From Owenia fusiformis (taxonomy: Eukaryota > Annelida > Polychaeta > Sabellida > Oweniidae), in contig CAIIXF020000006.1 of the NCBI GenBank assembly GCA_903813345.2, positions 34,944,436 to 35,008,435 of the forward strand: a DNA stretch of 64,000 nt, read 5' to 3'. The position numbers and the translations under genes were made by a program. Shown one piece after another: positions 1 to 64,000 of this stretch. The notes below the pieces were generated by a model. It searched no databases, had not been told where the DNA came from, and saw nothing but the letters and a program-made list of their open reading frames with translations. Numbering within the stretch: the first letter of the stretch is position 1; every line of letters begins with the position of its first letter.

Positions 1-488
1 ATTATATATTTAGTTTTCTTGGCATTTAACGAAAGTTTGTTTGTGGCTATCCATTCCTCGATTAGTTTCAGTTCAGCATTCAAAGCGTTAGTAATTTCAT
101 TAAGATTTTTTCCTTGTATTAACAAATTGGTGTCATCTGCAAATAGCACAAAAAATAATCGTGGAGAAGATAAGTAAATGTCATTTATGTATATGATAAA
201 AAACAAGGGACCTAACACAGAACCTTGAGGAATTCCACATGTAATTATCTCGGGATCTACAATAGTGTCTATATAACAGGTTTTTTGAATTCTGTTAGAA
301 AAGTAACTTTTTACCAATTCCAGTGCTATACCACGAATCCCATAAAATTCAAGTTTTTGAAAAAGAATATTGTGGTCAATAGTATCAAAAGCTTTTGAAA
401 AGTCAAGAAATACCCCAATAGAGAGTTCACCTTTGTCTATAGAATTTCTGATTTTTTCAACAAATGTAAGAACTGCCATAAATGTCGA
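1..488 (-). pseudogene. Reverse transcriptase continuation in shifted frame
   Basis: After the T7 run at 489-495 the RT continues in the adjacent minus frame without stops to the window edge. Visible RT blocks are VFLDFSKAFDTIDH, CGIPQGSVLGPLFF and VLFADDTNLL, the last holding the two metal-binding aspartates. A single-base indel separates it from the upstream ORF, so this copy could not make a full RT as read. The C-terminal part lies outside the window. Confidence 0.88.
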
Positions 489-2449
489 TTTTTTTCCCGA
501 AAGCCAAATTGATAAAGATACATGATTTCTATTTTGTTCAGAAAAGAAGTCAGTCGATGGTGCATTAATTTCTCAAGAAGTTTGGAAAAAACTGGTAAAA
601 TCGATATAGGTCGATAATTAGTAAAAAGTTGTCTGTCTTCCTTTTTATGAATTGGTATGATCTTTGCAATCTTTAATTTGTCAGGAAAAATACCATTTGA
701 TAGAGATAAGTTAAAAATGTGTAATAATGGTTCTTGGAATGCCTTACCACAATGCTTAATTATGGAAGGTTTGAAATCGTCAAAACCGGCCGCAGAGTTT
801 TTCAATTTTGATATTTCCATGTCTAATTCTTTGGAATCGATGGGATTCAAAAATAAAGTCGACGCCTGTCTTCCAATATTACGCATATAGTCTAAAGGAC
901 TTTTGTTAGAAGGGGGAATTTGTGCTGCTAGGCTCTCACCTACCTTTGAAAAAAAAGAATTGAACTGATTGGCAATGTCAAGTTTATTTGTTATTTCAGT
1001 ATTATTATGGAAAAATGTGTCTGGGATATTGTGGTTTTTATTTTTTCTTTGGAGAATTTCATTGATAATTTCCCAATTTGCTTTAATGTTTCCTTGATTT
1101 TCCTCAAATTTTTGGCTAAAGTAATGCTTATGTGCTGATCTTATGACTGTTTTTAACATTTTGGAATAAACTTTGTAATTTTCCTTATTTTGATTTGTTG
1201 GTGTACGAAGATATTTTTTATATAATTTACTTTTGTGTCTTACAGATACAAGTATGGCTGAACTGATCCAAGGTTTTTCATTGTTATTATATAATTTAAT
1301 AGATACTGTTTTTGTTGGAAAACTTTCATCATATATTTCCTTTAAGCGATCTTCAAATAGGTTATAAGAGGCATTTGTATCATCACTATTTATTGTATCT
1401 GTCCATGATTCATTTGATAATTTTTCCTGAAAGGTAATAAGATTATTTTCAGAGTATTTCCTAATTGATTTCTTGACAACTTTAATCTGATGGATTGTTT
1501 TATTAAAAGTAGCAAATATTGGGAAGTGATCTGAGATGTCATTGAAAATTATTCCACATAAGCCATTTTTAGAATCATTTGTAAAAATGTTGTCAATTAA
1601 AGTTGCTGTACTTGAAGTAACCCTGGTTGCTTTATAAATAAGTGGTATTAAATTATAAGAAGTCATGGTGTTGTAAAAGTTTTCAGTTGGTTCATGCTGA
1701 TTAGTCTTAAATAAGTCAATATTAAAATCGCCCATTACGTAGATTGTTTTGTTTTCTCTTGAGATATTATTTAAATATACTTCTAAACCATTGTTAAATT
1801 CATCAATATCAACATTCGGAGGCTTATATATGCAAGTTAAGAGAATGTTTTTACCATTGTTTACAATTACCTCAATTGTTAGTACATCACAACCGAAATT
1901 ATTAAATTGAAGATCTGGCCTTTCTTTAACATGAATTGTATCCTTGATATAGAAGCCAACACCACCCCCTCTAGTTGATCTTGATTTAAAATAGCCATTA
2001 AAATTCATTAGTTTGGAATACTGTGATTCTTGGTCCTCATAGAGCCATGTCTCAGAAAGGCCTACAATTGATACTCCCTTATCAAGTGATGACAATAAAT
2101 TGGTTAATTTCCATTGATTTGATGGCAGGCTTCGAATATTACAATGTACCATAGACATATCAACACTGTTTGTTGCATTCAAATTATTATTAAGTTCAGT
2201 TAAAGTGACATATTCGCTCTTTGCCATAATTTCATTGGTTATCACATCAAATCCAGGAGCATCAATCATTTCCTCTCGCATTTCAAGTGGGTTAAAAAGT
2301 TTGTTATCAAAATTTATAAGTAAATTGCCATTTGGAGCTGTTTCTATAAAATCACTGTGGTCGTTGACTATGTAAAATGGCATTTCAGACCATGGGCATG
2401 GCACTGGGGTAGCTATATTATCCCCCATCCAGTAAATAAATGAGCACAT
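437..2449 (-). CDS. Retrotransposon ORF2, endonuclease plus start of reverse transcriptase
   Basis: This 670-residue open frame holds roughly 95 residues of unrecognised N-terminal sequence, then an exonuclease-endonuclease-phosphatase fold domain (about residues 97-320) and a linker, then the first RT blocks with IIPIHKKED and NYRPISILP. The endonuclease would nick target DNA and the RT would copy the element RNA at the nick. The last ~20 residues after QFGFRE are out of register because of the frame change at 489-495; the real RT continues in the next frame down to base 1. The first Met at 2449 may not be the true start. Confidence 0.9.
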   Translation of the reverse strand: MCSFIYWMGDNIATPVPCPWSEMPFYIVNDHSDFIETAPNGNLLINFDNKLFNPLEMREEMIDAPGFDVITNEIMAKSEYVTLTELNNNLNATNSVDMSMVHCNIRSLPSNQWKLTNLLSSLDKGVSIVGLSETWLYEDQESQYSKLMNFNGYFKSRSTRGGGVGFYIKDTIHVKERPDLQFNNFGCDVLTIEVIVNNGKNILLTCIYKPPNVDIDEFNNGLEVYLNNISRENKTIYVMGDFNIDLFKTNQHEPTENFYNTMTSYNLIPLIYKATRVTSSTATLIDNIFTNDSKNGLCGIIFNDISDHFPIFATFNKTIHQIKVVKKSIRKYSENNLITFQEKLSNESWTDTINSDDTNASYNLFEDRLKEIYDESFPTKTVSIKLYNNNEKPWISSAILVSVRHKSKLYKKYLRTPTNQNKENYKVYSKMLKTVIRSAHKHYFSQKFEENQGNIKANWEIINEILQRKNKNHNIPDTFFHNNTEITNKLDIANQFNSFFSKVGESLAAQIPPSNKSPLDYMRNIGRQASTLFLNPIDSKELDMEISKLKNSAAGFDDFKPSIIKHCGKAFQEPLLHIFNLSLSNGIFPDKLKIAKIIPIHKKEDRQLFTNYRPISILPVFSKLLEKLMHHRLTSFLNKIEIMYLYQFGFREKNRHLWQFLHLLKKSEIL

Positions 2450-2954
2450 GCATTGACAGATCCCCTATAATATTACTCAAATAGTTTGAACAAATTGTGT
2501 TGCTCAAAAGTATGCAACATTGCATATTGGGCACTAGAAGTATGGAATGCAGTACATATTTTGGTTTTCTGCAGTATGATAAAATAAAGCAAATGTTGAT
2601 GTATGACACAGCACACCATCACAAATTTTAAGAACAAAGTATGAAAATATTCAGATTTTAGAATCCGATTAGATAAAGTACCTGATAATAAAATAATTGA
2701 TGGTACGTTCAACTTAGAAATGTGTGATGTTGAATCCTGTACATGTACGAGGTAGAAACTTACTTATGAATTAGTGAAATAGTGAACATATTTAGGTACA
2801 CGTCTCAGTGGTCTCCCCGACATTATAGCAAGTGGGCACAGCACCCGCCTGAGATTTTGAAAACAGCGCACCCACCTCGAAATCAATTTGCACCCACATG
2901 AGGATGAGAAAGAAATCTGAAAAATTGGTATATATTGACAAATTTTTGTCTAAA

Positions 2955-3765
2955 TTATGAAAATGAGAATTTTACCCTCACTTGAGAAAAAATCCTGGGG
3001 AGATCACTGCGATTAATAATATAGCCTGTGTTGTTGCTTGTGTGTAACTCCCTGTAAGTTAAATAAAATAAGTCTATGTAATGATAGTAGGCTGTATTAC
3101 AGCCTTTACTGTATGTTACAGTATACCAAAATAAATAAATACCAAAATCAAAATTCTTCAAAATTGCGACAGAAATGATAAAAGAGTAACGATCTTGCGA
3201 ATGCAAGATGTTGCTTACTATGCAATAAATCATTTATAATATGCTAGCATTTGTGATCAGCTTAAATGAATTCAATTAAATGAATAATACCATTATTGTT
3301 CAGTATATGGAATATGGCATCAAAATAATTTTAGGTCATCTTTAAATCTTGAATGCAATCTAGATAAATAGTCTCATAAAAATGAGAATTTTTGCAGTGC
3401 TCACACTTGAGAAAAAGTCCTGGGGAGATCCCTGTGTTAATAACATAGCCTGTGTAAGCTTGTGTGTAACTCATACGTTTAACAAAATAAGACTATGTAA
3501 TGATAGTAGGCTGTATTAAAGTATACCATAATTAATAAATATCAAACATAAAATTCTTCAAAATTGAAACAAAATTGATAAATTAGCGTAAAGATCTTGC
3601 ACATACAAGATTTTTGCTTACTATGCAATAAATCATTGTACAATATGCTAGCATTTGTGATCAGCTTAAATTAATTCAATTAAATGAATAATACCATAAT
3701 TGTTCAGTATATGGAATATGGCATCATAATAATTTTAGGTCATCTTTGAATCTTGAATGCAGTCT
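2955..3765. repeat. Two tandem copies of a ~400-bp AT-rich unit
   Basis: Sequence at about 2960-3365 recurs at about 3380-3765 in the same orientation, with shared stretches such as CTTGAGAAAAA, CTGGGGAGATC, CAATAAATCATT and CAGTATATGGAATATGGCATC. The copies differ by small indels, so the duplication is not very recent. No coding signal is visible. Confidence 0.8.
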
Positions 3766-3959
3766 AGGAATGTATGCAAATAAGATAAAAATAATACTCA
3801 TATCATAAAAAGACAATGTTACTTTGAGCATAGATTATAACTTTCCTGCTAAGATATCTTCAATGTTGTTTTCCACAAACTGGCTGAATATAAATTTCCC
3901 ACGGACAAATCATCCAAATTTGGACCTTTCAAAATTGAAATTTCACTACTTGAGAATAA

Positions 3960-4500
3960 AGTAATTTATGTTACATTATCAGAAGTATGACTCCCTCCGT
4001 AATATAATATTTGTTGTCAAAAACATTAATGCAATATACATACAGTAGACCAAACTTGGTTTGGTATGAAGTTGCAAAATATAGATGGCAGTGTACAAAT
4101 AGTTCTTGAAAGAAAAACTTAATTGCTTTAAGATAAGTGTTCCCGATGTTATTTCTCCATTGAAAAATCTCATGCTATCCATTGGTTTCAGTTAATTTTG
4201 GTCATCCAAACTCAATATCTTTAAAGTCCCTGGAGCAATCAACTTTTCCTTTTAGGAAATCAAACATTTCTCAAAGCACATTCTAATTATGCATTCAACG
4301 ATATAATAAAATGTTGCATTTTTGAAAATTAGGTCAACATCTTTGAAAAAGTATGTTGATTGGTCCATTGCCCCTTCAATATCACTTCTAAGGTCTGATT
4401 AACTAAATTATCATTATACATACTTTTCTTGAAGATAATGAATGGATCTAAATGATACATCCATTTTTATGACCAGAAAATATTCATAATTCAAGTTAGA
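3960..4500. mobile_element. Diverged relative of the element at 40326-42436
   Basis: The stretch around 4130-4220 (CATGCTATCCATTG followed by TTTTGGTCATC) and the phrase TTTATGACCAGAAA near 4470 recur, in the same order, near 42090-42130 and 42360. This suggests a degraded copy of the same repeat. Ends are not defined. Confidence 0.45.
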
Positions 4501-4568
4501 ATCGTTTGAAATTGTTTGCGATAACTCACGTTCAAATATTCAAGAAACGTTGAAATCTGTTTACTTAC

Positions 4569-4709
4569 TTGGTTTAACGCAGCTTTTCCCACAAACGTCA
4601 TCACACAGGCAACGCTTGTTGCGCCCTCTACAATCTGTATCCGAACGACATTTTTTCAGGCATGTTCTTTTAGCTGCTAGCTCGGGCTTTCGAGGACATT
4701 CAGAATTTA
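4569..4709 (-). CDS. Gene A exon 2: WAP four-disulfide domain
   Basis: Minus-strand exon bounded by acceptor TTTTATAG and donor A|GTAAGTAA, phase 1 on both sides, 141 nt. It encodes an eight-cysteine WAP-type core with the cysteine-rich end RCLCDDVCGKSCVKP. WAP domains usually have an adjacent CC pair; here it is CLC. The exon is nearly identical in protein sequence to the gene B WAP exon at 43220-43360 (visible differences T/N and K/R), which fixes it as a real paralogous exon. Later exons of gene A are not found between 1 and 4568; the equivalent gene B intron is about 6 kb, so they would lie beyond the left edge. Confidence 0.85.
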
Positions 4710-4734
4710 CTATAAAACAAAATGTGAAACATCA

Positions 4735-5310
4735 ATTTAAAGTCCCCGTCTTAAGTTTGAAAATATTTTTTATCATTCATTTACTATTTGTCATGAATTA
4801 AAAAGTTATTTTAGAGATTTTTGAAAAATAAATTTTGAAAAAAAGTTGTGAGCATTTCATTTCTCAAATATTCAAATTTCCCGCCATTTTTCAAAAAAAG
4901 TTGAAATTTTTCATCAAATATTTCTTGATGCATTTCAAAAAAATATCTTTTTAACACCAATGCAAAGATTAGTGATGTCACTCAGGTGGCAAAAACGTTT
5001 TGAAAAAAAATGAAATTTTTTTCAATGCCAATCCGCTAAATATGCTAGACTTCGATTTTCTTAATTTTTTCGGCAAAAAACATGCGAGGATGAATCCTAT
5101 GCATTGGTATGAATTGTGGCTAATTAAAAGATATGCATGACCTCTAAAAGTTAGTTTTAAATAAATTTACAAATTTGTGAAAAAAAAGTCCTTCAAAAAC
5201 CACTTTTTGAAATTTAAAAAAACGTTTCACATATCACACTTTGACAACATTGGGTAAGACTACAATATAAGCCAAAGTGGTTTAAACTTTATACGGGGAC
5301 TTAAAGAATT
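4735..5310. mobile_element. MITE with GTCCCCGT terminal inverted repeats
   Basis: The left end GTCCCCGTCTTAAGTTT matches the complement of the right end AAACTTTATACGGGGAC. The ends are flanked by TTAAA on both sides, a candidate 5-bp target duplication. The interior is AT-rich and noncoding. A related left end (TTAAAGGCCCCGTGTGAAG) occurs at 49191, just upstream of the THAP gene. It sits in gene A intron 1. Confidence 0.65.
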
Positions 5311-7181
5311 CTTCAACAGTTCGTAATAAAATATCCAGAATTATTATAACCTCTCTATAAGTTTGTGAACCGAAAGTATCCATGAGATAGCATACTCATA
5401 GCAGGGGCGGATCTGAAAAAATGTTGGCCCCCTAAAACCAAGAATTTGCCCCGAATTTAAGGCCCATCTTCTTGATAGTTTGGCCTGATATTACAATAAG
5501 GCCCAAAAAGGCCCAGTAATGCCCAAATAGGCCCACTAATTTGGGCCCTAAATTATTTTATTCACACGTATGATCCGTGATTGGATACTAAACTTTTGGA
5601 GGGGGTGTAATTCGTTCAAACTGGTTGCAAACTTAAATTACGAACTTCAGTTTTATTAATTTACCATCAACATATGTTTGTTTGAAAATGCACATGTTTC
5701 GTTTGGAATAAGTTCTGCAATATCCATTAGGCAAATTGTAAAACATCGAGCACTCGTAATCAGTATGAGCAAAATTACACCCTCTTCCTTACAATTTACA
5801 AAACTTCACATTTCACAATGAGCACGTATTTAAACTGATTTTACAGTAGATGTCAAAATGTCTTTCAAAACTGCAAGAAAGAAATAAAATTTATATTTTT
5901 AGACTTGTTCCCCAAATAATAGTAATAAATTAAAAGAAAATTGTTCCTCCTGAAAGCAAATTTTCTTTCATGTAAGTGTTATACCTGATACTGTGAACAT
6001 CTGAGCAACGTCAGACAATCCATTGCGTAGATCTCAAATAACAAAAACCTAAACCCAAGCCCCCCCCCCCCCCCCCTCCCGAATGTGGCATTGAAATGGG
6101 GTTCATTTCAAAAGAAGGTTTCATTTATAAAAAGGGGACTTCATTGGAAATATGTCCAGTGCCAGTGTAGATGTTACCGTAACCAGAGCAATTGTTACCA
6201 TGGCCAGTTTAAATGAACCATAGCAGATCTAAATGTTAACTATAGCAGGTGTAAATGCTACCGCCTACCATGGTCAGTGTAGATATTTCCAAGACCAGTT
6301 TGGCCAGTAGATGTTACCGTGGTCAGATGTTATTATGGCTTTGGTAGATGTCACCATTGCCAGTGTAAGTACTACTGTCGTTAGAATACATGTAGATATT
6401 ACAATGTAGATATTACCATGGTCAGCGAAAATGTTACTACGGCCAGAAAATAGATAAGCTGGGAATATGTAAGCACAAGTGACAACGACCGCAAAATAAT
6501 ATAATAAAATACAGCAAAAAATAAACATTTTGAATTATAAGCCATCATTAGGAAAAAATATCCCCATTTTTTAACTTTCACGTGTAGAACCAGCCACCCC
6601 TTCCCCTTCCCGAAACCACTGAACATTCCAAAACCATTGAAGTTATTTGTACAATACATGATGAAGAAGACAAAATTCTACTTCGTGTTTAGAGGTAATA
6701 TCATAAAATAATTACCCCAATTGTACGATATTTTAAAGCTCGTTCCGGAGAAACAAACTTCAGTTTCAGTTCATTATATGGGCTTGATGTCTAATTGTTA
6801 TTTTGCTGAAATAATTTCCGCTCCCGAGAGTCCTTAATCAAAGTTATCGGTTGACATATCTATAAATTAAGAATTTGGTCTAAATGAACGCGTAAAGTTC
6901 ATTAAGACCACGTACTTAACTAAAGTCCATGTTGATACAAATCTTAATTTACAGAGCTGTTTACTTTGACTTAAAGTATAATTAGACTTTCTGACCATCA
7001 AGATAAAGGCAATGGATTTGGCATTCTTTTTCAATCAACGGAAAGTAAAGAAGGTCTGTATTGGTTTAATCGGAGATACCCAGTATAGCACTGCAGGGTA
7101 GCATGTGAATTGTTCTTTTTATTTCGAGCACATTTTAAAACATTTGTGTGAAAGCTAAAGAAATAAAGTTTGTTTACTCAC
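5311..7181. other. Gene A intron 1, remainder
   Basis: No coding signal is seen. It holds a GGCGGATC-type repeat fragment with GGCCC-rich units at about 5402-5560, a C homopolymer at about 6061-6079, and a short run of degenerate ~30-nt units (variants of 'TGTAGATGTTACCATGGCCAG') at about 6160-6440. Confidence 0.6.
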
Positions 7182-7299
7182 AAACACTGTTTGTTTTGAT
7201 TGCTAATTTATCTGCACTCATTGCGTTGAGAACGTCAATATTGTGGCAGACGCTCGACCAGAAAATTATTTGCAGAACAAGTCCTCCCTGACAATGCAT
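7182..7299 (-). CDS. Gene A exon 1: signal peptide
   Basis: The start codon is at 7299-7297 on the minus strand; the exon ends in phase 1 at donor TTT|GTGAGTAA. It encodes about 39 residues starting MHCQGGLVLQIIFW, a hydrophobic segment typical of a secretion signal. The matching gene B exon (45437-45554) has the same length and phase and near-identical sequence, which supports both starts. Copy A is the first exon of a tandem paralogue of gene B. Confidence 0.82.
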
Positions 7300-9840
7300 C
7301 TTACAGCTTCCTCCCGTCTGGTTACATCTGATGTCAGTATTTCAATTAATTCCGTATATCCTACATCTGACTAGTATTTAACTTCTGTTGGACTCGACTG
7401 CGTCTGAAATAAAAAATAAATAAAATAATAATTTAGATAATTTGATATACACTCCCCTCCAAAGGTTTGGCAACCGTGACTTGCATTGGAAAGCCTATGC
7501 TTGAAATTATTTTTCCCCTTTTGAAAAATGTTAGACACGACAAATAACAAGTAACAAATAGTGATATCGGGGATCTGGTGAAACCAAACTTTTGAACATG
7601 GTAAGACTTTTTTATAATTTGTTAAATGATCGCACTTATTCTATAAAACATTCAATAGCCCAGATACCTGCCTTGTTATTTAGGCCCTTAATCTTCACCC
7701 TGTTCTTCGACTGATTTGTTACATATTTGTGGTTTTTATTATTGTTTTTTACAAATACCCCGTGTGTTTTGTATCTCAAGAATCTTCTCTGTCTTTATGT
7801 CGAATTAAGACAGACGATCACGACATGCTCGCATTAATATTCATAGATCTTGTCAGGCTGTCAGACGGACTCACTGGAAGAAATCGCATTACTTTCCTAC
7901 ATATAAAGATCGTGCGTGCAGATATTCGAAACTTCAGAGGAAGTAATCCAATTTGTTTACCTCTTAATATTGTTAACGATTTTTGAACATCAACCTAACT
8001 TTTATCTTATAAACAAGCGTCGCTGTTCATGATCCATATGTAGTGGGCGAACAGATGTACACGGGATATTCTTTTGTGCGAATTTGAGAAAGATATTTGT
8101 TTTCCTATTCGCTTTGCTCGCAGAATTCACAATAAAGATGGTAATGAAAATTACTTTTACTGATTTACTTATTTTGTTTTTTATTTTATTTTTTTATTCC
8201 ATTATTTTGGCAGTTCTAAATCCTGCAATGAACAAATATCAATTAGACCCCATTGCCAAGGCACTGTTTCTTTGTGTTTCAAACCTATTCATTTGACCGA
8301 ACGTGATCTAAAATGATAATTCAAGAGCGCTAAATTAGAATTATTTCTCTTGTTTTCTCCTTTATCTTCATCATTTCTTCGCGACAACTTGCATTTTATG
8401 AGCATTCGAAAGGGTTTTATCTTCGATCAATACTGATCACTCTATCGATCTGCTGGTGAAATTCGTGGAGTATCGCCTCTTAATTAGCGGTATTTCGCAA
8501 AACAATCAGAGAGAAGATAACTTGAAGATTCAATAAATGAAAATTGACAGTTTATCTATTGGAAAGTCAATGGAAATCGCTTAATGCTCCTAACATATTT
8601 TATGACATGTTTCTTCCGGGGAAAAGTGTCAACAAATACATTAGATCATGCGTTTTCCGTTTTACCATTTTCTAGGCCCTCTATATATTTTTATAAAGTC
8701 AGAGCAAACTGGCGTTCATATTTAAAAGAAGACAGTGTTTTGATGTGGTCATACTGACCAGAAGTAAAGAAATCACCATGGCTTTCGTTGTTTCCAAGAC
8801 TTCTCCGAACAATGGAGACCTATTCTGAACCTCATACTACCAGTGTTGTTAAATATAAACGATTTTAACCCCCTGAGCATTGAGTGAGACTGAATCAATA
8901 TTTAATTATTGTTAAGTATCGCTTGAATTTTTGGGTTAGAAACTTTTAATTTTACGTTTAATTCCCCAAAACAAAGTCTAAGCATCAGTTGGTAATCACA
9001 CTCAATATAAAGATTAAACCTTTTTATGAAAAGCTTGGCCTAATAATTAGTTTTTCATATTATATCCAACGACCAATTTCCTTCTAAATATTGAAAATAC
9101 GCCATAAAATCAACATACCTTGTTCTATATGTAATCAATTTCCCATTTAAAGTTGAACACCATTTCTAATCCGACTGCTATCGCGTAAACTGAAAGATTC
9201 TCAACATTAAGAAAAACCAATCGAACTTTCACACTCCAAGATTCTTTGTGGATATGTATCCGTCAATATAATCCAATTAGGTGGCCTCTTGTAAGCAGTC
9301 GTATTCATTGATGCGCGGCTAGTCGGCTTTGATTTCTATTTCTCAAAAGCTTATTCATCAAGTTTTGTCTACTGCCTATTCACTGGCTCTTCTAGATGCA
9401 TAAATGAAACCAATACATCCAGGAAGATCGTTCCCGAGTGGCTTCGATTTGTTTTGTTGCGCTTATTGCAAACTTCGATGCATATTCTTTTGCATGTACT
9501 GTTTCGCCTGGAGTGAAATTCTGGTATTAGACGTTACAACTATTTATTGAAAGTTCAGAGTTTATTTTTAAGTACATACAAGTGCGTGATACAGGGGTTG
9601 CCATTTTAGTAAAGGGTGTAAATACGTTTCTGTGCTTGATACAGGGTATATTTAATGGAAAAGGTTAAATTATGATGTTGAATTATTGGTGTCTATCATA
9701 TATTTAAGAACTGCCATCTATATATGAATATAAAGTTTAAATAACTAACGTGAACAAAAGATTAATGAGATTCTGATTGTTTTGTTCTGAGAATGCTGCT
9801 GCCATCTTTGAATAAATTATCAATGATATAATTATAATCT
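7300..9840. other. Upstream flank of gene A, paralogous to the gene B flank
   Basis: No gene is seen. Scattered blocks match the gene B upstream region in the same order: 8570-8625 with 46545-46600, and 9180-9340 with 47390-47550 (shared TCTTTGTGGA and ATCCGTCAATAT). The segmental duplication therefore included the promoter side. Which of these blocks are regulatory cannot be told from sequence alone. Confidence 0.6.
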
Positions 9841-10042
9841 ATTGTGATAACGAACACCTCCCAATCTGAATGTTTTTAACTGCACGGTGGCATTTGGATT
9901 AGACAGGTTTTACTGTATGAGTAATAGTAATACTGAAATTAAAAAAATCTGAAGGCCTAGTCAATCTATTTTGGGAAATATTCTCAGCTATTTGAAATGA
10001 AGATCAACTTTGTAAGAAGTCTCTATAATTATTTTTTTAATT

Positions 10043-11254
10043 TATACAATAACATTATACTCAACTTTAGTTCAAATTCCAATGCTCTGGCCTTGGCTAA
10101 TCAAAACAGTTCATTGCAATTGTTTCATCAATTATTATATTATTATATTAATATATCATAATTATTTCACATGCAAATACTGTACTGCCACTAATATTTG
10201 ATGCTGTTATCTTTCACAATTTTGCAATTTTGAAATTTTGCGGATATCAATTTTCGCTAATTATAAATTTTTTATAATTTTGTATCTATTTCTTTCACCA
10301 TCATATCATTTCTCAAAAAAATTTCCAGCTTATTTGATTAAATGTTTTTAAAACCAAGAAATATGAATGAAACAGTACCTTCTTACCTTTAATTATTGCT
10401 ATACCATGTACTTAAAGCCTTTACATGACACCTATCAGCTATCACCTGCTTCAAAAGCATAGGTGAAACTAAACTATTGAAATCAAGTGCTCACTTTAAA
10501 TTTTTTTTATATTTTCTGTTTGGGAAAATCTGTTAGTTATCAGCTGCATTTTTGTCAGTCAAGATTTCTCTTCATCAAACCAAATCAAATCCAAGGAATG
10601 TTTAGTCAAATATCCAGTTGTTCAGGAATCAAACTCAATTCAAAGAATGATTAGTTCCATAGTGTAAACATATACTGTACAACTTTGAACAATATTGGTA
10701 TCAGCCATTATGTTACATTAAAAAAAACAGAATGTAAAACTGTAAAAGACTTTCATGTAAGCAGGAAATTTCTTGAAAGAATACTAAAGGTTTCGCAACA
10801 GAATTTAGACGGTCATATGTTGAATTGCAGAAATTTTCTGAAAATGTAAGGTGTGTATGTTAGGCCAATGCATTATCTAAAGGAAAAGTACTCATACAGA
10901 TGATAAAAAAATTGGAGATTGAGACAGGGAAGGTGCATCAACATTTTTTTTTCAAAAATGTTTTCCTGATTTTCAGTTCCTTCCATTTTTTTAATAATGT
11001 TTTCACATTAATATGTTGCATTTGTAGACAAAGTTAACATACTAAAGAGAAAATATTTTCCTTTTAAGAGTTTATTTGTGTCTCCAAATGCAACATACTG
11101 ATGCATAAAACATTTATAAAAATTGAGTAGAAGGGGAAATTTTAAATTCAACGAACATATAGGCCCACTGAGCATTTATTTTGCACAGGGCCTTTATTAG
11201 AAAGAACTCAAAATAAATGCCATTGGCTTTTATTAAGACTAAGAGGGAAATTGA
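10043..11254. repeat. 1.2-kb direct repeat, left copy
   Basis: This stretch recurs almost identically at 11623-12833 (offset 1580, only a few substitutions and homopolymer indels seen). The copies flank a 368-bp segment that is coding-like. The repeat is AT-rich and noncoding and includes a known-looking MITE motif (AAATACTGTACT, TTTTGCGGATATCAA). Confidence 0.92.
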
Positions 11255-11599
11255 GTCCTCGACTCATCGGGTTGTCGTCTCACCCCTATTGATGACTTCA
11301 TTAAAGGTCAAGAAAATATCAATACTTCGAAGAAAACTAAAAGTGACATAAAAATCCTAGTAGATTTTTTACGGAGTGAGAGGAATGAACTCAGACCGAT
11401 CGAGGAGATAGATCCCCATGATCTTAATGACCACCTCAAACATTTTTTCATTAACATAAGAAAGGAGGATGGTGCAGAATATCAACCATCAACCTTAAGA
11501 GCTTTTATGAGCAGCATCGCAAGATATCTCAAGGATAAAGAATACATGGAAGATTTGCTGAAGTCCATTGGTACTTCAAAACATGTTATTATGAAATAA
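11255..11599 (+). pseudogene. Crypton/KIAA1958-type tyrosine-recombinase N-terminal domain fragment
   Basis: A 114-codon open frame starts right after an in-frame TGA and ends at TAA 11597-11599. It reads like the helical core-binding (SAM-like) domain that precedes the catalytic domain in Crypton recombinases and in domesticated relatives (KIAA1958, ZMYM, QRICH1). Features are a KKTKSDIKILVDFLRSE helix, an IDPHDLNDHLKHFFINIRK block and a PSTLRAFMSSIARYL helix. There is no Met near the start and no catalytic R-H-R-Y region, so it is an exon-like or truncated fragment. It lies exactly between two 1.2-kb direct repeats. Family assignment is from motif memory. Confidence 0.72.
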
Positions 11600-11622
11600 A
11601 TAGGTTATTGATGGTCGTGACG

Positions 11623-12833
11623 TATACAATAACATTATACTCAACTTTAGTTCAAATTCCAATGCTCTGGCCTTGGCTAATCAAAACAGTTCATTGCAAT
11701 TGTTTCATCAATTATTATATTATTATATTAATATATCATAATTATTTCACATGCAAATACTGTACTGCCACTAATATTTGATGCTGTTATCTTTCACAAT
11801 TTTGCAATTTTGAAATTTTGCGGATATCAATTTTCGCTAATTATAAATTTTTTATAATTTTGTATCTATTTCTTTCACCATCATATCATTTCTCAAAAAA
11901 ATTTCCAGCTTATTTGATTAAATGTTTTTAAAACCAAGAAATATGAATGAAACAGTACCTTCTTACCTTTAATTATTGCTATACAATGTACTTAAAGCCT
12001 TTACATGACACCTATCAGCTATCACCTGCTTCAAAAGCATAGGTGAAACTAAACTATTGAAATCAAGTGCTCACTTTAAATTTTTTTTATATTTTCTGTT
12101 TGGGAAAATCTGTTAGTTATCAGCTGCATTTTTGTCAGTCAAGATTTCTCTTCATCAAACCAAATCAAATCCAAGGAATGTTTAGTCAAATATCCAGTTG
12201 TTCAGGAATCGAACTCAATTCAAAGAATGATTAGTTCCATAGTGTAAACATATACTGTACAACTTTGAACAATATTGGTATCAGCCATTATGTTACATTA
12301 AAAAAAACAGAATGTAAAACTGTAAAAGACTTTCATGTAAGCAGGAAATTTCTTGAAAGAATACTAAAGGTTTCGCAACAGAATTTAGACGGTCATATGT
12401 TGAATTGCAGAAATTTTCTGAAAATGTAAGGTGTGTATGTTAGGCCAATGCATTATCTAAAGGAAAAGTACTCATACAGATGATAAAAAAAATTGGAGAT
12501 TGAGACAGGGAAGGTGCATCAACATTTTTTTTCAAAAATGTTTTCCTGATTTTCAGTTCCTTCCATTTTTTTATAATGTTTTCACATTAATATGTTGCAT
12601 TTGTAGACAAAGTTAACATACTAAAGAGAAAATATTTTCCTTTTAAGAGTTTATTTGTGTCTCCAAATGCAACATACTGATGCATAAAACATTTATAAAA
12701 ATTGAGTAGAAGGGGAAATTTTAAATTCAACGAACATATAGGCCCACTGAGCATTTATTTTGCACAGGGCCTTTATTAGAAAGAACTCAAAATAAATGCC
12801 ATTGGCTTTTATTAAGACTAAGAGGGAAATTGA
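11623..12833. repeat. 1.2-kb direct repeat, right copy
   Basis: Nearly identical to 10043-11254. The identity begins at TATACAATAAC and ends at GGGAAATTGA in both copies, so both edges are sharp. High identity implies a recent duplication. Confidence 0.92.
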
Positions 12834-13129
12834 AAACATTTTTCCAAGGGGACAGGCATTTATTAAGAGGGAAAATAGCTTTCCCAAGCCAGTGGGTGTT
12901 TATTTCGAGGCGTATTATCAATCGAAGAGTTGACACATGGCCTTCATATACTCATGCAATAGTATCTATCATCTCTGATTGCACACTTCTGTTTTACCTT
13001 TCAAGCATTCGATTTGGATTTTGGAATGTCATAAAGCTATGCGGTCAAAAGTAATCTTAATACTTTTTAGTGAAAATGCATTTATATTTTTAAAATGCAG
13101 AATCTAGCGAATGCAAAATCCTCGAAATC

Positions 13130-13500
13130 CGATCACCTCCACATCTGAATGTTTTTTTAACTGGTCATGGTGTTTTAACTGGTCATGGTGGCATTTGGAT
13201 TAGACAAATATTACTGTATAAGTATTAGACAGATATTACTGTATAAGTATAATAGTATTACTGGAATTCCAAAAAATCATAACGCCTACAATGCTAGTAA
13301 TATTAAGTGAAAATGCATTAATATTTTTTCAAAATCAAGAATCTTTCGGATGCAAAAACCTCGAAATCAGACGTTTAAATCTGAATGTTTTTAATTTGTA
13401 GCGGTGGCATTTGGATAAGACAGGTTTTACTGTATGTATAATAGACATTAATAGTATTACTGGAATTCAAAAAAATCATAAGGCCTATAGCAACAATCAT
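13130..13500. repeat. Partial tandem repeats related to 9860-9960
   Basis: Units containing 'GGTGGCATTTGGATTAGACA' followed by TTACTGTAT occur at 13141-13290 and 13376-13490 and once at 9863-9960. Inside the first, short segments are themselves doubled (TTTTAACTGGTCATGGTG, AGACAGATATTACTGTATAAG). Noncoding. Confidence 0.7.
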
Positions 13501-13594
13501 GTGAACTTCAGGTCAAAATTCCAATGCTCCCTTGGCCAATCAAATCAGTTCATTGCATTTGTTTCATCAATGCTCTCAATATCATAATTATTCC

Positions 13595-13935
13595 ACGTGC
13601 AAATACTGTACTACCGGTTAATTTGCGAGTTTAAATTTCATGAATTTTGAGAAATACCAATTTTGCGGCCATTAAATTTTGCGGATATCAAAGGTTTAAC
13701 TTCCATTATTCTCTGAATCCTCAAAATTAATTTATCTTATCTACAGTAATTACACCTACCCAATATCATATACTTTGGATAAGATTTACAATCTCTAGAT
13801 CTTAGTCAATGGCATGTTGCACCTCAGCCTTTAATTGGCGATATTCGCGACTATTAATTTTCGTGATTTTTACACAATCGCGAAAAGCACGAAACTAAAT
13901 TGCACGCGAAAAATATCGGGAGTACAGTACATTGA
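13595..13935. mobile_element. MITE with AATACTGTACT-type ends
   Basis: Left AAATACTGTACTACCGG and right GGGAGTACAGTACATT are inverted relative to each other. The interior is rich in TTGCGG/CGCGAA words. Related left ends lie in the 10-kb and 11.7-kb repeats. No coding capacity. Confidence 0.5.
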
Positions 13936-14269
13936 AACCATACACTCTTATATTTCATAAGAATTTGCAATCAAGCCTAACAAATCTATTGTCAAAATAT
14001 TAGAAGGCCAGCAAATGTACACATGCTAAAGTGATGAAACTTTAATGAATTTTAATTTTGCCTATACTGAGATGTGTTAAACTCTATTTGGGTTAGATTT
14101 ATTCGGCTACACCCTCTACTTACAGCCTTAACATGCCCCCTATCGGCTATCACCCGCTTCAAAATCATAACAGGTTCCTTTATATCTTTATCTTCTGTTT
14201 AAGAAAAGCTGTTAGCTATCAGCTGTATTTTTGTCAATCAAGATTTCTCTTCATCTGTGAATTACCCAG

Positions 14270-14765
14270 CGAGAAACCAAAATGGCAATTTTGATGGAAA
14301 GACACAAAGTACCAGTCAAAATCTCTGAAGATTTCCGGGCAAACAATGGCAGCTCTCCCAGTTAGGTTTTAGACTGTCTTCTCATATTTTGTCAATTTTA
14401 TTCAATTTCAAGTATTGTTTAGAGTTGTGCGTTCAATATATTCGATAAGTCAATAGCTATAATAAATCTGCAGATTTTGCTCGCATTTATGTAAGCTTTT
14501 CTCTTTTGACGGATACTTTGTGTCTTTCCTTGAAATCATGACAGGTGTAACTGATCTACTGAAATCAACTTCAAGTGCTTACTACTATCTCCCAATGTGA
14601 GCTACATCAGTGCTTTTTGTTGAGAAAATATGTAAGTTATTAGCCGCTTTTTTGCCGATCAGGATTTGAATTCTCTTTATCTGTCATGTACCTAGCAAGA
14701 TTCAGAGATTTTGACTTGTACGTCATGTCTTTCCGTCAAAACTTCCATTTTTGGTTTCTTGGTAA
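14270..14765. mobile_element. Inverted-repeat element with GAAACCAAAA ends
   Basis: Sequence at 14273-14333 (AACCAAAATGGCAATTTTGA onward) is repeated in reverse complement, with mismatches, at 14700-14761. This makes a ~60-nt stem around a ~370-nt interior. Probably a MITE or foldback element; target duplication not resolved. Confidence 0.6.
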
Positions 14766-14869
14766 AGAGTAGCTTCTCAATGTATAATGAGAATTTGCTG
14801 TTCGGCACAGAAGCACCTTTTAATTTTTTTCGATTTTCGCAAGGAGGACACTAACACAATTTTGAAGCG

Positions 14870-15010
14870 GTTGATAGGGGGCTCTAGGCTCTAGGCTGTT
14901 CTAACATATCAGTCACAGCCTCTGAAAGAGCTAGATCTAAGGCTCTAGCTTAAGGCTAGTCTAAGTCCTATAGATCTAGTAGTCTAGGCCTAGAGTCATA
15001 GCTCAGGCAT
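14870..15010. repeat. Degenerate GGCTCTA-type short repeats
   Basis: GGCTCTAGGCTCTAGGCTGT is followed by further CTAG-rich variants such as GCTAGATCTAAGGCTCTAGC and TCTAGTAGTCTAGGCCTAGA. Low-complexity, noncoding. Confidence 0.6.
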
Positions 15011-16009
15011 AGGCCCGTAAAAATGTAAAGAAATAAAGCTTACAGCATGTTCTATTTAAGTGAATTTGACTCATGTTATACATGTTCCGGGCCTATGCCT
15101 AGTATAGTCCCGCAGGACGAAGAAGATAGAATGTAAAAATCAAATTGAAAATCAAAATAATCGAACGAAAAAAAATTGAAAAAGTTGAAAATTCGATTTC
15201 GATTCAATTTGATTTTCTGCCATTATAAATGAAATACTGTACTTACCAACATGTTTCTCGGATATATATGTTGTTCTTACTTTATCTTCGCCGAAGATCG
15301 ATGTTTATTTATATATAACAATCGAATAATCGACATAATTCAAACTCATCACTACGACACAAAAATATATCACTTTCGAAACCATGTAAACTGCTAAGAT
15401 GACGTCATTTATATCCGGGATTGCTTTGCAAACTCCACATAACAGACTGTCCCATCTTTTCTCCTGCTTTCTCCCGATGCAATTCATACATTACTCGGAG
15501 ATTACTGTCAAACGTTCCAAGTTTTACAATTTTAGCATGTTTATTACGATCTAATTCCTGCCAGTATCAATGAATAAATCTATTGACCAACAGATTGGAA
15601 ATATGTATTCCAGCGATACCCTCATTTTGACGAAAGAATGGTACAAATATGTCCACTATTTATCGAGATATCGTGTAGAAAAATTGAAGAAAGACATCGC
15701 TTAAGAAATTTCTATTTCTAGACTGAACTGTTCACGCTCGCAAGTGGCATCTCCAACTCCATATATGGGCAAAAAGGTGGAGTTAACAATAAGCAATGCA
15801 GGGACTGACACGATTGACACGAAGAAGTCTCGATGAATCTCGCTTAAACTCCGCCCCTTCTTCGTGAAAAATCACGTGAATTCCGGCTTTTGCTGGGACA
15901 TATCCGGGCATCTCGGCTTCGAACCCAATCAGAAGTTTCAATTTTGACTGGCGCCGCATACATTAGGCCTATCTCAAGTCTCACCCAATATTTTTATGTA
16001 TACGTTAAT
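15011..16009. other. Unassigned intergenic sequence
   Basis: I see no gene here. A self-complementary stretch (AATCAAATTGAAAATC versus GATTCAATTTGATTTT) lies at about 15138-15215. The open frame around 15890-16084 runs into the inverted terminal repeat at 16010 and looks fortuitous. Confidence 0.5.
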
Positions 16010-16629
16010 TACACGAGGGGAAAGAGTACCCGTGTATATACAACCTACCGCCAAGCAAAGACCCGAAGATGTCTGAAAATGTAGGGGTTAAGTTATAAAC
16101 TTTTGTTTATATCTTGAATTTCTCAATATGAGAAACAGATAAAACACAGAATTGTGTGAAACTGATAAAGTTATTGTTCCAGGCACTCATGTTTGCAAAA
16201 TAATGAGTACTTAGCGCAATGTTTACTATCCAATCGCTAAATTCAACTTCTAAATATTTGAATGATGATTTACATCTTGAATAAGTAACAACCATGGCTG
16301 TCTTTACTTCATTCGATTCAAAGATAAAATAGGTGGAAATGTATCATATTTATTTCACTGCCATACGTTGCATATCATTGAAATCACCAGTGAAAGTTGA
16401 AAATGAAAGACCCGATTATGTCACGAGTACGATTATATAGGACCCGAATCTACCACCTGAGTATTCCGACTATACCGTGAGTAGAACCCGATGAGGTAGT
16501 GAGTAAGCTTTCGAATGAGCATATAATATCATGACGATATCGCAAATATTTCTGTTTATTTATCATATCGTACTCCTGGCACCGGAATATAATATAATAT
16601 GATATAATTCCCGCAGCACTATACGTCAA

Positions 16630-17105
16630 CGTCTGTTTCCGGCAAAGTTCTTTAAAACATTGAATTCATGCTTACACTTGAACCACCATAATTTCCTATG
16701 TGTCTGTGGTAAGAGTGCAACCCCAAAACATTTAATTCTGCATTGCAAGCGCCATTCTACTCAAAGAACACAACTTGAAGATTCCCTCGAACAGTACAAC
16801 CTGTGGACCCCACTCAGTGGACAAGAAAAAATTGAATCTCTAATTTTTCAAAATTCCCTTTCACTTGGAAAGGATTCTGAATTAAAAGAAAAGTTTGTTG
16901 AATTCGTTTCTAGTAAAACTTAATTCACTTCTTCATGATTTACTGTTGGCATTAAAGCTTACTGGCACTTTCTCACTCGCCTTCTCTAATTTTTGTTTTA
17001 TGTATAACTTGAAATGCTAGCTTATAATGCAAAATGCGCTAGGCAGCGACTACTGTAATTACTGTATACTTTTTAAATTGAATAAATGTATAATGAATGA
17101 ATGAA
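16630..17105 (+). mobile_element. 5'-truncated non-LTR retrotransposon 3' end
   Basis: An open frame ending at 16923 carries the C-terminal CxCG...H...C motif (LCVCGKSATPKHLILHCK) found at the end of many Jockey/CR1/I-type ORF2 proteins. It is followed by a ~150-nt 3' UTR and a tail of ATGAATGAATGAAT repeats near 17090-17105, as in elements whose 3' ends finish in short tandem repeats. The frame is open upstream to about 16632. It is nested inside the element at 16010-18254. Confidence 0.72.
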
Positions 17106-17401
17106 TATTTTCATTGTCGATGATCACTTCTATTCTATCTTATCATAGTCCAAAGATTTTGGTACGACATTTGGTCCTTTGCACTTTATTCAAAAATAAA
17201 TTAATAATTAATTATTTACTCAAACTGAACAGGTGTTATACAAAATGACTGCATAAAACATTTAAATCATTTTAAAAAGCACATACTGCTTGGAACTATA
17301 TTCTTTGCAGTTCAATGCAAAGAAGTTATTTGTCAAACCATTTATGGCGCTAAATTCAAAAACAATGAAAAAATAGTATCCATCAGATATACATATAGGG
17401 A

Positions 17402-17623
17402 TTATGTTCCTCTCGAGGGCTCATAGGAACCAAGGGAACACATATTGTATATCCCAAAGAATATTTTAATACTCAGTAATGGATGGTGCTGACTGAAGTG
17501 GACCACAAAGTCATCCATCTCGTGTGATTTATAACTACAGTGGAAGCATTTGTACCGATGACCTGAAATACAATGTCTCGATATGCAGTGGTAAGTGGTG
17601 ATGGCCATATTTTTCAGTTTCAT
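17402..17623 (-). CDS. C2H2-like zinc-finger ORF inside DNA element
   Basis: The 73-residue frame has a precise C-x2-C-x12-H-x3-H pattern (YKCFHCSYKSHEMDDFVVHF, then SQHH). Similar single fingers occur at the N-terminus of transposon-encoded and uncharacterised invertebrate proteins. It could be an exon of the element's own protein. No partner exon was identified, and expression is unknown. Confidence 0.4.
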   Translation of the reverse strand: MKLKNMAITTYHCISRHCISGHRYKCFHCSYKSHEMDDFVVHFSQHHPLLSIKIFFGIYNMCSLGSYEPSRGT

Positions 17624-18834
17624 TTATTGTTCACAACAAAATGATTCACATGAATGATGCAGATTTTGTGTTAATTATTTTTTCATCAGGACGTCATAAA
17701 CTCGACGATATAATCGGATCTCAACAGATTTTACTCAAGTAATGTTCGGATTCTGAGATCCTAATTTACTCAAGATATTTTCGGATATTACTCGTCGATC
17801 ACATCGGGTCCGATGTCCGATAACATCGGATCTTTTAGGACAAAGTTTAAGTGAAGATTTTGCTGTTCAAAAGTGCTATTTTGACCTAATATTTTGACAC
17901 TTAATACATTATGCATATGCACATCCATTTACCGACCCAAGTATGTCTTATGTATGGCTCATTATCAATTAAAGCGAGTATGAATGAGAAAAACAAATCG
18001 AAACCCATTATACGTTTACCTTATCTCTTAATTTGGACATAAAAATATATTTCAACTATAATTCTAGACCAATTGCGCCTGCTAGAACATCTTAGTAACA
18101 ATTCTAACCATCCAAAGGAATTGATAGTGACATTATATTACCTTTATTGTCCATTTTCCTACGAGATGACATTATCAAGCATTTGCTTGGCGGTATATGC
18201 GTGTCTTGCTCGGCGGTAGGTTGTATATACACGGGTACTCTTTCCCCTCGTGTATTATGTTAAAAAAATCATTTTCACTGCAGGAGTGGAGACGCGTAAA
18301 GAACTATACGTAGCTTTTGAAAAAGGTCTAGTTTTATTTTGTCGTCTGTGATCGTTTTTTGTACTTCCTCCTCTCCTGCCAATATGCTCATCGCGTTCCC
18401 AATACATCGGGGAAACATCTAGTTGTTATTAACTGACACCTGAAACTATTTATTTGTGACCATCCTTCTGTGTTTGCTAAAAAGAGTTACAGATAATGAT
18501 GCCATCTATTTTTCAAACATAAATTCACACATAGTTTGGCCTGATATATCAAATTCTAACCAATCAGAACTCTTAATTTCAACCAATCACCCTCATAGAT
18601 TTCATAATTTCAAGTTGGCAGTCGAATGAAGCCATATTAATAGTGCCATCAAGACAAGTACTTATGCAGGCCAAATGTCAAATGGTTTGTGTCGACCCAG
18701 TTTCGACCATTTGTCCGTCATACCCCTGGCAAAAAGAGTTTCCTTTAAAAATTCATTCTTTTAAGTGATGCTCTACAATGTGGGAAAATAATTTAAGCAC
18801 GTGGCTCAATAAAGTGTGCGCACACGATCATTTA

Positions 18835-19245
18835 ACACTATTCCACAACGAGTTACTTTGACGGAACGTCAATGCCCCATCAATGTAACAAAAGGGATAA
18901 TTAATCTCGATTTAAACCTACTTATAAGTCAAGTTGCGGATTATAATTTGGCACAAAGCTAGAAAATATAGTCTAGCTTTAATAAGTTTCCTCGATTTGG
19001 AATTTGTTGTGTAAATGAAGTTGCAATTCATATATTTAGTCCCTCGCTTTTGTTACATTGACGAAAGTCCGTTATATTGCCAATGTATGTTTCTTTGACG
19101 ACTTTCGTGAATGTTACAAAAGCGATGGTCTAAATACATGAATTACAGCTTCATTCAAAAAAATACATAAATCGAGAAAACAAAAAACTAGTATCCAGGA
19201 AGTTCATCCATTTTGTTACATTGACGTTCCGTCTGGGAAAGATAA
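18835..19245. mobile_element. Palindromic MITE with TTTGACGGAACGTCAATG ends
   Basis: Outer arms are TTTGACGGAACGTCAATG...GTAACAAAA at about 18855 and TTTTGTTACATTGACGTTCC at about 19212. Inner arms around 19020-19150 (GTCCCTCGCTTTTGTTACA versus TGTTACAAAAGCGATGGTC) are also inverted. The whole folds on a centre near 19075. Noncoding. Confidence 0.7.
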
Positions 19246-20433
19246 CTCAATCATTCTAGAATTACTTGAGTATTGGGGTTAAATATGTACTAAAACAGTT
19301 TACGTCAGTCTGTCCATTGTTACACCAACTAATAAAATTGAATAGATTTATTCATTGTCAACATTTATTGTTTGTTATTGTACAATTATCATTCACATAC
19401 TTTTTCCAGTTTTTGCTATTTAGATGGAACATATTATTTATAACAGCAATTGCATTCAAAGAATTTTTGAAGCTCTATCATATCATTATTTACAATACAG
19501 AACAAGTAAACTATGCAAATAAACAACTACACATAGTACACACATGTTCATAAAAACGGTTGTTTTGCATTATAATAACTGTTTACGTCCCAAGTGAGAC
19601 AACTATCAAAACATATAAATAAAATACGCAAAATGAAGGCGTGAATTATAGGAAAACTATACCAAGCAGTACAACAAGAATTATGTATATACAAGTAGAA
19701 TACTAATACAAGAATGGAATTCTTTCAGTGAACTTGCAAACAATATTCGTTGTCTTTTAAATACACTTAAACAAAACTGGTGGACATTTTGGAAATAGAG
19801 CGTGCTGTCGAAAATGACAAAAACTGGCTTTCATTTAATCTATCAATTATTTGTTTAACTGGTTTCTATGAAAATGGTATCTAATTGCCCAACGCCCCTC
19901 TGCAATAGATAGTGGGGTCCCATTTCGTATCACAGAGTAAGATACGTTAAAAATATACTAATGTGTAGGCTACATCTTCGCTTTTAAGAAACCAGGTGTA
20001 AAAGGGTAGGCGGTCCTGTCATATTTTGGTCACTCTCTATTGATTTATATGGTGACCTAATTACAATTATTTTCCTTATTATTTGTACACAGTCAAGGCC
20101 AGTAAAGGCCGTAAGGAAAGGGGGCCATAATTCCCGGGGGACCATAATTTCTTTCACACCGGGTTAAGAAATCATAACGTAAGGTATACAGGGCTTTAAC
20201 ACTTTACACAGACTTGTATTGTGATTATGAAGAAGCTTTATGGGCATCCTGTATACATTCACCAATTCGATCAACGTTATAGAATCGTTGAGACTGGACA
20301 GGTTCTGACTCATCAGCTGTTTCAAGCTTTAAGCCTCAAGCTGTTTCAGATCCACCAAAGGCACTGTCTTCTTTTAGTTAGTGCCTTCTTTCCATGCCCT
20401 GGCCAGTCGTAAGCCAAGCCGTAAATCAGCTAT
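19246..20433. other. Downstream flank of gene B, no gene seen
   Basis: AT-rich sequence with no recognisable domain. Open frames here (for example near 19266 and 20221 on plus) lack coding features. It separates the gene B poly(A) region from the element at 18.8 kb. Confidence 0.5.
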
Positions 20434-20439
20434 TTTATT
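20434..20439 (-). terminator. Candidate poly(A) signal of gene B
   Basis: AATAAA on the minus strand about 330 nt after the gene B stop codon. It is the first such hexamer seen downstream; use is inferred. Confidence 0.4.
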
Positions 20440-20765
20440 GGTTGCACTAATAATGTAACTAGCTATATAGTTCAATCATTTGTTGTTGAAAGTGTCCATC
20501 CATATTTTATGTAGTTTGAGAAGATACAACTTCAAAATAAAAGTCAAGTAGAATCTTGGTTCTTGTTTTGTGATTGCAATATCCAATTTGCAGCATCTGG
20601 AGATCTACGCCACGGAGGCAAAAGAGCCGACTGTTGCGCTGTAGTGAGATCATTGATTATGAAGAACCTCGAATCATTTAAGGTCTTGGAGGAATTATAT
20701 TACATTTAGTTACTTTTATAGTAGTAAACGGTCATTGCAATATGTACAACAATAGTGTAACACAG

Positions 20766-20971
20766 TTAAAGTTGTTCATCTATGTCAAGTGACAGTGACG
20801 TACATGAGGGCGGTTGTGCAGACCATTTCCCAGTGGACAGACATTGGACTTGCATAGATGCCCTGTTTGCCCTCCATCCATGGCAACGGTATGTGATAAT
20901 GGAACCCATAGAATAGTCCGTACCTTGTTTAATGACGTTTGGTGCCACCAAAGGGTCTTCACAATATACTT
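20766..20971 (-). CDS. Gene B last exon: CCP10 and stop
   Basis: Acceptor TATTTTCAG, entry phase 1. It encodes a four-cysteine sushi domain (YCEDPLV, TYRCHGW, VQCLSTGKW, PPSC), then TSLSLDIDEQL and TAA at 20768-20766. The short polar tail argues against a membrane anchor. Confidence 0.88.
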
Positions 20972-23900
20972 CTGAAAATAGATACAAAAAAAATACATAT
21001 AAATAAAACTAGTATACTCAGACAAGTCAAAGATTAATAAAGAGATAATATACACGTACTTGAGAGAACGTGTATGTAAATTGTAAAATTATGGAAAACA
21101 ATTTAACTTAGGTCCCTGAAAAATTAATTGAGTGTGAAGAGTAATCCCGTGGTTGCGTCAAGTACAAAGTCTCTTAAACATATTGTTAAACATGTCTCAT
21201 ACTCTAAATAACAACTAACCTTTCACGACAACATCCACAAAGTTAGCAGTGCTGTGGATAAAAGGGTTGTAACATCGATATCTTCCCACATCTGCTTCGC
21301 CAACAGAGGTCAAATAAAGTCTGTACTGAGAACCAGATTTCTGCCATTCTCCGGGTATTTCTATCTCTGAAGACGTCTGAATTGAGCTCTCGTAAAGGAA
21401 ATTGTCATCAGGCCCATTCGCATTTCGCACCTCGTTGAATAAAACATCGTGAGACTGAACGTGGTGTGGTATATGTGCATGTGACATCGCATACCCACTC
21501 TCGGCCATCAAATCGCCCTTTTTCCAGACGGGAGTTCCAAATTCTCTAAGATACAGACAGTCAAGTGTTATATTGGCACCAGGGAAGACATAGAGAGTTA
21601 AGTTTTCCTCCATGAGATGCGTTCCTTGGATCTCTTCAACTTTCACCTCTGGTCTGAAGAGCTCTAAACAAACAACAGTCATGGTTTGTAAGTAACATCT
21701 CTGAGTTTAACATCTCTAATAAAAATTACTCGATAGCCAAAAAGTATAAGACACTCCGTTCTATTGTGTTATATCAACGTCATAAACATCACCTTACCAT
21801 TCACAAAGTGACGGAATATCTGAGATGTTTAATAGAATACTGAAATGAAATATACAAGTGGACTATAGCTCCTTATTTGACAAGGCACACTCAAGATTGG
21901 TCTGATCCATTTTTGCTTCGGTACATTGACATTCTAATATGTACAGTCAACAAATGATATGACGGGCATTCCGTATCTTTAACCTCTATTCTCATGCTGG
22001 TCTATTCAAGACCAGCACTTGCACATAGAAGATTATAACTCCTCTGATACGCAAAATGTCAAAAAGTTTCCGTTTTGTGTTTTTAATATACGAGAGCCAA
22101 TTGGAAGAGAAGCACCGATACATGGACAAAAGCACAAACAAAATCAAAAGTGCATTAAACTATACACTAACCCCCCTATCACACAAAACTAGTTCTTACC
22201 CGTTCTTGCCAGTCCTACGAAAACGTCGTAAAACGGACTCAATCTGGCTGTGGTCGGGAAATATCTCTAAAATAATTAGCTACTTCGTTCATAAACAGTC
22301 TCCAATACGTCCATCTCATTCGCAGTTCGTTCAGGTCGTACCACGATCGTTGTGCAACGTCGTATAACGCGTCCCTTCGTCTAGAAGGTCATCATGACCT
22401 GATTACAGAACGGTTTATGGTCGCCTACGAATTTTGAATCGATTCAAAATTCTAGAATCACCTTCCCGTCTGAGAACGTTCATGAAGTTCGTAATTAGAC
22501 CTTAGAAAGTTGCAGCTACGTTCATTCCGTTCGCACACAGTTTAAAACCAGTTTTGAAGAACGCAGTGGCAACTTGTTTGGTGTGATAGCTATATTTTTG
22601 CTAACTCGTTCATAAGCAGTCTTTAATACGTTCTTACTCAGTTTAAACCCGTTTGCAATTGGTTCTGCCTCGTTCTCAATACGTCCTCAGACAGTTCAAC
22701 TCGTTGTAAAAACGTCCCTAGTAGGGTTAAAGTACGACGGTTTCGTTCGTAGTACGTCCAGCTCATCGTTAGTACGTTGTCACTCGTTCTAATTGTAGAA
22801 CGTGACGACATCGAGAACATTTTGAGCATGTTCTAAGTTCTAGAGGACCTACCCGTTCGAGTACGTTCGATGAAGTTTGTAAATAGACCCCAAACGATAC
22901 TAAGTACGTCCAGTCCGTTCGTATACAGTTAAAGCCCGTTTTCGAGAACGTAGTGAGAACTAGTTTGGTGTGATAGTAGGGTAAGCATTCAACTTCTCAA
23001 ATATGCCTGCTTTAAATTGTCAACTAGGCTAGAAATGAAATCTACAAAAACCAAAACACAAATTAATCCAGTGATTTAGGTTCTTCGATGCATGTCTACC
23101 CGAGCATCTACTAGCCAGGATCTTGTATTGTACCTCTCTTGGGTGCAGTGTAAACAGATCTCTTGTCCCTGTATGTCGAGTGTTCCTCACATGTTGGGAG
23201 ACCTATAATTGAAAAATATTGGCAACATATAGCTTTACTATATCCACAACTAATACTTGGTTTAATTATATGTGCTCTTATTATATTGAAAATGCAAAAT
23301 CTAGATGATAGTGGTAATGTGGTATCTACAATTTTCAGGGAAATGTGACATATTCAGTGCAGTGCGATTTCCAGGAAAATGTGACATATTGAGTGCAGTG
23401 CGATTTCCAGGAAAATGTGACATATTCAGTGCAGTGTGATTTTCAGGGAAATGTGACATAATCAGTGCAGTGCGATTTCCAGCAAATGTGACATATTAAG
23501 CGCAATGTGTATGAATAGTAATTACATACTCGTAGTATATTTTCATTTGCATTATATAAAGAAGGGAAATATAGACCATCGTATATATAGCAACCGCCCC
23601 TGTGTAGAATGTGTCAACGCCATGGACTCCATGGAGTACATCTTCATTAATTTTCTCATAAAATTCTGATAAACCATTGTAAGATTGCACATTGTAATTT
23701 CAGAAACCATTATTATAATAAACAATCGAAACTATATTCAGAAACAACATTATTCTACCTTGTTTGTGAGTCAACTTCTACGATGTATACTTACGTTCGG
23801 GACTCCACTGTCCATCTACACATGTTGCAGTCCCAGGTCCTTTTAGTATTTTGCCATTGTCGCATTGGTACTCAATTTGTTGATTTTGACCTACCCTCCT

Positions 23901-26900
23901 CACGTAAGACCTATATGCATATTTCCCATAAACCCCTACTAGAAACACCTTTCCGTTTTGGAGAAAACCCCTCCAAGGGCAATATACTACAATTGAAAAT
24001 AGACAATGCTAGTAAATTCACATTAGTGAACACTTAAAGTAATATGAAATATATTGGAATTCGTACAAGGAAAGACATTCATGTCGAGCGTGAAATTTTC
24101 TTCCATTTGATGCATTACTTGAATTTTTCTTATATTTGAACCAGGAAAGACATATAGCGTAATTTTTTCCTTCATTAGATGTATTCTTTGGATATGATCT
24201 CTTTAACTTTTACTTCTGACCATAAGAGCTCTAAACAGACAAGAGTCATGGTTTGTGCATTTGAGTAAAACATCTCTAGTAGAAATTATTCGAAAGCCAA
24301 AAAAGTACAAAACTACAGTCATATTTTGTGTTATTATGTCTATTCCATAAATACTGTGAATCAAAGAGAGTGCTCCTTTGTTATCTAAACTACCACAAAA
24401 TGTACCCATAAATTCAATTAACAACCCTTGGTTTCTTCCATACCTTACCATCCACAAAGTGATGGAATGTTGGAGATGTGCAACAGAAGACTGGAACGAA
24501 ATATACAAGTTGATTATAGCGCCATATTCAAACATGACCGTGCTCTATTCGAATTTCTCAACCAATCAGAATGCAGCATAGCCAATATAGAACGTTCTCT
24601 AATTCTCCATAGATGCACGACCATGCTCTATTCAATCTGCAATTTGCATTGTTTTGAGTGACGTCACATCTCAGCTGCACATCTAGGGCTCTGTCCGGGG
24701 ATAGCTGTTCTTTTTTACTCCCTCCGTAACTACTATAACTATATTTGATCAACACCCCATGTTTGCATACGACGTATAAAATCTAAAACGGGGAGTAAAA
24801 TAGAACAGCCCAAACAAATTCTAAAATTTTTCCGGTCGACTTCAGAATCTTGACAGCATGCGTATTCTTCCTTCATGCCCGTTCCACAGACATGGCTTTT
24901 ACTAATTTTTATGTTTGAATCGGAATAAATAATGATAGGCCATTCAATATGGTGAAATTCAGCACTCGTTGGACAGAATGTTAGTACAAATGCACTCACC
25001 TTCGGTTCGTGCTTTGTACAACATTCTGTCCAACTCGTGCTGAATTTCACCATATTGAATGGCCTATCATTATTTATTCCTTAATTAGACAATGCACACT
25101 CAAAATAGGTCTCCATCTCTTTTTGCTCCAGTACATTGACCCTCCAATATACAGTCAACAAATAATATGACAGGCATCCCGTATTTTTAACCTCTATTCT
25201 GATGCTTGTCTATACAGGAACACCATGTACATAGATGATTAACACTCCTCTGATCAGCATACTGTCAAAACGTTCCCGTTTTGTGTTTTTAATATTCGAA
25301 AACCACTGATACATGGAAAAAAGCACAAACAGAATCAAAAGTGCTGAAATTATATATAAGCATTTAACTTCTAAATATACCTACGTTAAATTGTTAACTA
25401 TGCTAGAAATAAAATCTAGTATCTACGGGACCACAACACAAACTGTCCCAGATTTAGCTTCTCTCTAGAGCATCTCTACACAAGCGCAACGATTTGCCAA
25501 TATCTTGTAATGTACCTCTCTTAGGTGCAGGATTAGCAGACCTCTTGCCCCTGTATGTCGAGATAGGCATTAAGCTATGGTAGTGCTCCTCACATGTTGG
25601 GAGACCTATAATTGATAATAAGTTTACCATACTTAAAGATAACAATAAGTGACGGTAATAATATAAGTATTAGTATGTTCACAATACGTAAAAATGCCAA
25701 ATCTGTATAGTAGTGTGGTGTCTGCGATTTCCAGGGGAAATAATGTGACATATTCAGTGCAGAACAGTACAGCAGTATATATGAACAGTGATCACATACA
25801 CCCAGTAAATATGCATTGCAATTAGCTCTGTATGGAATGTAATTGGTGATTTACTTTGAAATCGCTTTTTCAACTGAAGAAGATTATTGGAATGTGTCAA
25901 AGACTCAAAATCATTAAGTACATCTTTAGCCAAAATTTTTCTCAACGATTTTGATTAGGGATCCAACGATACAATAATTTAAAATTTGATACGAGCAAAG
26001 ATATTTACCCCAGCCTCCAGCTGCAGGGTAAAATATGAACGAAACAACCAATGTTACACTTACGTTCAGGACTCCACTGTCCATCTACACATGTTGCAGC
26101 CCCTGGTCCTTTTAATATTTTGCCACTGTCGCATTGATATTCAATCTGTTCATTTTGACCTACCCTCCTCACGTAAGGCCTGTATGCATATTTCCCAATA
26201 ACCCCTACTAGAAACACCTTTCCGTTTTGAAGGAAACCCCTCCATGGGCAATATACTACAATTGAAAATAGACAATGCTGATAGACAAGGCTTCATTTGA
26301 AGTAGAAGTTAGACAACCAAAAGTCCTAAACTTGAAGGCAAGTGGCAGGTTATCTATGAAACCATGATAATAATTTTTAGATGGGTAACGAATTTTCAGA
26401 TGTAGTTGCAATTCTGTTTTCTTGGAATTCTGGAATTGCCCTCATGTACCCTCTGCTGTAGCTTCAGTCTTTTTGCATTTTACCGGTTGTGAGTCAATTT
26501 CAAGCTTAAGTTGCAGTTTTTGAAGGCACGGGTAAGTCAGTTGGATAGCATATAGGATAAAATCATCAAATAAACTTACAAGGTTTGCAATATGGCATTC
26601 TCGACCCCATAGGCTTCCATTCTCCATATAAACACTGTACATATTTGTTCTCTTTCAGCTCATATCCCGCGTCACACCTGTACTTCGCCCGAGCACCATG
26701 ACGCACGCTATAGTACCTGGGTATACCATTCGGAATAGAGGTAGGTCTGTCTTGGCAAGATGCTGCAATAGTATAGTATTGTCAGGTTATTTTCGTAATC
26801 ATTGTGCAGCGAAGACAGTAAGGAATCCTCCCTTGGGCGACAGGCATGTATATCGATATATATATATATTAAAACTGGTCCTCCGTACTTAAATCTTAAA

Positions 26901-29900
26901 AGAACACAACCACCATATAAATTTGCATTGGCTCTTATGTGCCGCTATTTCGCTTTTTATTGGCCTATGATAATATCGTACATACAAACTCCACATACAC
27001 AATGACCCTTTGGGCAGCACCTCGGAGGTGTCCCGGACTTATGATCGGATCATAATCCTGGCATACAAAGCCATATATCATTAATATTCTGTAATCAACT
27101 TCTAAATCCCTCAGAGGTTAACGTTTTATATCAAATATTGTGCAGATGCCCCAGAGGCAAAATTCAATAATAGTCCAATGACATGATCTTAATCCCGGCA
27201 TTTAAAGCCATATCATTAATATTATTTTCTAATTCTTCTAAAATGGATTATTCCTCAGAGGTAACCTTATAATATAAAACAATCCTTATCTACAGATGCC
27301 CCGGAGGCAAAATTCAATAACATTACACAATGACCCTTTGGGCAGCACCTCGGAGGTGTCCCGGACTTATGATCGGATCATAATCCTGGCATACAAAGCC
27401 ATTATTATTATTATTATGTTTATTTTATCCATCAGTTTTGATGAGTACATAGTATGAGAGTACAATTTAGTACAACATTTGTACAATATTTTATGTAGTT
27501 TTGTAATTTACAGTTTTTATCTATATACAGTTAAGATGTCAGAAAGTTGCATTCATATATCATTAATATTCTGTAATCAACTTCTAAATCCCTCAGAGGT
27601 TAACGTTTTATATCAAATATATATCATATTTTCTAACTTCTAAAGTGGATTATTCCTCAGAGGTAAACGGTCATATAATATAAGAACAATATTTATCTAC
27701 AGATGCCCCGGAGGCAAAATTCAATAATAGTCCAATGATCTTAATCCTGGCATATGAATCCATATTTTGTTAATATTATATTATCAACTTCTAAAGTACA
27801 CATCCCTCGGAGGTAAACTTTTAATATTAAATATTACTTATGCACAGATGCCCCGATGGGCAAACTTAAATAATAGTTCAATTGATCTGATCATAATCCT
27901 GGCATACAAAACATTTTGTAAATATTATATTTTCAACTTCTAAAGTAGATTATTCCTCAGAGGTAAACTTTTAATATTAAACAATCCTTATCTACATATG
28001 CCCCGGAGGCAAAATTCAATAATAGTCCAATGATCTGATCATAATCCTGGCATATATTAAGATTCTATTAACTTCTAAAGTACGTGTTCTCCAGAGGTAA
28101 ACTTATAATACCAAATATTCCTTATCTCCAGATGCTCCTGAGGCAAAAACTCCATAATAGTCCATTATTGATTCATGGGACTTAATTCTTTGACAAATTT
28201 CAAAATAAAATCATTATTTAGCCTCGGAGGCAAATATCTCAAATCTAAATTATAATGTATAAATAGTAATCTTTTATAGCTCCACAAACGTCTCAGAGAC
28301 GAGTCTCGTCTGAAATTATAAATAATCAAATATATGGTCACTCCTTGCCCAAACATTAAACTCGTTCCATATGCCTCGGAGGCAAAGCTTTTTATCCAGC
28401 TTTTTATCTCAGTTATGAATTATTGTAAATAATTTACATTTTATATTCATGTGGTTTCGGAAACCTTGCTTACATACTCTGTATACAATTTCTTAGTATT
28501 ATATTTACAGTACTTATGCCCTGTAGGCTAATAATTGAATTCTTTGATGCCAACCTCGCGGCGACCCCTTTTGCAAAGTGCGAAAGGTACCTTGTACATT
28601 TTGTTTTTTATATACAAGGAGGTCCACCTACCCCTAAGATGAAATTGGCGTTTGTAGGATTTAAGAATTCGAAACACACAATTTACTTAAAACAAAACTA
28701 TTTCTAACTTTATATCAAAGTAAAAATACATTTGACAAAATATTTTAAAACAGTTAACCTTAAAGTTGTTTGGTAAATTTAGCAAATGCTGCCGTGTTAG
28801 CGTCACAAAGCCGAATGACTCAAAACCTATTTCCTAAACATAAATCACTCACAACTCATTCAATCAATACCACCGTTTGTCGTCACTTAAATAGAACAGA
28901 ACATACTCAAATATACACCCCCGTAACAAACTATAGAACACATTCTCCAAATCTGATATCAAAACAGTGTGAAGTACCTGTATTAAATAATTTTCAAACT
29001 TATTCGCTACGCTCAATCGTTAGAAAATATCATTAAAACTGGTCCTCCGTACTTAAATCTTAAAAGAACACAACCACCATATAAATTTGCATTGGCTCTT
29101 ATGTGCCGCTATTCCCGAAGAACAAAGATAAGGTAAGGTAAGAATAAGTTTAAAATCCCATTCAAATGAAGATAGTATATTCTTATTTAATATGAATAAC
29201 GCAATAAACTTAATTAAGTCACCTATTATAAACCAAGATTGATAACTTTTGTGCCTTTCTTGAATGTTACTCTCCACATAACCATCTATAGAACAATCAC
29301 TTTCCACCTCCTATGAGCCGAACAACCTACCGTTCACATCCACTGTTAGCACCTGTAGTAGCATCATCACTACGTTAACCATGTCAACCAAAGATGGTTG
29401 TTTCAACTCTTATATATTAGTACCCAAAAACATTTTTCTACAAGATGAGTAACACAATTTCTCCTCATACCTCAAAAACCTGCAAACCCCAAAACAACAA
29501 AATTTTAACCGTTCTGATCTCCTTGACACTAGCAGACGAATGACTCATTTTTAAAAAACAATATTCTTAATAATTTCATCTGTGATTGGAAATGCTTGAT
29601 TAGCTGATAGACGACGTAAACTACTTTCGTTATTCCATTTTGAAAACTTATATGCATAATTTTCTATCGTCTTTGGTTCTCCAGACTTCGCCACAAAACC
29701 AGACATTTTCGTCTGATAGATATTTAGTTTTTCATTGTCTCTACCGATTTGGGTCTTCTTCCTGCCATACCACACTGGCGTTAACTGCATCTGTGTCATT
29801 TATACCCTGAAAACGTACAAACAACATCGTTACACAATGAAACTACCATACATCAAACAACAACAACAGTTCAATGCTTTTAATAATATATTTTTTATGC

Positions 29901-32900
29901 AATAAATATGCTCCTGAAGCAACCAATTCTGAATATTCATATGCTATATCTCTGAGTGCCGGGCACTAAATAATCACCACCGGGTGGGAATTATATGTTT
30001 TTAATACAACTCTGGTATCTTTTTCATTCACGTATTGACCAGTATACAGAAGACTGCCACTGTGGAAAAACCATTTATACTTTCGCTTGCAACCATCAGC
30101 CTGAAATATTTGCAATCAATACTACAGGTGTAACAACATAATTTATTTTACCACACCAGTCCTGAGAAAACGAATCGACAGTCTCCGTACCTACACAGTT
30201 ATGCACATTAAGAATTAAATCTGTAACATTGCGTTCAATGTTGTCTGCGAATATGTCTAAAGTATACACTCCCCGTTTTGTATCTAAAAAGTTGAAGATA
30301 TTCCAGTATATACCCCCAGTCATTATAATTTATCATTTTGCTGATGGCTCAGCATTTCGGGTTAGTTCCCGCGGAATCCATTCAGGCTTCAAAACCTCGA
30401 TTCGCTGCAAACATATTCCACGAATATCAACGGCAAGTTTCTGAATTTCTTATATCATGCTACCCTTGTTTACTATATTCACTACACCAGTGTTGTCCGT
30501 GAATCAACAAACAATTCGACATTTTAAGTATCTAGACAAAGTAATCAACACCGCTTAAACTTTTTGTTCATAGAGCTTTTTGATTTCTAAGTTTCTGACC
30601 ATTTTTGATAACATACATAATTCTCTATATTCCACTACATATTCTCCACAAGCCTTACTTGATGCATCCGAATAAACAACTCTGGAGTGTTCAGGACACG
30701 TTTTAAAAAACTTTCCATTCAATCTCTCAAGATTATTTTCACTTGAAACACAATTATTGCTTGGCTTGATCAGATATCTTGATAAGACATCCCAGTATAA
30801 TCTAGGACAACTATTTTGTGAAACCCCCTTGTTTTGTGACTATATCACCTGTTGCACCCTGGCAGATTTTACTTTTCTAATTATGGAAGCCACAACCCTT
30901 GGAGTGATCACATAGCCTGTACTGTACGGAACTTTTTACGGTTTCACTTCCGGGATATAATTAATTTCCTTTTCAAATCCCGACCAAACCTTAGCCAAAC
31001 CAAACCAAAACGAGTATTGAGTGAACTTCCAGATAGAAACAAATCCAGATCGAATCAAATCGGACCTTATAGTATTTATAATTTTCTCAGACATTTAAGT
31101 CCACTATTTCCGGTCCTGATTGCATCATCCAAGAATATTAAAATCTGAATCCAAAAGCCCTCCAATGTTTGACCAAGTATCTGACTTTATACGGTGATAG
31201 GATTGACAACCTTAGAAACTTCAACTGTTTAATATATACAACCCTGTTCAAACAACCGTTCTTTATTTTCCTCTACAAATTTTTTAATTTTAAAATGCAA
31301 ATCTGTTGCTTTTTTATAATTCTAGGTCTTTGGTATGACTCAAACCGAATTTTCTAACCATTTTCAATAACATCAATTATGTAAAGATTAGCTCTTACTG
31401 ATTTCCAAAACGCTACATTTTCTTTCAATTTTCCTTTTACAGTTTGGTTCTTTTACTATTTTGATTACATATATAGTTCAGATGTATACTTAACTTCCGG
31501 TTATTGTTGCTACTTTGAGCAGATGTCTCTTTGACAATCTCTGGACCAACACCTAGTCCTGTAGCAGCAGAAACAAATGAACCTCTGAACCGCCGTCCTG
31601 TTGTAGTTCTGATTGTTCTGAAGGAACCACGCCTATCGAGACCTCCGCCTGCTGTAGATGACAAACCACCTCCGCCTCTGAAACTGACTTTATTTTTAGG
31701 TACTTTGTTCTGATATGTTGAACTGATGATTTATCTCACTTCAAGAATGAGCTTGACGTAATAGCTTCTTGTCATCGTCGCTGAATCTGCAGTTTCTTAA
31801 CGTTCATATTTTTCTACTACACACACTTATGGAGATTCATCAGCTATTTTAACCTATTCTATTTCATTAATTATTCAAAACCATACCTTCTGCCAGGACA
31901 CTCGCTTCGCCCTGCACATCTCGGTCTCCACCATCTTCTAGACATTTGGAAGTATTTTATCCAATATCTCAGAGTTGTATTCATACCGTTTCTCTCGTCT
32001 TTTCTTCTGTAACTTTGTTTCTGTTTCCAACTTCCTCGCCAGTTTTGAACCATCTTTGAACAATTCACGTTTTCTTCGTTCTCCATTCTGAGTCTCAGTT
32101 GCGTATTTTAGTATATAGCAAAAGTCTCAATTGCAAGTTTCAATAAATTTAGCAAATGCTGCCGTGTTAGCGTCACAAAGCCGAATGACTCAAAACCTAT
32201 TTCCTAAACATAAATCACTCACAACTCATTCAATCAATACCACCGTTTGTCGTCACTTAAATAGAACAGAACATACTCAAATATACACCCCCGTAACAAA
32301 CTATAGAACACATTCTCCAAATCTGATATCAAAACAGTGTGAAGTACCTGTATTAAATAATTTTCAAACTTATTCGCTACGCTCAATCGTTAGAAAATAT
32401 CATTATAGTTGCCTGACGAATTCGCTAATGGTGTTTTATTGCCCATTTAAAAGTTAAATCCACCACATATGAATTAAAATATTATAGTATAAAGATGTAA
32501 TTGGGATTTGTCGATTCCCTCTTGTATTGTATTGTATTGTATATATTGTATTGTATTGTATTGTACATCTTTATTGCCCATATTTTAGTGGAAATACAAG
32601 TTATTATGTTTTGACAAAATAAAATAGAAAATAAGTGTTATTCTTAGACAAATTACTCTGCCATCTTTATGAGCGAAATGTTAAATATTTGCATAGAAAA
32701 TAGTAGGGCGATTATAGAGAACTTGTATGTGAATTTGTAACATTATAATCCCTAGGGACTACTGTCCCCCACTCAATTTGTTTTTAAGGGCCCCAATTAC
32801 AACATTTTCTTCATATCTTTATACAAGTAAATACAACGAATGAGGAATCGAAAGTCCAGAGGACTGTATATTCCTACTCGTCTATATAGCACGTTCACGT

Positions 32901-35900
32901 ACACCTATAGCTTAACCCTAATGTGTCTCACATACCTGGGACACATTTGGGTAGACCAGGCCATGTTCCATTATAACAAGCCCTTGTAGAGGTACCATAT
33001 CCACTTAACACGTGTGTCTTCTTTTTACATTGGAGCTGAATTGTAGTATTGTGTGGTACCCAATCACCGGGTGCATGCTCTCCTAATACTGTACCATTTA
33101 TCATTATAGGCACCTTACATTGACCTAAAAGATTCAAAATTGCATATATTATTAATTAAATAAATGTTTTAAATACCTCTTCACTTAATGTACAAAGGTC
33201 CGGGGTCATTTTAAGGCTTGTCCCGCAAGTGACTCGAGTTCTTCTATGGGTATATAAATGGCTAAACGTTGAAAATTGCTATCCCCAATTCCCCATCTTC
33301 GTTCATTTGGCTCTCCTCGGTCGCAATGAAGACTGAGCTTGCAAAAATATGATATGCCTCCAATTTAGATTAGATCTTTGTTCGTAATCGTGGAATTTTC
33401 TTTGAATCTTCCATTTGAAGCGATGGCATGTCTAGATGGATAACATGGTTTTTCTGAATGTCAAACATTTTTGACGCAATGTCAGCACACAATGCTTTGC
33501 TGCTTTGAACATGTTCACTACGCAAGAATATTCAAGAAAAGTATAAAGGGATTCATTTTAGGGGTCACCGTGTACATCAAATAAAACTTTGAAGATGTTT
33601 GACCTTACTGTACATGGCTGTACTATAGAATGGTTGAGGACATAAGGATCTTTGTCTTACCCCAGCACGTTGGATTCGGATGTGTCCAATAGCCTCCTGC
33701 GTTTTCCCCTTTTCGTATTTCACATTTGGTGATGGTTGATATACCTTCGAAAGTGCTTCTTCCGAAACAACTAAAGACAAAACAACTTGCGTTTAATATT
33801 GATTGATTGTTGCCTTGGTCACCGATGTATCCATATTTTATATTGTTTGGTAACTTGGTTAGAAGAGATGGCGGTCTGGAGTCATTCCCAAAAACAAGAT
33901 AACGCGTTTGTCTACTCGTTTGCGGATCCAGGGGAAGGGGGGGGGGCACATGCCCCCTTGGCAGGGACCGAAAAGGGTTTGGGCCCAAAAATGTTGGCAC
34001 CGCCAAAAGATTTGTGGGCCTTTTGGGCATTACTTGGTCTTTTTGGACCTTTTCAGGCCAAAGATGAGATGTTCCCCCTCCCTCGATAGCTTCTGTATCC
34101 GCTTGTATTGCGAGGTCTCATCTTACATACTTACATAAACTTGATGACAGATTTATAAGTAGTTTGACGTCCCTCAAGGTGACCATTCCACAATGGAGGC
34201 AGAGAACCACAGTCCACCCCTGAATGATAAATTATATCATAAAACTTCGTATACAAAGAAATCCTGTGCTAGATATGGAAACACTGCAGGGCGCACCTTA
34301 CGAAATACTTCTATATAATAGACAAATCAGTAAGACAAGAAATACAAACCAGAAATCAAATCGAATTCACCACCTTGACACGGCAAAATGATTTTCCATC
34401 AAAAAAGGTAACATACATGTAAACGACTAGTAATTGTGACCTGAATCTACGTATACTCACGTTCACACTTCACATCCTCTCCTGTCCAACGCCCGGATGC
34501 TTGGCACTTCCGGGCAAATAACCCTTTAAGTGTGTAACCAATGTTACATTTGAATGTTATGACGGTTCTGTAGAAGAAGCCAGACCCGAACATGCTTCCA
34601 TTGTCTGGAGCTGTAAGCTTGGGGCATCTAACAGCTGGAAGAATACGAAAGACCAATACATGCAATTGACTATTCGCTATACCAAACGGGATATATAACA
34701 ATGATGATTATTATATTATTATGATTATATGGTATAGATAGAGAGAGATGGATAAAAAGATGGCAGGACGTGTGTTGGTAGGGCCAGAATATTATTGATA
34801 GAATCCTGGCTGTATACAAATATGTTAGACAGGAATTCGAATTTTATACCAATTTTCAATTTTTCAATTCAATATAAAAGAGATTTCAAGCAACGGGGAC
34901 TTTCTATTATTTTAATATCTAGATACATGTGATTAAGCTATGGAAGAACTTGAAGAATGAAGAATATGGGAGAAATGTGAATGGTCAAATAATATCTGTT
35001 CAGAAATTTGATCTTGCCTTCACATCTTGGGGTGGCTCCCGTCCACTCTCCATTGCTTCGACAGGTTCTCTTGGGCGTTCCTATAAGTCTATAGCCGCTA
35101 TTGCAATAGTATCTCACACCCCTTGGGAACATAAAGATGTTGCCGACACGTCTACCATTCGTAACTTCTCCCGGACGACCACAGCTTCTAGCTACAATGG
35201 AATCAAAGATGATAAGCTCGATACCCTTTGTATTCGTTTGACTTCACTTCTTAAAAGAGAGCTTCGTCTTCAGTAGTTTAACTAGACTATGCACGCAGGG
35301 TACAACCTGGACTTACTCCATACCTTTAGAATTAAATTGTGGGGGATCTATTCGTTCACTGTGAGTAAACTGTCCCAATATATTATATTGGCAATAAATC
35401 TAACATGAATTTATAAGTATGTCACTTTCCAACGATATGGTAGGCCAATTACTCAACTAAGAATTTATCCCTCCACATCGGTTTTCCAGATTTGATCAGA
35501 ACCCATAAATTACCTTTATTATTCCAACATTATTTGGTTTCTAGGCATTATACAATAAGACAAAATGTGATTTTGCCTATTGAGTAAACCAAAAGAAGTT
35601 GTGAGGCTACATACTGTATAGGTTAAGTGGTAATTTTTCCTAATCATTTGATTTGCCATGGGCTTTCAATTAGAAAGCCTATGGAATTGCCTTTTCCTAA
35701 TTTTTGCCAGGTTTGAAAAATTAAATGTCTGAAATATTATCTTCATAATGTTATCCAATGGGAAGTGTCTTGTTGTTAGGGCAATTAAAATTAGGAAAAT
35801 GATAAAATTTGACGATTAGGCAAATTAAAATTGTTATTTGGGTGCACAATAAAACGATGTCAATATAATATATATTTCTGTGTGTGGAGTCTTCTCTATG

Positions 35901-38900
35901 AATTGGTTAAATGATGAGGTCAACAAATCGATTAAAAAATAAACAATGAGTTAACAACACTAGAATGTTACTAGAGGGTTGAAAGGGGAACCAGAATCTA
36001 CGTTCATGCTAGACCAATGACTGTGCAATACGAAACATGCTTTGTGTTATTGCATCTCTGGACGATTTAAATAGATTAATAGATGTTCCTACATGTTGAG
36101 ACTAATTCTATTTATTAATATCCACAATATATATTTACAACTAGTAGGTAAAGGGTAAGAGTAACTACCACATACGTTTATTAGTCTCTAAGCTAAACAT
36201 ACGCGCGCATGTCATTTTCGGCCCAGCCCATTCGCCTTCATCTGTGCACATCGCCCGGGCAAAACCATCACTATAGTAACCATTATTGCACATGTAGGCC
36301 ACCTGGGCGCCAATAGGAAACACATTCGAATACTTCTTCCCATCGTGAATGGCATTAGTGACAACGGGGGGTTCCCCACATCGATCTGTGAAGAGAAAGA
36401 GAAAGACATTCAATATAATAAACAGATCTATGTCGGGTTGGAAAGTAAGGTAACGGGAACGGAAAGGGAAGTTTCACGTTCAGGTGCAGGCCCGTAGCCA
36501 GGGGGGGTTCGGGGGGTTCGGGCGAACCCCCCCCCCCCCCCTGGCCAAAATTTGTTTCAAAAACATGCAGTTTTTCACCTTTCTGAGCACTTTTTAAGAT
36601 ATTTTGGCCATTTTTGGACCTAAATTGTCACAAGTGAACCCCCCCTGGAATTTTTCAAAAAGTGAACCCCCCTTGGCAAATCCTGGCTACGGGCCTGAGG
36701 TGTACGTGTTTGAAGCAGTAAAACTGAGTTTTGTCCAAAGCGCTGTAATTACAAAATAAAATGTAAAGGATATAAACTTTAAAAAAACTTTAAAATTTTC
36801 TGCATGAAAAGATCGCATATACAGTTGAACTCTCACATTCACCGTTTAACTTCTTGGAGCATTTACACAAACAAGCTCCGAGCTCCAGGGAATATTGATT
36901 GTTAGAACCTAAATATACCGATCAACATAAATTATTCTGAATTCTCATTAAAACATCTACGTACCTGGTACTATTTTATCATCAATTTCACATCTAGGGG
37001 GTTTTCCACTCCACTTTTTGTCTCCTTGACAGATACGGATTGGCTGCCCATTTAACTTGAACCCCTCGTCACAGTGGTACTTTGCTTTTCCGCTGAATCT
37101 ATTGTTGGGAACTACCTCAATATGGCCGTTTTCAAAAGTTTCCAAAGGTTCACACCGCCTGGCTGAAGAAGAAAGAACACTTAATACAATATTTTTGAAT
37201 TTTCTCAAATATGTTTCTGGTGCAAAAGGCCGAATATTGCTATAAATTACAAACCATCCGTAGTCCTTTAAAAAATTCTCAAAGTTTAAGATTTTTGTGA
37301 ACCAATTGCAAGTGTTCTCTCCTTCAGGTAACATGTAGGTTCACATCATTCTTATGAGAAGGAGAATAATACCAAAACGTCGACAGGAATTCGATATGCA
37401 ACTGAAAAGCAAACCACAAAACAAATCACGGTTAGATGTCAGGATTTCAATTTATTCATCCGAATCCGTTCAACCCCAGTTTCACCTAATATTGTAGCCA
37501 AACCATTTGTTGTGTTTCCTCTGATGTGTTCGAGCGTTAACATCAGCTACCTCTAGTCAGATCGACTGACAAAACAACCTTTTTTGGGGGTTTTCGAGTT
37601 GGCCAAGGGGGCTTGAGCGCCGGCACGTTCGAGCTAGGCGATTGGGCGCCGTAACCTCGAGGTTGTGAGTTCGAGACGCGTGTGCTCCTTGTGTTTATTC
37701 ATTCATAGTATGATAGTTATCCTATTCAGCAAAACATGAAGGAATGACAAAGGTCGTGACATTCATGTGAAACAATTTGTCAGCTCGAATAGGCTATTTG
37801 ATAACACATAAGATTATTATTACACAAATTATGCTGTTAGTATTTCAGTTCGTTATGATTCAAATATACATGTATATGGCACTTGACAAAGTTTTCTATT
37901 GTCCTCATTTGTTTTTTTTAAAATTCAGAATCCGTTGTCTTTGATGATTTGATTTAAGAAGGCATACAGTGACGAAGCAATTGAAGAGTTGAAACGGGGG
38001 TTACGTCCGCCATCTGTGACAACGGAATCTGACGTTGTCGTTCAGGGTGTTCCATTGTGTTAATTCGAAGATTTACTTTTAAGAGAGGCTTCCCTATCGA
38101 AGACTTAAATACTTCTTACTTTTCGAAGTCAATGTCGATCGCAATCATGAAAATGCAACAAAACTTGGGTTAGATAATAAAGTAATTGTTTTCTTAATTG
38201 TGGCATAGATGCTTCCACCATGTTATCCGAAACAAATGAAGTGTAACAAATTGTCTTTGAAGTTTACCAGACCACACCGACCAAAATGACACTGGTTCCA
38301 ATAAAATAACTCTTTTATCGAACCGTTTTAATTAAGTGTCATAAGAATAAATGAGACCCCCGTAGATTGAACTCCTAAATCATTTGACAAAATAACACCT
38401 TCTATATTTCCCCGCTGCTTTAGCACTAATGGCGCTTGCGATTGGCGATATTACCAACGTTTCCACCAAATCGGATTATTTTATCAAAATAATGGTATTG
38501 ACATTGAACCCGAATGTGCAATCTATCTAAGTTGATACAAGCTCGATGTGATGTAGATTAAGTCCCTTGGGGCACCAGGGGTTAGCTCTATAGCATAACT
38601 AGGCGCGCATCTCAATCAGACCAACAGAAATCGTTGCAAGTAATCTCCGACATTGACTTTTTATTAATTCCGAAAAAGCAATAGCGAAATTGGAAAAGAT
38701 AAAACAAATAAATTGCTACAATAAAACTGGTTCAAAGATGTACTCATCCAAAATCAAATAACTAATAATTGGGGACTGGGTACCAGATAAAGCTATATTA
38801 TATTCGAAGGATTAGATAGTCAGAAATTGTGACTCGCGTAAGGGCCAAGATCGAGGATTCACCTTCCATAAACAATGAGATACAATTGATGTGTCTTTAT

Positions 38901-41900
38901 GAGAGGAGGTGGGCTATCTACTAGGGGGATGACATACCTAGGTTACGATAATATTTAGTTAATTACATAATAGGTTCTGATTCTGATAGCATATTGCTCT
39001 GGGCCCAGTTGTTCAGAACCATTATGAACTTAATTGCAATTAACTTAATTTTGGTCTAATTGCACTTAGTTAATTTCAATATTCAACTGGAGTGCTACCT
39101 GGTTCAGGGGTTTCTTCTAATGGACACAATGGGAAATATTCGACGTGGCTACTTGATTAGTTGACATCACATGACCTATTACTTCCAACGCCAACAACAA
39201 ACCCAAAGAGAAGTCTATCCGTCCCAAATTACACCACTGAGCCATTCCATGACTGAATCCAAGCTTTATGACATCCCGGGATCGCAAGGGCCTCGCCGAG
39301 CCTGCGTGCTGGGTATTTGAACCACTAAACACCATTTGTATTTCATATCAAAATTGAAAAACTCAGCCCCAAACACTATCAAAATCTGAAATTTAATTGA
39401 AGTGAGCAATCAATCGCACTATATCGGAAAGAGGAAAATAACATTTTGTTAAGTTGTTAACAGAATTAGTTGTCAGTATTCTCTCTCTAAATCGAAGAAA
39501 CAAGATAATAATCTCGACCATTACTGTATCTTTTGCGTGTTATTACATCACAGAAAATTACAACCGCTTGTTCCTCGATGACTGTCAAGCTGCAGCAATA
39601 CTCGCCCTCCAAATTGCAATTAGCATTTAAATCAGTGATTTGGGGTATTGAATACAGACATTAGATTTACAGAAATACAAATGACTCCTAAGGGTCTGAA
39701 TAAGTTGATCGATGGAACAATTACTTTATCTACCCACTAGATGCCTTTATTACGAAATAAAGAAGTTCGGCGTTGGATTCAAATTAATTCGCTTAAATAA
39801 CTAATCTCTAAATGTTGATTATTAAATGGACTAAAAATGACTGCTCCCAAAGGAACCATCTACAGTAACCCTAATGTGTCTCATCGCGCCTTTTAAATTG
39901 CAAATGTAAATTGGCTCTTGTAGAATGTAATTGTAAATGGTGCGTGTTCGAAACTTCTACATGGAATCAATTTTATGAAATATATTACTTACACAATTCT
40001 TATTTGAACTTATTATAAGACATATTTTTAAACATTATTTTGAAACATAATTAACGCATCAAAAATGACAGCATCGTTCTTTAAAGGGGGAATGTTGCCT
40101 AGGTTTCTCCCCCAGATAATCAGTTATCTCCCATTAAAATTGCTCATAGATAATATCTTATCAAACCTAAGACATCTTGAGAACAAATTGAGGGCACAGT
40201 ATCGCCAATATATTGAGAAAATCAATCGAGAACAACCATCAGAACAACCAACTGTCGGATAAAAGACAATTAGTCCAAAACAACATACAACTGTTTTGTC
40301 TATGTTATGAAACCCTTGAAAGTAATAAAGGTCCATGAGCAGTATGGCAAGTGATTTTAGACAGTCATATCCTTCACCATAAGTACTTTCTGGGTATAAA
40401 TACAGTGGTTTTTATTAGAACAATATGTTTTTTTTCAAGCGCAGTACCCATGATATTATTATCATTATGTCTTGGTTACCGCCATATTTGGCGAGCAATA
40501 CCTCATTGGTATATTCCGTATTTTACTTATTTTACACTCGAAGATAGAGCCAGAAACCCCTCCTTGGAGGAGCCCTGTTTTCTTTTAAGTGCTCAGGTAC
40601 ACCGACATACACACACTACTATACCTAACACCTAGAAATGCATGAGATACTTTGTTTGTCTAATTGAATTGTTTAATATATTTTTGAAAGTGCCTTACTA
40701 GCATCTAATTTTCAACCGATAAACCATTCATAAGGAACAGACAAATAAAAACAAATACATAATCATTACTAATAAGCCAAATGGGTTGCTCATGAACACC
40801 TAATGCAAGGTATACACCCTATGCAGACAGAGCCTGTGGAAAATATTGGGTGCGGCGCAAATGAGCGGAGGGTGCGGAGCTAACGGTCATTTTTGAATTT
40901 AAAATTGGGATATTTCTGAAACTAAGCCGTTTTGGGACTTCAAATATACCAAGATATGTGTATTTGACACCAAATACCAATAAAATTGTGAAAATAGTAG
41001 TGGAATTCATTTAATAGCGACGCAGTATGCCTTAAACATTTCCCAGACCTATATATTTTGAGACTATCCTTTTAATACTGCGTCCCCAGCATTCATAAAA
41101 AATGGTGTTCAAGATACACTACCCATGCAAATTATTTTTGCATCTTGGAAGCCAGGCAGTATCCGTGTGATTTTATAAAAATTCGGAAATGTTCTTCAGA
41201 TATGAGCCCCCTCTAAATATTGGGTGCGGAGCTACGTTTATGGAGCTGCTCCGCACCCAATATTTAGAGGGGGCTCATATCTGAAAAACATTCCGAATTT
41301 TTATAAAATCACACAGATACTGCCTGGATTCCAAGATGCAAAAATAATTTGTATAGATAGTGTACCTTGAACACCATTTTTTATGAATGCTGGGGACTCA
41401 GTATTAAAAGGATAATTTCAAAATATATAGGTCTGGGAAAGGTTTAAGGCACACTGCGTCGCTATAGAATGAATTGCGCTACTATTTTCACAATTGTATT
41501 GATATTTGGTGTCAAATACACATATCTTGGTATATTTGAAGTCCCAAAACGGCTTAGTTTCAGAAATATCCCAAATTTAAATTCAAAAATGACCGTTAGC
41601 TCCGCACCCTCCGCTCATTTGCTCCGCACCCAATATTTCCCACAGGCTCTGTCTGCATAGGGTGGTATAGTAGTGTGATACAGGTACACACCACAGGCTT
41701 TTAAACGAGTCGTGAACCACTCAGTGAAACACCCAGAATTTCATAACGCACAAACAAACTTGTCTGAACCGAGAATCGAACCCGGGGCCAAGCGATATTG
41801 GTAACCTTGACTCTCTCTCTGCCACTGAGCCATAGCGGGTGGACAGTAAACAACGATGATAGTAAACTATGAATCCAACTCTCTGAAATATTATGGATTA

Positions 41901-44900
41901 TGACCCCACCTTGTCACTTTTTTAAAAAATGTATGGCCTATTTTCTAAAAAGAGGATCTTGTTTTTCTCAATTTAAATATATCAAAAGTTTCTCCTACAC
42001 TATATTAATAACTTCTGAAAGGGGGATGTGTATTGAAATGCGATAAAGTTGAAACCACATTTCCCATGTTATTTTCCCATAGGGAAAGCTCATGCTATCC
42101 ATTGTTTTAAGCATGATTTTGGTCATCGAAAATTGATATCTTCAAAACTAGACTTTCAATACCATTCTACTTTTAAAGATGTTTTAGACCCTTGTTGAAT
42201 AATCTTTTCATGCAATAAAAATCAGAATAAGAAGATCCTCTTTTGAGCAAATAAGGCGTGGGGTTCTTATTTATAATTTTTCGAATTGTTCGATTGATAT
42301 TTTTATCATCATGGGGACGTCAATTGAAAGAAAACATATTGTTTTAATAAAAAACACTGTATTTATGACCAGAAAGTACCCATGGTGAAAGATATGGCCG
42401 CCTAAATTCACTTGCCATACTGCACATGGACCTTTAACTAAGTGTTAAGTGGAAAGATAAAAAGAAATTTTTAGCGGTTCAAAATTGTAATTTTTTATTC
42501 AATTTCATTTTGACTTTAATACTAGCCAGTAGTAAAGTAACATCTGTGAACAATCATCAAATTGATCATCAAATTGATCGTGTTATGAATTAGTTGAAGC
42601 CTCAAAGTTGGTAAGTAGATAGATCAACTTCTTATATATCTTTTAGAGCCAAAACATCAGGGGGTTACTCTAACTGTCTTTAATGAGTTTTGGGGCAATA
42701 AAAAGTTCAAGTGCCAAAAAGAGATATAACAAAGACATGGCACTAACATGCAAAATGGGTGTCGACTTTTGGCTTGCAACCGAAGATACCTCAAGAAAAG
42801 CCGGCGATTGCCGAAGATTTTATTTGCAAACGAAGTTGGCCGAGGGTACCACTAATGTGAAAAGGACGTCTCTAATTGGTCAAAAAGAGAGGCTCGGCAT
42901 TCTCCGTCAGATTGAATCGCCAAAATTCGGTCGTATGGCTCACCTTCGGTTGTATGGCTTACCTTCGACTGCATGGCCCAACCTCGATTGAATAGAAAAG
43001 ATGCTGTCCCCATGCAAAATATTATCACCTGCCATTGGGTTACAGATGCCGAACTCCGAATGCCGAACGAAACCGCAGAACACTATCCCGTCTTGTGCGG
43101 TGACATAAAAATGTTGTTTGTTATGGTTTGCTTGAAAGAACACTCATTTTCAAGGATAGGTTGATAACATATAGTATTCAAGAGCTGTAAAAATAGGGCC
43201 TAATAAGTTTTGCATTTACTTGGTCTGACGCAGCTCTTCCCACAGACGTCATCACACAGGCATCGCTTGTTGCGCCCTCTGCAATCGTTGTCTGAACGAC
43301 ATTTCTTCAGGCATGTTCTTTTAGCTGCTAGCTCGGGCTTTCGAGGACATTCAGAATTTACTGAAAATAACAAATTATCATGAGCAAATATGATTTATTT
43401 ATGGTGAGATGTTCAACTCGAACTCAAGTCAAATTGGACCTACATATGTAATTTTATACAGTTTCATTTATATGAAATATAATATAGTACTAATGTTCCT
43501 ATAACCAATTTTTAATGATTTTACATGGCTATTTTAGATTCCCCATTTATTGAGTATTAAACAAAGAAAACAAATTAATTAATTTTTGCATCTTTATCAT
43601 ATAAAGGGACAACCTGAAAGCACTGGAACATGCATGAATGAAATAGTGTATTTTCGTCAATAACCAAACATTTTAGAAAATGACTTTGGCAATATTAGAT
43701 TGCACAAACATAATATGCGCCTATACTACGTTTTTGAATTGCCCGCGGCGCAAGTATATTGCATGCCATTTAATAAGTTTCCCTCCTAGGTATCATGAAA
43801 AAGAACTATGTATGAGCCTATGTGTTGCAAATTACATGCTCACACGTTTTTAACAAAATCAGTTCATCCAAGCGCACTTAATCCGCTGATTACGCTGTGG
43901 CAACCGTGTCGGCTGCTCGCGTGTGTCAACTGCTAGTGCACCGCGGGAGTTCCACCAAATTATGTGCGTACAAAGTGCGCTATGATAAGCTATTTTTGTT
44001 GAAAACAGCATATAAGTTGCACTGCATGGCTTATTGTTCTTTTAGTGACACCTGGGGAGAAACCTCATTAAAAGATTACGCAAATCACTAGCACCGCGGG
44101 CATACAAAAATACAGTCCCAGACATTTCCCTACATAGCTAGATATATTTTTACTCCAACCAACTCATTAGAAACCTTTGCTTTTCAGGCCATCAAGATTT
44201 AATAATTAGGTTTCATAGTCAATGTTAAATCATGCGCTTTCAAGAGAAGCCCATGGTTAAATGCAAATGTAGACCCCAGACTAATTTGAAATCATTTGTT
44301 TAAAACATAATAACTATTCTATAAAAATATAAATACAATGAATCAAATCGTTTATTTTAGAGCAGTCTTAATAACATATAACACAAATACATAGTATAAT
44401 AGTAAAGAAAGGTTTAAAACATTGATTTCATATAAATGTCATTTCTAAAAAAATCGTCATGAATTAATAACTAAATTAATCGATTTTAAAATATTCGAAA
44501 TATTATTAATATTCAATTTAGCATTTTTAATTGCTTTTACTTTTATATTGCAAAAATATACGATCCATTTCTGAGTCCGACCAGACAATTTAAAGTAAGG
44601 TGCCACCCATTTTTGAAAAAGAAAAACAAACTTTTTTCTTAGCTTACTTCAATAAGAATGAATAACTGAATAACCTACTGAGAGAAAAACGCCACGTTTT
44701 GCTCCATACCAGTGTAAAGAATATGATACTTCGAACATCTTCGAAGGCATTGGCCGTACACAGAAAATCCATTTAGCAGATCTCAAGTCCCGAAATATAT
44801 GTTCTACCCAAGCTTAAATTTAGGATTACTGGTAGTGGAATCTACATTACACGTGTCCTAAACATGAAAACAAATGTTGAAGATAGGTCCACTGCAGCAA

Positions 44901-45554
44901 TTGCCCAGTCTCCCGCCCTTCTGCATCAATTTAATAAACAATGGCCGCCTGTGATGCTGCAAGGCAATTGATGGCCGAGAATATATACTTCTTTTTAGAA
45001 TATTTAGATTTATAAATACAGTAAGCATTGGGGTCAAAAGTCCTTATGGCCTATTTTACTGAACTTCATTGGAGTATGATGAGAAAATAGTTGCCAATGA
45101 TGTCCCCGTTTAAACCAACCGGGAGGTGGAGAAAAATTCCTGGGGATCATGATATTCTACGAGCACGTTCTCTAATATTAAATCCAGAAAAAAGATATGT
45201 TACACAAAATGCGGAAGTATGTGATGAGCCAAACACTTTATTCACTTCTGTGATGTGTTTTGTAATAATTGTAAAAACAAACAGATACTATGTGGTGCCA
45301 GAGTAAATATAGTCCCCAGAGGAAATAGTCCGATTTAGCTGGCATGATTGAAGTAAACTGTGCCTCAGTTTTCCTAAAACATACAGTATGCAACGCTACA
45401 GGTGTGAGTTAAGAAATATAAATTGTTTATACTTACAAACACTGTTCGTTTTTATTGCTAATTTATCTGCACTTATTGCGTTGAGAACCTCAATATTGAG
45501 GCAGGTGCTCGACCAGAAAATTATTTGCAGAATAAGCCCTCCCTGACAATGCAT
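20766..45554 (-). CDS. Gene B: secreted WAP-CCP(10)-Ig protein, 16 coding exons
   Basis: Joining the exons listed separately gives 2775 nt, about 924 residues, in one frame. Nearly all junctions are phase 1; one CCP is split at phase 2. Domain order is signal peptide, WAP, seven CCPs, CCP plus linker twice, Ig, CCP, stop. CCPs mediate protein binding in complement regulators and adhesion proteins, and WAP domains are often protease inhibitors or antimicrobial. There is no C-terminal hydrophobic segment, so secretion is inferred. NxS/T sequons occur in CCP6 (three) and in the Ig domain (two). Extra exons in the 6-kb introns cannot be excluded because any symmetrical phase-1 exon would fit. I do not recognise a named orthologue. 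Confidence 0.85.
21220..21663 (-). CDS. Gene B Ig-like domain exon
   Basis: 444 nt, acceptor TTGTTTAG, donor AAAG|GTTAG, phase 1 at both ends. It shows the Ig pattern C (ITLDC), W (PVWKK) and late D-G-Y-C (VGEADVGRYRCYNP), with a long inserted loop between. Sequons NLT and NIT are present. It joins in frame with the furin-site linker exon upstream. Confidence 0.88.
22176..22976. mobile_element. DNA transposon with CTATCACAC terminal inverted repeats
   Basis: Left CTATCACACAAAACTAGTTC mirrors right GAACTAGTTTGGTGTGATAG. The 801-bp interior is noncoding, unusually rich in CpG (CGTTC, ACGTC words), and contains a second partial copy of the end (TTGTTTGGTGTGATAG at about 22576-22591), so it may be compound. 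It contains AGGTCATCATGACCT at 22386-22400. It is inserted in a gene B intron; the other copy of the duplicated intron near 25.35 kb lacks it. Confidence 0.78.
23134..23202 (-). CDS. Gene B linker exon, downstream copy, furin-type site
   Basis: 69 nt, acceptor AATTATAG, donor AGAG|GTACA, phase 1 both sides. It supplies the fourth cysteine of the preceding CCP (LPTC) and then a linker with YRDKRSV, matching the furin consensus R-x-K-R. Paralogous to 25516-25605. Confidence 0.82.
23333..23497. repeat. ~39-bp tandem repeat, about 4 copies
   Basis: Unit approximately 'AAATGTGACATATTCAGTGC' followed by AGTGCGATTTCCAGG. Copies vary at a few bases. A related single unit is at about 25730-25765 in the paralogous intron, so the expansion followed the duplication. 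Confidence 0.9.
23795..23986 (-). CDS. Gene B CCP9 exon
   Basis: 192 nt, acceptor CAATTGTAG, donor GAAC|GTAAGTA, phase 1. It encodes YCPWRGFLQNGKV, EYQCDNGKIL and TCVDGQWSPE; the final cysteine comes from the linker exon at 23134-23202. Near-identical to the exon at 26064-26255 (visible differences Y/I, S/P, Q/E, N/S, T/A). Confidence 0.87.
24115..24230 (-). pseudogene. Decayed duplicate of the Ig exon start
   Basis: The acceptor TTGTCTGTTTAG is intact and the first ~11 codons (ELLWSEVKVKE) match the Ig exon start ELFRPEVKVEE. The frame then hits a stop at about codon 19, and homology fades after about 115 nt. It is a by-product of the tandem duplication that doubled the CCP and linker exons. 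It would truncate the protein if spliced in, but could serve as an alternative terminal exon. Confidence 0.72.
24395..24520 (+). pseudogene. Possible Ty3/gypsy integrase scrap
   Basis: The plus frame from about 24425 reads PYHPQSDGMLEMCNRRLERN, close to the integrase-core signature YHPQSDG..E..N..L of Ty3/gypsy elements. The homologous part of the other intron copy (21792-21870) has the same DNA with the frame broken, so the scrap predates the intron duplication. Only about 30 codons are recognisable. Confidence 0.5.
24704..24809. repeat. Short inverted repeat, 19-bp arms
   Basis: GCTGTTCTTTTTTACTCCC pairs with GGGAGTAAAATAGAACAGC at 24791-24809, with about two mismatches. Probably a small MITE. 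Noncoding. Confidence 0.6.
24922..25080. mobile_element. Near-perfect hairpin, ~73-nt arms
   Basis: GGAATAAATAATGATAGGCC begins the left arm and its complement ends the right arm at 25080. The arms differ only at a 3-nt block (TCG/GAG) and one or two bases, with a short loop near 25000 containing CACCTTCGGTTCG. Most likely a very young palindromic MITE in a gene B intron. Confidence 0.8.
25516..25605 (-). CDS. Gene B linker exon, upstream copy, furin-type site
   Basis: 90 nt, acceptor AATTATAG, donor AGAG|GTACA, phase 1. It completes CCP8 with LPTC and encodes a linker with YRGKRSANPAPKR, again R-x-K-R. It is seven residues longer than the downstream copy. Confidence 0.82.
26064..26255 (-). 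CDS. Gene B CCP8 exon
   Basis: 192 nt, acceptor CAATTGTAG, donor GAAC|GTAAGTG, phase 1. Four-cysteine sushi (YCPWRG, YQCDSG, ATCVDGQW) with the last cysteine in the next exon. Duplicate of 23795-23986. Confidence 0.87.
26580..26762 (-). CDS. Gene B CCP7 exon
   Basis: 183 nt, acceptor CTATTGCAG, donor CCTT|GTAAGTT, phase 1. It encodes a full sushi domain: SCQDRPTSIPNG, YRCDAGYEL, VQCLYGEW, MPYCKP. No methionine-initiated frame covers it, so it is easily missed. Confidence 0.86.
26868..26949. repeat. Split direct repeat Y, outer copy
   Basis: 82 bp beginning ATTAAAACTGGTCCTCCGTA, identical by eye to 29032-29113. It marks the 3' edge (minus orientation) of the element. Confidence 0.93.
26950..28530. 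repeat. Array of CCTCNGAGG-type palindromes in ~150-bp repeats
   Basis: Degenerate ~150-bp units alternate two short palindromes, CCTCAGAGGTAA and GCCCCGGAGGCAAA, each separated by AT-rich spacers (TCATAATCCTGGCATACAAA and CTTCTAAAGTNNATTATTCC types). About 18 palindrome sites are seen between 27020 and 28520, including perfect GCCTCGGAGGC at about 28220 and 28374. A ~75-bp block CCTTTGGGCAGCACCTCGGA onward occurs twice (about 27005, 27329), and an unrelated ATT-rich stretch interrupts at about 27402-27555. Confidence 0.82.
28774..29035. repeat. Split direct repeat X, internal copy
   Basis: 262 bp identical by eye to 32144-32405, directly joined to repeat Y at the shared ATTA (29032-29035). 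The plus-strand open frame through it is a shadow found in both copies. Confidence 0.93.
29032..29113. repeat. Split direct repeat Y, internal copy
   Basis: 82 bp identical by eye to 26868-26949. After GTGCCGCTATT the two copies diverge. Confidence 0.93.
29551..29799 (-). pseudogene. Ngaro tyrosine recombinase, N-terminal part only
   Basis: An 82-codon frame with AKSGEPKTIENYAYKFSKWN followed by FPITDEIIKNIVF resembles the core-binding domain at the start of DIRS/Ngaro recombinases (SAPSTIKKYAYAF..W type). The catalytic R-H-R-Y region is not found between here and 29113, so this copy lacks its integration enzyme. Confidence 0.55.
30096..30720 (-). pseudogene. Ngaro/DIRS RNase H domain and connection, broken
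   Basis: Visible in two or more frames: RVVYSDASSKACGEYV (first RNase H aspartate region), PEWIPRELTRNAEPSAK, and FNFLDTKRGVYTLDIFADN with DSFSQDWCGKINY. These match the DIRS-type order SDAS..G, WIPRE.N..AD..SK, YDDWG...F..LD...G..TVD.FA, D.FSQ.W. There are frame changes and an in-frame stop between blocks, so it is inactive. Confidence 0.72.
31260..31430 (-). pseudogene. Ngaro/DIRS reverse transcriptase, N-terminal remnant
   Basis: The minus frame reads AFWKSVRANLYIIDVIENG, a stop, then KIRFESYQ. DIRS-type RTs begin with a similar FW.....A...V...I..GY.I.F block. The palm with catalytic aspartates is not found between here and the RNase H relic, so most of the RT is deleted or unrecognisable. 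Confidence 0.55.
31437..32086 (-). pseudogene. Possible ORF1 (gag-like) remnant of the Ngaro element
   Basis: Two short minus frames lie where the first ORF is expected. One is Arg/Lys-rich (31871-32086); the other has a Gly/Arg-rich start GGGLDRRGSFRTIRTTTGRR (31437-31664). Ngaro ORF1 C-termini are often RG-rich, which is the only basis for the call. Confidence 0.3.
32144..32405. repeat. Split direct repeat X, outer copy
   Basis: 262 bp identical by eye to 28774-29035. It marks the 5' edge of the element in minus orientation; homology stops at ATTA 32402-32405. Confidence 0.93.
32524..32564. repeat. (TATTG)n microsatellite
   Basis: About eight GTATT units with one interruption (TATATATTG). 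It lies between the Ngaro-like element and the CCP6 exon. Confidence 0.9.
32936..33124 (-). CDS. Gene B CCP6 exon
   Basis: 189 nt, acceptor TCTTTTAG, donor CCAG|GTATGTG, phase 1. Sushi pattern QCKVPIMINGT, LQCKKK, RACYNGTW, LPKC. Three NxT sequons (NGT, NTT, NGT) make it the most glycosylated module. Confidence 0.87.
33661..33770 (-). CDS. Gene B CCP5 second half
   Basis: 110 nt, acceptor GTCTTTAG, donor TGGG|GTAAGAC, enters phase 2 and leaves phase 1. It encodes CFGRSTFEGISTITKCEIR and YWTHPNPTCWG, the later cysteines and Trp of a sushi domain. The correct frame is set by the preceding half exon. Confidence 0.84.
33924..34102. mobile_element. MITE, GCGGATCCAGGGG ends
   Basis: Left GCGGATCCAGGGGAAGGGGG and right end CTTCTGTATCCGC are imperfect inverted repeats around a GGCCC/GGCAC-rich interior. 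This looks like the widespread invertebrate GGATCCAGGGGG element class. It lies in the intron splitting CCP5; the plus-strand frames over it are shadows. Confidence 0.6.
34135..34219 (-). CDS. Gene B CCP5 first half
   Basis: An 85-nt exon, acceptor TATCATTCAG, donor TTTAT|GTAAGTAT, enters phase 1 and leaves phase 2. It encodes VDCGSLPPLWNGHLEG and TTYKSVIKF, giving the first cysteine; the second is restored across the junction with 33661-33770. The phase match and the resulting complete sushi pattern make this small exon convincing. Confidence 0.83.
34461..34634 (-). CDS. Gene B CCP4 exon
   Basis: 174 nt, acceptor TCTTCCAG, donor GAAC|GTGAGTA, phase 1. Canonical sushi: RCPKLTAPDNGS, FKCNIGYTL, KCQASGRW, VKC. 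Confidence 0.9.
35018..35191 (-). CDS. Gene B CCP3 exon, GC donor
   Basis: 174 nt, acceptor CCATTGTAG, phase 1. Sushi pattern SCGRPGEVTNG, YYCNSGYRL, RTCRSNGEW, PRC. The 3' boundary reads GAAG|GCAAGATC: no GT is available at the needed phase, but GC with AAG is the classic minor GC-AG donor. Confidence 0.86.
36176..36385 (-). CDS. Gene B CCP2 exon
   Basis: 210 nt, acceptor CTCTTCACAG, donor AAAC|GTATGTG, phase 1. Sushi pattern RCGEPPVVTNA, AYMCNNGYY, AMCTDEGEW, MTC, followed by a 13-residue linker ending in TNK. Confidence 0.89.
36487..36697. mobile_element. MITE with CAGGCCCGTAGCCAGG ends and 5-bp target duplication
   Basis: The ends CAGGCCCGTAGCCAGG and CCTGGCTACGGGCCTG are perfect inverted repeats. 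They are flanked by AGGTG at 36482-36486 and 36698-36702. The interior is C/G homopolymer-rich. A related GGCGTAGCCAGGAGG word is in the foldback at 50348-51232. It lies between CCP1 and CCP2. Confidence 0.85.
36965..37162 (-). CDS. Gene B CCP1 exon
   Basis: 198 nt, acceptor CTTCTTCAG, donor CCAG|GTACGTAG, phase 1. Sushi pattern RCEPLETFENG, YHCDEGFKL, RICQGDKKW, PPRC. Joins in frame with the WAP exon upstream. Confidence 0.9.
37163..40325. other. Gene B intron between WAP and CCP1, left part
   Basis: No exon could be recognised on the minus strand. A tRNA-like block lies at 37590-37690. The rest is AT-rich unique-looking sequence. An additional phase-1 CCP exon cannot be excluded. Confidence 0.5.
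37590..37690 (+). mobile_element. tRNA-derived SINE head (Leu/Ser-like)
   Basis: A GC-rich island with TTGGCCAAGGGGGC (A-box-like) and GTGAGTTCGAGACGC (B-box-like), spaced too widely for a functional tRNA and ending in GTGTGCTCC. Likely a SINE promoter region or tRNA pseudogene. Confidence 0.45.
40815..41664. mobile_element. Foldback element, ~420-bp arms, 5-bp target duplication
   Basis: The two halves are near-perfect reverse complements meeting at about 41240 (AATATTGGGTGCGGAGCTAC facing CTCCGCACCCAATATT). Ends are CACCCTATGCAGACAGAGCC and its complement, flanked by GTATA at 40810-40814 and 41665-41669. Mirror-image 63-codon frames on opposite strands are shadows of the arms. High arm similarity implies youth. 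Confidence 0.93.
41690..41848 (-). mobile_element. tRNA-derived SINE
   Basis: On minus, CTATGGCTCAGTGGCAGAGA (A box) and GGGTTCGATTCTCGG (B box) are correctly spaced and followed by a non-tRNA body ending near 41690. Anticodon region is degraded, so it is a SINE, not a tRNA gene. Confidence 0.7.
42931..42987. repeat. Three 19-bp units
   Basis: TCGTATGGCTCACCTTCGG, TTGTATGGCTTACCTTCGA and CTGCATGGCCCAACCTCGA follow each other directly. Lies in a plus-strand open frame (42683-42991) that otherwise shows no recognisable protein. Confidence 0.7.
43220..43360 (-). CDS. Gene B exon 2: WAP domain
   Basis: 141 nt, acceptor TTATTTTCAG, donor CCAA|GTAAATG, phase 1. Eight cysteines: ECP, RTC, KKC, NDC, KRC, LC, DVC, KSC. 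WAP domains commonly inhibit serine proteases; the inhibitory loop preceding the fourth cysteine is RSDND here. Paralogue of 4569-4709. Confidence 0.9.
43740..44102. mobile_element. MITE with TGCCCGCGG ends
   Basis: TGCCCGCGGCGC at the left and GCACCGCGGGCA at the right are inverted. The interior is CpG-containing and noncoding. In the signal-WAP intron of gene B; absent at the matching place in gene A. Confidence 0.5.
44103..45436. other. Gene B intron 1, remainder
   Basis: AT-rich, no coding or repeat structure recognised. Plus frames here look fortuitous. Confidence 0.5.
45437..45554 (-). CDS. Gene B exon 1: signal peptide
   Basis: Start codon at 45554-45552 (minus), donor TTT|GTAAGTAT, phase 1. 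About 39 residues beginning MHCQGGLILQIIFWSSTC, a hydrophobic secretion signal, then a short mature N-terminus before the WAP cysteine core. The start is supported by conservation with 7182-7299. Confidence 0.85.
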
Positions 45555-47972
45555 CTTGATTATTCGGTCTGCATGTGTAGATCTGACGTCAGAGTTGTCT
45601 CACATTTGACTGCTATGCTAGAGGTATCTTCTACGACAATAATTTCTGTATTCCGAGCGTCTGAAAGGAATAGTGTTCATAATTGACTTGCTTATTTCTT
45701 CATTGCCCACGGGTTACTTAAAGTGACAGTATGCCTTAAAAGTTAACACCATGCAAAGGCTAATTACGCGCTGAAGTAATTATATAGGGGTATACTTTAG
45801 AGCAATTAACATTAAAGCAGGACACAAATATTGATGACGTCACTAGCGTTGCCTAGTTAATTTTCCATCAATTTTTAGCACTTTTGTGTACAAATACATA
45901 TACTCGTGACATTGTAATGACGTGTTTAATGTCATATGTATCAAATGATCAAAACGTTAATAAACTGATAGTGTACTAGCATCCATTGCGTTCTGTTGAT
46001 TTTTTTCTGTTTCGATAAAGTTTTCCTTGGAATAATTCGAATTTAAGATTCGCAAATCGTAAATGACACTTCAAGAATAAATGATCGGGTGTCTTTGTAC
46101 ATTAATGTGTACACATTATCTCGTAAAAACGGATTCGGTTCTTGGTTCCCTTCGATTTTTCAAATCATGCATGCATTTTAGCATTTTTAAATGAATTTTA
46201 TTTTAATCATTTTGAATCACTGTAGAAACACTCAGAAAGCACAAGATAGATCTTAGATTTCAGTTTGTCGTTTTTCAATTTTTGATATTATATCCAAAAA
46301 TGCTTCTCACTTCTTTTAAACAGCTTATGATAGGCTACCAAATCAATCACAAATTTGTGAGACCGTTTCACTAGGAGTAAACTTATTATATCAATGTATC
46401 GATCCGATGAAATTCTTGAGTTTGACCCCCTTTAATTCACGCCATCTCCACCACTTCGCAAAGCAAATCAGCGGCAAGAAAATTTATAGATACGATAAAT
46501 AAAAAATGACAGTTTTACATCATATGTTACTTACTATTACAAGTCAATGGAAATCGTTTATGCCTCAAACATATTTTACGCTAAGTTTGTTCCGGAGTTA
46601 TCAAACCAGGGGAAATATATTTTGACAAAGCTATATTTGAGACCAGCAAGGCCCTTGGATTAAATATATGTTCCCAGATAAAGGTTTTGATTTTTATATC
46701 TGCAATAAACATACAAAATTACATCTTGAAGTGTGGTTTTGAAATATACATATCCTCAGAGTATTTTGTGGGTGCAAACTTCTTATTTTCACAATTCAAA
46801 ATGTCAAAATATCACGCCTATTTTCATGACTGTTTTGTCATTTTTTCTAGTCGGCGGAGGACATGCAAGCCTATTATTAAAAGTCCTGAAATTTTTATTC
46901 TAATTCATTAGATATTTGAGATACAACAGCGAAAATTCTACATTTTGTTCTCAAATATTTTATGAATTAGAATAAAATTGCAGGATTTATGGAACAACTC
47001 TCGTACATAAGCTTACTGCATTCATTAATATACTGCTCATTGTATCATTATTGTTCTTAAAAACATACTTTAGTTACGTGAGAACTTGAAAATAAGTTTA
47101 TGTTAATTTACAAATATCAGACTTTTTACTTTATTATTTTGATTTTATCAAATTATTATTTTATAGAGATTTTCTCTTTTAAGACTAGTTGAGACGGTGT
47201 AAACGAAATCAGATGTATATTATATCTTAAAATCACACCATTTTTTCTTGAAATATCCAAGTCAGTATGTATTTCATTCTAGTTACAGATTCCGTCTGAA
47301 TATTTACGCCATTAAATTAACATACCTTTACTTGTAGTTCTATTCAGAGGTGTTGTTTGTTTTTCAGTTGTGGTCTCATATCCTATTGCTATCTTCAGAT
47401 TCGCAATATTAAAAAAGAAAAACTGTCGAAATTAATTTCACAAGCCAAGAATCTTTGTGGAAAGTTATCCGTCAATATGGTAATCCAATTTAGAGGCCGC
47501 TTTGTGTAGGCTTCCAGAAAAGCGACTGTTTGCATCGTTGTCTCGGACTCTTGGCTTTTTATTTGAAGCTATTTTCAAACGAGAGTGATCAATAAAAACG
47601 AAATGTGTTAATGAATACCTTTTGTGTTTTTGAGCATTGCTCCATTGTGATACAACTTATTTCATAAAATATAATACTATAGAATGAAATATTTTTGATA
47701 ATCTTCAAAGAATTGACCTAATTTTGAGATGAATACGATTTTCTCTTAAATACTGCTCTGTTGATCATATTCTCTCAATCATGGCAAAGTCACTAGTTTT
47801 GTGTTCCTGATCCTTTTCTGCTGGTTCATTTGGTTAAAGTTTATAGATCTTGGGGCATTGTAAGCGATGTCGATGAGCATGGTGTTACTGTAGACATGAC
47901 TTGACATTAATGCATATTATTGAAATGAAAGACGATTTCCTATTTATGTCACAACCAATATAATCTCCAACC

Positions 47973-48027
<55 letters not shown>

Positions 48028-49190
48028 TCCAGCGGTCGGCAATTGGTGTTAAACGTCTGTAACAAATGTCAGATGATGACATTTTAAATGTTAATTGTAA
48101 CATCCTCTAGCAAGAATAAGAAAACACTGAATTAAATTCAGTTTTAGCTTTCGCATGATTGCATTTTTCAAATAAAACCTAAAGATGTAAAATGTAAGTG
48201 CATTTCAGTTTTTCTGATTATCCAAGAATAACATGCATAACGCATGCATACCAAAATGATCGTGAGAATTTAATGATTTCCACTTTCTTGGTTGTTACTG
48301 CCTAGTAGCTTGTCATAAATAAGAGCGCTGCGTTTTTCGTAAACAGAAATGCGATGCATAATCTGCTCTTAAATTGATGAACGTGATCGTCTTCATCCAT
48401 GTTTTGCTTAAAATGCAATTCAAAGTTATAGTTTAGGCATAAAAATGAAATTTTGGAACGATTTTACGTATTTTTCAGTTTTTATCGCACTTTAAAAAAT
48501 GCTATATTGTCGTCGTCGTCGTCTTGTGCTGATTGGGCATGCGTCTGTACAGGTGGAAGGACGGGCGGGTGCCACATTATTCAAATCTTCTCTTCAAATT
48601 ATTAGTCCATGGTATGAAATTCATACGCCGCCTAATTAAGGAGCTGGTAACCCAATATAGTGCGGCGATATTTGACCTAATATTTACATACGCATGTAAG
48701 CTTCCTACGCATGTCAATACTCATGTCGAGTATTGTTTTTTTTTTATTATAGATGTTCAATATGCTTAGGGCTTTTGGGCTGGATTATGCGTGTCATTAG
48801 CAGGGGTCAAAAATATTGGTATAAACGAAATTACCCTTTTACAATTTGGAGTACATACTGCTACAGAAAATTATATGAAATAAATTCTGAGTGTGTGTTT
48901 CAGGTTTCTCAACTATAAATTATTTTTCTTGGAAATACCAAAAAATTACGTAAATTACATCAATATTTTGAATTTTTTTTTCAATATAGGTGATGTAAAC
49001 GGTATCAATGAATCGTTCTATATAAGAATGAAATATGCTTACATTATGTTAGTTTTTGGTAAAATCGGTCTTCATACGTTTTGAGATATGGAGGGGGGCG
49101 TATTGTTCTTCATTGACTTACAGTGGCTCTAGTTAGATATCGCTCAGTTGTTCTATGTTCTCAAGGCATATTTGTTGGCGACAGGAACGC
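45555..49190. other. Upstream region of gene B, intergenic to THAP gene
   Basis: No gene recognised. Blocks at 46545-46600 and 47390-47550 match the gene A upstream flank in order. Contains the GAT microsatellite at 47973-48028. Promoter elements cannot be assigned with confidence. Confidence 0.5.
47973..48028. repeat. (GAT)n microsatellite
   Basis: About 18 uninterrupted GAT units, producing a poly-serine frame on the minus strand that is an artefact. Confidence 0.97.
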
Positions 49191-49993
49191 TTAAAGGCCC
49201 CGTGTGAAGTTTGAAAATATTTTTCATCATCAATTCTAGGTATGAATATTTATAGAAATAAAAAGCGTTTTTCAAAACCCCCTAAATATTCAAAGGTTAG
49301 GTATTGATATGGTGAACTGAATTCAACACTGTTTTTCTCTTAAAACAATTATTGAAAACATTCTGTAAAAAACACGTTTTTTATGTAATGTTGACTGATT
49401 TACAACAATTTAATGCAAAAATTATTTATTATGTATTGGCAAACAAATATGAGCTCATATATAAAGACGTCCTTGTATATAACCTAATTAGAATTCGCAT
49501 GTATGAATCCTAATATGGTTATCTCCCTTATCTATATCACAATAGCGAAAAAACGCATTTTTTCTACAGTAAATGTGGTCGAATATCAATACCAATACAA
49601 ATATGAGGGAATATAATAAAAGAAGTGGCGATATATCGCCCGAGGCTTTTGGTTGAAATCTCTGAAGATTTGCATCTTCTCACATCTCAGGGGACCAAAA
49701 CGCCGCTGTCGACTGAAAGGTAGGTTTTAATGGAACAAGTTTGACACAATCATCGATTTTCCAAAGACAGGGTAGATTTGAAATTCAAATTAACGGTTTT
49801 GCGGGGCGTTTTGGTTTAGATACGCCCCGGAGAGTTAGCACCGCGTGATTGTACCTGTTGACCTCTGAAATCCAAATACATCATCGAAGGGAGGGGGTTT
49901 CAGCCTCGTTTTGGAATTGCTTGAGTTCACCACTGAATTGAACATCAAAATATTTTTCAAAACTGAACACAAAACGAGCCTTAGGAGTACTAA

Positions 49994-50232
49994 ATGCCGA
50001 ATAGGTGTGTAGTGGGGAGCTGTAGCAACGTTCCCCGAGAGGGGGTTTCGTTGTTAATATGGCCAAAAGACCCCAAGATGTCCCGATTGTGGTGTAGCTT
50101 TGTGAAAAATACAAGGCGGGATTTCACTCCCAGTGAGAAAAGCAGAGTTTGCTCTGCTCATTTCAACCCAGATTGTTTCGATGTAAATGAGACGAAAAAT
50201 GCCATACTCGTATCGATGGGACAGAAACCCAT
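49994..50232 (+). CDS. THAP gene exon 1: C2CH zinc finger
   Basis: ATG at 49994; donor CCCAT|GTAAGTAAG, leaving phase 2. Residues C5-x4-C10-x42-C53-x2-H56 plus conserved W33, F36, F44-P46 and F57 fit THAP. The next exon supplies the C-terminal AVPT box. Confidence 0.92.
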
Positions 50233-53200
50233 GTAAGTAAGATCTATATGCAGTATTTGACAGAGTTTGTGTGATTATTTAGTGTGAATATCAACTCGGA
50301 AATCTGCAAATTTTAACCAGGAAATAAAAAATATTTTACGTTTTTATGGGGATTGTAGAAAAAACCGGGTAGCGGGTACCGGCCACCGGGTAGTAAATCT
50401 TCCATGCTGGGTTCAAACGCACCATCGCACCCCCTCCTGGCTACGCCTATGGCATTGTAGTAAGACAATTTGAAAAACATGACTTAGAGTCCATTTCACT
50501 GCTTCAGTTCGTCAGTAGAATGGCAAAAATAAGAAATTGGGAGACCACTGTGCAATAATATATGGAAAAGTATATTCATAATGTACATGAATGACATTTG
50601 TATATTTCAGATTTTTTAGTTTTTTGTGCAATAAGCCTGTGCCGTCTTGTAATTTGAAGAATTTCAGCCATGTTAATCTTATTGAAAATAACATGGCAGA
50701 GAAACATCCAAATATAAGAGGCCACACACTTTATAAGCCAAACTAGAAGCAATCCAAGATATACAAATCTCATTCATGTACATTATGAATATACTTTTCC
50801 ATATATTATAGCACAATGGTCTCCCAATTTCTTATTTTTGCCTTTCTACTGACGAACTGAAGCAGTGAAATGGACTCTAAGTTATCCCAATTTTCGACGA
50901 AACGTCCACTGAAGTGTAAATTGTTACCTCTTACAATGTCATAGGCGTAGCCAGGAGGAAGTGCGATCGCCACTCCCCCCCCCTATAAGCAATGAAATTA
51001 TGATCATGATGATAGAGGAAGAAAAGAGCCTTAAAATTCTTTTTATTTGAAGCTTCAAGTTCAATTTTGAAGTAAGTTACATCATTTTTGTAAATTCAAA
51101 ACAAATCTTACACGTTTTCTGTTATATTTTCGTTTTTTGAGTACCCGGTTTTTTCGACCGGGTACCGGGTACCAAGTTTGAACCCAGCATGGAGAATTTA
51201 CTACTCGGTACCCGGTTTTTTCTCCAAACCCCGTTTTTATGTCCCCACCACCACATAGTGTGGGACCATATTGTCGGCCTAGGCGCGTTCGTCTGTCCAT
51301 CCGTCCGTACGCACGTCCAACAGTTTTCTCCAAAACCGCTACAGATATCACATTCAAATTTTCAGAGATAACTTTTGAGTGCATACAGATGTGGATGAAA
51401 AAAATTTAACTCGATACCTACTTCCTGTCGGCCATTTTGAAGTCAAATGCTAAAATCCTTGTCTGCAAACTTTAAGAAAAACGGCTTCACAGTTGCTTTT
51501 ATAAAACTTTATTATCTTGTTCAGCTCACTTCATTCTACATCTGATAAGGTTTTGGACATGTTAGCTCAGTCATGTCAGCCATTTTGAATGTCTTAAGAA
51601 AAGTTAGCGCGCGATAATACTTTGTATCATATTGAATGATGTTTTTGAGTTTTCATACTTTAACTATTTAGTAGCTTTATAAATAATTTCAGGTGTACTT
51701 TGGTGTAAAAGCCTATGTTATTGTTAACAGTAGTATATATATGTGATAATTTTGTAAAAGGAAATCAGCAAAAACTCATAATCACTTTTTTATTGTCGGC
51801 CATTTTGGATTTTTCTGTCCTAAAATCTTGTCTGTTAAGTCTTGTCTACGCGTTTTGGGTGAACCGTTTAGTAGATCATTTTCAAATTTACACCCAATTG
51901 AAAAAAGCCTATGGAAAATCATCTCCATGCAATTATCACCTAACTTATTATTGATAATTAGTTGAAAGTTAGGTGTAAAAATTCACTTGCAAATGAGCTA
52001 ATTATCAACTTAATTAACGCTTAATTTGCAACTTAATTAACGATTAACTACCATCAATATGCAAATGAGCTATTTACGTAAATGAGTTGAAAGTTAGTTG
52101 TAAGTTTGATGTAAGTTAATCTCTAATTATCACCTAACTTACTATTGATAATTAGTTGAAAGTTAGGTTTAAGTCAGATTTGTGACATCTCAAAAATGAC
52201 TCGCTTCTTTTTTGCTTCTCTTCACTCGGAGATTTTTGCTTCATCTTGAACTATTTTGTGACGGAATATTCATCTTAATTAGGATCTTTCAGAACAGACA
52301 ACATTGAACTTGAACTATTGAAATTTCACAGCAACAGGAGGGAAAACCCCATGATTCAATTGATGACATACGATTTCCTCCTTCGCACACCTCCTTTTGT
52401 CGAAAACGTACCCTCCATCTTGGTTTTCAAAGTTTTCAAATTGACCTAGTTTTAAACCAATCAACGATCGACTCGCTAAACCAATCAGCGACGATGTCAT
52501 CTCAATACAGATTTACATTATAATCATATGTCATCTTTGAACCCTGGGGTTTCTCCCCCTCTTTTTTAATGCTATTCTATTTTGCAAATTTTTAAGATTC
52601 ATGAAAAGCATGTGAAAACATCATTATTGCCATCAACAACTAAAATCAGAACACAAACATTAGACTATAATGTTACATAATAAGGACGTAACAGATATAA
52701 TCAAAAATATGTTTTGAAATGTCTTTGATCTAACAATCATTATTTAGAAGAGCACATTTGGATTACTTGTGAAATATAGGTAACCCATGTTAGTACCTAA
52801 ATTGCATGCTAGGATTAATATTATATAATCTGATTCAATAAGATTTTTTAATTCATAAACATTTCAGACAGAAGTGTGAACAAGATTTAACATACATTGT
52901 ATTCATGTTCTACATACCCTTATAATAATGTTGACCAAATTTCATGGTAGTATACGCACCATTCACCTTGTAATTCTCAATTTTATGCGAGAAATATCTC
53001 TCACATGTTTTCTTTTTCAACCATCTTGAAATTAAATTTAGGGGGTTTGTATTTCTAAATCATGGGCCTAATTTACGACTAATTATCATTATAATCATCC
53101 TATATGTTAACTATCAACCAATAATCTACTTCAGAACAAAAACGTTTTAATTTACCACTTACTATCACCCTCAAACATTTCATATCTTAATTATCAACTA

Positions 53201-56200
53201 AAAATCATAAATCAGCATTATTGTAAGTTAATTTACGTTGAACTTGCTACTGATAATTAGGCCATAATTATCATTAATTTAATTAACGCTTAACTTTAAT
53301 TCCAATTGCCAGCAGAATTGTTGATAATTAGTTGTAAATTGTTGGTAATAAGTTGGTAATTAGTTTTATTTTTCAATTGGGCAGGGATGATTCTTAGTAT
53401 GAAAATCTAGATCTGATTAGTTTTTTGGCATTCTGGGTAAATGTCAAGGCAGCAATTTTGGATTTTCTGTCTTAAAATCTTGTCTGTAATTGTCTACGCA
53501 TTTCCAGGTGAACCGTTTGGTAGATCAATTTCAAATTTTCAAGGATGATTTTTAGTATAAAAATCTAGATCTGATTAGTTTTTTGGCATTCTGGATAAAT
53601 GTCAAGGCAGCCATTTTGGATTTTCTGTCTTAATATCTTGCCTTTTAAGTCTTGTAGACGCGTTTTAGGTGAAGCGTTTGGTAGATCAATTTCGAATTTT
53701 CATGGATGATGATCTTAGTATGAAAATCTAAATTTGATTAATTTTTTGGCATTCTGGGTAAATGTCAAGGCAGCCATTTTGGATTTTCTGTCCTAAAATC
53801 TTGTCTGTAAAGTCTTGTCTTTGCATTTACAGGTGAAGCGTCTGGTAGATCAATGTCAAATTTTCAGGGATGATTTTAGTATAAAAATCCAGAACTGATT
53901 AGTTTTTTGACATTCTGGGTAAATTTCAAGGCAGCCATTTTGGATTTTCCATCCTAAAATCTTGTCTATAAAGTCTTGTTTACATGTTTCTGGTTAACTG
54001 TTTGACGGATCAATTTAAAATTTTCAGGGGTGGTTCTTATGAAAATCTAGAACTAACTTATTTTTGGGCATTATGGGTAAATTTTAAGGCGGTCTTTTTG
54101 GATTTTCCATCCTCAAATTGTGTCGTTAGAGTATTGTCTACTCATTTTCAGGATAACCATTTGACGGGATCACCTATTGGTGGGGACATTTTGTACACAT
54201 TTGTGTTCTTGTTTATATTTATTTCCCGTTTCCCGAATTCCTTCCCATAAATTGATGAATCTTGTCTATAAGAGTATGAGGCTCATCAAATAGTCCCAGA
54301 TCTGCCGGTGGTTTGGTACCTGGGGGTTGGTAGAACTCTGGTCCAATTGTGTGCACAAAATGATTCAAACCTGTTTCTATTATTTTGATGTTTTACAAAT
54401 GTAGTTGCTGTGAAAAGAGATAAAACATTGCTTTGAATTACTTAATTTTACAGAACATGACATGTTGTTTGCCAATCTTATATTTATAGGCCTCTATCAC
54501 TGAAAAATGATGCAGTGCCCACAGTCAAGACTGACACTCCAAAGTCGCCAACCCCATGTGCGTCTCCTAGTAATACATGTACTCCAAAGAGAGGTGCTTT
54601 TTTGAAAAGAGTAAGTAATAAGGGAAAGCTTCCTTTACCCTGTAAATAGATAATTTATCACTACTTCCAAACCACGGTGGTCTGAAAGCCCATAGTTTCA
54701 AATATTGTCTAGATACTATCCCCTAAAATTGTATATTTTACATTTTGTATACTGTCATTCACTGATGTGTGGCCTCTTGTAAATTCACTTATTTTAGAAA
54801 ATCCTCACATCAGCAAATCCACTCCTCATTTATTTATTGCTCAGACTGTATTTAATTCAGCGGAATGGGCAAATTTTAAAATATTGGCTATACTACTTAA
54901 TTTTTCGGATTGACCCATCAGAAAAATATGGATATTTTAGGGCTAGGAATTCATGGGTTACAATCCAAATGTTTTAAGAATTTACACAATGTTTAAGGCT
55001 CATCAAGATGCTCTCAAGAATGCCCTTGATATGACCCCCTGGACCCCTGTCGCTGTCAAGGCCAAGATCCAGAGAACAACTACTCCGTCTCCCTGTCATT
55101 ATATCCCTGACTGTCCAAGCAAAGAAGCTGCATCACAAGCACAGGTTACCACAAAATGTGCCAACACACAAGTCCAACTTCTCTTAACACGTGTGAATCA
55201 AGTCCAGACAACCAAAGTTAATCTCAGGAACGCAGGTAATTGTCATAACATTTTTACAAAATAACTCAAGTCAACATTTTTCGACCTAGTGGACAGTAAT
55301 CGTATATAATAAAAATAAAACATGCGTATACTGTCTGCACTAATTGTTGCACCTTTAAAAAAGAAAAGTGGATCCCAAGATATAACAGTATGTGGCAATA
55401 GTTTGTAATACAGGGTGGCCCAAATAATGCAACCCTCCATTTCTTTTATATTTTTCTTAAATGGAGGTAAATTGCTCTGAGATTTGGCACACAAGGACTT
55501 CATTCAATGTGGGATCCTCTGGCAAAGTTTTAATAATCATAGTCTTATATTGATAGAGTTATGGTTGTTTCGAAATATGCTCCAGATGTCGGAGCAATTT
55601 ATCTCCATTTAAGAAAAATATTGAAGAAATGGAGGGTTGCATTTTTTTGGGTCACCCTGTAATATACATGAGCACACTTTTTCAGGTGTCCAAACTTTAC
55701 CTGAGGCCAAACCTTCAACAGTGTCCATCAGTACTCAGACAAGACTTAGGCCACTGTGAGAGAAGTCAGATCAAGACTGACATTCAGTAGGTAGCACTCT
55801 TAAATGCCCTTGCAAAGTTTGAAAATATCAATTTTAAATACTTTATTATGTCACCACCAAAAAGTGGTGACATATTGTTATGGTCTTTGTTTTTTGTGAT
55901 GGCGGTTGGCATCCGGTGGTTGTCATCTGTAACAATTACTGACAACTTCCAATAACTTAACATATACTGTTTAGACTGACTTGAATTATGAATCATCTAC
56001 AAGGGCTCAGAAATTCATATCGGATGTTAGATTTGACCTTCAATGACCCTCATGTTAAAACAGGTCAAAAAAGTATTTCATCAAAATCATCTACAAGATC
56101 TCAGAAGCTCAAATCTGACATACGATTTGACATCTGACCTTCTCAAAGTCAAAAAGGGTCTTTTTTCAACTTGCTTCAAATTGACCAAAATCATCTACAA

Positions 56201-56800
56201 GATCTCAGATGTAAAAGTCTAACTTCAAATTTCAGAATTGACCTTCTTAAGGTAAAAAGGGTCAAAGGGTCTTTTTCAACTTGCTTAAAATTTAACAACT
56301 TTTTTTAGGTGGTGACATTTTGTCATGTTAATGCCTTGTTATTAAATATAATTCAAATTGCGATCAAGTGAAAAACGATATTCCCATGTTAATTGCTTTT
56401 TTGTTTAATATCATTTCCTGCCTAATTTCATCTTTCCAGTAAATCATGCCACCTTTTGGTACTAAGAAGTTGCTTTACTTGACAAATTGTTTAGAAGAAC
56501 AATATTTTGAAATATGTATCTTCAGATTTGTTTTGAAGATTTTTTAAACAGAATGAATAGGCTTTAAGTGGAACAAAATAAATTGATCACCACACACTTT
56601 TTATTTCAGACTATTATGAAGATCTCATGGCTGGGCTTGCATACCTGCTTATGCATTGGGAAGAGGCCAGACTTATAGTGAAATCCTTTGATGGCCCCCG
56701 ACCACTATCAATGGAGGAACAATTTCACGACAAGCAGGAAGTGTTTGACCTGCGCCAGCAACGAGCAAGATTTGGAAATGTAGAAGACCCAGGAGAATGA
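49994..56800 (+). CDS. THAP-domain protein gene, four coding exons
   Basis: Exons 49994-50232, 54490-54610, 54947-55235 and 56610-56800 join in frame to 840 nt, about 279 residues. The N-terminal THAP zinc finger (C5, C10, C53, H56, then the AVPT box after the first junction) is a C2CH DNA-binding domain of animal transcription and chromatin factors and of P-element transposases. The remainder is a low-complexity middle (Pro/Thr/Ser-rich, TPKSPTPCASPSNTCTPKRG) and an acidic, probably helical C-terminus. Spread over conventional introns, it looks like a host gene rather than a transposase. The exact family member is not recognised. The exon 3 acceptor is uncertain. Confidence 0.82.
50348..51232. 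mobile_element. Foldback element with 8-bp target duplication (hAT-like)
   Basis: Long inverted arms meet near 50690-50780. Ends are GGGGATTGTAGAAAAAACCG and the complement-like CGGTTTTTTCTCCAAACCCC. Flanked by GTTTTTAT at 50340-50347 and 51233-51240. The 8-bp duplication suits hAT-type transposition. It sits in THAP intron 1; frames inside are shadows. Confidence 0.85.
51241..54187. mobile_element. GTCCCCACCA repeat element, interrupted by a second element
   Basis: Ends GTCCCCACCA and TGGTGGGGAC are perfect inverted repeats. Right half (53384-54150) contains about five tandem ~165-bp units with 'AGGCAGCCATTTTGGATTTT' and 'CTGATTAGTTTTTTGGCATT'. A 1489-bp element at 51893-53381 is inserted in the first unit. 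Shorter relatives are at 55850-56316 and 56825-57006. Confidence 0.75.
51893..53381. mobile_element. Nested DNA element with CCCAATTGAAAA ends
   Basis: CCCAATTGAAAAA at the left and TTTTTCAATTGGG at the right are inverted; CA flanks both sides. Its boundaries are confirmed because the interrupted repeat unit resumes exactly (AAATTTACA then GGGATGATT). The noncoding interior is dominated by repeats of TTGATAATTAGTTGAAAGTT and its complement. Confidence 0.82.
54490..54610 (+). CDS. THAP gene exon 2
   Basis: Acceptor TATTTATAG, donor AAAAGA|GTAAGT; enters phase 2, leaves phase 0, 121 nt. Encodes PLSLKNDAVPTVKT, the THAP C-terminal AVPT box, then a Pro/Ser/Thr/Cys-rich stretch. Confidence 0.86.
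54947..55235 (+). CDS. THAP gene exon 3
   Basis: Ends at donor GCAG|GTAATT, phase 1. The start is chosen at 54947 (acceptor GGGCTAG, phase 0), just after an in-frame stop; an alternative acceptor at TTTAAG|GCTCATC (about 54998) also keeps phase. Encodes a basic, Gln/Thr-rich segment without a recognised domain. Confidence 0.65.
55411..55659. mobile_element. Mariner-type palindromic MITE, TA target duplication
   Basis: CAGGGTGGCCCAAATAATGC at the left and GCATTTTTTTGGGTCACCCTG at the right are inverted, with TA on both flanks. The arms extend ~80 nt (AACCCTCCATTTCTT...CTTAAATGGAG). In THAP intron 3. Confidence 0.85.
55686..55759 (+). CDS. THAP gene alternative terminal exon
   Basis: A good acceptor (CTTTTTCAG) opens a phase-1-compatible frame, GVQTLPEAKPSTVSISTQTR then LRPL and TGA at 55757-55759. 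Inclusion gives a shorter protein; skipping it joins exon 3 to the exon at 56610 in frame. Its coding look suggests a real alternative end, but no transcript evidence is available. Confidence 0.5.
55850..56316. mobile_element. GTCACCACC-ended repeat element
   Basis: GTCACCACC and GGTGGTGAC are inverted ends. The interior has three degenerate ~80-nt units with ATCATCTACAAGATCTCAGA. Related in style to 51241-54187. In THAP intron 3. Confidence 0.7.
56610..56800 (+). CDS. THAP gene last exon
   Basis: Acceptor TTTATTTCAG, enters phase 1, stop TGA 56798-56800. Encodes YYEDLMAGLAYLLMHWEEAR and an acidic/Gln-rich helix-like tail ending EDPGE. No known domain is recognised. Confidence 0.8.
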
Positions 56801-56824
56801 ACATAGGACTGTTTTTTTTATTAT

Positions 56825-57006
56825 ATCCCCACCACATAGTGTCAGTGATGGTCACGGATCAATTTCTAATCTTCAGGGATGATTCTTCGACCGTATAAAA
56901 ATCTGGAACTGATTAGTTTTTGGCCATTCTGGATAAATATTAAGGCCGAAGGTGGGCACTTAGTTTCAGGATGAAAAATGTATTTAGGATCACCAATGGT
57001 GGAGAC
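56825..57006. mobile_element. Short relative of the GTCCCCACCA element
   Basis: Begins ATCCCCACCACATAGTGT and ends CACCAATGGTGGAGAC, with one internal 'CTGATTAGTTTTTGGCCATT' unit. Sits about 25 nt after the THAP stop, so likely forms part of its 3' UTR. Confidence 0.65.
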
Positions 57007-58249
57007 ATGTGCACTTTTGTGTCCTTGTTATTAACTTTTTAAGAACATTTAAGAACATTGTACACAAGTGTTAACAGTGTTGATTGTTCAGGACTTGATT
57101 GAATGAATGATTTTACAACAATTCAGACTCGTTTTGTAAGGGAATGGAATGTTACATTTGACAGAATGGAGTAAAAATGTAATAATATGATATTTCATCA
57201 ACAAACACAAGTTGATATTCTCAGATATTCTCATTTAAACCAACAGATTTTTTGTGGGATCATTCCATCTGTCCATCATATAGTTCACAGTTACCATTTT
57301 TAATGAGGAATTTTCATTGGTGTCATTTACTAGTTGAATTTATACAAACAATCAATTCTTCTCTAAAGATCATCTTTATATTTAACAATCCTTCTTCAAT
57401 TCCAATAGATGACTGTTAATGTACTAAGTCGTTTAAACAATGGTAGTGTCATTCCTTGAACAAATCCGAATAGCTGTGTTTTGGTGACCATGCATGAAGT
57501 GGTAAAAATCCTATGATATACATTTAAAATGTATGATTGATCAATCAGTCACCTGCATTTTCATTGTTGTGAACTGATTTTTGTTACAATCTTCCAAAAA
57601 AGGTATTCTGAACCCAGCATTCAGGATTCAGCATATGTAACAAGCCTGACAAATTCATTCATGTTAATGGATATAAAAGATTGATTTGGAGGGAACCATC
57701 TTCAGTGTGTGTTCTACTGTACACCTGGTGCTGTTCGATTGCTACTATATTTTGACATTTCGGGGCTTTTTTAATTTCATGGCATTTAATTTTCAGATTT
57801 GTGACTTCTCACAATTGTATAAATTAAAATTCCCCCAAAGCTCACAAAGCGCGAAATAGAGTAGCAATATTGTGCCACTGATCTGACTAATTAAGTAAAT
57901 AAGTAAAATATGAATAAAGAGCAGACAATATTGAATATCTAGGAAATGGTTGTGCTGTCATTATTATTGACCTAATTATATTTTATAGTCCCCATTAGAA
58001 AAGTGGATGTTGTTTGGCCTTGCTAATGGTGCCAGTGTTATTCTGGTGGTGAACTTTTGCTTATAATTAGCATAATCAGCTGATAGAAAATTCCTTACCA
58101 ATAATTCTGTATCAAAAAGTTTCAGGTAATTAGAAAAAAATTCACAATCCTGATTCTCTTTTGTAAGTAATAGTGTTTTTTTGAGGCAGTTCTCTCTGCC
58201 AGTCTTGAAAAAGACTGTTGATTTAGGCAGTTGTCTCTGCATGTCTGTT
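57007..58249. other. Intergenic, no gene seen
   Basis: AT-rich. A hairpin MITE-like block lies at about 57738-57873 (ATTGCTACTATATTTTGACA versus GAAATAGAGTAGCAAT). An AATAAA at about 57913 (plus) could serve the THAP gene but is over 1 kb from the stop. The minus open frame at 57976-58242 is unrecognised. Confidence 0.5.
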
Positions 58250-58680
58250 TAGGCATCCCTGAATCTTACGAACTCATATAGCTCCTCCAATTGTTCAGGA
58301 GGTGGATGGTGATTGGTGAGCTCTGACGCAACACATTGCACATGGTAGGGGGACCAAGAACACCCCATCCAGCTGAGGCAAGTTGTCTATAACCAATGTG
58401 GCGCAAGCACCTGGATAGTTCTCCATGGAATGGCTGGTTGTCCTGTTTACGGTAGGTTTTCCGTGCACTTTCCAAAGTCCACCTATTGATGCAGAGTCCA
58501 TGAAAATTAGGATTTTCTGATAATACATCCTGGAAGGGTAGAGCACTCCCCAATATTTACAGACTCCATGTTCAATTTGGATATCTGAGGAATGTGTTTG
58601 CAGCAAATGCTCTCATCAACTGTGTCCATTGATTGGCAGTTGCCACACGAGCATCAGGACTCTAGATCAGATGGATCACC
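58250..58680 (-). pseudogene. P2X7-type intracellular domain relic
   Basis: Blocks in three minus frames fit the cysteine-rich domain related to the P2X7 cytosolic tail: SCGNCQSMDTVDESICCKH, then NPNFHGLCINRWTLESARKT and ELSRCLRHIGYRQLASAGWG, then HPPPEQLEELYEFVRFRDA. This order and spacing match that domain (C.C..C..M.T..E..CC; P.F...CLN.W.L...; YR.....G.LG; P). Frame changes and stops separate the blocks, so it is a pseudogene. Such domains are abundant in invertebrate genomes. Confidence 0.6.
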
Positions 58681-58969
58681 GGGGGATCATACGGGTCACT
58701 AGGCCTAGTTGTGGAATTTTGGCCCGCAGTCTCCAGTTGATTTTTCTTACATTTTTCTCAGTAATTTTCTGGGCAGTTCCGGCTCGAATTGAGACACAGT
58801 GACGGTGTTTCCCGAGCTGTACAGTTCATCTTCAAGCTTGGTTCTATCAGACATTGATTCGAATTTAATTACAATTTATTCGCATCTTGACATAGGGAAA
58901 ATCACTTCTGGATATGAATATTTTCTTAATTTGCTTTTAATGCGAAATGGTTTTGTTTAGTGGTTAGTT

Positions 58970-59965
58970 TTTGAAGTGTAAGTGAGCGTTTTAAACTTGC
59001 CAAACCAGAACAACGGCAACGCCAAAGCGTAGCGAATCCAATCGAACAGCCATGGATGGCATTTTTACAAACAAAGTATATAGCAAAAATGGCAGCCATT
59101 TTTCAAAGTGGCCGCCTTCTACCAAAAGTGTCATTAGACCATGTGCCATGCTTATAGTATTCACATACCAAATATGAACAAAATCGCTCCACTACTTTTC
59201 AAGTTATAGTAAAATATGTAAAAATGGTGGCCATTTTTCAAAATGGCCAGCTTCTACCAAAAGTGTCATTAGACAGTGTGCCATGCTAACAGTATTCACA
59301 TACCAAATATGAACAAAATCACTCCACTACTTTTCGAGTTATAGTAAAATACGTTAAAATGGCGGCCATTTTGAAAAATGGCTGCCATCTACCAAAAGTG
59401 TCATTAGACAGTGAGTCATGCTTATAGTATTCACATACCAAATATGAACAAAATCGCTTCACTACTTTTCGAGTTATAGTAAAATACGTTAAAATGGCGG
59501 CCATTTTTCAAAAAAAATTTCACAATGGCCGCCTTCTACCAAATGTGTCATTGGACAGTGTGTAATGCTTATAGTATTCACATACCAAATATGAACAAAA
59601 TCGCTCCACTACTTTTCGAGTTATAGTAAAATACGTTAAAATGGTGGCCATTTTTCAAAATGGCCGCCTTCTACCAAAAGTGTCTTTAGACAGAGTGCAA
59701 TGTTTATAGTATTCACATACCAAATATGAACAAAATCGCTCCACTATTTTTCGAGTTACAGCAAAAATCGTAAAATAACGAGTAAAGGCCGCCATTTTTC
59801 AAGATGGCTGCCATGTGCTTCTTTAATATCTACATTTCTAGCTTTATTAATGTCCTATATAATTTTTTTACATCTAAAACATACTGCTATTACAGTTTTA
59901 CATATTGCACCTAAATTACTGTAAATTCGGCACTAAAATGGCCGCCATTTTGAAATGAGCAGCCA
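58970..59965. repeat. ~135-bp tandem array with ATGGCGGCCAT palindromes
   Basis: At least six units start near 59087, 59222, 59357, 59492, 59638 and 59785. Each has AAAATGGCGGCCATTTT, CTTCTACCAAAAGTGTCATT, CACATACCAAATATGAACAA and CGAGTTATAGTAAAATACGT segments. The unit is not coding. Located between convergent THAP and RPS10 genes. Confidence 0.92.
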
Positions 59966-60062
59966 TTTTGAAAATCCGCTTTCGAGCAGAACTTCTACCC
60001 CCATAGGGTATATGTGTACAAAATATGAACAAAATCGGGCCAACGGTATTTGAGTTATTGCC

Positions 60063-60119
60063 CGGACGGACGTACGTACAGACGGACGGACGGACGTACG
60101 TACGTACGGACGGACGGAG
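60063..60119. repeat. (GGAC/GTAC)n tetranucleotide tract
   Basis: GGACGGACGTACGTACAGAC onward, mixing GGAC and GTAC units. It continues the array family at its right end and is followed by CTATATCCCTCCGAACTTCG, a common partner sequence in such repeats; translated frames through it (SVRTYVRP) are artefacts. Confidence 0.85.
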
Positions 60120-60872
60120 GCGTTCCCTATATCCCTCCGAACTTCGTTCGATGGGATAATAAGACTTCAAATCTGATGCCCCGGCTTCGAATCCTCACTG
60201 GGCATACGTCACATGGTCATGTGTAACAACAAAGTGAGAAATTCACCTAATCAAAACATGTGTTTCCAAATTACAGCAAAACGGGACATATTTTTTTATT
60301 TAAAGGTAGAATCAGATCTATAGGGGGTGACAAAATTACAAGCAACTTGTATAATTGACCTTTCAATCTAATCCTTACAATATCAGATACAATTTCTCTC
60401 AAAAGTTTCACAATATGTTATAAATTGGTGAAGTTATTATGATTCAAAGTGCAAAAATGGGTGAAAAATGTTTAAATTCTCCCAAATAATAAGAATGGTA
60501 ATCATTCTTATAGAAAAAAAATAATACATCATTGTAAAAATCTTTAGTTTTCCTTGAATAAAGTATGCACTTTTGTGATTTTTAGAAAATAGACATGACA
60601 AGGAATGACATGAGCCAAAAATATTCTTAAATTGAAACAATTTTCTGTTGAGCCTGCTCGCTATATCTGATTCTCTCTTTAAAGTACTAGTATGTTGTTG
60701 GTTCAACTTTGTTTTCTGTGTTACCCATACAGCATTAACGAATCACTAGAAAGGTGAAAAATAAAGTTAAGCTGACATCTTTAAGGCCTACATTTGTCAA
60801 GGTGACATGTAGTTTTCAGATATTCAATAGAGTACAGGATCCAGAATCTCATATTCACCTGTGCTATATCTC
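60120..60872. other. Intergenic downstream of RPS10
   Basis: No gene seen. A tRNA-like B-box phrase (GCTTCGAATCCTCACTGGGC) occurs at about 60184-60203, possibly a SINE fragment. Confidence 0.45.
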
Positions 60873-60920
60873 TAATAATCATTTATGAAAAGTAAAATCA
60901 TGATGACTTTTTGAGATTTT

Positions 60921-60926
60921 TTTATT
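60921..60926 (-). terminator. RPS10: RPS10 poly(A) signal
   Basis: AATAAA on the minus strand about 47 nt after the RPS10 stop codon, the short 3' UTR expected of a ribosomal protein gene. Confidence 0.7.
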
Positions 60927-60972
60927 TTGATGCACTTTGTACAATATAATTCCACATTGTCCAGTTTTATAA

Positions 60973-61011
60973 CTACTGCTGTTGTGGTCGCCCCCTGCCG
61001 AATCCTCCTCT
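60973..61011 (-). CDS. RPS10: RPS10 last exon
   Basis: Acceptor TTATTTGCAG, phase 0; [12 protein letters not shown] and TAG at 60975-60973. Confidence 0.93.
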   Translation of the reverse strand, partial: RGGFGRGRPQQQ

Positions 61012-63759
61012 CTGCAAATAAAAACACATTTGAATTAACATTAAGACAACTTGACAACTTCATTCTCAGTGGATAGAACAGAACAACATACTTCTACTTA
61101 GTTCTCAAGAAAAGGGTGCAAAATATTCAGTTCTGCCCAAATTTGAAATTTCATAAGACAAAAGACCATATGCCAATTTAAAAAATTTTGTCATTTCCAA
61201 GCGAGTGCTTTTTTATTTAGTGAATGTTGTGCACCTTTGTTTCATTGGTAACTGCTTCATTCATGGAGAGATCATAGATATTTTGGAATCAATTCCTCTT
61301 TTTCTTCCATACGTTTATGCATCTGAATGTCTATTCTATGTAGTCCTGCACACAAGCCTTGAATATTTCACAGATCTGAGCTTATTTACTAAGCAGCTCA
61401 AGATATTGGCTTGAATGGTTTTCTGGATTGTGTGCAAGACTGTGTTGGTCACCTAATGTTATAAGACAAGACATAAATGTCAAGCACACAACTGAAAGAT
61501 GACACATTACTGTGGCATGAATTAATCCCCCCAGACTGACACCAATATTCAGAATGGGTCTACTGACATGCCGTATAACAGACTATCATACTTTATAATG
61601 GACATGTAATATTACTTCTGATTTAAAAAATTCAAAAAAACTGTAATTTCCCAAATTCTTTATTAAAGGGTACAGCATACTAGTTGCTAGTATAGAGAAG
61701 TAACTAAACTTCATTGTGACTTACAAATTGGAAGCTAGGGTCTGCTCCAGCACCGACCTCTGCCTTCTTGTCTCCACCAGCTGAAAATATCATTAACATT
61801 TATACATGTCAGTTAGCATTTCTAGGTTTGACCTATTAAGCATTGAATACCTCAATATTTCTTACAAAATTTAGTTTAGAGAGCCTGTGAGCCTCGAACA
61901 TTCAACATTTTTTCAAACAAAGGCAAAGATACCTCTCCAAGGGTTATTAACCTACATGTATATTCAACACTAGTTTTAAGTTTTCGAATCACAGCATTTT
62001 TATTAAGTTTAGTTATCTTCAAAGTATTTCTACAGCAAAACATGCCTCATCCAAAACACCAGCAAAATGTGTTCAGATTGGCACATGTTCAAGGTTTTTT
62101 AACATGGAACTCCAAATTAAAAAGAAAATGGAGACCTCACATTTGAAAGTTGTTCATATTAAGAGGTTTTCAAATATGGTTATACTGTATATCATTTAAA
62201 GAATAAAGATTAAAACTTACGTGCTCCACCTCTCCTGTACTGGTCTCTATCAGCACGGTCTCCACCGCGTCTGTCGGCACCTCCCTCAGCTAAAACAGAA
62301 ATCCAAGAAATCTAAGTTCTTCACTTCAATAAACCTGTCATGAAAAGGAGAATCGGTTCGGATCAGAACTTTGTCTCACAGATTGGAACTTTCGGAACCC
62401 CTTTCGGACCACAAATGAAAAGAAACAAAAAAGAAACGAACCTACTTGATAAGTTGATACGACAGTGTCTTGGCATAATTATATAAAAGAAGTGTAGGTT
62501 GTAAAGATCTAAAGATCATTATTAAACTGATTTATTTATTTTTATCTGTGAGTGATTCCACCCCGTCGATTCCTACTTCCAGTGAAAACTGAAGGTCATA
62601 GACTCAAATGGCACAGCCCTACAATGTACTAATGAACACTTTGTAGATGTGACCAAAAAAATTTAAAATATCCACACCCTCATAAAGCTAAACAAGCTTT
62701 TATTTCCAGATATTGAAACATGCAATTATGAATTGAAACAAATTATGAATTTAAACACACATAGAAAATCTTGACCAGCTCAGATTTACAGGATGTGTTT
62801 AGACTGTGTTCTCATCTACGATAGCACAAAACAATGTAAAATGTCAAGCACAACTAAGAGATGACACATTACTGTGGCATGAATTAATCCCCCCAGACTG
62901 ACACCAATATTCAGAATGGGTCTACTGACATGCCGTTCAATGTACATGTAATAGTTGCTTTAATTTGACAGCCGTTTTGATTTGGCGGATTGATGACAAC
63001 TGCCAAATTAAGTCTCAGTCATTTTTTTTTAAATCCTAGGCAGAGATTTTTCATCCAGTTACTCGCCCTTGTGTGACCTTGCAGGATAAAAACATTTGAA
63101 AAGACCCCACCTAAATATTGAACTATTTTTGAAGATTGACGGATTCACTGCTGGTCCAGACAAAAAGATCGGATACCAAGCGAGATAAAATAGAGTTTTT
63201 AAGAGAGGGGTATTGAGGATGATCTAAAATACGACAAGTGTGTTGTTATGGACATTGATTTTTGAAAAACTAGGGCAATATTTGCATCTTTGTATGAACC
63301 CTCCAACATCCATATTTCTATGATGGGTAAATCTGCCAAATTAAATAGAAGCCAAAATTTCAAAAGTTCTCCATCCGCCAAATTCAACAGCGCCAAATAA
63401 AAGCAACAGTGGTTTGAACTATTTTTCTTCAGTAAATTGTACTTTTGTCAAACGTTTTCTTCAGTAACAGTCCTTGAAACAATTTATTCATAAAATTCAG
63501 CCAGTCAAGGCCACTGTTGATGACCGACACATCGCACAATCAATTATTTCTGCTTTTCATTACAAATGAATAGATTGAACTTACCCTTAGGTCTGGGCCT
63601 GGCAGCCTCATTTCTGGTCTGGCGTTTCAATGTGGATGGTACAATCTCTGGGGGCAGATGTAAGAAATCACGGAGATATTGGATACCCTGGTTTGTCAGG
63701 TACCAGTAGTAGTGGCGCCAGGCGAACTGTTCAGTCACCATACCACGTGATTTCAATGA
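60973..63759 (-). CDS. RPS10: Ribosomal protein eS10, C-terminal four coding exons
   Basis: Exons 63759-63585, 62289-62221, 61780-61725 and 61011-60973 encode the eS10 core end ([39 protein letters not shown]), the Arg/Gly/Asp-rich tail and the terminal [15 protein letters not shown]. eS10 is a small-subunit protein at the 40S beak/head near the mRNA entry. Phases join cleanly and the stop matches the family C-terminus. The N-terminal ~50 residues lie beyond the right edge. Two introns host a duplicated snoRNA-like sequence. Confidence 0.96.
61476..61574 (-). ncRNA. Candidate H/ACA snoRNA, copy 1, RPS10 last intron
   Basis: Nearly identical to 62840-62936 while surrounding intron is not conserved. 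On the host strand it can form a hairpin closed by GGCATG/CATGCC, then ACAGTA (fits box H, ANANNA), then a second stem TGTCA/TGACA ending ACATTT (fits box ACA with three trailing bases). Ribosomal protein introns are classic snoRNA hosts. The plus strand lacks a proper C box, arguing against C/D. Confidence 0.6.
61725..61780 (-). CDS. RPS10: RPS10 exon, third from window edge
   Basis: 56 nt, acceptor ATATTTTCAG, donor TTT|GTAAGTC; encodes [18 protein letters not shown], the conserved GADKKAE.GAG...FQF region. Confidence 0.94.
62221..62289 (-). CDS. RPS10: RPS10 exon, second from window edge
   Basis: 69 nt, acceptor TCTGTTTTAG, donor GCAC|GTAAGTT, phase 1. Encodes [20 protein letters not shown], the variable basic/acidic repeat before the C-terminus. 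Confidence 0.94.
62840..62936 (-). ncRNA. Candidate H/ACA snoRNA, copy 2, RPS10 intron
   Basis: Second copy of the 61476-61574 sequence in another RPS10 intron; differences cluster in the predicted 3' hairpin loop (CACAACTGAAAG versus CAACTAAGAG). The first hairpin and the H-like box are unchanged, as expected for selection on a guide RNA or for recent retroposition. Confidence 0.6.
63585..63759 (-). CDS. RPS10: RPS10 exon nearest window edge
   Basis: 175 nt, acceptor ATATTCCAG, donor AAGG|GTAAGTT, leaving phase 1. Encodes [20 protein letters not shown] through [10 protein letters not shown]. The preceding exons are outside the window. Confidence 0.96.
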
Positions 63760-64000
63760 CTGGAATATGAAAAAGTACTTATTAGGTGTGTGACTATTTA
63801 ATAGATAAATTTTAGATGACCTGCAACCACTTGGTAGAAGTTAGACATTAGTGTGAAATGCAATGAATAAACGAAATGTGGACTGTAAGAAAACTAATAG
63901 TGCCAAAAATATAACAGTTGACATAATGTGATCAGAAATAAATGCAAAAATTCGGGTCCATGTTTGTAATTATGTCAGTGAATATGTTAACCAAACCCGT

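Follow-up and report, generated by a model that had tools for sequence, protein, structure and literature searches.

LEV-9 of C. elegans is a secreted protein with eight CCPs and one WAP domain that is needed to cluster levamisole-sensitive acetylcholine receptors; it is activated by C-terminal cleavage, and its WAP domain is dispensable for clustering (PMC9083331). The Hig-anchoring scaffold protein of Drosophila, Hasp, consists of one WAP domain followed by up to 17 CCPs and anchors Hig (PMC9083331), which itself has five CCPs and one Ig domain (PMC9083331, PMC4411065). Both Hig and Hasp are processed and are found mostly in cholinergic synaptic clefts (PMC9083331); the synaptic roles of the two fly proteins are also described in PMC8505678 and PMC13226747. 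Leafhopper Hig, which has been divided into the stretches CCP1, IG and CCP2, restricts infection and can bind a protein of a rhabdovirus (PMC7180231). Its CCP2 stretch covers residues 396-631 (PMC7180231), a length of 236 residues that would correspond to about four CCPs. Mosquito Hig binds flaviviruses and has an antiviral role (PMC4411065). Here and below, the descriptions of these proteins follow excerpts of the cited papers.

We analysed a window of 64,000 nucleotides from the annelid Owenia fusiformis (contig CAIIXF020000006.1, here C6). The reading frames of two adjacent genes, gene 1 and gene 2, are intact. Each opens with a signal-like leader and a WAP domain, continues with eight CCPs and a linker bearing a furin-type site, and closes with an Ig-like domain and one more CCP; gene 1 has an additional CCP-linker unit. 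As in LEV-9 and Hasp, one N-terminal WAP domain precedes a CCP array in gene 1; Hasp is secreted and processed, as the Owenia proteins may be. Gene 2 resembles LEV-9 in having its WAP domain and eight CCPs ahead of the furin-type site, LEV-9 being cleaved C-terminally. With Hig, gene 1 shares the order CCP-Ig-CCP, in which its Ig is a weak match.

In contrast to LEV-9 and Hasp, both Owenia genes contain an Ig-like exon. LEV-9 is described in the excerpts without an Ig domain and, in this comparison of architectures, has two CCPs fewer than gene 1, where CCP8 is followed by a ninth copy and the Ig by a tenth. Hasp is described there with as many as 17 CCPs and without an Ig. Hig, as described in the excerpts, differs in lacking a WAP domain and in having five CCPs, the majority of which seem to follow the Ig, whereas the Owenia genes have a WAP domain, 10 CCPs (nine in gene 2) and an Ig next to last, followed by a single CCP. 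Since the Ig is extra for LEV-9 and Hasp, and the WAP domain and the number of CCPs differ from Hig, gene 1 is not a plain member of either group. In architecture, it would combine the N-terminal half of LEV-9 and Hasp with the CCP-Ig-CCP order of Hig. No description of a WAP-CCP-Ig-CCP combination in one protein was found among the open-licence papers listed, which are a part of the literature. An earlier, sequence-only reading of this DNA knew of no named protein with this domain order. The exact order was indeed not found, but LEV-9, Hasp and Hig come close to it in the excerpts; hence, the architecture is close to known proteins, and its combination in one chain is new among the descriptions found.

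Exon structure of gene 1

Six-frame reading, a listing of splice sites and a splice model yielded 16 minus-strand exons for gene 1, which join in a single frame from the ATG at 45554 to the last coding base at 20769, followed by a TAA stop at 20768-20766 (Table 1). This splice model agrees with the sixteen exons in one frame, at 20766-45554, of the sequence-only reading. The length of 924 residues given there was not reproduced, as the splice choice made here gives a joined protein of 915 aa. The exons encode, in order, a signal-like start, WAP, CCP1-7, CCP8-linker, CCP9-linker, the Ig-like domain and CCP10. All 15 introns end in AG, and 14 start with GT; the remaining one, after CCP3, starts with GC (donor at 35016-35017), and its equivalent in the paralogue starts with GT. 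Phase 1 is found at 14 of the 15 junctions, the exception being the phase 2 junction inside CCP5, which is split over two exons.

Table 1. Positions in the window of the exons of gene 1, the exons of gene 2 that lie in the window, the Ig remnant and the upstream elements.
Feature	Position	Strand	Evidence
Gene 1 exon 1, 39 aa, with start codon and hydrophobic, signal-like segment	45437-45554	-	Splice model; 87% identical in paralogue
Gene 1 exon 2, WAP, 8 cysteines	43220-43360	-	Pfam PF00095 E 3.1e-7, exon alone; 96% identical in paralogue
Gene 1 exon 3, CCP1	36965-37162	-	Splice model, Pfam
Gene 1 exon 4, CCP2	36203-36385	-	Splice model, cysteine count
Gene 1 exon 5, CCP3, followed by GC-AG intron	35018-35191	-	Splice model, paralogue comparison
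Gene 1 exon 6, CCP4	34461-34634	-	Splice model, cysteine count
Gene 1 exon 7, CCP5 first part	34135-34219	-	Splice model, paralogue match
Gene 1 exon 8, CCP5 second part	33661-33770	-	Splice model, paralogue match
Gene 1 exon 9, CCP6	32936-33124	-	Splice model, cysteine count
Gene 1 exon 10, CCP7	26580-26762	-	Splice model, cysteine count
Gene 1 exon 11, CCP8 (cysteines 1-3)	26064-26255	-	Sushi E 1.4e-5 with linker start
Gene 1 exon 12, last CCP8 cysteine and linker with RGKR	25516-25605	-	HSLMPISTYRGKRS identical in paralogue
Gene 1 exon 13, CCP9, copy of CCP8	23795-23986	-	92% DNA identity, 23786-24010 vs 26055-26279
Gene 1 exon 14, last CCP9 cysteine and second linker with RDKR	23134-23202	-	Splice model
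Gene 1 exon 15, Ig-like	21220-21663	-	Ig_3 E 0.011, exon alone, under cut-off; structure-profile matches
Gene 1 exon 16, CCP10, C-terminus and stop	20766-20971	-	Splice model; Sushi E 2.4e-5
Dead Ig remnant (5' part of Ig exon)	24130-24313	-	76% identical to 21568-21752; frames broken
Gene 2 exon 1	7182-7299	-	Paralogue comparison
Gene 2 exon 2, WAP	4569-4709	-	Paralogue comparison
Non-coding element, 1.84 kb upstream of gene 1 start	47397-47502	-	75% identical to 9195-9290
Copy of non-coding element, 1.90 kb upstream of gene 2 start	9195-9290	-	75% identical to 47397-47502

Domains of the encoded protein

The 52 cysteines of the gene 1 protein are distributed over the WAP domain (8), the ten CCPs (40), the Ig (2) and the leader (2), so that the domain reading leaves no remainder. 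In both CCP8 and CCP9, the fourth cysteine is encoded by the linker exon. A Pfam search with the joined protein exceeded the cut-off for Sushi (E 1.5e-59, in 8 stretches for the 10 CCPs assigned) and for WAP (E 1.3e-5), and gave no Ig hit up to an E of 1. When the two parts of CCP5 were joined and scanned alone, they scored 18.3 bits, just under the Sushi cut-off of 20.7. Matches to solved structures were CCP proteins in the best 60 of 104 cases, a generic similarity.

The Ig exon of gene 1 alone matched Ig_3 with 16.6 bits (E 0.011) and the joined paralogue with 18.8 bits (E 0.0024), against a Pfam cut-off of 30. A two-sequence profile of this exon gave 257 matches among solved structures at E up to 10, the best with E 0.0014. 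The best 60 of these 257 comprised 59 antibodies or other Ig proteins and one protein of another kind (PARP14); most matches span the second half of the exon only. The exon also contains the motif DxGxYxC, a hallmark of Ig domains. Because the Pfam score is below the cut-off and the structure-profile matches are weak, we label the domain Ig-like rather than Ig. The domain of exon 15 is probably Ig-like, and it is the weakest item of the domain list. The domain order proposed in the sequence-only reading was recovered, with the Ig as a weak match below the cut-off.

The 15-residue hydropathy maximum of the gene 1 protein is located at residues 7-21, in the leader. Judged by hydropathy, none of the top four hydrophobic windows of the gene 1 and gene 2 proteins is C-terminal, and one CCP8 stretch of the gene 2 protein is more hydrophobic than its leader. 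Secretion, as suggested earlier, would be a likely fate.

The tandem paralogue

Gene 2 lies to the left of gene 1 on the same strand; its start is in the window, and its end about 26 kb beyond the left edge. It has 14 exons encoding 806 aa, in the same order and with the same phases as in gene 1, which confirms the tandem paralogue noticed in the earlier reading. The 12 exons after the first two lie left of the window, and the last coding base is C6:34918055. Gene 2 has nine CCPs in all, with a single CCP8-linker unit; its domains would use 48 of its 49 cysteines, leaving one extra. Since the paralogue keeps exon order and phases, a chance origin of the gene 1 model is untenable.

The two proteins are 74% identical over 801 aligned residues. 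With a dN of 0.157 and a dS of 1.126 (dN/dS 0.14), their divergence is under purifying selection. DNA matches between the two genes at E up to 1e-8 included 13 of the 14 exons, the missing one being the second part of CCP5. Four matches fell outside the exons: a repeat at 36484-36701, a dispersed repeat at 42061-42146, the upstream element described below and a 40-base piece.

The gaps between exons differ in length. Between CCP6 and CCP7 there are 6,173 bases in gene 1 vs 196 in gene 2, and between linker and Ig 1,470 bases in gene 1 vs 6,262 in gene 2. The WAP-CCP1 intron, of 6.1 kb in gene 1 and 10.5 kb in gene 2, is the sole gap exceeding 3 kb in both, and the signal-WAP gap measures 2.1 and 2.5 kb, respectively.

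Synonymous divergence between the copies was 0.24 (0.12-0.44, 100 bootstraps) in exons 1-2, compared with 1.36 (1.09-1.77) outside these exons, and the 60-base flanks of exons 1-2 are 25-48% identical in ungapped comparison. The low value may reflect exon-sized gene conversion or a constraint on the nucleotide sequence.

Internal duplication in gene 1

CCP9 of gene 1 is a 92% copy of CCP8, and the likeness also covers the linker, two pieces of intronic sequence and, in the Ig exon, its 5' part. The blocks of the first unit (26055-26279, 25357-25762, 25078-25354, 24442-24528 and 24130-24313) have their partners in the second unit at 23786-24010, 22982-23362, 21870-22164, 21791-21877 and 21568-21752, respectively. 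As read from the sequence, the extra CCP-linker unit of gene 1 arose by internal tandem duplication, of which a dead, truncated Ig remnant is left. Gene 2 has a single CCP8-linker unit, so the doubled unit is most simply a secondary event in gene 1. The protein could contain the CCP8 unit together with the CCP9 unit, or the two could be alternatives.

Linkers and furin-type sites

All three linkers, two in gene 1 and one in gene 2, hold a furin-type motif, RGKR or RDKR. The stretch HSLMPISTYRGKRS is identical in the gene 2 linker and the first linker of gene 1; the second linker of gene 1 has lost part of it and kept RDKR. Exactly eight CCPs precede RGKR in gene 2. The pattern RX[KR]R occurs three times in gene 1 (shuffle mean 0.56, P 0.02) and twice in gene 2 (shuffle mean 0.33, P 0.045), with 5,000 shuffles each. 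One occurrence per gene falls within the WAP core, an unlikely place for cleavage, and the linkers hold the other two in gene 1 and the other one in gene 2. Because every linker has a furin-type site, these short motifs suggest that cleavage by a convertase may detach the Ig part from WAP-CCP8.

Genome-wide searches

The genome search for WAP domains gave 37 matches (all 44 candidates scored), and that for CCPs at least 150 (150 of 981 candidates scored). Read by eye, the matches listed contained a WAP domain with a CCP within 20 kb only in the two C6 genes; the next closest WAP-CCP pair among them is 42 kb apart, on C3. When 875 residues of the gene 1 protein were used as query, its WAP part matched the two genes only, and further CCP arrays were matched by its CCP part at 26-38% identity (52 of 376 candidates scored). 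The Ig exon was found at four places (4 of 4 candidates scored), convincingly only in gene 1 and gene 2. The third match, with three stops and E 0.2, was rejected, and the fourth (E 0.44) is the dead remnant in gene 1.

No larger cluster of WAP-CCP-Ig genes than the pair of gene 1 and gene 2 was present among the matches listed. Of the small, evolving cluster envisaged in the sequence-only reading, the evolution is borne out by one event, the internal tandem duplication, and the cluster reduces, among these matches, to a pair. Exons of ligand-gated channels gave at least 156 matches (150 of 230 candidates scored); with so many of them, possible receptors are present in the genome, which is not specific.

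Non-coding elements and repeats

A non-coding element of about 106 bases lies upstream of both genes (Table 1), and a genome search with it matched these two places only. It is a candidate promoter, enhancer or 5' UTR exon. The stretch at 42061-42146, in the WAP-CCP1 intron, was rejected as a regulatory element; it is a dispersed repeat with at least 41 matches (40 of 2,239 candidates scored).

Several other features were observed. In the long WAP-CCP1 intron of gene 2, a reading frame at 440-2464 (minus strand) is of retroelement type: its endonuclease domain exceeds the cut-off, and its partial match to reverse transcriptase stays below it. An open stretch at 49994-50233 (plus strand) has a THAP zinc-finger domain (E 1.2e-10). 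A direct repeat with 1.58-kb spacing occupies 10043-12824, between the two genes, with 300-nt stretches that are 100% and 93% identical. The CCP6-CCP7 intron of gene 1 (6.2 kb vs 196 bp in gene 2) holds identical 262-nt direct repeats, 3.4 kb apart, at 28774-29035 and 32144-32405. Tandem arrays are located in gene 1 introns at 23331-23504 (period 36 bases) and 27621-28055 (period 150), and elsewhere at 53382-54163 (period 158 bases) and 59085-59775 (period 135).

Discussion

The architecture of gene 1 and gene 2 suggests that their product could well be a secreted, convertase-cut synaptic scaffold of the LEV-9/Hasp type with a Hig-like tail. The WAP-CCP-Ig protein would be secreted, and a proprotein convertase would cut its linker. 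The WAP-CCP1-8 product would then be a LEV-9/Hasp-like extracellular scaffold that holds nicotinic receptors at synapses, and the Ig-CCP product, or the uncut chain, would be a Hig-like part of the matrix, captured or carried by the scaffold. This reading is supported by the domain order, the cysteines, the eight CCPs before RGKR, the conserved HSLMPISTYRGKRS and the low dN/dS. It is also supported by the genome searches, in which only the two C6 WAP domains had a nearby CCP among the matches listed and the Ig exon was convincing in two genes only. WAP-CCP proteins may have several independent origins. CCPs and WAP domains also occur in immune and matrix proteins, which counts against a synaptic role. 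Further points against the reading are the Ig score under the Pfam cut-off, the dispensable WAP domain of LEV-9, the single CCP behind the Ig where Hig would have about four, the shortness of the furin motifs and, in gene 2, the CCP8 stretch that exceeds the leader in hydropathy.

One alternative, which we regard as possible but rather unlikely, is an adhesion or structural matrix protein located away from synapses, in cuticle, tube, epithelium or basement membrane. Invertebrate matrix proteins include some that combine CCP arrays with WAP and Ig modules, and our analysis found no link from either gene to nerve. Against this, the closest named architectures in the literature found, as described in the excerpts, are synaptic.

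The sequence-only reading had offered a role in defence. A secreted innate-defence protein, whose WAP domain would inhibit proteases or kill microbes and whose CCPs would bind microbes or complement, appears improbable. WAP domains do occur in antimicrobial proteins. The vertebrate complement regulators CR1, CR2 and factor H share the CCP array and provided the best matches to solved structures, among 60 of 104, but this likeness is that of the generic CCP module, and to our knowledge these regulators have neither a WAP nor an Ig domain. The one link to defence is the virus binding and antiviral role of insect Hig, which in the excerpts is itself neuronal. The case is weakened further by the purifying selection between gene 1 and gene 2, by the small number of copies, two such genes among the matches listed, and by the site of action of the closest named proteins, which is the cholinergic synapse; specific support for a defence role was not obtained.

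It is highly improbable that two neighbouring genes (WAP-CCP1-7 and CCP8-linker-Ig-CCP) were read as one across the long introns of 6.1 and 6.2 kb, since gene 2 keeps all parts in order, with CCP6-CCP7 196 bp and CCP7-CCP8 279 bp apart, since a long gap in one gene corresponds to a short one in the other, and since the CCP8 exon of gene 1 begins in phase 1 and has its fourth cysteine in the next exon.

We therefore return to the convertase-cut synaptic scaffold with a Hig-like tail. A bolder version, which we put forward with considerable doubt, is that one furin-cleavable precursor supplies both partners of the synaptic-cleft matrix, for which flies use two genes: a WAP-CCP8 scaffold resembling Hasp and LEV-9, and an Ig-CCP ligand resembling Hig. 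Such a fusion, if true, would predict that Hasp and Hig are in direct contact, and the C-terminal cleavage of LEV-9 would be a trace of an ancestral precursor. The locus also cautions that WAP, CCP and Ig modules alone do not equal immunity. If the scaffold reading is true, the receptor-clustering system of worm muscle and fly brain would also exist, in combined form, in another invertebrate, and would offer a testable model for how scaffold and Ig partner became two proteins and for why LEV-9 needs cleavage.
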